This document shows positions 1 to 64,000 of a stretch of DNA of 64,000 nucleotides, piece by piece; the first letter of the stretch is position 1; each line of letters starts with the position of its first letter. Below the pieces are notes generated by a model. It was not told the DNA's origin. It searched no databases and was given only the letters and a program-made list of their open reading frames with translations. Source of the DNA: Trichobilharzia szidati (Eukaryota > Platyhelminthes > Trematoda > Strigeidida > Schistosomatidae); the NCBI GenBank assembly GCA_944472155.2, contig OX235277.1:22454804-22518803 (forward strand). Direction: 5' to 3'. Position numbers and translations under genes: made by a program.

Positions 1-1290
1 CTTTGATATGTTCATTAGTTCCCCCTCTTTAGTCAAGTCTGCCACATACACCAGTCCATCACACTAGGTATATAATTGGTGACAGCGAAGAGGTAGTCTT
101 ACTTTACTCCTATATTCACTTTAAAAACCTTGTTGAGTTTTCTGCTGTGCATTAGTTAACATGTGGCGTAATCATACAGCTGTTGAATATGGTCAGTAAA
201 GTCCCCAGACACGCCATAGTGTTGAAGAAGTTTCCGAATTACTTCTGATTTAATGCTGTCGAAGTCCTTTGCAAAGTCAAGGAAACTCCAGTAGAGATTA
301 AGTCGAAATCTTTGCTTTGTTCAGTGCTGATGCGTCGAGCGGCAACTTGATCAGCACGTGATTTGCTTCTCTAGAATCCAGCTTGCTCTAGCCGGAGTAC
401 TGTATAAAGCGCGATTTTCATTCTTTCCAGCTTGATCTGACTTAGTATTTTACATAGCGCGGACTAGAGTAAGATTGCATACCTTTTCCTGTGAAGGCCT
501 TATTCTATCTTATTCGATAGTTTGACAAGGTAGTCATTCTTCTAGTTAGTAGATACCTTTTCTTTCATCATGCCGAAGTTTCTTTGTTCTAAATGATGTT
601 CTGAGCCTACATTGGATCCTATTATCAAATTTATGTCCATCAAGCTGCGTCGCTACCTTCTTGAGCATCATTGGGATGAAGTCTGCCGAGTTTCTTGTGT
701 GTCCATTTGGCAAAACGCATGTTATTTTGTGTATATCCTTATGCCTGAAGACGTTGACTCAGATCACCAAATCACTTAAAAGTTAAGAGACTGCACAGGG
801 TATTTGTTAACCGTCATTTCTCTGAGGGCCTCTTCCTGGACTGTCCGCTCACAATTTAGTATTCATGTCACCCTCTGTGATCTTGATGTCACCATTTGAG
901 ATGTTAGCCATCACTGTTTGCAGTTATGCACAGAAATTTTCATCCTTTACCTACCGCGAGTTCTTTGTATGTGCGTAATCATTGGGTAATTGTAACCTCC
1001 CTTCATTTTGAGATTTATCTTGCTGTCATTATTTTGGAGTATATTGGTTTCCACTGCACAAGACACCTTCCATAGTCCATATTCATACCACGTGCACTCA
1101 CGGATTCCTAACACTTCAGTGCTGTATCTTCCTATTTCTTTGAACAACCTGTACAGTCCCTCAGGCACCAGCATTTCACATACTTATTCCCATTGTTCAT
1201 TTCATCGAAAGAGGACACATTGGCTCACTGGCCTTCCAAAATCTAACACCATACCACATCACTTCTTCTGTCAGAATGGAGAGACAAATT
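1..1290 (-). pseudogene. Decayed RTE-type LINE (endonuclease to reverse transcriptase), runs off the left edge
   Basis: On the minus strand the translation is broken into many frames but keeps RTE-clade landmarks. Near 1150-1060 it reads like the start of an APE-type endonuclease (a stretch ending EVLGIRECTW, resembling the usual EVLGISETRW). Between about 480 and 400 it has CKILSQIKLERMK, matching the conserved start of the RT fingers. Near 310-200 it has SFLDFAKDFDSI followed by KLLQHYGV, which corresponds to RT motif A (usual form IDYEKAFDSV). Numerous stops and frameshifts show it is dead. The middle part (480-950) is poorly recognisable. The copy continues beyond the left window edge. 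Assignment to RTE rather than another LINE clade is from recalled family motifs. Confidence 0.6.
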
Positions 1291-1528
1291 AGTTTGTTCT
1301 TCATATTCTGTATTTTTATTACTTTTCTCGTGTATTGCAGATTCTGTCACAGTTTGATTGAATTCTCAGGAAAAAGTCGTTACTCCCATATCCAATGCTT
1401 CTTGTTTCCACAGTCTTGAGACCGGCTTTGAAACTTGACAGCTAGTAAACTAAGCAAGGATTTATGAAATAAAACAGCATCATTATTATAAACTGTGTAG
1501 CCTTCACACCACTAATGTAAAGTAAATA
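1291..1528. other. Intergenic or intronic spacer, nothing recognised
   Basis: Short AT-rich stretch between the RTE remnant and the SINE. I see no ORF, repeat or splice-like pattern I can support. Confidence 0.5.
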
Positions 1529-1712
1529 GTGCGTCGGTGGCAGAGCGGTTACAATTCTTGCCAACTATGCACAAGGTCTGCGGTTCGATCCCCTGCTGAT
1601 GGTCGGCTTGCAAAATTTGAGCTACGGTTATCACATGCTGAAAATTCCATACTTGCAACAAAATACTGTGTGGAATCAAGCTGTCATAAAATTGAAATTA
1701 AAAAAAACATAA
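1529..1712 (+). mobile_element. tRNA-derived SINE with CR1-like LINE tail (copy 1)
   Basis: The head has RNA polymerase III internal promoter elements: an A box TGGCAGAGCGG at 1538-1548 and a B box GGTTCGATCCC at 1582-1592. The tail at 1637-1682 matches the 3' end of the LINE at 16101-19199 (shared words GCTGAAAATTCCATAC, AAATACTGT, TGGAAT, AAGC) and is followed by an A-rich end. It therefore has the classic layout of a SINE mobilised by a partner LINE. No clear target-site duplication. A 64-codon ORF across it is incidental. Confidence 0.8.
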
Positions 1713-2420
1713 TAGTGTGTTGACAGTTCTCTGGGAACTGTAAGCGTCAATAAATATTTTCTATTCATTCCAGTGGAAAAGTGTGAGTTATATTTAGTTT
1801 GGCTCCATTTTAGTAACATAATGGTTCTTATTTTACAACAACAGATTTAATAATCGACTAATCTTCCAATAGCAATATATTCCTTGAAACCTGTATCAAC
1901 CCGACAAACTTGTCCTCTTAATACGATCGTGTGTATTATATATTTTTAATTATTCCCCAAGGGATTTTAAAAAAGTAGTTCATTAACGTGACAGAGTAAA
2001 TTCAAAGGAACTAATCTTTAGTCAAGATTATTAGTACAATTGTTTGTGTTGTGACAGAACACCAGAGGGGTTGGCAGTTGAATCGTTATCCGCAGTTTGT
2101 CATACACAGAGAAGAAAACTATGTATTTCCACATATCTTCTGCGTTGTGCTAATTCAGTCTTTTGCATGTGTGTTTCTTTATATCCTTTTCGTGTCTTGC
2201 ATGTTTCTTCACAGTTATAGTTCACTTGCTTTCTTTGATGCGAAATCCATCGCTCCTCTGTTAGATACTTGTGAATCGAATAATGCTTTCTCGTATACTT
2301 CTGGTAAATCTTAACAGTAGCACACGTCAAAGCATTATCCACCACAAGTTACATGTGTATTCTGTGTATAATTTGACGATTCCGATTGTGATGGATAGAA
2401 AACGCAGTTTAAAACAATTT
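1713..2420. other. Intergenic or intronic spacer
   Basis: AT-rich sequence with short overlapping ORFs on both strands (about 80 codons) that lack any domain, codon consistency or splice context. No function assigned. Confidence 0.5.
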
Positions 2421-2482
2421 ATTTTTTTCCACCACGTTCCCAGGAGAACATAGGGCTTCAAGCTTGAGGCTTGTAGTTTCTG
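2421..2482 (-). mobile_element. 3'-end fragment of the RTE-tailed SINE or RTE element
   Basis: The reverse complement contains AGCTTGAAGCCCTATGTTC followed by a CCTGGGAAC-like stretch and an A-run. This matches the tail of the SINE at 19820-20048 nearly base for base and resembles the 3' ends of the RTE fragments at 32186 and 45447. The tRNA-like head is absent, so it is a severely 5'-truncated insertion. Confidence 0.6.
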
Positions 2483-2972
2483 TGGCACTGTGACAGCAAG
2501 GATAAAGGTAGTATTTGGAAAAAAATTATCGTATCACCAAAGTCTTGCTTCACCAATTTCTAGGCATAGTAATAATTTGAGGATAAGGGGGATAGCTACT
2601 AAAGTGACACGCCAGAAAATCGAAATTTGCAATCGTACTATAATAGACAAAGGTGAGTTAATAATCTGATTAAATCTTGTTTCTTGAAAAAGGTGCACAA
2701 TACGTTTAAAATAAAGATACCATAATTATTTGAAAAATAGCACGTATGTCGTCACCCGTCTGATATAATTCAAACTTGGTTATGATCAGAATACACTAAT
2801 TAAGGTCTGTCAGTATTAGTCGTAGGCTGAAGCATAAGTTGTTAAATAGTATTGCGAAAGTATAACCGGGTAGTATAAATCTGACCTGCCAAATGTAACT
2901 GCTGAAAAGTCATCTCGATTATGAACTTGTGAAGCACAGTTCAAGCAGTAAATGATTGCGTAGAGAATGTTG
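2483..2972. other. Spacer, nothing recognised
   Basis: AT-rich DNA between two retroelement insertions; no supported coding or repeat feature. Confidence 0.5.
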
Positions 2973-3170
2973 TTCACTGACACAGTGGTTAGGACTCTCG
3001 CCGACCATGCACATGGTCCGGGGTTTGATCCCCTGCCGGCGCACAACCGATATCTATGGTCGGCCTGAATTTGGGCTACCGATATCCATGCTGAAAATTC
3101 CATACTTGTACTGAAAATACGGTGTGGAATCAAGCTGTAAATCAAATAAACAAATAAATAAATAAAAGCA
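2973..3170 (+). mobile_element. tRNA-derived SINE with CR1-like LINE tail (copy 2)
   Basis: B box GGTTTGATCCC at 3022-3032. The tRNA-like head has the words CTCGCCGACCATGCACATGG, shared with the minus-strand copy at 43260. The tail from 3090 matches the CR1-like LINE 3' end and is followed by (AAAT)n-like sequence. A 7-bp repeat AATGTTG flanks it at 2966-2972 and 3171-3177, consistent with a target-site duplication. The A box is degenerate compared with copy 1. Confidence 0.8.
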
Positions 3171-3303
3171 AATGTTGATATTTATAGCTGAGAAATGCAG
3201 AAAAACGCAGTCTGTGAATATAATACAACCACTAATATTTGACATATAGTCAGGATGCCACTTCTCGTCAAACCAATTAGTTGGGTCAGGAGAAACAACA
3301 TTT

Positions 3304-3557
3304 ATTATAAGTTATTTAAATTAATCCCAGCGTGTTAAGAAAATCAAAACAAGATTTTTCTGAACGTTTCGCTGTGTAAGCCACAGCTTCTTCAGCAGAT
3401 GTATTCGGATTTTTATTATTCATCAAAATATATAGTCAAAGTTTTTTAACATAAATTGAATTCAGTTTATTTGAAGGTCATTTATCCAGCAAAACGTTCA
3501 GAAAAATCTTATTTTGATTTTCTTAACACGCTGGGATTAATTTAAACAATTTATAAT
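3304..3557. mobile_element. Short fold-back element with 71-bp inverted repeats and a hammerhead-like motif
   Basis: Positions 3304-3374 and 3487-3557 are inverted copies of each other (71 bp, about 4 mismatches) around a 112-bp spacer. Next to the inner end of the left arm, the minus strand carries CTGAAGAA, a 6-bp hairpin GCTGTG/CACAGC, then GAAACGTTC. This pattern resembles the hammerhead-like terminal motif described for Penelope-like elements. No coding sequence. Classification as a PLE-derived non-autonomous element is inference. Confidence 0.6.
3362..3400 (-). ncRNA. Hammerhead-like motif in the 71-bp fold-back element
   Basis: Minus strand: TCTG, CTGAAGAA, stem-loop GCTGTG-GCTTA-CACAGC, GAA, ACGT, T, CAGA. 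TCTG/CAGA pair as stem I and the core matches CTGANGA followed by one extra A. The conserved GAA and a U-H cleavage position are present. This is a closer match than the one at 63901. The extra A makes activity uncertain. Confidence 0.45.
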
Positions 3558-6140
3558 GAATCAATCTGACTCGGCGCTTAAATTATTTCAGGAAGTTCGT
3601 AACACGTACGGCCTGGAAACCTAGAAACAACATTTAGCTGGAATTTTCATCATTAGCAATATTTTGGGCTCTAGTTGTTTACCAGAAACTTCGTGTTTAG
3701 TAAGTGACTCGCCTTCACAGAAACTTAATGTTTGTATTCGAAATTTTCAGGGAAGTTTCTTGCAACCAAAGAATATGCATCAAACAAAAACTGAAAAAAT
3801 TGAAAAGGATGACGTTTTGACTTCACAGATAACTTCCATGATCCCTGTCGTACATTACAATGCAACTGATCAAGACTAACATTGACTCCCTACAGAACAT
3901 TGTATGAAGTTTACCCAGTAGCATCTAATCAGTCATCCCGAAACCTATCTTAATGATGTTCAAAACTGGTGATCATCGATTGTAGAAGATTTCAAGAGGA
4001 ATTTCTTTACGTATCTGTAATAAGAGAATAAATATTAAGCCCTCTGACAGATGAAAATCAACCTAAATTTCTCAAGCTCCAGTACTCTTACAGATGAGAT
4101 ACGTCTCGGAATACGTTTTGATGTGATGTAAAACTTATTTCTTAAAGACCAATTTCGAGATAAAAAATTAATTTCGCAAAGTTACTCCACTAAAGTATGG
4201 AGATATTCCGTCTTGTCCATCAAGGTCAGTAAGATTAAGCATGCGGTTATGCAGGACTGAATCAGTCAAATGAATATACCTACATATATATATATTTGAA
4301 AATTTTCTGTCTTCACGGATTCCACATGGCTCTCATTTCAAATAAATACGACTGAAGACTACCAAAAAGTACACATTCACACTTATCTATTCAGATAAGC
4401 TTGGTGAGTCTGAATTCCTACAATTTTATAAAATCCGGAATCAACGAAAGGCAAAGTAGGCGAATTTTAGCTTACTTTAAAAATGGAAACATTACAGTAG
4501 CTGACTATGACTAAAACGTACATGAAATTTAGTTTTCAGAGTTCAAATAAAATCAAGTATTACAAAATCCCACAATTCATCTTCATGGCTTTTGTCCTCT
4601 TATAATCACAGAATCATTCTGAATCTTTAATAAAATTTTGAGTAGTCCGACAGTAAACTGAGTAACAAAGCATATAAGCGAACAAAACTAGTTTTCAGTT
4701 AGATCCCAACAGGCCTCACTACAATTACCATGCATTTAGGAATAAATATTAGAAAGACATACAGACAGATCAAAAAGTGCATGGTGATGTGTTCACTTAA
4801 CAAGACCTAAACTATCCAAAGGTGGGCAAATGCCTGTAAAAGCTACTGAATGCATAGTTTAGTCCTAATAGTTCGAATAGCGACTGTCTCACGTATGTGC
4901 AGGTGTGATGGGATGCGAAGAATGACTATGATTGCTTCCGTTTGTCTCAATTAGTGCAACAACATGAAACATCGGATGAGTTTTACATACTCTTCTAACA
5001 AACCACGATGTGAAATATTCATCAGCACACTGGCTAGGCTGTATGTTCAGGAGCAGTTGAACTGATTGACAAGAAAAGATGTGGTTAAATTGTCTCGGTT
5101 ATCCTTCATTTCATTCTCAACAATTCGCTGTCTAGGAAATGAAAAAAGTAGTTTTGCTGAGCAGAATATTTTTCGAATACTTCTTGCTAGTCTCCTGCTA
5201 TTCGTTATGTAGCTATTGAGATAGCCAATATCTTCGCAAGACACTTTACAGCAAAACACGACTACTACGTGGAACACAGAATATAGTGGTTAACTGTTAT
5301 TATTTAGACTTAAGTCTTAAACATTCCGAAAACAAAATCATTCTCCGGGAATGCTGTGATTTCGTCTAGTTTGACAAAATACTTTCTATCCATACTCAAT
5401 TTATTCAAAGTGCAACTTCCAAACGAATTTTGACAAGCTCTGCAAACAGTTTGTTCTGCTAGATCTCGTGTAATTCGAAATGGTTCAGCCCTCACAGGTA
5501 AGTGAATTCAAGTTTTTCTCTGATGATTTAGCATTCAATACGGCAAACGAGCTGTGCGGCAGTAAATCATTTTGTTTTGACTAGCGAGCACCAGTGTTTG
5601 ATTTAAACGGTATGCGGTCACATAAATCAACCTATATATGGTAAGTTTATCAGAATAAATCCTCAGGAAGACAGCACTAGGCTACAATGGAGGCCACAGT
5701 GTGTATCACGATACAGACATATTCAACTGACCTTTGTTAAGTGGGAAAAAACATCAATTTCTACTTCCACCAAGGTTTTCCAAGGAAAAAGGTAGAATCA
5801 GCAGGCGTTTCGAATAGAACAGTCAGTTAGAAAATTATTATTTCATTTATACATACTGAAGTAGAATTCTGGGATTTTCACTATGTTTCCTGCCTAAAGA
5901 TCAACGCTAGGCCTGTCATCACAATGACCACTTCAGTGTATGATTCGACTTCCAACATATAAGAAAGATTCGTGAAAATCGACTCTCAAATTAGTTTTCA
6001 TTTTACATTGCATGAAAATCGTCTCCTCTTAAGCAAATTTAAACTGCAATCAATTCAGTAATAACTGGCAGGTGAAATGCGTGTAACAGTTAGATTAGAC
6101 TTGTTTTTTCAGTTAGGAAGGGTGTACGTTTACTGATAAG
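3558..6140. other. Long spacer without supported genes
   Basis: About 2.6 kb of AT-rich DNA. ORFs do not exceed about 76 codons and none has a recognisable motif. A (TA)n tract lies near 4275-4290. One isolated plus-strand 9-nt AG...GT pattern at 5489-5497 was judged chance. Confidence 0.5.
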
Positions 6141-8220
6141 CATAATTTGCGTTTATTTCAATAAGACATTATTCAGATAAATGAAATCAAAATTTGCAGT
6201 TCGAATTTGGACAGGAACTGTTGACAGAGAGGTAAAAGCTTTAGTAACATTTTGCATGAGTCAGAAAATATTATTGTAATCAAGTATGACTTATTTATAA
6301 GGTTTAAAGGTTAAATGTATTTTTATTCCAAAATTTTCTGTATATTGCAATCTAAAATACTAAAGAAAATATTCTACAAATTACGTACACATCAACGTGA
6401 CCAATGCACTACAGAAATGAATGTTGAAATTTGACATTTGAAATCAGCTTATATTGTTTGAGAATTCATTTTATCGTAGAATAACCTCAATTCCACATCT
6501 ATGAACCATTTTCCTAATTTTTTTCTATTATGCTCAAATCACTAATTGTTATACTATTCCTTCGATGACTATTCTTTAAATGAATTATAAATTTTGTTAC
6601 ATATAATGCTAATCTCACTGTGAAGCATAGTTTTATCTATGAGTTTAAATAATACTGGCTTTGAAAATAATTCTGTTTCCTGAGCTTTCATTTGTAAAAT
6701 AGTTGATGAAGTTACTGATGAAAACGTCATGCAAACCAGTAATGAAATATCCAAGTTCCAAACTCAAATGTCAGAGAGCATCGAACGGTTACATTCTCCA
6801 TAATTAGCCACAAATCTCTATTTCTCTGAAATTGATAATCCTCACGTGTTCATAGGTACTTTGCATTTGAAGAACAACAACGATTAAACGTGATCAGGCT
6901 TGTTGTTTCTTTTCATCAAATCCAGTTAGCATTTAATTCAAGTATTTGAAATTCTCAATAGTGTTATTTCGCACAGTGATACCTAAATCTGAAAGGCGCT
7001 GCCATCTTGAATGAGGCAAATTTCATGCAACTGTTTACCATAATAAACCTGGCTAGATCCAGAAAGATGAATTTAGCAAGATAAGATAATGTGATTAAAT
7101 TTCAGTGTTATCCCTCTCGAAAACATGCAACATAAATACTCAAATTGTGTGCTTGTTAATTCTGAGCTTGTGGGACATCATTATCTCGTGAAGAAATAGT
7201 AACAACTACTCGTATTTCTTCTTATAATGCCGTTTATTCACACGATAATAATGTCGTTCAAATCTAAGATGTAAAATGAATATATCCGTATTCATCTTAA
7301 AATGGTTCATGGCTTTATGCAGTTGACAAGAGAAGCAGCGAAATAAAATGTCGTCATTAACTCTGCTACAACGCTTCTTGTTTAGATTTAATTATAATAT
7401 AAATTCATGCCAGAGGCAACGGGGAGTCTACAAGCGAAGCAGCTGGATTCCTATCATGTCTCCTACAACTGCTGTTATTAGTCTCATTGTCATTTGTGAA
7501 TAACTCGAACTTATTCACTTCGTACTGTGAATACTAATTACTTACAATCTGACTCTTTCATAATGTGATGAAACCTTGGGATACAAAAGTTAAAATTATC
7601 TCATAGATAAACAGCATACCGTATAAAGCGCTTTCAGTGGTCATTGTGACATGTTATGTCTGGAAATAGTAAAACGTTTTACTCAGGAGAATTCATTTCT
7701 ATAGAAGTAGACCTGAAGTAACAAACATCACGACAATACAGTACCACCCCAAATTGAAATTTAGTTCAGCCCATCAAAAACGTACAACAAGGTGATCACA
7801 AATGCCCACATCTACTCTTGTAGGTTTCAATAATAGAATAAATGTCATCGAGTTTAAAAGCAGTGAGCTTAGATATGACCATTTATTTAACCTGGGAAAA
7901 ATTCAGACACTCTACTATATCATATATACACCTAAGGCTGGGTGTATCTGAGAAATATTACTTTAACACTTAAATCGTGGTTTCGTATTATTTTAACTGG
8001 TGGACAGTGTGATCGCATTCTTTTGATATCATTTCCAATTGAGAGACTATGCTATACATGTCAAACTGAAATTTCTTGTGGGTTAATATATTCGACAAGA
8101 GAATTTGCAGGTTACTTCGATTTCAGAACTAATGTAAATTTTGACGTCCAAATTACTTTTCGCGTTGGGAAGTGTAATGGTTCCTGCAACTTGATAACAA
8201 ATGTGTATCATGTTGAACGA
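6141..8220. repeat. Segmental duplication, copy A (partner 27615-29360)
   Basis: Diverged but collinear with 27615-29360. Examples are ATAATTTGCGTTTATTTC near 6142 versus ATAATTTGCATTTATTTC near 27615, TACAGAAATGAATGT in both, and AATATTACTTTAACAC near 7955 versus AATACTACTTTAACAC near 28830. It ends with a homologous 27-nt micro-exon candidate. The offset between copies is about 21.2-21.5 kb, so the copies have accumulated indels. It appears to be an intron-plus-exon unit of the micro-exon locus duplicated in tandem. I could not find the duplication edges. Confidence 0.6.
8157..8183 (-). CDS. Candidate 27-nt micro-exon (duplicate of 29305-29331)
   Basis: On the minus strand the acceptor is TTGCAG and the donor is GTAATT, weaker than at most other sites. 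Read in the phase common to the locus, the exon encodes T-I-T-L-P-N-A-K between two split codons. The homologous exon at 29305 encodes T-I-T-L-P-D-G-K. Conservation of length (27 nt), of phase and of the peptide core in a diverged duplicate argues for real coding sequence. The weak donor leaves open that this copy is decaying. Confidence 0.55.
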
Positions 8221-8540
8221 GTAAGTATTTGTACAGAAAACGTGACATGAACAAATTTTTACTTAAATTGTGTGATCAGGTGTGTATCTTACTGCCTACT
8301 GTTGTAACCGTAGTGGAATTAGATGAGGACGTTGTCGCCTTGTTCTGTCTGCGCCTGACTAATATGCCTATCTGCTTCTGGTACCTTCCGATTCAGCGAA
8401 CCACGCAAATATCAAAAGACAAAGTCTGGTCTCTGACTTTATATTGTAGTACAACAACTACGACTACGACGACAAATAACTTATTTAGGAAATGGTATTT
8501 ATACTATTTTACAACCAATAGAGACAGCTAACAGTATTTG

Positions 8541-8788
8541 AAATAATTGGTCGTAATAGTCAATAACAAAATGCGTGGGAGTGATGATATACCACTTATG
8601 CGAGATTAACAGTCATTAAGATAATTGAACAATAACGAAGTGTGTGAGAATTGATGATATACAACTTATACGAGATTAACAGTCGTTAAGATAATTGAAC
8701 AATAACAAAGTGTGTGGGAATTGATGGTATACAACTTATACGAGATTAACAGTCGTTAAGATAATTGAACAATAACAAAGTGTGTGGG
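8541..8788. repeat. Tandem repeat, about 70-bp unit, 3 to 3.5 copies
   Basis: The words AACAATAAC(A/G)AAGTGTGTG, ACGAGATTAACAGTCGTTAAG and ATAATTGAAC recur at 70-bp intervals (ATAATTGAAC at 8621, 8691 and 8761), with a more diverged first unit from about 8541. Later units are nearly identical. No homology to the other repeats in the window. It is probably a young intronic minisatellite. Confidence 0.85.
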
Positions 8789-9563
8789 ATCCTATTACCT
8801 ACAAAATGGTTATATGCATTATGCTGCTGCTCTTTCTGTTTCACTATAGGGAATGCATGATCACAACGTTACAGAAATGGGTTATTAAGTGACAATGCTA
8901 AACAGACTGAGCGTGGCATTTTTGTACTCTAGATGTTTATTTGAATTCAGGCACTCGTTATCTTGTTCAGTCAAGTTTTCAGAAACCTGAAATTCAAAAT
9001 GTACACTAAGCTTATCCAAATATATCAGCCTTGGTAGGTTCAAGATGAGAAACGTTCATGAGTGAATATACGCCAGAGACCGCTTTACGATAAAGTCGGC
9101 GTAGACCTAGAGTAGGCGTAAATTTTCTGAGCAAATATTTCTTGATATTTATTACAGCTTGGAGATAACAATGCAACATAGACTGGTAAACTGACTTTGC
9201 TGCACTTTCTATCATGAAATGTGATTCACATATGATGATAATCATTCTGATGGAGTAGTAAACTGATTGATGTGAATGGTTCTTCATTTGTAATCCAAAA
9301 TGGCCAGTAAATAACAGTTTAATGTGCGCATTCATTTCTTTTTAATATCTGCACCTCGCGAAAATGGATAAATGAAAGTTTGAATAAAATCTACAAAATG
9401 CTAAGGTATTTATGAGCAAGGAGGATAATAGTTGACAATAGTCTTATTGATAATTCCGCATACATGCTTCTCGTGTAGGTCAACCTTCACAAGAAACGGT
9501 TTATGCAAACCAATCAATAACTTAAATTTACTAGTAGTTATTTTATCAGATTATGTTCTATAC

Positions 9564-9569
9564 GCTTAT
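9564..9569 (-). CDS. Candidate 6-nt micro-exon
   Basis: Minus-strand pattern CTAAAGCAG | ATAAGC | GTATAG. The surrounding sequence is homologous to 11130-11200, which has a 6-nt candidate at the same relative position (ATAGGC with a better GTATGT donor). Open in the common phase. Six-base exons are weak evidence alone; the duplicated context is the main support. Confidence 0.35.
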
Positions 9570-9748
9570 CTGCTTTAGTGAATGTTTTGAAGTTGATTTG
9601 TCTGTCATGTCACCTTCACGTAAAAGAGCGACAACTCCACCCTATGTATTCATGTCCGCACATGTAAGCTGGTATAAAATGTTGAATGTAAAATATGCAG
9701 TGGAAGACCATAATAACAGCTAATTGACATTGACTCATCTCTTCTCAC

Positions 9749-9766
9749 CTAATCGATTTGTAATCA
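9749..9766 (-). CDS. Possible 18-nt micro-exon
   Basis: Minus-strand donor GTGAGAAGAG resembles the donor of the 21-nt exon at 30926 (GTGAGTGAAGAG), and the location fits the 21-kb offset. The acceptor would be TTATAAG, which is poor. Open in the common phase. It may be a decayed counterpart of the 30926 exon. Confidence 0.2.
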
Positions 9767-11154
9767 CTTATAAGTGCGTTTTTCTATATTAATACAAAAC
9801 CTTGTCACTGGTCAACAAGTGATGTGTTTTGAATCAACTATCACATACTCTCGAATCTTCTTCCAAACTAAGGATAATTAACTACTGTTTCATTGCTGTT
9901 TGTGAATACATCCGGCTGTTCATTCCAATAAGAGTTGTATTCTTGAAAATTTCCTCTCATATAAAACTTCCTCTGAATGGAATCAAAATATTAGTTGAGG
10001 AGGCAATATCATATGAAAGCACGATATTGATGAATAAATAATTTCACCAGAGTTGTTAATAAAATTCTTCTTCTGTGTGAATTTGAAACCACTATTCTTC
10101 CTCGTGAGAATAACATAAATGTTCTTGTAAAATGTGAACACTAATAAGAGGAATATATCAAGGAGTCTACAACGTACACACTGAATCCACAGCGTTTTGC
10201 AATTCACTGGATTTCAGTTAGGATTCGCCTAGTATTCAACTACATGGCAGAGACGAAAACTAGCTTACACTTTATTTTCAGTTGCATTCTGAAAAGCTGG
10301 TGTCCTTGAGAACTTGAGAAAACTCAAGTCTCGAAGTGATGTTGTAATAACTGATGTGATTATGAACAATAAATTGTGTTCGAAATGTCATCCAGTGAGT
10401 AATACTGTTTCACTGTGTAACATATCTAGTAAACAAACTTATATGGAATCATGCAATTTATGAGCTCTCTCGGAATTTCAAAGATTCGGCTTTGCCATGA
10501 ACGTAATGAACACCAGAGAAAACAAGAAGTGGATATCAACGAGTAACCAACTATCTGCACAAGTTACTGGAATTAATTTATCAATCGACCACAATTGGTA
10601 AGTTTCTAACTTTAACTATTTATGCAACAACTACATGTTTCATATATCGGTTTATAATATTGTGTGAGACGTTGTCGGATTAATTTTGTTGTCTTTCAAT
10701 ATAGAAACGTATTTTCCCGTAGTATTTATTTAATTCGGTCCCAAATGAATACGATTCAAAGTTACTCTGATTTACACCAGCTATCAATTTTAGACTAAGA
10801 AATCCTTAGTCGACAGAATGCATTGCATTAATTGAGAATCTATGAAAAGCTGAAAATAACTAGACCTGATCAAACGTGTCGTTGAAGTTAGGGTGAATAA
10901 GAATGGTAGTATTGAAAAAGTGAGTCACCTTCTGAGTGATCGAAAAAAGTTTCAAAAATTTAATAATTCTAGTGACACAACTGGGGACGTTGAACGTCAA
11001 ATGACTGGGGCATGAAATTCATGGGCAGAACGAGATCTGATTTATCAGAAGAGAAGTGGCGAGTAAAGCAGTTGGTACCTCAACATTCTGGACTGATGAC
11101 CTTCAATGTATTCAGCATTTTAGAAAGTGTTAGAAGACTGAATATTTTACATAC

Positions 11155-11160
11155 GCCTAT
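11155..11160 (-). CDS. Candidate 6-nt micro-exon
   Basis: Minus-strand pattern ATCAAAACAG | ATAGGC | GTATGTAAA, with consensus-like sites on both sides. Flanks are homologous to the block around 9564. In the common phase the exon supplies one whole codon, AGG, plus split codons. Confidence 0.4.
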
Positions 11161-11608
11161 CTGTTTTGATGAATGTTTTGAAAACGTGTATACAAATGCT
11201 TCGGTCACCTCGGCATATCATTTAGTTCCAGAAATCATCCACAAGCATTGGCACTTTTAATGTTTATCCCGTTTATATTCCTTTCTTTCATCGACAAACG
11301 TTTATTTCACAGCTTCTTCGACTTCACGTCTTTTGTTAACAGGTCTTAGAACTTCGGTTTATCATTTTAACTTTGGTCATTATATTTACAGCTCTCTGTT
11401 CATTCCACTTCACTTCATTTATTAACTGTTAGTCATTCACGAACATAACATTTAATTTTGCAACACAGCATCGTTGTTCTTATTTCTCACCCTTCGAACA
11501 TACCTGGAGCATACCGCACTTGTCGGTTTATTTCTCTGTGGTATTCAAATTGTCTCCCCTACCACAGACTACACTCACCACTGAAAGGCGTACTTCATTT
11601 GTCTGAAT

Positions 11609-11609
11609 T

Positions 11610-11640
<31 letters not shown>
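11609..11640. repeat. (TA)n microsatellite
   Basis: A run of alternating T and A interrupted once, inside AT-rich spacer. Confidence 0.8.
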
Positions 11641-11792
11641 CCATCTAATCTGATAACACGCTCTAATTCACCATGCATATTTTAAATGGCAATCGCAATT
11701 AATCGACAATTGCTCCACCTTGATCTTAATCTATATACATTTAATCTTCTAAAAGAAAAATCCACATATTGAAATCAAAACAACATTTTGAG

Positions 11793-12860
11793 CGAACAAT
11801 TGTTATCGATAACTTCGTCTTCAGGCTATACAGCTATAAATCCATGAATAATAGAGTACATATAGTCAATAAAGGCAAATGAAAATAATATCAGAAACTG
11901 TATTGGGGTGCATGTGTAAGTTGAGATGATAGTCCATTAGTTAACATAGTCAATCAAATGTGTATAAGGTGTATAGTCAGAAAAATGTGATGATGTGTGA
12001 ATGAACAATTGGGTGATATAGTGTTGTTTTATAGTCAACGGAATACAAGTGTCATTGGGGTGAGAGAAATGCGATAACCACAAAATACATACAAACACAC
12101 ATTAACAAAGGGGACACTGAATGTGAGGGCTGACCGATAATGTCTAATGATTAAAATAAAGAGGCTAAATTGTTAATTGTAATCAGATGTTACAGAATTG
12201 GTAGGCTTAGTATAAAATCATCAAGGTTGACAAAAATTAAGGGTAACAATGAGGTGAAATAAACTGGGTGGAGAAATGGATAATAAAGACATGATATCAC
12301 AAAATGATAATAATGATAATCACAGTACGAAAAATTATGATCCCGGTGACCTTATAGTGGGCCAGGGTAGACAAAGAGAGTGAATAAGTTTGTTCTGTAC
12401 ACATAGGTCTGCTCTCTCTCTCTTAATCTCTAAAGCCTCAGCTGTGGCTAGGAGGCATAATCATGTGCCTTTGGGGAGATTGTTCGGTACTTCTTTATTT
12501 TATCATTAGACATTATCGGTCAGCCCTCACATTCAGTGTCCCCTTTGTTAATGTGTGTTTGTATGTATTTTGTGGTTATCGCATTTCTCTCACCCCAATG
12601 ACACTTGTATTCCGTTGACTATAAAACAACACTATATCACCCAATTGTTCATTCACACATCATCACATTTTTCTGACTATACACCTTATACACATTTGAT
12701 TGACTATGTTAACTAATGGACTATCATCTCAACTTACACGTGCACCCCAATACAGTTTCTGATATTATTTTCATTTGCCTTTATTGACTATATGTACTCT
12801 ATTATTCATGGATTTATAGCTGTAGAGCCTGAAGAAGAAGTTATCGAAAACAATTGTTCG
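11793..12860. mobile_element. Fold-back element with nearly identical 370-bp inverted arms
   Basis: Left arm 11793-12162 and right arm 12492-12860 are reverse complements with very few differences (one mismatch in the inner 250 bp I compared). They are separated by a 329-bp spacer with no long ORF. The outer end of each arm, read outward, carries CCTGAAGA, a short spacer, ATCGA(A/T)AAC and the palindrome AACAATTGTT, resembling the terminal motif of Penelope-like elements. The arms are much more similar to each other than the host duplications are, implying recent formation or gene conversion. Assignment to a PLE-derived non-autonomous family is inference. Confidence 0.75.
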
Positions 12861-15800
12861 TTCGAAATCTTTTTAACATATAATCTATATACAGCTACAT
12901 CTATCTTGTAAAATTATTTGGAATATCTCTTAGTCGCCACCGCATACCAACATTATTGGATTTAAAATTCGAATAAATAAAGAAGTGTTTATTGAAAACA
13001 AGTGCTTTTCCGGTCAATATAACCTGCGCTAAATACTCACGGTTTTTTGACATTCCAATACGAGCAAAACACGTTCGCATTGAAGCCTTAATGTCTTGAG
13101 TTAGATTTACTCTGTTGTTGTTAGTGCATTGTGATTACGCATCTGACACTTTCTAATCTTCAAGAACAAGAACACCGAGTGTCTACCCACATGAATAAGG
13201 CCAGCCGTTAGTGAGCAATTCATTGGTATTATTTATTTATTTAATCTGATCGGTGTGATCGTAAACATTCTATAACACTCCGAGTCGTCGTGTCATTTGA
13301 AAATATATGAGAATATTTCAGAAACATGCTGCTTATATTTTCTAATTCAGTATCAAACTCCTCAGTTTCATAAATTAAGTATCCTAGTGTGCAAGATATT
13401 TGTTGATTTCATTGACGTGCCTATGACACCTGCCGCCATATTGCATTCCTTTTAAAATTTTCCTTTCCTTTCGGTGAAGATAAACCAAGTGAATAGTTCC
13501 TCGTCACTATACTTCCATGAAACAAACCAATGAAATTCTCTCTCCATGTAATTGTGTGGCACGCTTCACAACATGTGTCCTTATTTTCGAAGTGAACACT
13601 TATTTTTGAATTCAGTGATGCAGCCAATCACTCTCGCCATTTATATATTGTGCTATACTTCTGAGGTAGGCATAAATTCTGCTATACAACTATAATCAAT
13701 TTGTGGAAGGATTTGCACAAACCATACTTTCAACTGTTTCTCTTTTGAAATACTTCATTTGTGTGAACAACATTTTTCTAAAGAAACAAGGTGGTGGACT
13801 TGGCCAGATATGGTCAGTAAAATTGGGCGACATTCATACTGAAACGAAATGGTTGCCTAATTAGAAATATTGTTTCATAGTGCTTAACATTTTCTTATCA
13901 AACAGATTTCGACAATCGATAACTGTGCACCTTAGAGCACACAGTGTACAAAAGAGTGATGAGATGGTGTCGAAATGATGTACATTCAATTTACATAGTG
14001 AAGGCGCCTAATCCAGTGTCTCGTTATCAGAATGGCCTGAGAAACTGCTGGTTATCATCATTATCTTTCCCATAAACCATACTTTTATTACTTGTCTCAT
14101 ACTTTCAAACTATGGTGGGTGTGTAGTCGAAGTAATAATTCTGATTTTGAGGTAGAACGATAACGGCATCTTAGTGTCATTCTCTATATGACCACACACC
14201 GAAACTCAGTCAATGTTTGCGAAATTCAGCATAATTACGCAAAACGACGCGAATGCTATGAAACAATTTAAACTGAAGCAAGTGTTGTGCATGCTAGTCA
14301 AACTGTCAAGGAAGGTATTTTTTCAAAATTAAATAATTTCAAGGAACTGGAATACACTAAAATACTAAAATCACACAAAATTCACTGACTTTTGGGAAAG
14401 GATTTTGATAGCACTCTGAGTATTAACTCACCTCTACACCTGATTCAAATTCATGCACTAGGTTGCTTACCAGATCCTCAGCAGAACCATCGAATAATGT
14501 CAGTATTCTTTTCAGTACCAAATTTCAGTATCAAATTTTATAAACCTGCATGCCATTTTTCGCACACAGTATCAATAACAGTTATCAAAGAACTAAATAA
14601 ATTGGAGACAGGTACTTCAAGATATCAATGTTTAACATAGCTTCCAGTGAGAGTATGTAGATATTGATTAATTTGTGTAATAGAGAGAGAAACCGAAAAT
14701 AGAAAAGAATAAAGCAGTCATGTGAAAGAGTGGTTACTCAACCCGACAGGCTGCATGATATTTTCTGTAAATAGTGATTGCTTCAACTGTTTGAAGTCTT
14801 GAGATAGAGTGCTAGAAAATTTTAAAAGCTCTAGAAATTATTTTCGAAGCGAGTACAGGAATAATGGTTAAATTATATTCCCTTATGAAAATAATACGAC
14901 ATAGAGAACGCCGAAACACAATTTTACTTTACACTTTATTCTACTTACTCTCACTAAGTAGCTCAAATGTTGGTAAAATAAATTTTTCATTAATGTAACT
15001 TATTCAATTTAGGTTTTCATGAATGTTGATGCAGACAACAGAACTTTTACTCAAGTGAGCCATGTTGATACGCTTATACACACAAGTAGTTTCAAAAATT
15101 TCTACACATTTTCACGATTCGACCATGGTAATGTGGACTAAATGTGGTCGGGAATCCTGAATGTATATCATTTAGGGTGTACTTGAATGGATGCGTGTCA
15201 CAGATTTCATTGTATAGTTGGATATTTTCATTCACTAGGAAAGATTCCTGCTATGAGTGAGGTCGACAGGCCATGAAAAAAGATGCTGAAAAGAGAAATT
15301 ATTACCAAACATGATGTCGATGGACGGCAAACAGCGGTGAAATGTGGTGGTCATATGGTGAACTGAGACCAAACTCTATTATATTCAATGCATCATCAGT
15401 ATATTCTATCATCTATCGTCTATCAAATTTGCATTAAACCTACATCATTCGTTCCTTTACATATTTGGCACTCATGTATGACCTGCTCACGAGCTAAATG
15501 TAACTATATGATGAATCAAGGATATTCCGAATGAATTCAAAATGGTGATAGTCCAATTATGGTCCCTATATTTCACTCATCCATAGTAACTTGTCATCTT
15601 TCACTACCACTCGTGTTGGCCGAAAACTTATTTTAGCTGGTGAAATCTTCCAATCATATGAAGGGAACTTGCTTACAGATGAGTGGCTGACACACCAGCT
15701 ACTTCATGTAAACTACACGCTACTCACACATTATGTATTTCAATTCGAAATCTGCATCAGTCTTATAAACTTTGATTGCGTTGTTAGAAGACCAAGTCCT

Positions 15801-16100
15801 CCTGCAATAGCAGATGCACTTAAACAATACACTCTGAAAATTCTTATCACATATTCACTCATCGAATAAATTATATCGGGAAGAAGAGGTCAATTAACAA
15901 TTACCGTTTAAGACTACTTTTGGTGACGTAATGAGGTGATCACAGTCAAGCACAGGCAAGGTAATTATAATAGATAAATAGTAATATGACCTTGGCGGCC
16001 TGCTTAAATCTTGGGCTACCAAATACCTTAATCATTACAAATCATATTGCATCTAATTGCTCATTTCCAATTTATTTTAAAAATTAAATTTTATTCTAAT
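12861..16100. other. Long spacer, mostly featureless
   Basis: About 3.2 kb AT-rich. A minus-strand pattern at 14432-14439 has strong splice sites (TTTGAATCAG and GTGAGTTAA) but encloses 8 nt, so it is not annotated as an exon. Short ORFs lack motifs. Confidence 0.5.
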
Positions 16101-16217
16101 ATGTCCTCTAATCGGATTATTTATTCTCGTGAGTATTTAATATCCTTAAAACCTACTGATCGGATATGCCATAAAAAAGACAAAAAAAGCATCATACCGG
16201 GTGGCAAAGAGCCTTAA
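16101..16217 (+). CDS. Short ORF upstream of the LINE endonuclease/RT ORF
   Basis: A 38-codon ATG-initiated frame containing IYSREYLISLKP ends 20 bp before the ATG of the large ORF, in another frame. The Y-S-R-x-x-L-L motif resembles sequence found at the end of ORF1 or just before the endonuclease in CR1-like LINEs. It may be the 3' remnant of a truncated ORF1, meaning the insertion is 5'-truncated. Function not assignable. Confidence 0.35.
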   Translation: MSSNRIIYSREYLISLKPTDRICHKKDKKSIIPGGKEP

Positions 16218-16237
16218 AAAACACCCCTATTCAATTT

Positions 16238-18904
16238 ATGACCGTTCCTGCAATCATGAGTACTAACTGTCGCTCCCTGCCAGCCAAGATTAACTGTCTT
16301 CAGTCACTTGTGTCTTCCATTATATATCGAAATACTGGGATCATATCACTTCAAGAAACATGGCTACATGATCTATACGATGACAATCTAGTGTATCTGC
16401 ATGATTTCAAACTATTCAGACAAGATCGATGTAGTTCTAGGAAGAAACGTGGTGGCGGTGTCGCCATCTTCATAAATTCACAATGGTGTACATCTAATAA
16501 AGTATGTTTCAAATTCTCTAGTGACAACATTGACTGCCTCAGCGTCAAATGTCGACCTAAGCATTTGTCAAAATATAACTACATATACATCTCGAACATT
16601 TATATTGCGCCTGGATGCAATTTCACTGAATTGTCTTTATTTGCGGATGAATTTACCTCCCTTGCTGCCACCTCCTTCGGAAACTCCTTGTCTATAGTTA
16701 CTGGAGATTTCAATTCTAGTGATCACAGTTTCCTTATTTCACTTGGTCATGATAACATTGTCAACTTCCCGACTCGAATGGATAATATTCTAGATCTTGT
16801 GTTCACAAATGACATTGTAATATTTGAAGCTCGGAAAAGAGCCACACTACTGAACTCTGATCACTGCATCATAAGAGTATTGCCCAAGGTATATGGAAAG
16901 CTGCACAAAAGGGTCTTCTCCCACCTTGGAAAGAAAACACAACACAGATGTTATTCACATGACAACATACCGAATCTAAGGACAATGTTAAAAGACACAA
17001 ACTGGGACCTGTTTACTGAACAAGCTCTTGACAACACAATTAGTAACATAACACATTATCTCAATTTCTGTCTTGATGTTTGTTGTCCTAAAGAGACAAT
17101 CTTCTTAAAGTTCGACCGTTTCGCCTCTTCTCAACTTAAAAAGCTTCGCCGTGAAAAAGAGAGGTTGTACAAAATGAGAAATAAATCTGGCGTTAAGAGA
17201 ATGAACACTTTAATTAAAGCTGAATTACAAAGACTAAATGCTCTCTATAACCAGAAGTTTCTTTCATGTAAATCCTCATCTAATATGTGGAAGCTATTAG
17301 AGGAAATCACAGGTGGTAAGCAAATAATGAATGATACTTCCGTTGATGTTGATATGCTTAATAAATCCTTCATATGTATCCCTGCAGATGTTATGATTCC
17401 CAAATCTAATAGTATAAATAATGACTGCTTCTCTTGTTTTAACACGAATGATGTCCTCAAGTGTCTTCAATGTCTCAAACCTACCCAGTCCCTTGGTCCT
17501 GATGGAGTTCCTGCTGTTATCCTTAAGAAGTGTGCTGACGTCTTATGTTACCCATTAACCGACATTTTCAATGAATCTTTTTCCAAAAGTATTATTCCTG
17601 ACTCATGGAAAAATATCAAGGTTGTTCCAGTGCCCAAATCAACAAGTGGACCTACTGTCAAGTTTAGACCCATTGCTATTACCTCACCTTTTTTAAAAGT
17701 TATGGAAAGACTTATTTTACTTAATCTTGAACCCTCTTTAAAGCCTTTTAATGACCCCAACCAGTTTGCCTATAAACATAGTAGGTGTACCTTAGATGCC
17801 GCTGTAGTTCTACATCATAATATAGTCTCTAGTTTAGAGAGAGGAGCCAAATATGTTCGGTGTGCCTTCCTTGATTACACATCTGCATTCGACTCTGTAC
17901 CTAGGTCTCTCTTGTTAAGTAAGCTTGCTGCAACACAGAGTGAGAGCTGGATAAATAAGTGGTTGTATTCCTACTTTTCTGATAGGAAGCAGTACACTGT
18001 CTACAATGGAAAGTCCTCCACTACCTCACTTACTTTAGCTGGTGTTCCTCAAGGTGCTGTTCTTTCTCCTTTTCTGTTTTCTTTTTTCTTACATGACTTG
18101 CCCCATTCTGATGTAGCAACTTCTGTCAAGTATGCTGATGACCTCTCTGACTCCATGCCTGTCAACTCTCAGTCAGACTGTTCCATATTAAATAACTTTC
18201 TCTCGGAAATTAGTCAGTGGTCCTCTTCAAACGGTTTTAATCTGAATCTGTCTAAATGTCAGGTAGTAAATTTTACTTTCAGACGAAAACGTGACCTTCA
18301 ACAACTAGCTAGCTCACATGGTCCCACTATCATTGACGGCATAGAGGTTGAAACTACATCTAATGTCAAGTACCTTGGACTGAGTATTTCCTCCGATCTT
18401 TTCTGGTCCTCTCACATCTTGCTAGTGACTAGAAAGATGTTTCGCTTAACGTTCTACGTTAGGAAGTTTAGACAGTCTGGTATAAAGCAGTCTTTGCTTT
18501 CTCAGTTTGTCAATTCCTGTATTCTACCCATCCCTCTTTACTGCTCCCCATTAATCTTCCCTGGACTACTTAAGAAAGACTTTGCTTCGCTGCATAGGGC
18601 ACTAAAAGCTGTTAGTAGGGGAAGTGGGATTTCGTTAAACCAACTGGTTAACACTATTGTGGATAGACATATAATGTCATGTAAGAAACTAGCGAATTCT
18701 ATATTGTCAGACCCCGAACACCCTCTCCATACGCAGCTCTCTCCTTGCATTTCATCTGGTAGAACTAGAAGCAACTATAGGAAGCTATATGCCAGGACTA
18801 CCAAGTATAAAAACTCCACAATACCTTATCTGGCACAGCTGTTATGTGATGAGAAAACTGTTAGGCATGACACGATCAACTTACTGCGGCACTCTAACAA
18901 ATAG
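16238..18904 (+). CDS. LINE ORF2: APE endonuclease plus reverse transcriptase
   Basis: 888 residues with no internal stop. Residues about 1-215 form an apurinic-type endonuclease: N10 in TNCRSL, E40 in LQETW, GDFN at 156-159 and the SDH catalytic signature at 207-209. Residues about 410-760 form the RT: LGPDGVPA at 419-426, FRPIAI near 477, motif A FLDYTSAFDSV with catalytic D546, GVPQG at 602-606 and the catalytic YADD at 632-635. Family role: the endonuclease nicks target DNA and the RT copies the element's RNA from the nick (target-primed reverse transcription). All expected catalytic residues are present, so this copy may still be competent or only recently inserted. The start at 16238 was chosen because the endonuclease begins directly after it. 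Clade (CR1/Jockey group) is by recalled motif style. Confidence 0.9.
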   Translation: MTVPAIMSTNCRSLPAKINCLQSLVSSIIYRNTGIISLQETWLHDLYDDNLVYLHDFKLFRQDRCSSRKKRGGGVAIFINSQWCTSNKVCFKFSSDNIDCLSVKCRPKHLSKYNYIYISNIYIAPGCNFTELSLFADEFTSLAATSFGNSLSIVTGDFNSSDHSFLISLGHDNIVNFPTRMDNILDLVFTNDIVIFEARKRATLLNSDHCIIRVLPKVYGKLHKRVFSHLGKKTQHRCYSHDNIPNLRTMLKDTNWDLFTEQALDNTISNITHYLNFCLDVCCPKETIFLKFDRFASSQLKKLRREKERLYKMRNKSGVKRMNTLIKAELQRLNALYNQKFLSCKSSSNMWKLLEEITGGKQIMNDTSVDVDMLNKSFICIPADVMIPKSNSINNDCFSCFNTNDVLKCLQCLKPTQSLGPDGVPAVILKKCADVLCYPLTDIFNESFSKSIIPDSWKNIKVVPVPKSTSGPTVKFRPIAITSPFLKVMERLILLNLEPSLKPFNDPNQFAYKHSRCTLDAAVVLHHNIVSSLERGAKYVRCAFLDYTSAFDSVPRSLLLSKLAATQSESWINKWLYSYFSDRKQYTVYNGKSSTTSLTLAGVPQGAVLSPFLFSFFLHDLPHSDVATSVKYADDLSDSMPVNSQSDCSILNNFLSEISQWSSSNGFNLNLSKCQVVNFTFRRKRDLQQLASSHGPTIIDGIEVETTSNVKYLGLSISSDLFWSSHILLVTRKMFRLTFYVRKFRQSGIKQSLLSQFVNSCILPIPLYCSPLIFPGLLKKDFASLHRALKAVSRGSGISLNQLVNTIVDRHIMSCKKLANSILSDPEHPLHTQLSPCISSGRTRSNYRKLYARTTKYKNSTIPYLAQLLCDEKTVRHDTINLLRHSNK

Positions 18905-19199
18905 TTCCCATTAGCTTTTGTTCTCCTTTCTTTGTTACTATTATATTGTTGCTCATATATTCCATTACAGACCAATTTTATATGTCATATGCTGTGGTGC
19001 ATTGTTTAAATATGTGAATGCAATGCTGTTCTTTTTTATTTCTTTTATTTCTCTTTTCTCCTTTTGTTGTTGTTGCTTTTTATTTTTAAATCCTTATAAA
19101 ATTTATGAGGTAATTAGATGCAATATGGTAATGAACGCTGAAAATTCCATACCTGTACCACAAATACTGTTTGGAATAAAGCCATTATTATTATTATTA
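18905..19199 (+). other. LINE 3' untranslated region with recognition tail
   Basis: The non-coding 3' part ends in (TTA)n. Positions 19137-19182 contain GCTGAAAATTCCATAC, TGTACCACAAATACTG and TTTGGAAT, which recur in the SINE tails at 1637, 3090 and (minus) 43267-43320. This is the segment expected to be recognised by the LINE RT. Confidence 0.7.
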
Positions 19200-19808
19200 A
19201 AAAACATCTTCACATTCGACGTTATCACATTCGACAGTCCCAACTGTTTTATTAACGTAACGCTACTTATTTCTTAATGTCCATAAATTTATGCTCACAA
19301 ATGAGAAAATGCTCGTTGCAAAATCCTATCATCTGTTCAATCCTTTGTACTTTTTGATACCATTTACTGATTCATATTTCTGATCAGTTCATACTTCTAG
19401 GCATCCTAATCAATAGTCTCACAGTGCAACAGATCACTGACTGGGTAATTTCAATTTTGTAAGCCATATGTAATGATGATTGTAAAGGAATAAAAATGAA
19501 CCCGTCGGGATGATAATTTTCACTGTTAAAATTTGTTGAATGTCTGTACGTGGATCATTTATTTGACCTTATTTGAGTAACTTTTGAGATCTAAGTGTAA
19601 AGTTGCCAAATACGTATAAGCGAACAAAGTGTGTCCTAAAATGTATGTTGACATATGTAATATCAGAACATATACTGTTATTTTGTTGATACGTCTATAT
19701 GTAAATTCAAACAGCTTCAGAACTCGTACATGAACTGCATGTGCATAATTCATACTTTATAATGAGAAAACAAATATTTGAGATCTCAATTAAGATTTTA
19801 TGGTGAGC
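19200..19808. other. Spacer between LINE and SINE
   Basis: AT-rich, no supported feature. Confidence 0.5.
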
Positions 19809-19819
19809 AGAATAATGTC

Positions 19820-20048
19820 TAGCGCGTCGGTGGCATAGTGGTAAGGACGCTCGCCGACCACGCACATAGTCCGGGGTTCGATCGCCGGCCAACGCACTCC
19901 TTGACCTCACTAAGCCAGAAATAATGGTGGTGAATAGGAAAGGTTGGGCATAGGCTAGCAACCCCACCCTGTATAATAAACACTTCTACAGAAAATTCAA
20001 GCCACTAGCTTGAAGCCCTATGTTCCACTGGGGAACATGAGGGAAAAA
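19820..20048 (+). mobile_element. tRNA-derived SINE with RTE-like tail, intact target-site duplication
   Basis: The head has an A box TGGCATAGTGG at 19831-19841 and a B box GGTTCGATCGC at 19875-19885. It is clearly related to the other SINE heads here (GCGTCGGTGGCA, CTCGCCGACCA). The 3' part differs: it ends in AGCTTGAAGCCCTATGTTCC, ACTGGGGAAC and an A-rich end, like the 3' ends of the RTE fragments in this window. An 11-bp perfect repeat AGAATAATGTC flanks it at 19809-19819 and 20049-20059, so the element boundaries are well defined and the insertion is young. It belongs to a second SINE subfamily that uses a different LINE tail. Confidence 0.9.
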
Positions 20049-20059
20049 AGAATAATGTC

Positions 20060-23000
20060 AGCGTATTCGCAATAATTCAGTGTGTGTTTATACAACGCAG
20101 AGCTGTTGTACATTCTATGTTGGTGTCAAGTACGTTATTCATAAATGAGGTATTCATTCACACGAAATTCGGTAAGTTTCGGAATACATCAATTTGATAT
20201 TATTACTGATCTATTTTCTTTATATTTCAAATATTTTACATTATATTATCAACTGCCTCTGCATTTCGAGTAAATCCAATCACATTAATGCATTTCGCTC
20301 TATCACATCCGTAATGTTGTGAAGGAAAAAATTCTCTGAGAATCATCACATCACTGTACCAGGAGAATATAATAATTTTTTGAAATGGCTTTCGGTTTAA
20401 CATCGTATGCACCAAAAATTACAATTTTTGCTAGTCGAGTTCCAGTATATAGAGAAGACCTCATTGAATTGCTGAATGTTATGCAACAATTAACGAAGTA
20501 TATTTTATCACTGAAACAGTCCAATTAAATGAAAGCGATACAGCGCAAACATTCCAGCTCTCTTTATCCCATACAAAAACAATATGAAATGCCAGAATCT
20601 CTCATGTTACGTTCACAATATCATTTCGTGTATGGCCTGAACGAGTTTGATTTTTCCACCAATAGAGAATTCATTGGAATTCCAAGTTTCTTAATATAGG
20701 TTAAACACAACCATAGAATAATTTATAATATCAGTTTTCAACATACATGTGAATGTGCAAGTAACAGCGTACTGCACGTTCATACCTGTGTGTTTTGTTC
20801 AGGCATTTTCAATTTTTGTGACTGCACAAGTCTTAATCTCTCAACAGTGATGCTTAATCCAGTTTTGAAACCACTCTCAACAACATGATGTTTCACCAAA
20901 AAGAGAAATAATCATTATTTCTAGTGAAATTAACTTTTTACCCTCTGTCTTGAATGAGTATTATTTTATCAAGTTCCATTGAGGCAGCTGCTAAAATCAC
21001 TGAACAATCTACCCTGTCAAAGACAATAATGACTCAAATATCATTGACTCTACTTTTACTAACATTATCTACTTCCTTGATGATCAATCTGTACTCACGC
21101 ACATTTTCGAAACTCTTCTTTGAAGAGTTGGCTTAGCTGAAAGTCGAAGCCCATTCTGAACTGAAGTTAAACGTCGCCAAATTGTATACAGTAGATTACT
21201 GTCTTACTTAGAAATTCTGCAAATGTAAAAGTTAAACCTACACTGAAATTTCTTGACCATTTGCAAACATCTTCAGAATAAAGCTGTCAATAAAATATTA
21301 TTTATTCCAGCTCACTTACTGTTTATTCCATATATCTGTATGTATACGACATTCTGTTCAAAAGGTGTGTCTCATCTCATCACTATCAGAAGTTTCGTGT
21401 ATTGCTGACTATTCTAAGAAATAAAACAAAGTAAATATGAGACGGATTGAGACGCTTTCTATTTTATTGAAGCAAGAATCTTTCTTCTTACAGACTCATG
21501 ATGTCAATCGATATAAAAGTTATTCCATAACACAACATTAAGTTACTGAGTTTGCTGGTTACACCCATTTATTTGATTCATATCAAAATAGTAAATTCTA
21601 CAATGAGGTGACTTCAGAGACATAAATTTACTCCACGGAGTTCTACAATGTTATCTCTAGATAATTTAATATCTTATATACTGCCTATTTTAGCATCTAA
21701 TGTTTTGAGACAGAAAAGAAATAAAAAACTGATGTTGAGAATAAAACAGTTTTAGAAACGTAGACAGAAATATTGAAATGAATTGAGTTGACTTTGTGAC
21801 AGCAGTAAAAAAACAAAAGTTTTTGTTCAATGGCATTGATATTGATTTGAAAACGCTAGATTGAGCATATCTAGTAGATATGTATTTTTCAAATACAATT
21901 TAAGAATGAGTAAACCATGACAGTAGTTTCAGCAGTTACTTAAAATTTCTACTGATATGACAGAGAATAATAACAGAACATAGTGGCAGTATTCTTCACT
22001 TAGTCTTTTGACAAACTGTTGTTGTTTTAGTGATCGAAAACTAAAATCAACTAAAATTGAGTAATTCATGTCACAGTATAAAAGAACACTGGATAAATCC
22101 ACAGAATTTGTAATATTTGATGAATAAATATGTTTTGATTGTCAAAGTAATCATCTTATATATCGCTATGCAGATAGTGGTACAACCGACACCAAGGTGA
22201 GCCTAAAACAAGTTCTGTAGGTTTAAGCAATAGTGAATCATAAAAATTGCTCCTGAAACTCAAAAGAGAACTTTTTGTTTCTGTAGATACATGTGGAGTG
22301 AAGTACCTTTACCCAAATTACGGAAATATTTTATAAACAAACCTGTGAAGAAATTACAGCGTTGTCTGTGCTCCGATTATTCTTGAGATGGAAGATTAAG
22401 GTTCACTAACAATTTCGATTGGTATTGACTTTATTGAGAGATGTCAGGTAAGCGGGTTCTCGAAAGCAGCTACGACAAGGACCGAAAAATTGTGACCAGG
22501 GAACAAACCGATGCGTTCTTCTATATAGGTGAATTAAGGTACTGGGTAACGCACAGTCCTATAATCTGATGATAGCATACACACTTCAGTTATTTACGAT
22601 AGAATCTGTGACACCGTTTAAAAATAATAATGATTTAATGTGTGAGTGCGACTGGCTAGTACTTTTGAAGGCTTTGTTATTTATTGCTCTGTAATAGTGG
22701 TGTGCTAATATAATAGTTCACTGTTTTCACACTGAGTTGTGTTTTGTTACTGCTACTAGTTCGCCTGCGGTTGACAACAGGCTTTCGGTACAATCAACAA
22801 CCTGCCTGTATCTACTGAAAGTGTCTCACAGTTTCATTTGTTTTCATTTAGAATACAGTTAATCATGCAGTTAGGTAGACGATTTAACACCAAGGTGTTG
22901 GATGACAGATATCTCATAACTCGCACTCAACCTACTGAGTTACCGATTGTTGAATTATTGAACCAGCAGTAGGCAGCTTGCGAGGAATACATGAAATGAC

Positions 23001-25607
23001 TTGATCACATACAATAATAGGCAACATCAAGAGCTTTATCTGTAAACACAATAACATAGGGTGAGTGTGATGAACTCATTCAGCTGTCACTTCATTCGTC
23101 CACTATTCCAAATACCTACAGCAAGTACACTTCTAGAAGTAGACATATGTTTACACATGTTTATGTTTACATATGTTTATTATTTATACACCCCTTATAT
23201 TCATTTTCATGTCACACTGACACTTTTGCAATCCATAGCCTTCTATTGTTGAATACTATTTCCGTTACATGTTTGATTTCATTGACTTAGTAACTCTTTG
23301 TTTGTCATGCATTATTTAATATCTCTGGCATTAGAAATACCGTATATATTTAACTCCATATTCCTCCTTATATCACAACTAATCAGGACATTAGTCACGT
23401 GTTTACCACTCTTGTAGAAATCATCATGTACTAATTGCTAAGTGTTTCATTAATAAAAAGTGCTGATCACCCTGGACACTGAGATAATCGGTTTGTTATA
23501 TAAACGTTGTTATGGTTGACAAATATCTAAAAGATCGCCTATTTCTAATGCTTTCTCTATTTTGATGTGTCTTCTATTGAGTTAGAAATTGTATTATTAA
23601 TGATGATTTCATGAATTCCGATAGTATCTGCAGATGGAACAGGGATTAAAATTCATGAATGCTAACTTCTGTTAAATAAGCAAACTCTGGCTGCAACCGT
23701 TCTCAAGAGCCTAATGTATGTTGAAATGAGACTGAATACTTGTTATATATTTTTTCAGTCTCCCACTATACCTTATTTCGTGAAAAGCTTTTGTAGTTCA
23801 CTTTGATAATTATGCCGTAGTACCTGTTTTTTCATTGTGAAAACTCTAATAGTTTTGATGAAAACTGCACTCTCAATCATTTTGCACTTCTCTTCTACTA
23901 CGATAGGAATTATAGTCAATTGTAGATCACTCTTGGCATCGTTATCATTCATCTATTGAATTAAATATAAAACGTAGTCAAGATAACAGCGCTTGGTTTT
24001 CCTTAAAGGGATGTTGACCAATCACACTCAAAATTCTTTTACATGAGACTGGATAAAAATGATAGGAACTTTCAGAATTGGCACAGTTTAAAGTTTCACT
24101 TGTTCATTCTGTGCCATTCCACCCGATAATGTCTCAGTAACCTTCAAGGCATGGCCCAATTCTAATATCTTTGGCCATCCTTTAACCATTTTCGCATATA
24201 AGCAGTTATTGCACAGGTTAAAAAGGCAGAAATATTGTTCAGAGATTCACATGACTGATAAAATAAAATGAAAACAATATATATGTAAAATATACCATTT
24301 AAACGAGATTTTCTGAATTGTTCTGGAACCTCATGTTATTCTTTGTCGAACTGTTCAACCCTTGATAGTCAACTTGTGAGACAGTAAAATTTAGCACTAC
24401 TAAAACTCACAAATTAAAATGAGTCACACGAACATAAGGATGCAGTTTCACCGATCAAAATTTACCAATTATCGATCAATTTTGTTGTTCCACTTGAAAT
24501 ATATGTCCATGTTGAGACAGTTTCCCCTATACAACACAGTTATTCTTTTCTTATTCGGCATCTTAACAGTACTCTCTATTCAACTAACACATCACATTGG
24601 GAAATAACCATTAATCTAACTAAAAGAAGCAAATTTCCAGCATTTATTTACGTATGATACACTATCAAGGGTTGTGGTCTATTTCACATTGAAAGACTTT
24701 TGCATGCGATGTCTCCAAATTCATAAAAATATGTAAATCGTCAAAAAGGTACAAGAGTCATCGCTGCAAAGTGAAGCAACTTGATTAGGAATGAACTACA
24801 AACAAAGGCTATCAATGAGGGTTGAGTCAAAAAGAAGATAGGCACGCGTCTGATTTGTCATAAACGGGTGATAATTCGGTCGGTCGGTGATATTACGCAT
24901 TACGTGATAATTACGCATTTCAGTAGAAATATTTTAATGAGTAGCCATACTACAAATGAATTGATTGATAGGGATTTTCCTGACAGTTATTCCTCTACAT
25001 TATCATTAGCTGAAGGGTCATAATTATATTTGACGTAATAATGGGCAGCATAATATTTACTAAAGTCAGTCTCAGCCACAGGGGTTGCAAATACTACTAC
25101 TACACATAGTTTGAAAGCATGCAGTAATTGTAACCAATGAATTCTGCCTCTCAGTGTCCATGTGTTTATCAGATGAAATATTTTTCTAGTCAAAGAAAAT
25201 TTCAGTACAAACTGAAATCGTCAGTCAGAGAAAAATATACAAACTGATCAATAAAGTGCTGAAGTATGTGTTTCATAGAACCGTGATCAAATACTCACCG
25301 AGAAAGATGAATGCCACTCAGTAAATGACGAATTTACTATAATTATTATTCATTTCACAAAATGGAACACCAATGAAATCAATATTATGTTAATAATATC
25401 ATGAGTATCACTGGAAAACAGTCACAGAATTAAGCAAATCAATGAATGAGAAGTTACCATTATCAGGATATAGACAACAGAAAACGAATAAATTACGGCT
25501 ACGTACTCTACGGTTTGGAATAAAGCTTTAGAAATATATTCAAGTATTGGTTTGCAGGAACTTGATGAGGTGCAGGATTTCATCATCAGCTGACATCGAT
25601 TTAGATC
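20060..25607. other. Long intronic or intergenic stretch with one micro-exon candidate
   Basis: About 5.5 kb AT-rich. Apart from the 9-nt candidate at 21208-21216, I see only short random ORFs and no repeat shared with the rest of the window. Confidence 0.5.
21208..21216 (-). CDS. Candidate 9-nt micro-exon
   Basis: Minus strand: TTTTACATTTGCAG | AATTTCTAA | GTAAGACAG. Strong T-rich acceptor and good donor. It contains a stop in phase 0 but is open in the locus phase (AA TTT CTA A). Confidence 0.5.
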   Translation of the reverse strand, partial: NF

Positions 25608-25617
25608 ATCGACATAC

Positions 25618-25626
25618 CTGGCAGTA
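25618..25626 (-). CDS. Possible 9-nt micro-exon
   Basis: Minus strand: GCTGTCAAG | TACTGCCAG | GTATGTCG. Good donor, AAG acceptor. Open in the locus phase. It lies close to SINE-like sequence, so it could be exonised repeat or chance. Confidence 0.3.
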
Positions 25627-25707
25627 CTTGACAGCTGGTTCGTCTAAGTTTCCGACTATTCACAATACTCATCTATTGAAGTTTAAACCCAGGACTTTCT
25701 GGTTATC

Positions 25708-25905
25708 AGGTGAGCTGGTAGAGCATTAGGCTACTGGAATCCGATCCAATGGTTCATGAATTCCAACTAATGTCATACCTGGAGGGTATTTGTCCTCACA
25801 CATGACCTGCTGTTCCGCACTGGTCACGACCATTATATCTAGTCTAATTGGCTTAATGGCTTAATAGGCAAACATCTATTCGAGTCCTAACCTCTGTACC
25901 GCCTC
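25708..25905 (+). mobile_element. Degenerate tRNA-like SINE of a different family
   Basis: The sequence GAGCTGGTAGAGCATTAGGC near 25710 looks like the start of a tRNA-derived SINE (compare the A-box region of many tRNAs). A GGTTCATGAATTCC stretch about 35 bp further on could be a decayed B box. The head differs from the GCGTCGG-type SINEs. No tail homology or duplication seen. It resembles the head of the schistosome SM-alpha family as I recall it, but I saw no hammerhead core in the body. Confidence 0.35.
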
Positions 25906-27614
25906 GAGAATGCTTCAAATTGTGTCCTCAGGTAATAAAAATTTCTCAGTTAATCCAGTTGTACAGTACTCATTTCGTACTGGAGATGCTTTTAGACTGA
26001 ATAACTGCCGGATTACCTGATTGTGATATTTTCTGTCTTTTTTGTTATAAATGATTTAAATCAAATATTCCATCGACTTAAAAGGTTGTTTTACATTGCT
26101 AGGATAGAATTTCATGTTCGAACTTTCTGAAACCACTGGTTGTCATGCTTTCTAGCCTAAATTATAGGTTGTGTACATGACTGATTGCTCTTCAGCATCT
26201 CAAGTTTGAATTTCACTCATTATTCATTCTAAACACTATATCTTACAAGTAACTGAAGTCGAGAAAACCTACTACGACAATGGTTTTGAACAAGATGTCT
26301 TCATTGAATTCTATTTTCAGGTCTCTGATGTTTTCTTTTCAGAACTTGCTTGCGTTTTCTGCTTTTTTCGCCAATAATATTTATTGTTGCGCCACGCATG
26401 ACAATCCCACTTGCCGAAAAACAATTCTGAATTTACTAATACTTCGACAATGGGACTTTAGAATCCTTGAAATCACTGTTGAATTCTGTAGTTTTGAGTG
26501 CACAATGAAGCACCCACGCTTTGAATCTCCCCGTCATCAGTGTTTGTTGAATCTTTCAAGTGTCGTACTGACTGAACTCACATGGACAATTTGTCATGCA
26601 CTGAACTCTAAATACATGTATTGCAGCTTAAATGCCAAGTATGAGAATGACCATCAACTGAAGGACTGTAGTCGAATTTATTCCAATCTTGTAAGTCGCA
26701 AATAGAAGTGCGCAAAATATAGTATAGTTACAAAGTGGAAATCAGAATGAAAAGATTCAGTTCACTTATTTAAACTGCCAACTGAAATATTATGGACGAA
26801 TTATTCTTCACAGAATACTGGTGGCATAATTACTCATTCCTGACTTTGCCTCTATGCTTTTTAGGTAATACTTCTGATATATTCAGACCTCAGTTTGCAA
26901 ATCATTTGACAATAAACATCAAAGGCATAGTTTGACCTGCCTGTATTTAGGCGGTTTAAAGTGATTCAGCCCCTTCAGATGAGCAAGAGCAATGCCCTTG
27001 GATCCAAGTAAGTGAAACGGCCATATAGTTTATAGGTCATTTTGTCCATGCTAGTTAGCATCACTAATTGTTGCCACTGGTATCCAACTACATACGTGAA
27101 TCAACTTGGAGTTAGCTTAATAGAATTATGCCCCAAGAAGAGAGATATAGGCCTCATAGAAGAAAACATGGTTTTACGCTACACTGAAGGTTGCGACGTA
27201 CACCAAAATATATAAACATTGTATTGACTAGTAGCCGGCGGAAAGAGACTCAGATTCCCAATTTCATTAGGATTTTCCAGGATAACAAGCAACATCAACA
27301 TTTCGTATACAACAACAAGTGAGTAAATGTTCGTTCCCTCCTGAATGAAGTAAAATTCTGCTATTTTCCAATGAATTCAATGCGTTTCCTTTCAACCCTC
27401 AACCATCAATCACTGCTATTATTTCAATTTCAGTTATCAACGTAGTCTGAAAACTAATTCATCAGTGAGATTTATTTCACATTGTCGCTTTTCGTTTCGT
27501 CTGAAGCAAAGATATTAATTAACAACTGATTTCACAATAACAGCCAGCTTTAATGCGAGAGATTTATTGGATGTCCAAATCCATGATAAAAAATACACAT
27601 TCGTTTGTTAAAAT
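25906..27614. other. Spacer with one possible micro-exon
   Basis: Contains a plus-strand 141-codon ORF (26280-26705) that I could not relate to any family and regard as probably chance, plus the micro-exon candidate at 27096. Otherwise AT-rich and featureless. Confidence 0.45.
27096..27104 (-). CDS. Possible 9-nt micro-exon
   Basis: Minus strand: CTAACTCCAAG | TTGATTCAC | GTATGTAG. Good donor, AAG acceptor. Open in the locus phase (TT GAT TCA C). Confidence 0.4.
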
Positions 27615-29360
27615 AATTTGCATTTATTTCGTTATGACATTATTAACACAAACAAATTAAAAATTTATAGAGAGAACGAATGGAGAACGAATTCTAGTAT
27701 GAGCGGAAAACGCAAGATTCACACATTTAATGAACCAGAAAATGTCAGTGTAGATCAATTATCATTTGAGTTTGTGAAAAATTTAGTGGTAATTTTATTG
27801 TGAGGAAGCGTCCTTCCCGTGACCTAAAAGACAAATCAGAATATTTTGAAGGATGAGTGCAAACAGTTGTAACCATTGTAATACAGAAATGAATGTGTGA
27901 ATTTAACGTGGTAAATAGACTTATGTATCTTGACACTTATTCCGCATTACAATAACTTAAAATTTCCTCCAGTGAACTATTATCCCCGATTTCTCTATTT
28001 ATAATTAAGTCACCAATTGTTTACATAGACTCTTGATCACAACTCGGTAACTGACATACGTTATTTGTGATACAAAACAGTATTAATTTAACTTTTATCA
28101 AAGCAGAAGCCGTGATATTCAATGATACGTGGGCATATAGTTGAAGAAGAATGCATTTAAAATACTTTCTGTTTCGATATTTGATTGTTGGCATTTTATC
28201 AGATATTTGTTGAAGACAGCGATGAAGGTGCCATGCGAATCGGCAATAACTTATCCAGGATCTGATGTAGAATGCCAGGGAGCATCAAACACTTTTCATC
28301 ACTGCGTTATGTTACCTAGTGATACGTGAATGTGAAAGGTACAACCAACATGGATAACCAAAATTGTAAATAACTCAAAGATATGAACTTCGTCATGTAA
28401 ATGTTTAGTGTGAACAACACGAATCTTTCATTATGTGTGACGAAACAACCTACCGCATCAATTGATTCAGGGGTCATTGCGACAAGTTATTTCTAGAAAT
28501 AATGAAAATATTACTGAGCAAATTATCAGTTCACGAGTGTATATTAGACAAAAGAATACTATTTGACATGGATATTCATTTCAGTCTATAAAAACGTGTG
28601 ATCACAGATTCCTCTTTTAGTGCTGCTTGATTCTTTATATTAGTAGGGCTTAACCCTAGAACATTTATCATTAGATTTCAGAGCAGTGAAATACATACGG
28701 GAGGACATATGCTACTTAAAATTCTATTTGAGCTTAAATATGAGTATTTGGAGGAACTATTTCATTCTAGAAGGAACCTGAACACAGAGTTGTTTCAGTT
28801 ATTTCAATAAAAGTAGTGGTATTTAGAAAATACTACTTTAACACTGCAATCACAGCTTTTAATCTGAGATTTCGAACTATGTAATTGCATTTTCGTAGTA
28901 TCATTTCCCTGTGCAATACTTGTTTATAAACCTGACACCAAACATGCATGAGAACGTTTATGTGGTTGTTTGGATACTTTTCGTTTGACATTATCTTGAG
29001 GTTACTTTACTTCATTTCATGTGCTAGGCTTCTACAACACATCCAAGATGTGAAATTACAATTATTTACTCAGTGAATGTATCACATAATGAAACGATAT
29101 CATGCACTGTGTAGTATTATTTACTTCTGTTATTTATACAATAAGGAATTAATATGAAATCTTGAATTACTATGATGTGCAATAATTATCTACACATTAT
29201 TAACTATGATATTGGAGTCGAATTCAATTTCCTTAGATGTTATTGTCTAGGGAGATTGATTTCATGGCTTCAGTAAATGATACATATCTCTCTGTCAGAC
29301 TTACGTTTCCCATCAGGGAGTGTAATGGTACCTGGAATTTGTGAATTGAATTTTGTTTTG
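27615..29360. repeat. Segmental duplication, copy B (partner 6141-8220)
   Basis: Collinear with 6141-8220 through several matching blocks and ending with the homologous 27-nt exon. Divergence and indels are substantial, indicating an old duplication. See copy A. Confidence 0.6.
29305..29331 (-). CDS. Candidate 27-nt micro-exon
   Basis: Minus strand: acceptor CACAAATTCCAG, donor GTAAGTCTG, both strong. In the locus phase it reads T-I-T-L-P-D-G-K between split codons; phase 1 contains a TGA. The duplicate at 8157 keeps length, phase and the TITLP core. This is one of the best supported exons. Confidence 0.65.
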
Positions 29361-30925
29361 TGTAGAAAGTGTTAATGCCTGCCACGTTATTTCTTTTCCA
29401 TTTATTCTCTTTCTGGGATTCTCAAAGGGGCAGAGTCACACTGCCATGAGAATTTATTTTTCGCACTTGTTTACAGCTTCGCTATTTCATGATGATAAAA
29501 GCGATTTAATGATATCAGCAGATGATGACTGAACTGACTCAGATTATTCAAATGTAAACTTGCCAGGTGTCCAGAAGTTTTTTCAGTCTTCAAACGTAAA
29601 ATCCCGTGATTACTGGTTCTTAGAGCTTAAACCGTCGGATGTCAACAATGCCATGGAAATTGGTGTCATGAGGGAAAGAATAGGTGTAATTCACAACTAT
29701 TGACCCACTCATTTCACTAGTTACTTGTGCTTTATCTACTAAGTAGGCACCAAGAAATTCGCGATAACAGTGATGCGCAGCGATTTTTACATCCCAATGT
29801 TCACGTAGTGCTTTCAAACTCTGATGTAATATATAATGCAGTATACTACAAATGATTCAATTCTACCACTTTTTCAGTACTGGCTAAATTTCAATCGATT
29901 TCATTAGGTGAACTTATTGTGACATAATCTTATTCATGACGTTTGCAGAAATGTGTACGCGATACAATCCACAATTTATATTGAGAAGTATAATATGCTA
30001 GGAGTAGAAAACGAAAAAATGTGAAAAAAGGAAATAGGCATCCAGCAAGAATAAGTCCAACTTCTGAAACTGTCAAATACAAATTGAGTAGAGGAATTGA
30101 TTTATGACCCTGAAAATTCACAGGTGTCACCTAAAAGTCAGTGTTTCCTTACTAATGAAGAGCCGATATTATTCTGAACAAGATCACATGAGGTATTGAT
30201 TCGAAGCAACATCATTTGCGAATTATTTGCAATACTCAGGAAATCAATGAGACGTTTGTGTAGATGACTTGTTGGTATACCGTTTTAATATAACTTATAC
30301 ACATAAATTCAGCGATGATTTTCTTCACCATCAATAAATGTAATCAGAATGAAAGTTCAAGACTTCCATAATGTGACCATCGAAAGATGACAGGCAAAAG
30401 TGAGCCTTCTTTGTTTTTACATCTAATGATGAGCATGTGGGCACACTCAGTATGAGAGCAGTGTTTTTCCCAGACGTATTGTTTCAGATAAATGAATCCG
30501 ATTTTTGTCCATTCACAGTTAGATACATTCGGTCACTGTCTAAATTGAAATCACAACTTTTGCTGTTGTAAAAAAACTCTGTGGCTTGAATTCAGAGGTT
30601 ATGATTCATCTTTTCCCAGGGCCATCAATTCAACGTTTTTTATCACAGGCGAGTGTTTCAAACCGTTTCGAGACTTCGTCTAACAAGATCCTGATTATTT
30701 GATTTGCTGAATGATTAAATTCAGTTGCTACAATTACTAACCTTAGTTCAGGTATCACGTTTAATGGTGTCATCTCATTTTGATTCTTTTGAATATTAGC
30801 ACTTTTTAAAAGAAATCATGGTGCGCAAGTTAAAAAATTGGAGTTGAAGTTTAGCTTCTCTGAATAATGTAAGTGTGAAAATTTAAAGTAGACGTATCAA
30901 GGAAACGATCAGACTCTTCACTCAC

Positions 30926-30946
30926 TCGTTGATATTTCTCCCTTGG
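30926..30946 (-). CDS. Candidate 21-nt micro-exon
   Basis: Minus strand: CATATTTGTAG | 21 nt | GTGAGTGAAG. In the locus phase the exon is open and reads K-G-E-I-S-T between split codons. Confidence 0.5.
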
Positions 30947-31147
30947 CTACAAATATGTAAGACCACTAATAATAATATGAAACGTGGAAAGTGTAGGTTA
31001 TTGTTATAGAGGATTTCGACCTCACTTCAATAGCAAATACGATATTCTCAGACTTCATTCAATAAGCGGAACCGAGAGAACTCTGCTGAGTATACAAATT
31101 GATGTTACATACGGACCAGAGAAATTAAAACTTTAAAATTCACTTAC

Positions 31148-31156
31148 CCTGCTTCA
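31148..31156 (-). CDS. Candidate 9-nt micro-exon (pair with 31407)
   Basis: Minus strand: ATCATTTAAG | TGAAGCAGG | GTAAGTGAA. Phase 0 would start with TGA; the locus phase is open. Flanks resemble those of the exon at 31407 (acceptor side CTTAA(A/G)TGA, then GTAT), so the two are a local duplicate pair. Confidence 0.5.
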
Positions 31157-31406
31157 CTTAAATGATAAAGTGTATTTTTGAGGCTGGTTAATAATCGCAT
31201 TTTAAAAATTAGGCGAATGAAGGTGAGTACATTTCATCATGAAAAAATATTGATCACCGGTGTTAACATTAATTCACCCTGCGTTATTCTCGAATCACTT
31301 ACATCACAAAGATATTCGTTATCATATTAAACAATGTTATTTACAAATCTGAGAGATTGTGGGACAAAGAGTAGATTCTCAGTCAAAAGATGATATGCAG
31401 ACTTAC

Positions 31407-31415
31407 ATTTCTTTA
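31407..31415 (-). CDS. Candidate 9-nt micro-exon (pair with 31148)
   Basis: Minus strand: GTCACTTAAG | TAAAGAAAT | GTAAGTCTG. Phase 0 starts with TAA, but the locus phase reads TA AAG AAA T. Duplicate of the 31148 unit about 260 bp away. Confidence 0.5.
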
Positions 31416-32185
31416 CTTAAGTGACATAACGTATCAATAAAGACCGTCAAGAATCACATTCAGAATAACAAAGAAGACGGTGATGAACGTATTTCATAAA
31501 GAATAAATGCATGAATAATTTCATAGATGACTAATCGATAAGTGGGCACCCAACTGATAAACAACAGTGCATTTAAGAGAAGTGTACTGATTATAAATCT
31601 GATATTTCTTGCGCTGTCTTTAGGTAAGAATAATGTTTATATTAGCGTATGGTTTTCTTCCGAAGTCATTATTATATTTCACTCTAATTAACTAGATGGT
31701 CATTTATTAAATATATATCCAGTAACCTAATGTATATACTGTTCAGTTCTAAACTTTTCTGCTTCCTTATGGGAACAGAAACATCATCCTGGATAGCTCA
31801 GCTATTGACGTCAGTAGTCTCTGAATTAATAGTTCAGGAATATTTGTACTCCAATATGTTTCGTGTTCAAATATTAGTATATCTTTCCCATAATGGTGCA
31901 TGTTTTGCTGTCGACAATACATTTTGTTGTGAAGTTACTGTTTATCATTATAACAGAGGAACCTTCTACTTACGAAATAGTTCTGAAAACAAGAAATGCA
32001 TTTCAAAATGCTTACAGTTGAGTAAGAGTCGTTATCAGGTTTCAAAATGTAAGAATAAGCTCACACATCAGGGAGCATACAGCAACGTTTCAGTGTTAAC
32101 AGAATAGTCAAAAGAACTTGATAAGGTCCAGTAGAATATATAGGCCTAGTAATATTGACATTAATTTACATGCGCATGTTATTTT

Positions 32186-32790
32186 TATTCGTCTTTTGAA
32201 TTCCGAGTGGAACGAAGGGCTTCAACATCAAGCCTCTATTTCCCTTATTGGTCTGCAGTCATTTAAAGCCGTTCTTCATTTGTCCGTATTTTCTTGTTTC
32301 CTTATCATGTGGTATCTTCAACATCAAATCTAGACACTTTACGAATCATTTCAAACGCGGGTGACATTCGAAGTTTTGATGTTTGACGTTATTCAGTTGT
32401 CTTCTCAGCACGTTATTCCATTTCGTTTTGAGTATTTGTTAAGAGGTAGGTTCTTCGTTCGTTTGATGAAAGGTTTCTTTGCTAATTACCATTTCTGAAC
32501 TGCCTTCTCATCTTCATTATCGATCAAGAGCATATTTGAATGTAGTTGGCGACAGGCTTTTGAGAATGGTGTTGTTGATGCCTCATATAGGAAGTAGTGA
32601 TTTGATGTCGGTGTTAAATATTCAGCGTTTGTTTCCTTCCCTGTGTGTAGGTCTGCATAATAAATTTCAGATTATTAAACGATTTGTATTCACATTTCGG
32701 CTTTCTGAGTTTCTTGGTGTAAACGCTGCTGCCTCGCTTGGTATGTCAAGGACACAACAATTTCTTCATACTTGAAATAGTGTCGGTGTT
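32186..32790 (-). pseudogene. RTE-type LINE 3'-end fragment (RT C-terminus and tail)
   Basis: The minus-strand translation, with many frame changes, includes IFNTDIKSLLPI, which matches the conserved RTE C-terminal segment (usual form IFNTNVKTVLLYG). The low-coordinate end is GAAGCCCTTCGTTCCACTCGG followed by an A-rich end, homologous to the tail of the SINE at 19820 and to the RTE fragment at 45447. Strongly 5'-truncated and decayed. Open segments on both strands here are remnants or shadows. Confidence 0.5.
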
Positions 32791-34557
32791 GACATGGTGC
32801 TGGTTGTTGTTTGCGTATATGCGTACATACCAATCTAATAAGAATCATCTGAATATTTTATAAGAGAAATAAGATCCTTTATTTTCGTTACCATGTTCAT
32901 CTTCTTTGATTTGTGGATGAAATTCTTGGAAAGACTTATGAGCAGTCACCTTCTTAGCACCTGCCTGCAACCAATGTAACACAACTGTTCAATGAATACA
33001 AGGTGTGTCCATCACTAATTTTCATAATGACAATCATTTTTGTGATTTGATAACCAACTTGAAGGTATCCTTTAACTTAATTGATCAACTACAATATACT
33101 GAAATGAAAATTTATTTAAAAAACAAAACTGCTTGAAAAGCCACCACTGGATATAAACCTTCCTTGCATACTGAATAAGTGAATTCACATGCTAAAAATT
33201 ACTGCAACAGCAATTAATAAAGGCAGATATGGAGATTAAAGTATTTTGAGACTGCATTAAATTGAATTCAAGTACACCGTGTCCATCGTCGAAAGTTGAG
33301 TCCGATAAATATAAGTTGAACTAAGAAAACGCTTGATATGAAACTTAAAAGATGTCAGACATATGTCAAGTAGTACGTTTAATTTTATTCTAACAAAATC
33401 TTTTACCATATGTTGTACATAAAAAACGTAACAGGTGAGCATATTCTGCAGAGTTGTATTGCGAAAAATTGATAGCATGAGCTTCATTTTCTTGGAATTA
33501 TTCGTCATTCATCCACATCATACAATGAATTGTACACTACGAAAATTTCTAAATTTAAACATACTCAGATCTGCTCAGTTGATGCAAAACAAAGAAACTC
33601 AATACAATGAATCACAAGTGTACAGAAATACAATGTATGATGGAAACAATCAAGATTATGGAGACAGAAAGCACTCAGAAGTATAATTCGCAAAATTGAT
33701 TCCATCGCCTAATGGCCTGAATTCAGTCTCGAAGCATTACCTTATTCGTACTGCGAAATATGTATTCTGTACATGGAAATATGCCACTGTCGTTGTTGTC
33801 GTTTACTGACGAGACACTATGGTAAAAACCAGTCATCTTATATAATGAGTTATCACTCGTAACACCAAACAGCATTTAACAGCTATTGCAACTAGAAAAA
33901 ATTCATTGAATAATATTGCACAATCCATGGACATTGGTTAACTGATGAACAACTGAAAATGCAACTTCACTAGACTAGTGATTTATTTCCTAAACATAGA
34001 AGAAGACCGGCGAGGAGCTCGTATACTACTGCAATAAGTATATCAGCTGAAATAATGGCACTATTCACTGATAGTCGCAACCCCTTTGTACAAAAACCTA
34101 TGTATATATATACCTAGGTTCAGAGGAGTACAACGAGTAAAACTTTCCTCATTTTAACGTTTGAAATTCTGAAATATTTTTAAGTTTATATAAAATGGAA
34201 TGAAAAGTGTTTGCATGGAGACTGGTACTCTGAAAACATTGTTTTATTGGGAATGTAGTCGTACCCAGATAACCAGTAGCATACAGAGAAATATTGTGCT
34301 TCACTACCTGCTTTTACCTCAGTCCTAAAATATCATCAGTTTACATTAACTAGGAGCCAGTATCTCAACCCACCGAAAGTTTTCGAGGAACATAATCATG
34401 AAATGCGGAAATGGAGGTGATTTCAGAAACGAAGTATAGGAAATTCGCCTAATTGTATCCATCACTGGAAAAGAATAGTGAAATGTATATGCTCCCCTGA
34501 AAGCCATATTAAGTCTACATTTGAGTCATAATTGGCATAAAAGCATGTCAGTTATTG
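32791..34557. other. Spacer
   Basis: AT-rich with short ORFs on both strands around 33257-33686. An 18-nt minus-strand pattern with good splice sites at 32831-32848 has a stop in the locus phase and is not annotated. Confidence 0.45.
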
Positions 34558-35100
34558 TATTATGCTGGAATGTGTAGATTCATGAAGTAACCAGAGTATT
34601 CAATATCTGATAATGTGTTCAAATCATCGGAATCCGTCTTCTTCAGATATCTTTTATCATTATGGGGACAGCCCCAGCCTTATCGTGTAAGGTTTCATTA
34701 CAAAAACGCTAAATGTGATACGACCCAATTTACCAATTTTGTATTCTCAAAAATTTGAAGGAATGATATTCATAATACACCTATATGTGTCCGCTGAAAT
34801 ATAATAAATGATGCCACCTGCTTTGAATAGTGTGCCAGTCTTTCAGTGGTTAAGCTTTTTTCTTGTCACATAGATCTAACCTTCACTGATTGAAGAGGCG
34901 GTATGATATAAATCGAAGCTTCATTTAGGTTAACACCATTTTTTCAGTGAGTCAATTTGATTCGCAGTCTCATCATGTGTATTCATGCTAGCTCTAAATA
35001 CATTGTTAGCTGAACAGTTTTCAGTACTCTTTTGAATATTTTCAGTGATCGTATGTAAAACTCACCTTCCCCACCTGGATTGAAAGAAGTTTTTGTACAT
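34558..35100. repeat. Micro-exon unit, diverged copy 1 of 3
   Basis: Starts with TATGCTGGAATGTG, then GAAGTAACCAGAGTATTC, related to the starts of the units at 36440 and 37540, and ends at the 9-nt exon 35066 with the acceptor-side word CTGGATT on the plus strand. More diverged and about 190 bp longer than the other two copies. Confidence 0.5.
35066..35074 (-). CDS. Candidate 9-nt micro-exon (unit copy 1)
   Basis: Minus strand: CTTTCAATCCAG | GTGGGGAAG | GTGAGTTTT. Strong sites on both sides. The acceptor AATCCAG is shared with the exons at 36764 and 37854 while the nine exon bases differ. Confidence 0.65.
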
Positions 35101-36418
35101 ATTCCACTCCTTGAAATGCTCTGCTTCGAATTCATGGCACAGATTTCGAGTACACGTATGTTCTCAAAATCAAACACTATTTTAATTATTTAATCCTTGT
35201 TTCATTTGTAGTCAGCAGTTACTTATGTACGCATACGGTATAAGTTTCCAATTTATAAATACATTTGCAGATAAGCATTTCGATTTTTGCTCAAGCAGAA
35301 CTATGACATCCGAGCCCAAATCAAGACTCTTGCGGTTTTTCTTCGATGAGCTTATGTGATAAACGATAGTGTATGAGGTGTCATCATTATGAATTTTTCT
35401 GCATACCGTTTTGATTAGAGCTATTTCAAGAGCTGATTGAGTCGACATTTCCACACTTTCAACACCTCCAAGCAGACAGATGAGGACAATGTTTTCTTTG
35501 AGTTATAGCAACTAATGCTTTAGTGGATCCAAGTGCCCAGACACGTTCATAAACTTTTTATTTTATTATACGGAAATCGTCAAGGCGTCTATTTTGAAGT
35601 GATTGAGGTTAAAATATTCGGAGTGAGGAGAACAATGGATGGGATAGATATTGTTCACATGTCTGTAATCTGAAATTTCCGTCTAGGTTTCATGTTCAAC
35701 ACTTATATGTACAGCACGAAAGAGTGATCTGTTTAACTGTATCCTGATAATTCGCTGAAAACTATTCTGAAACTGTATTAGTCAATATCTTGTGAATGAC
35801 TTCTTCCAAAAGAAATACAAATACAAGTTTAAACTGAAGACATCTGCATTTCGCTTTGTTAATTTTTACAAAACCTTCTATACAGTAAAATCTTCATTGT
35901 GTTTGCGTCCTCCTTCACTGAAAAGACAATAAACTTCACATTAAAAAGCGAAAACCTTAATATGTAAGCCCAAATATTCTGAATACGTAATCTTCTTGTG
36001 TACTTCACTAAGAATCAGTTCTATTAAAAATTAAGCGGAAGTTAATATGTCGTTTAAGAATGCAGACAGTAGAATTCAATGTTCACTTCTACTTACTCAT
36101 GGTGTCTGAATGAGACAATAATACGTTCGTAGAATTCACTGCACACGTTAATGGTTTCTTAGACAAATGCAGGATCAGTTCTGACAATGACTGATCTACA
36201 TAAAAAGAGGATCCAAAGGGAAGCACACTGATATTTCAAAATGATGAGATATAAGAAGAAAGAGAAAACATTCACTAATAAAGTTATCACCGAGAAGGTG
36301 CAAATTTTCTAAGAAAAAAACAGTGAGATTCTTCCCTGACTTCATCTTTTATCAGAGAGTATTTTTGATGTAAATTTACCTCTTCTCAAAGACCAGTAAG
36401 TCTTTTTGATAATAGTTT
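35101..36418. other. Intronic spacer with one micro-exon
   Basis: AT-rich; contains the exon candidate 36097-36105. Two short minus-strand ORFs (60-80 codons) have no motif. Confidence 0.5.
36097..36105 (-). CDS. Candidate 9-nt micro-exon
   Basis: Minus strand: TTGTCTCATTCAG | ACACCATGA | GTAAGTAG. Excellent acceptor and donor. Ends in TGA in phase 0 but is open in the locus phase (AC ACC ATG A). Confidence 0.6.
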   Translation of the reverse strand, partial: TP

Positions 36419-36900
36419 GCCTAAGAATATCTGAGTCATTGTTTTATGCTGAAACGTGTGAATAAATAGAGTAACTGTAGTATTCGTTTTGTGTTCAACT
36501 TGTTGGATAATACAAGCTGATTTAAGAAAATCCTTCATGTGAAACAGAAAAGTGTCAAAGATATGTCAGGTTCCGCATATGTCACCATTATAAATGAATG
36601 TTATTACCACTTTTCGCACACATCAGACATCATAAGGATGCACTGTTCCAATTTACGTTGCGAGTAATCTACGCTAACTACTTTAATATTTCTAGATATT
36701 TCTTTCTAATGCGCGACACACAATAAATACCGTACCACAAGAAATTTCAGGACATAAACATACCAAAGTCACCTGGATTAGTGAAGCAAGTTCCAAGTTG
36801 AGAAAATAAGAATATTAGTGAAAAGAAAGAGAACGGGAGATAAACACAAAATAAAAATTATATGTTCGGTGTAAACCGTGAATTGTGTTACTTAAATTAA
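36419..36900. repeat. Micro-exon unit, diverged copy 2 of 3
   Basis: Collinear with 37515-37985. Shared words include GTGAATAAAT/ATGAATAAAT, AGATATGTCA, AAATTTCA, ACAAACATACC/ATAAACATACC, CCTGGATTA and AAGTTGAGAAA. Offset about 1.09 kb. Confidence 0.75.
36764..36772 (-). CDS. Candidate 9-nt micro-exon (unit copy 2)
   Basis: Minus strand: TTCACTAATCCAG | GTGACTTTG | GTATGTTTA. Both sites consensus-like. Phase 1 contains a TGA; the locus phase is open. Confidence 0.7.
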
Positions 36901-37514
36901 TTGTGACCAAAATGCGGGATAGAATGTGTTTTTAAAATGGATCGTCTGATATATTGTAACTATTGTTATGCATAGGGTAACTATTGGTGAATTTCTTTAT
37001 CTTATTCCTGTTTCATTTCATCCCTCTTCGTAAACCGAAGGGTGTATATTAAGTCCCTGCAATGTTCACCGATACTTGGATCGTAAAAGTGCCCTTCCGT
37101 TTCTATCAGCGATATTTTTTGAAAAAAACGAACATGCGAAGAATTCATGCTGTCAGTTAAGGCACAAATCACAAGTATTTAGCATGAAGCTGTAATTCAG
37201 TCGAATTAGTCTCATTCGAAACGCATGTGAGAGCAAACTAGGAGAAAGTACACCTATCAGCTTCAATTGCTGGCCACCACATATCAGAATGACATCATGT
37301 CATTCTGTTGAAAATGATGAATTGTATGCAGTACAAGTGAATATGTGAAAGGACACTTGAAATTCAAGTCCAACATAATCAGTTAACAGGCAAATGTAAG
37401 TAAATTCAGAAGCGAAGATTGAGAAACTTGTCTAACTTTTTAATTTACTAAATCGTGTTTGTATCGTGAATGGTCTTCCCTGGAAGAACCATCGAATCTC
37501 CTATGAGAAACAGA

Positions 37515-37985
37515 TTGCATTAAAGTATTTTGTGTATTTTAGTGTTCTGAAATGTATGAATAAATGAAGTAGCAAAGTATTCTTTGTATGTGAAACTGTT
37601 TCTAGAAGTACAAGATGATTTTAAAAGTAGTTTGATGTGCTACTGAAAGGTTATCAGAGATATGTCATTTTCTGCCTCTAATATTTTTGAAGGAAATGTT
37701 ATGACTATATGTTCTAAATCTCATACGTAATATGTGCCGGGTCAAGCTGCAAATTATTTACGTTATACACTCAATTTCGCTCTAGTTATTTGCTACTAAT
37801 CCGCGTCATCTAATATATTGTGTGCTCCAACAAATTTCAAATTACAAACATACCGAAGGTTCCTGGATTAACAAAGGATGTATCAAGTTGAGAAATTTAC
37901 AGCATTAGTGAAATGAAAAAGAGATACGGATGAAAACAAGATATCAATTCTCAATTAAGTGTTAGTTGTGAATTATATTCGGTGA
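37515..37985. repeat. Micro-exon unit, diverged copy 3 of 3
   Basis: Partner of 36419-36900. Splice-site neighbourhoods are well conserved while the nine exon bases are largely changed. Confidence 0.75.
37854..37862 (-). CDS. Candidate 9-nt micro-exon (unit copy 3)
   Basis: Minus strand: TTTGTTAATCCAG | GAACCTTCG | GTATGTTTG. Strong sites. If joined directly after the exon at 39662, the junction codon would be TGA, so either the two are alternatives or an exon between them is missing from this list. Confidence 0.7.
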
Positions 37986-39661
37986 AGAATTATTTCTTTC
38001 TAAGCTGTTAAGTCACAGTGATATTACAGAAAAAGGCATGAAGTGAACCTTCAAATCACTCAGGCAATACGTAAGATGAGAATAAATATAACTAACATGA
38101 CGTATCAGGAGAGTGAAGTTGAATATGGATAAATCACAAAACTTCCAAAGATTCATAAATAAGTGAACTACTATTAGGATTGTGAAAGCAGTTGGCTAAG
38201 TGTACAACGATGATAACAAACAATAAATACAGTGAAGTTGAGGTGAAGTGGAATGAGAATGAGTGGTAAGAGAGAATAAAATAAAATACCATGTTTATGA
38301 CCAGAGTAAAGAAAAAGGTTTAAAAATGTTTTCGAACACAATTTAGGTTTCAGTCCATATATAGCTAGAGCTTTGGGTATGCATAGACAGGAAAAAGTAA
38401 GATTTTGAAGTAGTTCGATTTAGTCCTGTAGAGCACAAATCACGTCCTGCTGAATGATTGAACTCCAGAAAGTACTCACATATTGAAGACTTCATCATCC
38501 AATGCTAACCCTATATCGTTAGCTGCACACAAGCGCGTGAATGAGTATATGCACACACATGCATAAACGGTATTTTATCACTGATGCATTGTCTAATCAT
38601 ATTTCGAGTGATAACTACTAAATGTTAGGTATTTGCATAAAAAAGCGTTCAATATATTTAGATAAACGCCTTTTAATTTAGAAAAAACTGTGTTTTTCCT
38701 TATAAATTAATAGGAATACTTAACGATGTGAATTATGTGACCAATATGAATTGTGACCACTTTGCTGAATCAAAAGTGGCTTTGAGATGAAAACGGACTG
38801 ATCATTGTTCTGTACAAAAAGAAGCATAAGGAAACGAGAAGTAAATTTCCTAATCTTATCCCCACTTCATTTTATTCCAGTCAAGGACAAGCTCATCTCC
38901 AATCTCGCAGGTGATGTATTTCTCCCCTGATGAGTTTACTGATGATTGAAATGTAAATGAATCTCTCCGTTTCTTTCAGCTCATATATTAAGAGAGACAT
39001 AACTCCGCTGTGTTTTTTCGTCAGTTCAGCAGTGAATGGTAAGTTTTCACAAAGAGACTTAACGTTTATACTCATTGTTTCATTTGAAATACCTGGATGT
39101 CGGCGTATGAGTGCAAAATAGGACAAAGTTCACCGACTGTATCCAATCTGCAGTCACTGTCTGCCAGAATAGCATCACGTGAACCAGCGGAATGTTTTTT
39201 GACACTAGGTAACCGTAAAATCTATCCTACACATAAGTAACTACTTCAATATAATTTGTCTTCTCCAAATATCAGTTGTTGTCATGGGAATGGTTTCAGC
39301 GTTACTGAAAAGATATGGCCATAAAGTTGCAAAATGGGTTGTCAAGTCGTTCTATATTTTTATGAATAGAATTTTGATGATAAGACTACAATGATTTCGT
39401 GTATTTGTCTCCTTCTGTTCATGTCGGTTGCTTTCAATTTTCGTATTTCTCAATTGTTATTTTTCATTCTCTTCTGACAGGTGAACTATAGCAATTCTAA
39501 TTATAATAAGAATTTTATTCTAGAAATGCTTGTCTAGCAAAATCCAGAACTCTGTCTCTTTTGAAAATTGTACTCCTCACATGAAATCGATAATTAAACA
39601 CTCACAAGCAATGTTTCATATGATGTAACATTATGCTTTCTGAAACTCGCATCAGTCTTAC

Positions 39662-39670
39662 ACGAGATGT
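39662..39670 (-). CDS. Candidate 9-nt micro-exon
   Basis: Minus strand: GAAGACAAATCAG | ACATCTCGT | GTAAGACTG. Good sites. Open in all phases. See 37854 for the one problematic junction. Confidence 0.55.
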
Positions 39671-40007
39671 CTGATTTGTCTTCTAATTCAAGAGTGCAGT
39701 GATAATTTGGAAGCCACGATAATTTATGTTATCATCAAACGACGTAAGTAAATGGTTTTAGCGGCCAGAAAAAAGGGAAGGTAGATGCAATATACTGGAT
39801 AGAAATTTAAGTAGTACACGTGTTTTGGCCTAATTGGTCACTTGACTTGACGACAAGTTCATTTCGCCAAGTTGATTTGAGTGTCAGCTGTACAGTTGTA
39901 CTGATTCTCTTGTTTGATATATAAACTGTTGTGAATCAACAATGTTCAGTTATCCTCTAAATACCTGTGAAATATGTATAAATTGTTTATGAATACAAAC
40001 AACTCAC

Positions 40008-40016
40008 CATCCCTAA
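40008..40016 (-). CDS. Candidate 9-nt micro-exon
   Basis: Minus strand: ACACATTCCAG | TTAGGGATG | GTGAGTTGT. Strong sites. The layout resembles the unit at 35066 (GTGAGTT donor, TCCAG acceptor), suggesting common ancestry. Confidence 0.6.
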
Positions 40017-40549
40017 CTGGAATGTGTTAATTATGTGCAAATAACTCATAGCAAACAATACTTTTTCTCACACTCGTGATAGCGATTTTCAAAAACTGCT
40101 CATCTGCTGATTTAATAAGATGCAAAAATGTTATACAAACATTCCTTATACTCACAACTATTGTGAAAAAAACAGGTTCAGATTAATGGTAAACATTCTG
40201 AAACGTATTACCTTTTCAATCGTTTTTCGCATATATTCACACAAATGCTTGGGTGAGTCACGCCCAATTAAGAACAACATTCTGAATGGCAACATAAATG
40301 ACTCAAAATTTCAAAACGACAATCTTAGAATATAAAATCAACTTATTACACATTTGTAGTCTTTATTTCATTATGGATAAAATAGTATTTTGGTAAAATC
40401 ACACAGTGTTATACAGTGCCCAAGTCTTATCCTTATCTTATCTGTCTACATGTTACACAAATGAAAATCCTTAACATATTTCCAAAAAAATATTTTTTGA
40501 TAAATAAACAGTAGCTACTATTTAGTTTAAAGTGGAAATATCAACTTAC

Positions 40550-40558
40550 GACCCAATT
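40550..40558 (-). CDS. Candidate 9-nt micro-exon
   Basis: Minus strand: ATCGCTTTAAG | AATTGGGTC | GTAAGTTG. Strong donor, AAG acceptor as in the 31148/31407 pair. Open in the locus phase. Confidence 0.45.
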
Positions 40559-41649
40559 CTTAAAGCGATTATATGTTAGCCGAAAATACTCAAAATGACT
40601 CAGTAGTTTATTGTGGTTAATTATGGAAAGCCTTATCCAATTTCAGTAGATGATATGAAAACTAATTCCTGTTTGCAATAATGTCTGTGTAAAAAGTGAA
40701 CATTGTTGGAGTGTGTAATTACATCTCATATCATGCCATTCGTTTAAATTATCACGAAAAATATATTTCTTTTGGAAAACACCAACCAGTAGACACTACT
40801 GATTCATTTCGTTGTACCTTCGTCGAACACATTATTATGAAACAGTATGGATGATAATTTGTTAGTATAAAATGTTAAATAAACTATTTCAACTTCTACA
40901 ATGGAAACGACTCCTGAATTTAAGCACAAATAGTCGGATAAGTAGACGTTTTCCTGAGTTTAGTCGTCTGATTGGCCTCACACCGATAGGGACAAAATTT
41001 GCAGAGGGTACGTGGCAGCTATTGCATATTCTCTATATGACTTTCATTAAATTGGCTCACTATTAAAATCGCGCATGTTGTTCTTAGCTTCGAATATAGT
41101 GGTTTTTAAAAGGTTAGAAAACAAAATTTTCTTTCCAAGAAGTTCCAAATTTAGAAAACATTATTGCAATTATCGACCTCTATGCCTAGTAACTCTACTC
41201 GTTTGAAGATTCCGTGATCAGATGTACAATAAACAGTTACACTTTTGCATTCCTGTTAGTCGGAGAACCGTTTTAAGTGTAATTCAGTTGTGGTAGATTT
41301 TATAAACTTGACAGCCAGCATCGGCGAGAATATGAAAAGTGAATGTTTAGCAGAGACTCTAGCAGTGTCACATTAATTAGGCTGATCACCATACTATGAA
41401 CTCATTCAGGGTAACCTTTTGCTGCGGATATGATTATCAGTAAATTTCAGGCACTGAATCATCATTACTGCGTAAACTCTGGTCATTCTTCAGCTCACTG
41501 ATTTTCTTCTTGCTTTCATACGTCATCTGTATTCTTCTTCACCATATTTTCTTGCAGATAATTTTGTAGTCTTGTTAGGCTTAGTCATATGTAATTACCA
41601 GTGCATGGCATAATGAAAGCATTATTCAAAACAGATAATTTGCACATAC

Positions 41650-41655
41650 CTCTGG
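41650..41655 (-). CDS. Possible 6-nt micro-exon
   Basis: Minus strand: ATTTTTTCAAG | CCAGAG | GTATGTGC. T-rich acceptor ending AAG and good donor. Very short, so chance is a serious alternative. Confidence 0.3.
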
Positions 41656-41927
41656 CTTGAAAAAATTATAGTAAATCAAGAGAAACCTACCAGTCATCAA
41701 TTCCTCAACATTTGCATTGTACTATTGAAAGCACACTTGATCTCGCATTTACAAATGAAAACGTATGTATTGAGAGTCGACTGACTTCGAATATTTGTTC
41801 AGTCTTTCTCCTACTAAAACTATCAGTCACTAATACTCTACTGTTAGTTATTTAATAGTAAATCAACCTGGATCACTGTATCACATAGGCGAAGAAATAA
41901 CAGAATTAAGTAATAGCTGCCACTCAC

Positions 41928-41936
41928 GTCTATCCA
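41928..41936 (-). CDS. Candidate 9-nt micro-exon
   Basis: Minus strand: TTCTTATTTAG | TGGATAGAC | GTGAGTGG. Strong sites. Phase 1 contains TAG; the locus phase is open (TG GAT AGA C). Confidence 0.6.
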
Positions 41937-42279
41937 CTAAATAAGAAAATATGGCATTGAGAAACATTCAAAATATAAGCAAATTGTTCTTCATAACTAT
42001 TTAAATGAATTATTATCCACATCATTTGGATCACATAATATTTCAGACATCTTTTGATCAATGCGTGTGTACAAATTAGATATTTTGACTCATGGATTAG
42101 CGCAATGCAATCTAATCATATCCTCTGATAATTTTATGAAACATGACTATTATTTCAGACGTCACTCAGTGAATGGTACTACCCCACTATGTTGCGTTTT
42201 CAATAGAATAATTTATACGAATATTTTCATCAATAGCTTTATCAGTTTCTAAGTGATATGATATTAAGCCAGGAACCAG

Positions 42280-42441
42280 ATGAGTGTTAGGCGTGAAGTC
42301 AACTACCTAACTCAGGAAAAAGCAGCCTCCAATGACATTAAGACTCAGGTGCAAATAGTAAAACATCGAAGTACTACAAATAACATTGATGAACAATACA
42401 AAGAAGACTACTCCGGACAACTGCGAAAAGTCTTGGATTAA
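42280..42441 (+). CDS. Short hydrophilic ORF, unrecognised
   Basis: A 53-codon ATG frame rich in K, E, Q and N, starting MSVRREVNYL and ending GQLRKVLD. After its stop another frame stays open to about 42520 with coding-like composition (contains RRYEARLQVDDIRSL), as if a frameshift had broken a longer sequence. No family recognised. It could be an old retroelement gag-like remnant or chance. Confidence 0.25.
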   Translation: MSVRREVNYLTQEKAASNDIKTQVQIVKHRSTTNNIDEQYKEDYSGQLRKVLD

Positions 42442-43259
42442 ACCATGAAACGATGTCAACAATTCCTGATAGACGATATGAAGCCAGACTGCAGGTAGAC
42501 GACATTAGAAGTCTTATCATGTTTTGAAAGGCACCCTTTTGCAATAATTGAGAACAGTAGACGTCATCCCAAACACAAGAAAGTTGAGATGCAGCCTGCT
42601 GAACAAAGAATCAAGAAGAGGACTCAGTGAGTGATAAATTATTATCTAATGGAAGAAATTTTGAGGTCAACTTGAAAGCATTTGACAGAAGACAGAAGTA
42701 AACTGCAATTAAAGCTGAACACATAGAATCTGTAATAGTGCAGACCAACGAAGAGTCTCTTTGGCGAATTCATTCACTTTTCCCTACAATCGCAATTATA
42801 TTTACTTATTTTTTGTATGTGTGTACATTCGATATTTCTGATAAGAATAGAAATTAGGTGGGTTATTGCTGTCAAGACATCTAAAATACGCAATGGGTAA
42901 TGAAATTGTAAGTAGGGAGGGTGAAGATTGACAAAAGGGTTGCAGTTATGTTTTAATCAAAAACTGTTACTAATGATAATAAGCGCATAAAAGAATTTGA
43001 ATAAGCTTAATACAGTTACGTAGTAAGATGAATGGTTTATTGAGTGGGTTGTGATTAGGATTCACATGGAAACGAAGAAAGTATGGAATTAAATAAGTGT
43101 TCTAAACAATTTACAAATATTATAAGGAGTAACAACCATTTCAGAAAGGTTCTTTCGACGTATATCCCAATGTACAAACACCTTCAAAAACAATTATGTA
43201 CAAATGCGACTGCACAGCTAAGTGACTGAATTTTCCAAAAAGAGACTCTTCGTTGAATT
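42442..43259. other. Spacer
   Basis: Apart from the possible coding remnant at its left edge, AT-rich with no supported feature. Confidence 0.45.
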
Positions 43260-43446
43260 TTTATTTTATTTATTTTGGTTACAGCTTGATGCCACACCGT
43301 ATTTTCAGTACAAGTATGGCATTTTCAGCGTGGATATCGCAGCATTGCAGGCCGACCATAGATATCGGGTGTGCGCCGGCAGGGGCTCGAACCTCGGACC
43401 ATGTGCATGGTCGGCGAGAATCCTAACCAATGTGCCACCGACGCAC
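43260..43446 (-). mobile_element. tRNA-derived SINE with CR1-like LINE tail (copy 3, full length)
   Basis: Read on the minus strand it starts GTGCGTCGGTGGCACATTGG, has CTCGCCGACCATGCACATGG and a B box GGTTCGAGCCC, and ends with GCTGAAAATGCCATACTTG, GAAAATACGGTG and an A-rich run. It has the same head and tail as the copy at 2973. A 5-bp GAATT on both sides may be the target-site duplication. A 95-codon ORF across it is incidental. Confidence 0.85.
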
Positions 43447-45446
43447 GAATTAGTGTTTTCTTTTTATTATTTTCTGAATGAGGATTATCCACGGAAAGTA
43501 CAAACATAAAAGAAAGCTAGAGACATTATTATGTCCGGATATCTTTAAAATCATCGGATAAGAAATCCTGTATGACTACGGAGGGATGCAGAATGGTGGG
43601 CATCAGAAATGGACCCCCACAAACACCGCGAATCTGAATGATCTAGCGAGATGTTGACGCAAGTTATGAGGCGTTGCAGACATCCTTCTTCGTTGACGCA
43701 CCTCCTCACAGTTCATTGAACAGGAAATAACATGGGATGGTCAATACAGGAAATTCCATACTTATATATATTTATCAAGAAAGAGAAACCTGGTCCACTG
43801 CTCATCTTCAGTAGTAAATAATATATGCACTAGCTATCAAATCGACACAATTGCAAGCGTCATCTGATGGAAGTGCATCTAAAGTGCGTCTGATGAAAAA
43901 ATCAAAGTCTCTAATATACTGAATTGTATATTTCACGACTAGAAGCTAGTATTGGGTGATCCATTACTTAAGGGTTTCTTGTATGTTTCATGTTATCCAA
44001 TGACTGTAGCATTGATTACACGCAAAATTATATGTTAGGTGTCGGAAGTCTCATGGAGGATTACCATTGTGAAAATGCGTAACTGAGAATCGAGCATAAG
44101 CTATGCATTGATCAATTTATTAACGCTATAAAATAGGAAATAACAATGAATATTTGGTCTAATAAATGATGGAGTAAACTTCAGTTTCCGTCGAATTTTT
44201 CTTGAACATTCCTACTCCGTAAAATTGATGTTGCAGTCATGTCCTACACTCAGGATATCATATGCTTCTTAATTACTTCAGTGATTATACGTAAGGAGAA
44301 AACACTGATGAACGTACAACTAATCAGTTAATCAAGCAACAGAGTGAATATCATGGTCTAAATCATCAACTTGAAACATTTCACAAATTCCTATCTTTAT
44401 TGTCTAAGGCATTCCATAGTTTTGTGCAGTATTCGCTGGATTCTGGCTTCATAATATTTCAGAATTCTAACTCACAAAATTCCCCTAAATGAATAAAGGA
44501 ATAAGCAATGAATTTGTTGTCTGGTATGAGCTAAATGGTAAATCTTCACTAATATTAAAATGCATGGGGATTATGCAGATTCAAATTGATTCGAAAGCAT
44601 ACAGTCACTAGTTGTTTCCGAATTAAGTACAGAGAAGTGAACAAGTGAATTGGACTCCTTTCTAACAACATGAATCACCAATGACTGTTTACGTGAGATA
44701 TTAGACTGAACTCAAGATGACGAATTACTTGAATATTGACCGGTAACTGATTGTCCTCAATGATTCTGTTGTTTAACTTTATTACGAATGTGGAGGTAAC
44801 GGAAATGAATCATCGAACACAAACATTTCTTCACCATCGATGGCTTTTTTATTACAACTTCAAATCTGACTTATTCATACTGGTGAAAGTTTAGAAGATC
44901 TTTACATGATGTAATTTTCCAGTGTCAATTCACATATTTATCGCTTAGAATTAAGATGAATGAACGGAATGTATTAAATAGCGATCACATGAAAGTAGAA
45001 TTTTTCTTTCACGTGGTGATGATATCTGAGGTTGATGTAATGAGTTTTCAATCATGATTATCTTTGATCACAAAATTCAATGAAACTACTAATTTCAGCA
45101 TGAAATAAGAGGTTTCTGATTGTGTCTCTCCTGGAGGAGATTAAGGGATTAAGAATTTCAGAATTTTCGCTAGCCATAACGTCAAATATTTGTAATCTAA
45201 CAGCGCAAAGAAATCTTTCTCCGATTCTTATGCAACCAAAAGTGACAAAATGAATGACTGCTGTCATTTGAGTTCAAAATTCAGATGCGCAACGAATCTT
45301 TGTATTAGAATTCTTTAAATGCAACTTGAAACATGACAACACCTTACTACTGCTTCATAGGCTCAAAAGGTCGTGTATTTGTGTAAACATAATTTAGTGG
45401 TCGCAAGATAATTTTCTGGAGAATTCTTCTTTTCTTCTTCTTATTG
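43447..45446. other. Spacer
   Basis: About 2 kb AT-rich; no micro-exon pattern with acceptable sites found. A short GC-richer patch at 43575-43700 is unexplained. Confidence 0.45.
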
Positions 45447-45832
45447 TTTCCTTTAATTCCTAGAGGAACATACGGCTTCAGCCGTGCGTCACCATTGTGT
45501 TCGGTTCTCCGCTAGAGTCTTAACCTGGCTCCAAGTCTGCCCACACGTTTTCATCTCCTCTTCACATGACCTCCTCCAAGTCACCCTTGCACTGACTACC
45601 AACTGGCCGCTTCCCTTTCGGGTTCCACTCGAGCAATGGCTTGTCTAGTGATGTCACTTGATGGTTTCCTCAGAGTATGGCCAATCCGTCTCCATTTCTA
45701 CCTGCCTATTTGTTGCACAGTCGGTTCCTGGTTGGTTGGCTCCCAGAGACCTCTATTGTGGATCTTTTCTGGCCATCTGATCTTGAGTATTGAGCGAAGA
45801 CAACTGTTAATGAAGGTCTGCAGTGTGTTTTT
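45447..45832 (-). pseudogene. RTE-type LINE 3'-end fragment (RT C-terminus)
   Basis: The minus-strand translation has the strongly conserved C-terminal RTE block: LQTFINSCLRSILKIRWP, then LWEPTNQEP, then WRRIGHTLRKPSSDITRQA. Stops follow in frame, and the last part resembles the usual R-x-x-W...CS ending. The 3' end GAAGCCGTATGTTCCTCTAGG plus an A-rich run is related to the SINE tail at 20000. 5'-truncated at about 45832, immediately next to a perfect-looking hairpin. Confidence 0.8.
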
Positions 45833-45874
45833 TATGTGAAGTAATCAGTAGTCTCCTACTAATTACTTCACATA
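45833..45874. repeat. 42-nt hairpin at the RTE truncation point
   Basis: 19-bp arms (TATGTGAAGTAATCAGTAG and its reverse complement with one mismatch) around a TCTC loop. It abuts the 5' truncation point of the RTE fragment. Confidence 0.8.
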
Positions 45875-47959
45875 TCTCCCTGGCAGATATTCTCAAGATA
45901 ACAGTATGAAGAAGTGACCACCGTAAACTGTTTATTTAGCCCTTTGATATGCTGAATTTTTTGTTTGCAGCTTGATCGAAATCACTGTTACGCACTGCTC
46001 CTGAACAATATCCCGAAACATATGGTTGCAACATTTAGTAAAGATAACATCCAATTTAACTGGTGATTCATGTTTGCTGCGATGCGTCCAATGTAATTTC
46101 TGTGATTTACTAAGTATGTAAAGGTTACAGCACTGCGCTGTTAATATTAATGCTTATTGTTCAGTTAACCTTTTACTGTACGAAAGCATCCTTTTTCAAA
46201 AATGTCTGAAGTCATTGAATCAATACACATTGAACTGAAATTCATGACTCACTAGGATCTATTAATAAAGAATATTCATATTAGGCACAGTTAGGCAAGT
46301 GTGGAGGGATTCAAAGTTTTGTGAAAACCAATTTATATTTATTATATTATGTTATTCCTAATTGTATGCCCATGTATATATATAAATATATTTCTTTGTA
46401 TTCCGTGTAGTCAGTGTCACCAAACAAAACTAATCAAGTGCATCAATAGTGATTCTTTAAATAAATAACTTCGCTACTTTTTGTAAAATAGATGAAAGTG
46501 GTCAACAAAATGCTGAGTAGAAGACCTACCATTCGATTCTCTTTTAATATACTCAACACCCATACGTTGTGATTCTTGTCGATGTACAGTGACATCGACC
46601 TGAATATCTCAATCAATTTTTCTACTCAGTCTAGTTAGAATTTCGGTAAAGTGTGTATAATTTAATTAAAGATGGGGAAACATAATCACTATTTCATAGT
46701 GATAAGATGGTTCTGTTACATCTAATGAAACTAATACAGGAATACATTTTATATTACTGAAGTTAGAACAAACGGTGAAGCAAATTATCTCACATTCTCC
46801 CACTAAAATTTCCAAAATGACGGAATTTACTTGTTTGCAAAATCAAAGTACATTTCCCTCAATGGAAAAATATATGGGAAAAACAATAATCTATAAAATA
46901 ATTTTGTTCAGATGTTTTTGTAGTTTATGTATATAAATATGAAACAGTAATGAAGTTAACTGTGTATTCTGGTGGAAAATAATATACCGCTCTCGAGGAA
47001 ATCATCCTCTTTCGGCGTGCTTACTGTGAGTTCAGCACTCGGGGATATGCCAGCAGTTCACAAAACAACATTTTACGGTGCAGTTTAACAATACTCTTTC
47101 GAATCATCGATGTGATTTGGTTGAATTCAATTCTGGTTTATTTTTTAATAAGCGCCAATTTGAAAATTGAGAATCAGTGTAGGAGGTTTCACACAGGCAA
47201 GCCAAATTCACAAAAGAGCACGGCTAGAAGGTCAAAGTGAAGCCACGAAATGGTGAACATATTGAAAGACTTAGCTGACATACCCCAGAACATTGGAAAC
47301 AAACTTCGCTCCATGTGAATTTCTGCTTCAGTGTAACCACCAAAATAAATTTGAAACGTTTCCCGGCTTTATTACCAGTAAAAATAATGATGAATGATTT
47401 CAGTCGTCATCTGCTGGTCAGCGAGTGGTATAGACAAATGATTAAGTTAAACCTATCATGTTGTGAATTAATAAGTTTGAAACATCATTTGACACATGCA
47501 CTTCAATCTGTTTATGAAAATGATTTCAAATAGTTTTCACATTTGAATAAAACATTCAGAAGATAAATTTTGCGAGATATCATTTCGTAGATTCTCCACA
47601 CTCTTTTTACAACTAAAACGGTCCCCAATAATGAAATAATATGCATCACAATTACTCAGTCATATGAAACAAAAATACATACTAATGGCCAATCAAATTT
47701 AAATAGGTCAAGTAATCTATGATGGGCGAAGGTTGAAGACTATTTTGTTTTGTCCACAAAGTTCAGTATGTATGTGATTAATCCATTTTGCTTACATCAC
47801 CTTTAATAACCTTGAATTACGTGAGTTATGTGAAATAATTGTGAAGCAGACATTTCTATTGCTTTTGTGACCGTACATTGATAACTGCTTTGCAGTCTAT
47901 GATGATGGATTTCTATTCAGATTAGTTGCATTGGGATTTTCTCTGTCTTATTAAATATT
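45875..47959. other. Intronic spacer with one micro-exon
   Basis: AT-rich; holds the candidate at 46794. Nothing else supported. Confidence 0.5.
46794..46802 (-). CDS. Candidate 9-nt micro-exon
   Basis: Minus strand: TTGGAAATTTTAG | TGGGAGAAT | GTGAGATAA. T-rich TAG acceptor, good donor. Open in the locus phase (TG GGA GAA T). Confidence 0.6.
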
Positions 47960-48240
47960 TTAGAATATATTCTTTTCAATGACATTGGAACATTCTGTAA
48001 GTGTCACCGCAACTGCAGGTGATCTTGAAGATACAGTTTGAAGTAAAGCCCACAGCATTTTTTCCTTTAATCGTTCATATAGGGGACTGAAACGTTCGAG
48101 ATGTGAGGGAAAGAAATGCGCCTGATGACTGACTGAAGTCTTCGATCTGTCAGCCGCATATTTTCATCAACCTTGAATATACGGTAAATAAAGACAGCTT
48201 TTTTTGGTACAGCGGCTGTCTTTTCAATATGTGGTCTATC
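47960..48240 (-). pseudogene. Penelope-like element fragment (RT end and GIY-YIG endonuclease start)
   Basis: The minus-strand translation gives DRRLQSVIRRISF, then after a stop NAVGFTSNCIFKITCSCGDTY. The C-x-F-K-x-T-C-S-C-G-x-T-Y pattern matches the zinc-finger-like linker and start of the GIY-YIG endonuclease of PLEs (compare CVCGHTYIGR in the element at 63437). Internal stops show it is dead. Only this short piece is recognisable. Confidence 0.5.
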
Positions 48241-48868
48241 CTTACTATGACAACTGATAAAGTTTTCCGGATAATCATAAGCTAACGAAACTGAATATGT
48301 GTGTCGAAGCTAGTTTATGAATGTATCGCTCATGCATACTTTGCAGGCACTAGAAAACAAACATTTAACTGTAAGTCTTTTTTACTGGTGAGGAACAAAA
48401 CTGGTAAAATGAATATATTGTCCACTGCACGTCTGCTTGCGGAATATATATAATTAATTCGTTCCATTGTCTCTCCTGGCCATTGGAAAATCAAAGAAAC
48501 TGAGTTTATCATTCGATTCGAATTATGAGGTCACTCGGATATTTGTACGAAAATAATTAGGAAGAGTAACACAATGGATTGATCAAATAAATAACAAATC
48601 ATGTGTACAAAACACAATAGTCTTCAAGCTTCGCCTATCATGGATTACGAGACCTATTCAATCTTCATTGGTCATTAGTATGTACTTTTGTTTTATGTGA
48701 CTAGGATATTGTCACGCATTTTATTTCATTATTGGGGACCGTTATAGTTGTAAAGCGATTGTAGAGAATCTACGAAATGATATCTCACGAAATTTATCTT
48801 CTAAACGCCTTCTTTAAATGAATCAAAAAGACTATTTGTTTTAGTTTTCACATTAGCGTCGTACTTAC

Positions 48869-48877
48869 ACAGTTTTC
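48869..48877 (-). CDS. Candidate 9-nt micro-exon
   Basis: Minus strand: TTTTGGTATTTTAG | GAAAACTGT | GTAAGTACG. Very strong pyrimidine-rich acceptor and consensus donor. Confidence 0.65.
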
Positions 48878-49435
48878 CTAAAATACCAAAATATGAGAGG
48901 TAAATCTGAAGTTACTCATGATTTTATTGCCATAAACGTGAGTATAAAATATTTGAATAACCTTAGTACATTTGGATCGGGAAGTATCAGAATTAACAGT
49001 TGATTACTGAAATAAATATCATAGGACTAAAACTGTTTGACAGGAAGGCTTCTAAGAATTAATCCAGACTGGCGAATTACTGATTTCGCCTCTTCCTTAT
49101 TTTGCTTTAGCACTACATTCAATACCAACGCTTCAACTATTTTAAGAAGTCTTTGAAGATAATCTGGCTGGTTCATTAAAACTATTTCAAGTATACGATT
49201 ATTTATGTACCGTTTATGTACCATTTATGCATGGTTGTGCAAAAAATAAACGAAGCTGATATTTGTTAGAAAATCAGTTAGTGAAATACCCATTTCAAAT
49301 ATAGCACAGTTACATCTGCAGACCACTATATACCGGAAGAAAACAAATTTCTCTCTTTCCTGTTGGTACAATATTATTGGAGTTCACACATTTCGTAAAC
49401 TTCGATATCACTATTAGAATGGATGCACATCTTAC

Positions 49436-49453
49436 CGAAATAATGTGAGAATT
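49436..49453 (-). CDS. Candidate 18-nt micro-exon
   Basis: Minus strand: AGCTTCATCCAAG | 18 nt | GTAAGATG. Open in the locus phase (F-S-H-Y-F between split codons). AAG acceptor lowers confidence. Confidence 0.4.
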
Positions 49454-51076
49454 CTTGGATGAAGCTATCATCATACTTGGATTTGCTTTCATATACATAT
49501 ATATACATATATGTCGGATATTAGACTTCAAAATATCATAACTTGACGTACGAAATTCTTCTGAAGTGATGCAAAAGAACGCTTTTTTATGACACAAAAT
49601 ACATGAAAGTCATTCATATTCCACTGTATTCACCCTAAACATGACACAATTCACAAGTTTGTTGAGAATAAAAACAAGTCAAATATGCCAGTTCCAGCTG
49701 GAAACGGATTACAACGAAATTTGGATTAATTTGCAGAGCATGTCTTTGACTCAATCGATTATTTACACAAAGCCGAAACAAAAACATAGGCCAGAAAACG
49801 AATTGATTAACCTGTTACACAATTCACTGAAAGCTATGACTGTAGTTAAGAAACCCCTTCCTGCCTGACATCTGACTTTGCAACATTCTAAATGATCAGA
49901 GAAGATTCAATTGGTTTGAATGTTTGAATGCTTTCTGACAAGGCGTTAGACATCACTCCTTGAGATTACAGCAGCGAGAAAATCACGGTAATTGCTGCAG
50001 AATTAGTAAAGGATAACTAAATTTTTCATGACATTTGTGTGGAAGAACAACCTGCTTCTAACTTGAAGTCTTTTGTTTAAATTTTGCTGAAAATCTGCTT
50101 TACTTGAATCTGACAAACATTACATCACTTTCAGAAATAGCTTGTTTGAATAAGTAGTAAACTTCTAATCTTGTGATCCTAAGTTTTAGTCCTGCTTCAG
50201 CTGATGTAACCTGCGATGCCTATAGGAATAGCCAATCTTCTTACAGTAGATTCGTCTCCTAACATGGCTTATGAGAATTAGAATGATTTCAAAACCTCTG
50301 CAAATATACTTCGCAACTTCGATGCATGCAGTGTAACCAGATACAGTGTAGGATAAAATGTGTAGGCGGTTAATCGTCGTTAAAGCTTCCAGAATACAGT
50401 AGATTTGCAACATGCATAAATATTTGGAGCCATATGGACCAAGTAAGTATGGTGGTGATTTCTTTCTCACATAGATTTACACAATCAAACAGCTACTTTT
50501 TCCAACGTATATATTTTGAACTACAAAATTTTTTCATGTATTACACTTGCAGTATTTAGGAGATAAATGAGTGAGCATGTGGTCTATGTGATTTGATCCA
50601 ACTACTTGACAGGAAATATAAAAAGGCTGGGATGTAAGTGAACAGGTCGACTACCATAGGTTTTGGACTGAAGGCCTCAGTTTACTTTAACTAACAACAT
50701 TTGGATATGTAAATGGAGCTCAGAAAGTTGATTTAAGATACTTCCCAATAAATTGGAAGGTTTTTTCAGATCAATTAACCGAAACAATGTCACAATAGCC
50801 GAATAGACACTACAAGAGAAATATTCATCTCTATCTTGGTTTTTCCTTTAGTCATCGTCTTCAAATAGATAAGTTCCTTTTTCGCATATATTAAATGCAG
50901 TATAGAATTTGCCCAATAATCCAAAATAAAAGTGTACACGACAGAAATCTGTATTACCTGCATTTTTCAGTTTAGCGTATTATTTCGCCGATTGTAATGT
51001 ACTATCGTTTAGTTAATTTGTTCTGAGTTACACTTCAACAAAATCACTCTTTTTCATTTAGACTATATGAACATAC

Positions 51077-51085
51077 CTTTATCTT
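51077..51085 (-). CDS. Candidate 9-nt micro-exon
   Basis: Minus strand: TGATTGAATCAG | AAGATAAAG | GTATGTTCA. Strong sites. Phase 1 contains TAA; the locus phase is open. Confidence 0.6.
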
Positions 51086-52461
51086 CTGATTCAATCAAAC
51101 AATGAACACAATGGAGTTCATACTGAGATAGGTATGTAACCGATTCATTGCTAATGAAGTGAAATTGAACTGATATTCGAATGTTATTCTTTGACGAAAT
51201 TTATTTGAAAAACAAGTTCCACTGTGGATTACTGCTAAAGATATTCAAGGATTGTTGGTGGCTGACCCAGCTGTGCATAGTAGCACGACAGCTTGCGAAA
51301 ATGTATTGTTGGTCAAACGAAAACAAAATTGTTATACCACAAGAAATTTTCAAATAATGGTGGATATATATTCCATGAATTACAATCAATGTTACTTAAC
51401 ACGTTTACAAATCGAGAATCGACTTATTATTATTTTGTGTTTTCTATATATGAATCTGCTTGTTCAGTGATATTTTGAATGAACGGCTACAACGAAATGC
51501 TTTTTTTAAACTGCTACCAGAATGATTTTGAGCAAATAAGTAAAAGAAGTATATAGAAGAGATGGAAATTTTGTGGACCTGATTTAAACTTTGGATATCA
51601 TCTTTTCAGTATTAGTTGTGAATGAATACCTACATGAATAAGATTATTGATGAAAATGATAAGCAGCACCAAAATAGCTGCGTTTGAAACTCACTTTCGT
51701 GCTGAACTGGAAAAGAGAACCATTTTGAGGGTAACTGTGGGAATAATAGGACCAGTCTCGTCTTCCGAAAGGCATGAAGATTTTCCCATTAATTTATATT
51801 TTGTGAGTCATGATTGACACTGTTCTTATCCGCAATTCCGTACAGATTCTGGAGTAACACCTCTGACATTATAGAATTAAACAATCGAGTTGCTGCCGAA
51901 AAGTTGTAATATGAGTTGTTGTGTAATAACGGATTGTAGCTGGCGCTTCAAAATTGCCAGATGTAGCTCCAGTAACCTCGCGATCTAGAAGCCAAAATAT
52001 AGTAATGGTAGGGAAAATGTGTGCAAGGCGTAATATTCCAGATACTACTGCGATTATCACTGACATCCAACAACATGTTACCAAACCCTCTCCTCAGTGA
52101 TATGACCTGAAACTGCCAAACTGCCTCCCATAGAGGCGGTCTTACACAGAAGAAACATGGAGTTCAAGAAAGAGTTTTCACAGCAGAAGGCAATCCAGCC
52201 TGACGGAACCTCTAATAACACGGATTTGAATCAACCCGAAGATGATTCATTTCAGTATCAGTGGATGGCTAGAAATACGAACTTATTCGGTCTTAAATAA
52301 TTACAAATATATACACTGAAAGAAATTAGTAGATATCACAAAATCAGCGAGTTGGAACTTTCCTTCGATGGGGAATAATCATAATAATATCATTTCATTT
52401 ATTAGGCATGATGAGAAGAGTCATCGTTAATGAGCATCTGGTTGTTTTGCTGGTTACTTAC

Positions 52462-52467
52462 GTTTAT
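52462..52467 (-). CDS. Possible 6-nt micro-exon
   Basis: Minus strand: CATTTTGAAG | ATAAAC | GTAAGTAAC. Consensus donor, AAG acceptor; very short. Confidence 0.3.
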
Positions 52468-52793
52468 CTTCAAAATGACATATAAAGGGATATAGACCGG
52501 TCATATAAGAAGATGCATCGCAAATGGCATATTTACTTAGAAACAAAGACATGCAGGGTGACATTTCCAGCTTTATTTTCATTGCAAACTCACCTAATCA
52601 GATGATATATGTTTAACAACAGGCACTTGCCTACTGGAATCCAGTGCCGTACGTTTCAGTTAACTTAGTTAAAGTTTCATGTATATATATATTGTGGTTT
52701 AATGACTAGAAAATATACTTTGGCATCCGTGTCTTGCTTTCTATTGTTACAGTACGCATCCGTTTGTAAAGAATGTGTATATATATAGCTTAC

Positions 52794-52799
52794 ATATGA
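52794..52799 (-). CDS. Possible 6-nt micro-exon
   Basis: Minus strand: CACTACTTTAG | TCATAT | GTAAGCTA. Reasonable sites on both sides; very short. Confidence 0.35.
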
Positions 52800-54504
52800 C
52801 TAAAGTAGTGGTGTACCGCATGGAAATTTCTGTAATAGCATTTAGCTTTCCTTTTAAATGTATCTTCGTTACTTTATGCAACATTATAAACCAAATTTTT
52901 CAGTTTCGTTTCGCTGCGAAATTTGAAAGACAACTTGTACTGAGCAATACAGCAAAGCCGAGGGGTAAATGATATAAACTGACTCATTTCATGGATATAC
53001 AATTTTTTCATGAAAGATGGCTTTAAGAAAATACGTCGTCACAAACATGGTTGATCATATTGGTCAATGCATCAAACGAGTTGAATAAGTGTATCCGAGT
53101 TATGCAGTAACATGAAAAATGTTACGAATGAGCTGTAATCAGGATTGACATCGACATGAAGGAAAATATGAAATTATGTAAATATTCTAAATATTTAATA
53201 ATCACCATATTTTCCTCAGCTCAGTTTGCAGCCTGATTATAACTCATTCAATAAATTGTCCACCTTATTATGTAACTCTGACACATTCATGGAATCCATT
53301 CAATGCATTGACTGTTTGACAACTCATCACTTTCTTTAATATAACTTTCTGCAAACAAATCGGCATATAAACCTGACTGGGAAGCCGAGGGAAGTGAATT
53401 TGCTGGAAGCAGCCTCTTTACTGAAGTGCGTATTTGTTTTCATTAGTGTCTGTATGGAGATTTCTCAACGAATTAGTTCATGTACTTTTGAAACAGAGTT
53501 TCTTCTAAGCAAAATAACTGATGCACATGGAATTGTATTCGAACCATTGATATTAGTAGAAATTTTGAACAAGTCTTCATGGATAATTGAATAATTTCAA
53601 CTGTGGTTTGGATAACAGAACATGGTTCAGAGGAGTCACTAAATTAACTAATGAATTAGAAATGAGCATGAAATGAAATATTGCTTAGTTTAAATGTCAC
53701 TATTCTCCTTATCCGAAGCTTCTAAACGTGGCGATATTCATCATAAGACATGGAAGAGAAATTCAAACACATTACTGTTGTCTGTGCATAGGTCACGATT
53801 TTGGTGTAGTCGAATGGCTAGGATATTTAAATAAACATTTTGCAAGAATAATTCTAGGAAACTCTTGACAACTGAGTAGACTGGTTAGAGTAATCTTTTG
53901 CGTTATTGTCGCCGTTAATACATCGCTTAACGTGTCGAGTGCTTATTGTGCTCACACGTCGAAACGTGAGGTCTGTATATTATATTTCATTATTTTATTT
54001 ATAATATTGTACTGTAGTTTAAACAAGTTATGTGTTTTGAACATAAGCCTAACTCAATGAGTGTTTTAATTATATGATCGAATAACTGATACAGCACAGA
54101 ACGCATTGGAATCAAAGAAGTATTTGAATTATTCTACGAATCTTCTCTAAAACTGCAGACAATTTTAGCTTTTCCATCGTCCGTTTACTTACCATATGAT
54201 TTTCTGATATTATTCGAATTCTTATGCGTGTTGATCCATTGATGAATGTCTGAGTTAATACGCAATTTTAAAATGTCATCTGAAGGATAGTGAGTGGATA
54301 AACTGAACTTATCATCTGATATAATAAACGATTTGGACATGTTATTGAATTACTGGTAACACTAGATACTTACATGAAATGTATTGGTGTCAAGGTTTCC
54401 TTACAGCAATGTTCTTATGAATAGGTAGGCATGGCACATTTAGAAAATTTAACTGGAACTGTGGCACAAACATTTTCCATCATAATATAACTATTTTTAC
54501 TTAC

Positions 54505-54513
54505 TAACTGCAG
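54505..54513 (-). CDS. Candidate 9-nt micro-exon
   Basis: Minus strand: TTGTGCTTTGCAG | CTGCAGTTA | GTAAGTAAA. Strong sites. A second CAG inside would give a nested 3-nt alternative (TTA). Confidence 0.6.
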
Positions 54514-54989
54514 CTGCAAAGCACAATATACGAAATTATCTTATATGCGTTACGTTATACTCTATATATTGAATAGGTTGGTGACTATTTTATCCAATAT
54601 ACCGTTTCAATTTGATTCCGTTTGACTTTGACTCTGATGCTTTTCATGTTGTGATAGCTGTCAGTGAAATGCTTAAATTGTATAGACAAAACGAGCTGAC
54701 AAATGTTTCAATTATGAAATTCTTACGGATGAATCTCGATGAGGATTGCAACATTGACCAGAAATTGACTGCACAATGCAGTTAAAGATATAGTTTCACA
54801 GAAATTAGAGATGTTAGATGTTTTCACGAATGCATTTGCCAATCCATTTCTAACGAAACTACTATACATATCTTGGCGTGCTAATTATCGTTCGGTCTCC
54901 AAGTGATGTCAATTTAACCCCAGGTAGTACTTTAACAATCACTCAATCAATGATTAGGTTGATAATTCAGCACTGTTTGCTGTGCTCAC

Positions 54990-54998
54990 CTTTACAAT
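54990..54998 (-). CDS. Candidate 9-nt micro-exon
   Basis: Minus strand: ACCTGATTTCAG | ATTGTAAAG | GTGAGCAC. Strong sites. Phase 1 contains TAA; the locus phase is open (AT TGT AAA G). Confidence 0.65.
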
Positions 54999-56112
54999 CT
55001 GAAATCAGGTAGTACGAGGAAATATGTATGTATATAAGTTATTAGTATGTCAGTTACTAAACATAATCGCACTTCAGAGATTGGCATAACTTCCTAGAGT
55101 ATGCCTGTGTCGAAATGATGAATAAAGACAGATTTTGACAATCTCTATCTACATCTTCACTATCCATATTAAGTTTGCTTAAGCGTATCCCACGAAACTG
55201 AGAGCGAAACAACATCGTACGGACAATCCTACATGAACTAATCTGTTGTAGAAATACTAGCAGTGCAACAAATTCTGATTATATTGACTGAATATATGTT
55301 TCAGTGTTTCTTGTAAGTACTACTGAGTAAAGTAAAATACTAATAAGCAATATCTCTTCGAATGCATAGTCTGTTGTCATTTCAACAAGTGTGAGATTTG
55401 ACAAACAGTCATCGAAAGTGTTTATTCCCTTCGTCTTTAACTCAACAATGTAGCCTACTCATTTTTACTGCATTTACTTAGTCTTCAATGGATAGGTTGA
55501 AATTCTGTCGTCAATAGTGCGTGAGAAATCGAGTAATATGGCTGACAGCGAAAACGTTAATTCATCACTCTGCGTTGCATCAAATAAACAGAATTCAATG
55601 AATTTCAGATAGTAAGTTGTTTCATTCGTTCTTCTGTCCTGCATATCTACACAAACATTCAGTTACGACGGAGAGAATCCAAGAGTTTTATTGTCAGGAC
55701 AGGTGGGTAAGTTTTGGCTTAAAAACAGTCCGTTACATCAACTCAGACAAAAGATCGCTTGGAGATTGACTAGATTTATTAATCGCCAGTTGGTGAATGA
55801 TTAACCTGCAGAAGGAGATTGCGAAAACATCAAAATCATACTGTTCATCAACTCACTGTCTAACATTTGCGAATCAACCGTTCATAAAATGCCTCGAGTC
55901 ATGCAGACAAAGTTACATCCAAATAGAATTCATGCCTTAATAAGTTGTCTGTACTTTCAAAATAGAATATCTGGGAGCAAAAGTGGTCACAAATCTGTCT
56001 GTTTACTCTAAAGCAATGGTTTGGTGGAGGGCTAGAAATATCATTTCCGTAATTTGTGAAAAACGGTGAAATATGTCCGTGAAATTCCAGATATTTAAAT
56101 AAGTGCACTTAC

Positions 56113-56121
56113 CCCTCTTAT
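56113..56121 (-). CDS. Candidate 9-nt micro-exon
   Basis: Minus strand: GTTTTCATCTTAG | ATAAGAGGG | GTAAGTGC. Very strong sites. Phase 1 contains TAA; the locus phase is open. Confidence 0.65.
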
Positions 56122-57328
56122 CTAAGATGAAAACATCATTTTCACTACTTTCATGATGCAATTCAAGTAACAAATTTAGAGCATTTTCAAAAGTACGCAT
56201 TCGTCTCTCTTGGTTAATAATATTGAATTTTAAATTCATTAAACAACAATTCGAAGGACCATAGCGATATTCCGTAAAACCTGTGAAATAAATATATAGC
56301 ACAATAACTCGGTGGTGAAACTTATTTGAGACAGTGTCTTGAGTTACCAAGCCAGTCAGGACTGTCATGTTGTGGGAAAGAATTTCTTCTAGATAATGAT
56401 AGCGAGATTCAAGTCGAAGGGAATAATTTCGATTTCTACTAGCTTTTTATTGCATTTGGGTTTATTTCTTTTCTTGAACGAGTGCAATGTACTTTTTTCC
56501 CTCCAAAAACTGGGTATTTTTATACAGCATGATATTCTTATGTAAAACAAGCTAAATTAACTTAAAAAGACTCATCAGTAACATGCTAATGTAAGGCAGT
56601 TTATGACGGAAAATATAAGACCAGGAGACAGTTTGAAAAACGGATGAATAAAGTGTTCGACTACTCATACATTTGAAGCCAAATCACTGAGAAGCCATTT
56701 TGAGAACGTGTTGTTAAGAGACGTTTCCACATTTGACGCTAAATGTTGCTGAAAAATGCAAGAGAAGTCAACTTTGAAATAGCCTTGGTGATAGTGGAAC
56801 TGAAATTGGCTACGATTACAATTAGCATGAAGCTGGAATGCGAAACACTGATTCACACGATCACCAAACGTTAGTCTGACGAACAACACTATTCCAGGCT
56901 GCGTGTGTTTGTGCAGAAGAGACGCAGTTCTACGAATGTATGTTCAGTAGTCTGATAATGCACTCATGATAATGATAAATTACAGAGTTCCAATGTGCAC
57001 CTTGAAATTTGACATGGTGTTACTATGGATGCATAATCCGCTCTCTCTGTGAGTAATGATCAACTGCTGTTAAGCCATTGCACACCGACGTACCAATAGA
57101 ATAATCACGTAAGCACATGTAGGTTTTAAGTTACCTGTCACCATGAATGATACTGAGTTTCGCTTTCACTCTCAGATATCAGTAACATCTGAGATTTGAT
57201 TGAATCACGAAAAATGAGGTATTGATCAAAAGTTGAAATTTCTTTTCGACAGTTGGAAAACGCAACAATGTCATGCCATTTAAATCACGTAAACATTAGT
57301 CATCAAAACTGCAGATTTGTGTACTTAC

Positions 57329-57334
57329 AGCCTT
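57329..57334 (-). CDS. Candidate 6-nt micro-exon
   Basis: Minus strand: TTTTTCTTTTCCTTTATAG | AAGGCT | GTAAGTAC. This is the best polypyrimidine acceptor in the set, with a consensus donor 6 nt later. Confidence 0.55.
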
Positions 57335-57474
57335 CTATAAAGGAAAAGAAAAACAAATATGTGTCACACCATCATAGCTGTAACATATGTAGTTCACAGC
57401 AAAACATGTAAAATAACTAACAGCGCATTCGCGTATTTCATTTACTTCCAAAATATCACTCAGATGCGGCTTAC

Positions 57475-57507
57475 CTAGACTGCACAAGCAACAAATCTCA
57501 ATCTGGT
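57475..57507 (-). CDS. Candidate 33-nt micro-exon
   Basis: Minus strand: TGCTTCATATAG | 33 nt | GTAAGCCGC. Open only in the locus phase, where it encodes Q-I-E-I-C-C-L-C-S-L between split codons. The other two phases contain stops. It lies 140 bp upstream of the 57329 exon in gene order. Confidence 0.5.
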   Translation of the reverse strand, partial: TRLRFVACAV

Positions 57508-59063
57508 CTATATGAAGCATGAAGAGATTCACTGTATCATTCAGTAATTATGTGTCTGGTCGGGAACTTTGAAGTAGGTAAAGAGAAATTAACCACCCTT
57601 ACCTCATAGCTCACATTTGGTTTCACTCATTGAATAAAAAATTCTATCGCATTTCTGTGGAAAAATGGTCACCCTAGACGTTGTTAACCCCCTCAATGAA
57701 GAAATATATGCATTTGATTTCATTCGACCGAATCTCACAAAACTCGTGTTTGCGTACTGATTTGCTATGTAAACAGATTTTCACAGATCAAGCATTCAAT
57801 GTCCACTTCACATTAAAGAATAATGTTTTCAAAGGATTTTGTGGTGTAGCGACTAATTCCTACTTGTGTCCTCTCTCAGACGACTAGTGCACGGCAAGCT
57901 TTAAAAAAAATACTCGTCAAAAACAGTTGATGGCCTTCATCTAAATTTGAAACGGAGATGGATGGGAGAATGCACTACGTACTTCCAGTAATGCTCAACC
58001 AAATGTCGACTTTACTCAAAAGGCAGAACCATACTCAAAGTCTGATTGCACTGATTCTTCACCAGTAAAATTGAGCGACAACTAATAGAGGAGATCTGCT
58101 CACGTAGGAGTGACAATTCAATTATTTCCAGATCTGTAGCCTTTTTTCGGAGGGTGGTGTCTCATCAATTCACTTTTCTGGGGACACCAGGAAATATGCA
58201 CCTAAACCTCTGTTGCCTTAAATGCACAACAAGCTCAGAAGAACGATTTTCGGAAATAAGATTTCAAAATGTCTTAGCGAAACGCAATTCTCTGTCGGGC
58301 AACGAATGAAACTCTCTGGTGGGAAACATTTTATCTAGAGTGACCATGTCACTTCACCTTCTCGCCATGGTTCAATTAGATTCGCCACACTGCAGGTGTG
58401 CACTGCTAAAATTGTCCGGCTATCGGGTAACGGGTAAGTGTCTATCATTCGAAAACGGAACAAATCGTTAACTCAGGTTAACAATTAGTTTCGAGTTATC
58501 TGACGTGACCACTGAGTGGAATTGAGATAAAGATATCTGAGAATGAGTGAAGAAGTGACGATTCAAGGACTCAAATCAGGGATATTTGTCCGAAACTGGT
58601 ATGTTTGATTTGAAAGGCGAATGTTATTGAAAGTAAAAAATCACACCATTTCAGCATAAGTGAATAGAAATGCAAACAACCCAGTGCTAAAATCTCAGAG
58701 CTATATGACAAATATACTGATTGTAATTATACATCAGAAGAAAAAGAATCTTTGTTAATGCTGAAGCGGTTCACACGCAAATGGATTTCTCCACCAATCA
58801 AAAGCTCTTTAAGCCATTATAGAATTTAGAATGTCGAAAGGATAAATCTAGAGGTCGAAGGAATAACATCATAACATAACATAATAAGATGAGAGGACGT
58901 GAAAATGTCGCACTCACAAGCCGGTCCACAGAAATGCTTCTCATATACTATGTGACATATATTTTCCTCAATATTTTGCGACCAAAACACAATTACTCAA
59001 ATATAAATGGAACACGAAAAATATACCTGTAAAATGGTTGAGATTGTTTAGACAAAGACATAC

Positions 59064-59075
59064 CTCTCACTTGCT
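59064..59075 (-). CDS. Candidate 12-nt micro-exon
   Basis: Minus strand: ATTCATATTATAG | AGCAAGTGAGAG | GTATGTCTT. Good sites. Open in the locus phase. It is the most upstream exon candidate found. Confidence 0.5.
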
Positions 59076-62000
59076 CTATAATATGAATAATCAAAATTTG
59101 AGGTGGTGAAAAGCGTATTTTTGAGCCACTTATCCGCGTCCGTGAAGTAGTTTATACCAATCATCCTGAATCCACTAGGTGAAATTCAAGAGACCTTCTC
59201 TTCGGTATCTTTCACTGTTCTCATTTCGATACGGGTATTCAACAAGAAGTTGTATTTGAAAAATGATCGTGAACAAGACTCATAGAGCAGCCTTCAAGAG
59301 AACCAACGATATCTCTGCAACATTCTCGTAGATGCAACACATAAGGAGTCTGTGATCTTATTACCAGGTAGAGACATTTACATTGGTAAGATAACTAGAA
59401 TTCGAAAGAACAATGCAATGATCCATATTTTGCCTCATGATTTATGTGACGCAGATGAAATTGAGAAGGATATTTACAAGGTTCAACTTGTCTACCTCGT
59501 GAGGTTGAACTACCGAATCCTACGATATGTGAGCGTGACAACAGAAAATAGAAGGCTGAAAACTCCTTATCATTTCACATAGAGAAATCGGTAAATGCCA
59601 ATTAATACCAGAGTGTCTAAACAAAATAATTTGAGAACTACTCTCTCTGCTGATATTCAGGTGTATATTTGTTGGTTAGTAGAAAAGGAATTCATTTATT
59701 GCAGCTTCCATATTTTCATCATCTCGCATATAAAGTGTTCTATGCAGCTGAAAACTATTCATTTCGTAATGGCGAACATGTGTGATATAATAAATTTGTT
59801 CACTTTAGTAAAATGAATACATAATATTATAATACAATGAACGTACGCTCAACTCCTTCCAACAGAAAACCAACGGAAACAATAATCTGAATTCAATAAC
59901 GATCAAGAGTGAATCTGCATTCAATTATATATCTTCGATTTTAGAATTTCGATTTGATGAGCTGAAGCCTCCGATACCTCCGAATAGATAAAAGTCATTC
60001 CCTGATAGCTGTCAATATATTATTTACTAACTTCGTTACAAATAACAATATAAAATCGCATAGAGACGATTATTCTCAGCAAAGCGAATACGGAAGAGTT
60101 CGCCGAATGTGCAACCCATGAAATAAAATTTAAGAAGTCAACAGACTCGGCAGACTGTCTCGAGCTAAATCCGACTAATCTCTTCAAATTTACCATGGAA
60201 AAATAAAAGTGTTTTCACACTAGAAAACAAAAAATCCAAATAAAGCATCCATTGTTATTAAGGCTGTAGAAAAACATATTTCAGAAAAGATACTGCGTCA
60301 GCAAAAGTGTTCCCTTTAATTCATAAGAAGTTTCCAAATTCTTGATTAGTGTATCTGAGGTTTCGCATTAAGAAGTTTCATCAAACATATTCTTTCACAC
60401 AAAATTATAAATCAAGGTTCAGTGAATGTCAGTCACTCACACTGAAAAGACACAATCTGAGTGCCATTACTCCTGATTACGGAAATGGAACACAATATCT
60501 TCCAAAACTGTGCACTTCCACGTCCATCATCTAACAAGGAATAGAACACCATACAGTGACACCCACCATGCTGCCATCAGCAAGAATTCTGAAGATTCCA
60601 TGATGCAGTTGAATAAAACTTCGAAAGCTGAAGCCAATTAAACTATCATCTTAGTTGCCCTGAAAATTATGCATCGAATCATTTCTGTGAATTGGTGTCA
60701 ACAGTTCAAATTGAAATCCTAATACTGAAACCGTTGTTCTGTGTCTCAACTCCATAACATTGTTGAGCTTATAACAGACGTTGCATTCCACACTCGAATT
60801 AGTTGAGTCCGAAATAAATTTTCAGTCTCATGCAACGAGGAAGGCCATTTGGATTTCGCTGGCTCAAGTTGTTATCTTGATTGCAAAAGTAATCAGTCCA
60901 GCTTTCACAGTTTGTTGGCCGAATAGCAGTGAAGTCAAAGAAACAAACTATAAGAGAATACGATTGTGAATACTACAGCCTTGCAAGAGTGCAACTGAAC
61001 GGTTCATATCAAGCAGTCCCTTATTGAACTGAATGATAACATGATTGTATAAAGGTCATCCCAGTGAACAGATTCATGCACGTTTAACAAAGAACTTCAA
61101 GAAAATGAAGGATGAATGGTTTGTTAGATCGGAAATATGTGGATGAATTGTGCATGTTCGACAACCTAGCCAATGACTCTCTTACATAAAGTAGATAAGG
61201 AACATATCTTACTACGTCGACAATAAATTATTAAATATAATCCCCATAATATTTATTTTGCTCTACTTCTACTGCTTTGAATAATTTTTTGAATAAGTAC
61301 TCAAATATCTTTCTTCAGTTATAGCTCTGTGTAAATTTTTCAAAACAAGAACGTGTTCCTTTGTGCCTAATTTCTTTTTTCAAAAATATGTTACATCATC
61401 TCATATTTTAACATGCTGCGTGAGAGATTACTGAAACTACTCATAATATTTTAATGCAAATATTCACAATTGAAGGTAATTCACCATACATGTAGCGCGT
61501 GATATAACAAAAATTATTTATAATGAAACATACGATTGAAACGATTTACTGTGTAAAAACGCGAAATAAATTGAGAAAAGGACGTCAAAGCAGAAGGAAA
61601 AAGTGTCAGATGGAAACCCAGTATTGTGAAAAAAGTCGAAAAAAGTGAATAAAAAATATACCGACAATTAATATAAATTCACTAGATAAATCGGGCTAGA
61701 GGTGAAAGAAACGAACATGTTTAAGAACCTTGAGTAAATCATTAGCTTTAACGGCCAAAATGTTCAACATTTCAAATCACTGATTCAAAATACTACGAGC
61801 GTCAAAAGTGACAACCGATATACTCCTGATGCAGCAGGTGAGAATGAATAAATACACCAGGACAGACACGCAGGAGTTACTAGGAGGGCAAGTAATCGAG
61901 ATCAAATATGAGAATTCATCCAGCTGATTATCATATCTGAATCCACTAAGATGTTTGCAGTGGAAGCTTTTGATTTCATTACTGAATCTCCTCCACATCA

Positions 62001-62345
62001 GGAGACCGATGAAAGAAAATCAATTCAAATGATGCGAACTCGCCTAATTCGGGGCTCGAATGAGATACACTAACATATTATTGATGAATTACTTCTCAAA
62101 AATTTAAAACAGTTAGTCCTTTTTATAAATTTTGATAGCATTATTAGAAGACGGAAATTATTTGAAAAATGTGATGTATTTGCGCTATACATTTCGAACA
62201 ATCTGATCACACATTTACTTGTCAAGTCAATATATATGGAAAAGTTGAATTAAACAAAGTGACAAAAGAAGAATTAAGAATAATTAACACAAACGTTTGG
62301 TAATCCAATCAAATTAGTATTACCAAGGAAAGTTAAGAGTAATAA

Positions 62346-62645
62346 CCCAAAATTCATAAGGTTGATAATCCATTACGTCCAATTCTTTCAATATGTAACT
62401 CTCCTACACATAAATTAGCAAAATGGTTAGCTGATATTTTAAGTCCAGTACGCAATGAAATATGTAAGTTTACTTTAAAAGATACATTTGAACCTGTTGA
62501 CTGTCTTGTAGATATGAACATAAAAGATAGGAAAATGTATTCATTTGATGTTAATTCTTTGTTTACTAATGAACCATTGGTTAAGACTGTTGATATTCTT
62601 TGTGACTATATATCTTCTAGTTGTTTTTCATTTCCTTTTCCTTAA
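62346..62645 (+). pseudogene. PLE reverse transcriptase, N-terminal fragment ending in a stop
   Basis: One frame reads PKIHKVDNPLRPILS, then THKLAKWLADILSPV, then DRKMYSFDVNSLFTN, all hallmark PLE RT blocks (the SFDV aspartate is the first catalytic residue). The frame ends at a TAA at 62643-62645, after which the same frame continues as the next entry. The thumbless 5' part before PKIHK is missing. Confidence 0.8.
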
Positions 62646-63464
62646 ACTTATTTGAAAGATTTATTACTATTATGTACTGACAACGTCCATTTCACGTTCG
62701 AAGGTGAACATTTTAGACAAGTGGATGGCGTTGCTATGGGGAGTAAATTAGGACCGTTATTAGTGGACGTTTACATGTCTTATGTTGAAAACGTATCCTC
62801 TGATTTAGTTTCTAAATTGCCTTTGTATAAGAGATATGTAGACGAAATCATTTTGACATGTGACGATCATGAAGATGCGAGTCGTCTATTAGACAGACTT
62901 AACTCTGTACAGAATCATATTAGTCTTACATGCGAGGAAGAAAGTCGCAACCAGCTCGCATTTTTAGACATACTTCTGAGTCGAAGAGACGATGGCTCAA
63001 TAAGGCGGTCTATCTACAGAAAGCCCACTTGGACAGGGCAAAATCTTAATTTTCACAGCTTCTGTCCATTACAATATAAGAGAGGCTTGATGAAGTGTCT
63101 ATTTTTAAGAGGATTCAGCGTAGACAAAGAAAACGAAATATTGATGGATACTCTTATTGAAAACGGATATACTTTGAAATTTTTAAACAGGTGTAGAAGT
63201 CAACTAGCCTCTAAACCTACAATCCATACCGTCACTAAGAAAAAAGTTTTCATCAAATTACCATATAATGGAGAAATAAATAGTAGGATTTTGGGACAAA
63301 GGTTGAATTCCATCATCCTCAGAACCTACTATGCAGCCCAGCTTGTAATTGTGGAAAAAGCTAAAAACATGCTTCACTGCAAACCTCAAAAGTGCACAAG
63401 TGATTATATCACATCCCACACAATTTACCAATTTTCGTGTGTGTGTGTGGACATACATACATAG
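62646..63464 (+). pseudogene. PLE reverse transcriptase, C-terminal part
   Basis: Continues the same frame after the premature stop. It contains QVDGVAMGSKLGPLL (RT motif B) and KRYVDEIIL. Most PLEs have YVDD in the catalytic box; here the second aspartate is glutamate (YVDE), which is expected to abolish activity. It then runs LAFLDILLSR and SIYRKPTWTGQNLNFHS (the conserved PLE tail) up to the start of the endonuclease linker, where a GT repeat shifts the frame and it ends with FSCVCVDIHT. Confidence 0.85.
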
Positions 63465-63715
63465 GGAGGAGTGATCGCGCGTTGCACGTGAGGGTGGGAG
63501 AGCATATCCCAAAGCGGTTAGAAAAACTGATGAATTGTGACAAGCCAATAGATGCAGGTGTCAGACTACCAACTTCGTCTATAGCTAAACATTTAGTCGA
63601 GATGAACCATAGGGTTGATGTTAACTCAGCATTTAAGGTCATCTATAAAAACGGTCAAGGACGTTTACTGAAATACGCTGAGGCTATAGCCATTCATAAA
63701 CTTAAGCTCCCCTAG
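63437..63715 (+). pseudogene. PLE GIY-YIG endonuclease domain, frameshifted
   Basis: In a different frame from the RT, it starts CVCGHTYIGRSDRALHVRVGEHIP (the Y-I-G of the GIY-YIG signature followed by R-x-x-L-x-x-R-x-x-E-H) and later has SSIAKHLVEMNH and a final AEAIAIHKLKLP, the usual order for the PLE endonuclease that cuts target DNA. It was originally continuous with the RT. The break sits in the (GT)n run at 63434-63453, where slippage would explain it. Confidence 0.85.
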
Positions 63716-63751
63716 TGTATTCAAAAACACTTTGCCATTACTCGTAACCTA

Positions 63752-63844
63752 CCTTGGTAATAATTATTTGATTAGATTACCGAATGTTTGTGTTAATTAT
63801 TCTTAATTCTATTTTTGCCACTTTGTTTAATTTAACTTTTCCAT
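63752..63844. repeat. 3' arm of the PLE inverted repeat
   Basis: Reverse complement of 62236-62328 over 93 bp at about 90% identity. Lies in the 3' non-coding region of the element. Confidence 0.85.
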
Positions 63845-63900
63845 TATTGGTAAATTTTTATTTTGATAGAGTCTCACAGTGTTATACAGTAATATTTACT

Positions 63901-63944
63901 GATGACGTTTCGAGCACAATTTATTGCTCATAATCATATCAAGG
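63901..63944 (-). ncRNA. Hammerhead-like motif in the PLE terminus (degenerate)
   Basis: On the minus strand: TTGAT, an 8-nt core ATGATTAT, a hairpin GAGCA/TGCTC, then GAAACGTC and ATCAG. TTGAT and ATCAG can pair as stem I, GAGCA/TGCTC as stem II, and the self-complementary ACGT after GAA as a minimal stem III. The core differs from the hammerhead consensus CTGANGA at two positions and has an extra base, so self-cleavage is doubtful. PLEs with hammerhead motifs are known. Confidence 0.4.
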
Positions 63945-64000
63945 TAATCACACGACTTCCTAAATTCATTTATATAGTTCCATTGTTTTTCACTTGATTT

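Follow-up and report, generated by a model that had tools for sequence, protein, structure and literature searches.

A predicted MEG-type gene with mostly nine-base exons in Trichobilharzia szidati

From 59,075 to 27,795 on the minus strand, the 64,000-nucleotide stretch analysed here (the window) very probably holds the 3' part of a Trichobilharzia szidati micro-exon gene (MEG). Its likely product, assembled from three-codon modules, has about 139 residues, is secreted and evolves fast. The gene model spans 84,430 to 27,795 on the minus strand (56.6 kb, 35 predicted exons), which leaves 20 kb of it to the right of the window. The first-pass annotation had placed a minus-strand array of mostly nine-base micro-exons at 8157..59075. 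Its sites, nine-base peak and strand bias stood up, its plus-strand count and boundaries did not, and 11 of its 14 listed sites entered the model; the sequence from 8,157 to 27,794 is not needed for the gene.

Nine-base sites on the two strands

All 14 listed minus-strand sites were present as described. Counting a CAG or TAG acceptor, nine bases and a strong donor (GTAAGN, GTATGT or GTGAGN) gave 19 sites on the minus strand and eight on the plus strand, where a single case had been claimed before. Resampling in 2-kb blocks (300 runs) gave an expectation of 3.4 ± 1.75 sites (maximum 9) for the minus strand and 3.0 ± 1.75 (maximum 10) for the plus strand. The same pattern at all lengths from 3 to 60 except 9 gave a mean of 3.9 on the minus strand (maximum 9) and 3.3 on the plus strand (maximum 7). 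With 19 minus-strand sites against 3.4 in the shuffles and 3.9 at other lengths, both the peak at nine bases and the bias between strands are therefore real. Nine-base sites with AAG acceptors numbered 8 on the minus strand versus 1 on the plus strand.

Sites were also scored with a splice matrix entered by hand from a consensus. At threshold 7 in positions 1-80k, n = 9 gave 11 sites on the minus strand versus 4 on the plus strand, and lengths other than 9 gave mostly 0-1 and at most 3. The AG-N9-GT count suggested in the first-pass annotation was thus run on both strands by matrix score and against shuffles by pattern, and the plus strand did not equal the minus strand. When only sites kept in both tandem copies were counted (threshold 10, minus strand, gene span), n = 9 gave 20 and other lengths a mean of 0.77; the plus-strand counterpart over the whole aligned stretch gave 4 for n = 9 and also 4 for one other length.

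It is extremely improbable that the array is a product of chance, a selected list of AG-N9-GT combinations that are common in AT-rich intron-like sequence. The eight plus-strand sites missed earlier and the three of 14 listed sites outside the model lean that way, but the excess over the shuffles, the peak conserved in the paralogue and the one open frame lean the other way, and the 27 exon sets (first, penultimate and last) described below speak strongly against it.

Several sites were left out of the model. Site 39662 was rejected because the paralogue has kept neither its donor nor its length, site 21208 as lying downstream of the terminal exon, and sites 18885, 18318 and 18030 as antisense within a reverse-transcriptase ORF. 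Site 46794 was omitted; its sites are kept in the paralogue and its frame fits, but its score is weak. Plus-strand site 5489 was rejected as an exon, because the GT donor is missing from two of four homologous copies.

Gene model and reading frame

Comparison with a tandem paralogue of the gene (copy A), 130-160 kb away, turned the list of sites into a gene model (Table 1). The 33 internal exons of the model comprise 24 of 9 nt, 4 of 6 nt, 3 of 12 nt, one of 21 nt and one of 27 nt, so the description of the exons as mostly exactly 9 nt holds. All modelled introns are in phase 1 (cut after the first codon base), and the loss or duplication of any internal exon could therefore leave the frame intact. 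Ten further exons follow rightward from the first in-window exon (59064..59075) up to 84430.

Table 1. Coding exons predicted within the window, with the first exon of the gene to its right
Feature	Position	Strand	Sequence	Remarks
First exon, signal-peptide-like	84,430-84,364	-		Right of window; encodes MKVILCLLFCLFIMVIYTEGTS
Micro-exon, 12 nt	59064..59075	-	AGCAAGTGAGAG	AG/GT and length kept in paralogue A; 3 exon changes
Micro-exon, 6 nt	57329..57334	-	AAGGCT	Sites strong in both copies
Micro-exon, 9 nt	56113..56121	-	ATAAGAGGG	Strong in copy B; copy A acceptor AG lost
Micro-exon, 9 nt	54990..54998	-	ATTGTAAAG	Sites kept; copy A 3 exon changes; module homologous to 76110
Micro-exon, 9 nt	54505..54513	-	CTGCAGTTA	In model
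Possible micro-exon, 6 nt	52462..52467	-	ATAAAC	Weak AAG acceptor, conserved in both copies; frame-compatible
Micro-exon, 12 nt	51695..51706	-	TTCAGCACGAAA	In model
Micro-exon, 9 nt	51077..51085	-	AAGATAAAG	In model
Micro-exon, 9 nt	49552..49560	-	AAGAATTTC	GTACGT donor
Micro-exon, 9 nt	48869..48877	-	GAAAACTGT	In model
Micro-exon, 6 nt	46253..46258	-	ATCCTA	In model
Micro-exon, 9 nt	44476..44484	-	GGGAATTTT	Present in copies A and C
Micro-exon, 9 nt	41928..41936	-	TGGATAGAC	In model
Probable micro-exon, 9 nt	40550..40558	-	AATTGGGTC	AAG acceptor; conserved in both copies; frame-compatible
Micro-exon, 9 nt	40008..40016	-	TTAGGGATG	In model
Micro-exon, 9 nt	37854..37862	-	GAACCTTCG	Sites and length kept; copy A differs at 8/9 bases, ungapped
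Micro-exon, 9 nt	36764..36772	-	GTGACTTTG	Sites kept; 4 exon changes
Micro-exon, 9 nt	36097..36105	-	ACACCATGA	Copy A counterpart with in-frame stop
Micro-exon, 9 nt	35066..35074	-	GTGGGGAAG	In model
Micro-exon, 9 nt	31974..31982	-	AACTATTTC	Sites kept; strongly diverged in copy A, 5 exon changes
Probable micro-exon, 9 nt	31407..31415	-	TAAAGAAAT	AAG acceptor; TAG in copy A
Micro-exon, 9 nt	31148..31156	-	TGAAGCAGG	AAG acceptor (TAG in copy C); conserved in A and C
Probable exon, 21 nt	30926..30946	-		Sites conserved; 6 exon changes
Penultimate exon, 27 nt	29305..29331	-		Present in copies A, B, C; 30 long genome matches
Terminal coding exon, stop codon in phase 1	27795..27823	-		Acceptor TTTGTCTTTTAG kept in copies A, B, C

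The exon chain leaves one frame of 139 aa open, and the remaining two frames carry 7 and 14 stops (34-exon chain); the 35-exon chain gave a like result. Five exons with weak sites (52462, 69719, 40550, 31407 and 76110) entered the model with the frame already known. Random AG-Nn-GT chains drawn from this region and matched for piece length were open in 39 of 20,000 trials, with a mean of 6.8 stops. The conserved 9-mers of the gene span, taken with no frame filter, were open in phase 1 in 22/22 cases for copy B and 21/22 for copy A, which by itself counts for little because 87.5% of random 9-mers are open and 22/22 has a chance of about 5%. The other two phases of the same 9-mers were open in 18 and 15 cases (B) and in 19 and 13 (A).

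Judged by hydropathy, the first exon, which ends at a phase-1 donor, codes for a short hydrophobic N terminus. Its encoded protein is identical in both copies and was the most hydrophobic among the 19 places listed. At the other end, a 39-nt candidate at 28454 was dropped as last exon in favour of 27823, where a strong acceptor is shared by three copies and gives the better fit. The terminal exon had 31 genome matches at 90-100% identity.

ORFs of at least 100 codons in the gene span numbered seven on the gene strand (longest 298 codons, 64792-63899) and nine on the opposite strand. Exon 56113..56121 lies within a 147-codon ORF (56446-56006) that had no match in Pfam. We also considered whether the 9-mers are non-coding splicing way-stations, that is recursive-splicing or decoy exons in the long introns of an ordinary gene. 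The modelled introns are indeed long, with a median of 1.2 kb and a maximum of 7.9 kb, very short AG-N9-GT units might act as stepping sites, and the longer ORFs are possible exons. Even so, the single open chain, the presence of 6-nt and 12-nt exons alongside the 9-mers, and an exon divergence exceeding that of the introns make this explanation very improbable.

Searches with the predicted protein (136 aa) and with its N-terminal 59 aa gave no match among 5.8 billion proteins at E 1 and E 10, respectively. An early 78-aa chain, built before some exons were added, had no match at E 0.07 or better in PDB or Pfam, and an Rfam search gave nothing. Because of fast evolution, the missing protein match says nothing about the named families (MEG-1 to MEG-32). 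Other T. szidati proteins are present in the database of 5.8 billion; as no relative was found there all the same, proteins of this kind seem to escape gene finders.

Divergence between copies and related exon sets

AG and GT were kept in the paralogue at 12 of 14 listed sites versus 65 of 77 weak control sites, and we rejected splice-site conservation as stand-alone evidence because the weak controls keep them too. The micro-exons showed 61 differences between copies against 25.3 expected from the intron flanks (2.4x; P about 1e-9). The signal-peptide exon showed a single difference, and for the mature part dN/dS was about 1.2, which is not significantly above 1 (Fisher P 0.35). Splice signals showed 12 differences versus 44.8 expected, a deficit that is partly built in because exons were selected for kept sites.

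In copy A, one exon is interrupted by an in-frame stop and a second has lost its acceptor. Within the gene there are homologous modules, with decayed module relics among them, and the introns contain repeats. The flanks of exon 56113..56121 are homologous to the module at 79571, and the module of exon 37854 to that of exon 36764. These defects in copy A, together with the relics and repeats, would also suit a decayed MEG, the window copy being a relic and the working copies lying elsewhere in the cluster. We consider this unlikely, as the chain of the window copy is fully open and its first and last exons and every modelled internal AG/GT are present.

The first, penultimate and last exons were searched separately in the genome and formed 27 same-strand sets, of which 26 share a region of about 4 Mb on a single chromosome. 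Downstream of each of the 27 full-length first-exon copies, a penultimate exon followed on the same strand after 23-71 kb, and in all 27 sets the terminal exon lay 1.0-1.8 kb beyond the penultimate one. The region of the terminal exon at 27823 recurs across the sets; among the 27, exon length was read in copies A and B and in part of copy C.

In the proposed mechanism, the exons would be spliced as modelled, alternative exon skipping could yield protein variants, and the product would reach the host interface by secretion. The dominance of nine-base exons would be explained by intron-exon-intron modules being copied locally. A wider reading, which we regard as evenly poised, is that a cluster of about 4 Mb in T. 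szidati comprises at least 26 MEGs built on one standard cassette of nine bases, or three codons. Copying would act locally within genes on the cassette and its adjoining intron, and along the chromosome on whole genes, while the nine coding bases diversify and splice signals and length stay fixed. If so, the roughly 33 frame-neutral cassettes per gene would act combinatorially to generate secreted proteins that face the host, and the cluster would be larger than any MEG cluster in the literature cited here.

T. szidati is a blood fluke of birds (an avian schistosome), and its genus causes cercarial dermatitis in people. With 26 exon sets and one dominant exon size, the locus offers a natural experiment on small-exon recognition. 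Its adjacent live and decayed cassettes may inform how MEGs grow, presumably by cassette copying, and the cluster may bear on exon skipping versus sequence divergence as the source of variety in secreted proteins.

Comparison with known MEGs

The earlier reading of a MEG-type locus with unusually uniform nine-base exons is supported by the phase-1 symmetric micro-exons, the single open frame, the signal-peptide-like first exon, the tandem copies and the fast-diverging exons. An operational definition of MEGs asks for seven or more exons, of which at least half are micro-exons (<70 nt, divisible by three) with a run of at least four (PMC7653826). The predicted model has 35 exons, of which 33 consecutive internal ones are 6-27 nt long and divisible by three. 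Short symmetric exons of 6-36 bp account for about 80% of the coding region of MEGs (PMC5825161); in the model, exons of 6-27 nt bounded by phase 1 on either side account for 324 of 420 coding bases (77%). MEGs encode secreted or membrane-anchored proteins with an N-terminal signal peptide, for which the first exon is the predicted counterpart here by hydropathy, and their transcripts join the micro-exons with alternative exon use. Non-synonymous divergence is raised in the mature part of MEGs and the signal peptide is conserved (PMC4350168).

Like the MEGs of Schistosoma mansoni (PMC10526429, PMC5825161, PMC4350168), the modelled gene combines a signal-peptide start (predicted here) with many short exons divisible by three and long introns, a secreted product (predicted here), a mature part that probably evolves fast, and tandem and species-specific duplication. 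S. mansoni MEGs tend, though not by definition, to have 10-20 short exons per gene, mostly of 15 bp (PMC10526429). In contrast, none of the 33 modelled internal exons here is 15 nt long, 9 nt is the dominant size (24 exons), 35 exons are predicted, and about 4 Mb contain 26 exon sets.

Transcripts for MEG-encoded secretory proteins are present in T. szidati and T. regenti, and two T. szidati MEG transcripts were among the ten most up-regulated in schistosomules (PMC6362228). That study annotated its 10 T. szidati MEG transcripts with BLASTp, using six reference sequences from GenBank, and some Trichobilharzia MEG proteins were not close to known S. mansoni MEGs (PMC6362228). A tandem-expanded family with a shared signal-peptide-like motif is also found in the Chr6 MEG cluster of Hymenolepis microstoma (PMC7653826), which holds ten genes in about 0.43 Mb, compared with the 26 exon sets that span about 3.9 Mb in T. 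szidati. The consensus motif printed for H. microstoma differs from the T. szidati first exon.

Nine-base units and the minus-strand gene model

The window, at C7:22,454,804-22,518,803 of a 1.11 Gb assembly of 907 contigs, contained 19 minus-strand and 8 plus-strand sites with a CAG or TAG acceptor, nine bases and a GTAAGN, GTATGT or GTGAGN donor. Block resampling predicted 3.4 and 3.0, and lengths other than nine gave means of 3.9 and 3.3, respectively. The first-pass annotation had described an array of mostly nine-base micro-exons on the minus strand and a nearly empty plus strand; the nine-base peak was real and stronger on the minus strand, but the plus strand was not empty. The splice-matrix count on both strands that it had proposed, here over 324 kb with paralogous copies included (threshold 7, matrix of consensus values), also showed the nine-base excess, with 31 minus and 11 plus sites versus means of 1.4 (maximum 6) and 1.2 (maximum 8) for other lengths.

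We scanned 324 kb of the minus strand for ATG-initiated frames that combine a hydrophobic N-terminal stretch with a donor in phase 1. Among the 19 places found, hydropathy was highest at 84,430, in the window gene (copy B), and at -59,890, in its tandem paralogue to the left (copy A), and both encode the identical protein MKVILCLLFCLFIMVIYTEGTS. The exon at 84,430 is preceded by CTATAAAT, which we take to be TATA-like, and followed after 4.8 kb by the first modelled micro-exon. At the other end, a strong acceptor at 27,823, downstream of a 27-nt exon at 29,305, was common to three copies, and a stop closes the phase-1 frame within 30 bases of it.

The phase-1 exon chain gave one open frame of 139 residues (136 before exon 76,110 was added), with a signal-peptide-like start and then 119 residues from residue 21, 42% of them charged. 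The other two frames contained 7 and 14 stops in a 34-exon chain. Random AG-Nn-GT chains of matched lengths, drawn from pools that contain the real exons too, were open in 39 of 20,000 trials. The weaker exons of the model had been chosen with the frame already known. Conserved 9-mers without filtering were open in phase 1 in 22 of 22 cases in copy B (remaining two phases: 18 and 15) and 21 of 22 in copy A; with random 9-mers open at 87.5%, the 22 of 22 is by itself only a 5% effect. The modelled internal exons comprise 24 of 9 nt, four of 6, three of 12, one of 21 and one of 27, separated by introns of 201-7,867 bases (median 1.2 kb), and 25 of the 35 exons lie inside the window. On this predicted model, the locus is very likely a micro-exon gene (MEG).

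Open frames of at least 100 codons were also present within the gene span, 7 on the gene strand and 9 on the other, and because of these longer frames further exons are possible there. The 147-codon frame around micro-exon 56113 gave no match at E 1 in a Pfam search; the frames of 298 and 168 codons together extend across the right window edge.

Paralogous copies, exon divergence and probable module duplication

We compared the window with 100 kb on each side and a further 60 kb on the left. Copy B, at 19-112 kb, was collinear with copy A at -140 to -21 kb, and the two aligned in 38 segments with identities of 70-96%; a third copy, C, starts at about 111 kb and continues past the end of the fetched stretch. 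Within the gene span, AG-Nn-GT candidates conserved between A and B numbered 20 at nine bases, against a mean of 0.77 for the other lengths from 3 to 60. The plus-strand analogue, over the aligned stretch, gave four at nine bases and four at one other length.

The 32 micro-exons compared (315 nt) showed 61 differences between A and B, against 25.3 predicted from their intron flanks (Poisson P ~1e-9), and 53 when the most diverged exon was left out. The signal-peptide exon showed one, silent, difference. From this alignment, the predicted micro-exons evolve faster than the introns. AG, GT and length were kept at 31974, 36764 and 37854, where some or most of the nine bases had been replaced; dN/dS of the mature part was ~1.2, not significantly greater than 1. 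Copy A does not stay intact under the full chain: its counterpart of 36097 carries an in-frame stop, and that of 56113 has lost its AG. The left flank from -97354 to -83864 (L028 and L027) holds a large tandem array of about 34 copies with a period of 399 bases, which belongs to copy A; the matching place in copy B has no array.

Within the gene, the flanks of micro-exon 79571 were homologous to those of 56113 and to two decayed relics (77.9 and 80.1 kb). Homology also linked the flanks of 76110 and 54990, of 73637 and 72458, and of 37854 and 36764, and those of 37854 matched a further segment, at 33.4 kb. In this intragenic flank comparison no such homology was seen for most of the 33 modules. 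From these few modules we infer that the dominance of nine-base exons could stem from repeated copying of a nine-base module, each symmetric copy of which would add three residues and leave the frame unshifted.

A cluster of predicted exon sets on C7, and known MEGs

Separate whole-genome searches with three segments of the gene gave the counts below, all of them lower bounds. The penultimate exon region had at least 36 matches, 30 of them long (29 at 19.57-23.49 Mb of C7, the contig carrying the window, and 1 on contig C3); the 6 short ones were excluded from pairing. The signal-peptide exon had at least 40, with 27 full-length ones (26 at C7:19.60-23.55 Mb, 1 on C3), and the terminal exon at least 31 (30 on C7, 1 on C3) at 90-100% identity. 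All 27 signal-peptide exons had their nearest same-strand penultimate exon 22.9-71.1 kb downstream (median 50.6), in unique pairs that no further signal-peptide exon interrupts, and in 27 of 27 sets a terminal exon followed 1.0-1.8 kb beyond. Three penultimate and four terminal exons remained unpaired. The pairing, obtained from separate searches, lends support to both ends of the gene model. On C7, penultimate exons were a median of ~106 kb apart (range 36-767 kb). The other 13 signal-peptide-exon matches, weaker and partial (70-74%, with surroundings, on C6, C3 and C593), were excluded; they may reflect a wider family sharing this first exon.

In PMC7653826 a MEG has seven or more exons, and half of these are <70 nt with a length divisible by three and occur in runs of at least four. 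PMC5825161 describes short exons of 6-36 bp that account for ~80% of the coding region. The predicted gene model agrees with both. It departs from the S. mansoni MEGs of PMC10526429, which are reported to have 10-20 short exons, most of them 15 bp long. The raw A/B divergence resembles the fast-evolving mature part and slower signal peptide reported in PMC4350168. For T. szidati, PMC6362228 reports 10 MEG transcripts, and in schistosomules two of these rank in the top ten for up-regulation. Among the open-licence papers listed on nine-base MEG exons, Trichobilharzia MEGs or MEG clusters, no title or abstract opening described this cluster. As modelled, the gene is set apart from the MEGs of these papers by its nine-base unit, its number of exons and its clustering.

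Plus-strand units and repeats

A second, oppositely oriented predicted micro-exon gene starts left of the window and runs into it; its 3' end was looked for and not found. Because its first exon is absent among the at least 40 signal-peptide-exon matches, that list misses members. Two further plus-strand units, at 39030 and 55698, sit within introns of the minus-strand gene and may be inverted modules or another transcript.

Features in and around the window (window coordinates; negative values lie to its left)
Feature	Position	Strand	Remarks
First exon MFSLLIFCLFTFFVCTGNTS	-17875	plus	region with 66% identity (E 1e-10 and 9e-10) to the first-exon region of copies A and B
Nine-base exons of the same gene	-15044, -14208, -13530, -1794, -1183, 1774-1782, 4395-4403	plus	phase-1 open; last two inside the window
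Strong AG-N9-GT unit	39030-39038	plus	kept in copy A, exon diverged CAGTGAATG/CAAGGAATC
Strong AG-N9-GT unit	55698-55706	plus	kept in copy A, exon diverged GACAGGTGG/GACAAATGG
Open frame, 147 codons	56006-56446	minus	encloses micro-exon 56113 and flanks
Open frames, 298 and 168 codons	63899-64792, 64752-65255	minus	gene strand, largest modelled intron
Non-LTR-type reverse-transcriptase frame, open, 908 aa	16178-18904	plus	protein search
Open frames, presumably Penelope-like	62646-63715	plus	reverse-transcriptase part, then GIY-YIG-like stretch VCGHTYIGRSDRALHVRVGEH
Inverted repeat, 384 bases	11779-12162, 12492-12874		97.7% identical, arms ~330 bases apart
Tandem array, 70-base unit	8561-8789		3.3 copies
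Short interspersed repeats, presumably tRNA-like	1523-1715, 2978-3168, 19824-19900, 43259-43452	both	71-88% identical
Inverted repeat pair	47527-47795, 48566-48838		81% identical

The best match of the 908-aa frame was a T. szidati protein, with 96% identity across 70% of the frame; proteins of T. regenti, Schistosoma and Heterobilharzia shared 55-68% identity with it. The 384-base inverted repeat is, judged by its arms, a putative recent fold-back or MITE-like insertion. The right arm of the 81% identical pair ends ~30 bases from micro-exon 48869.
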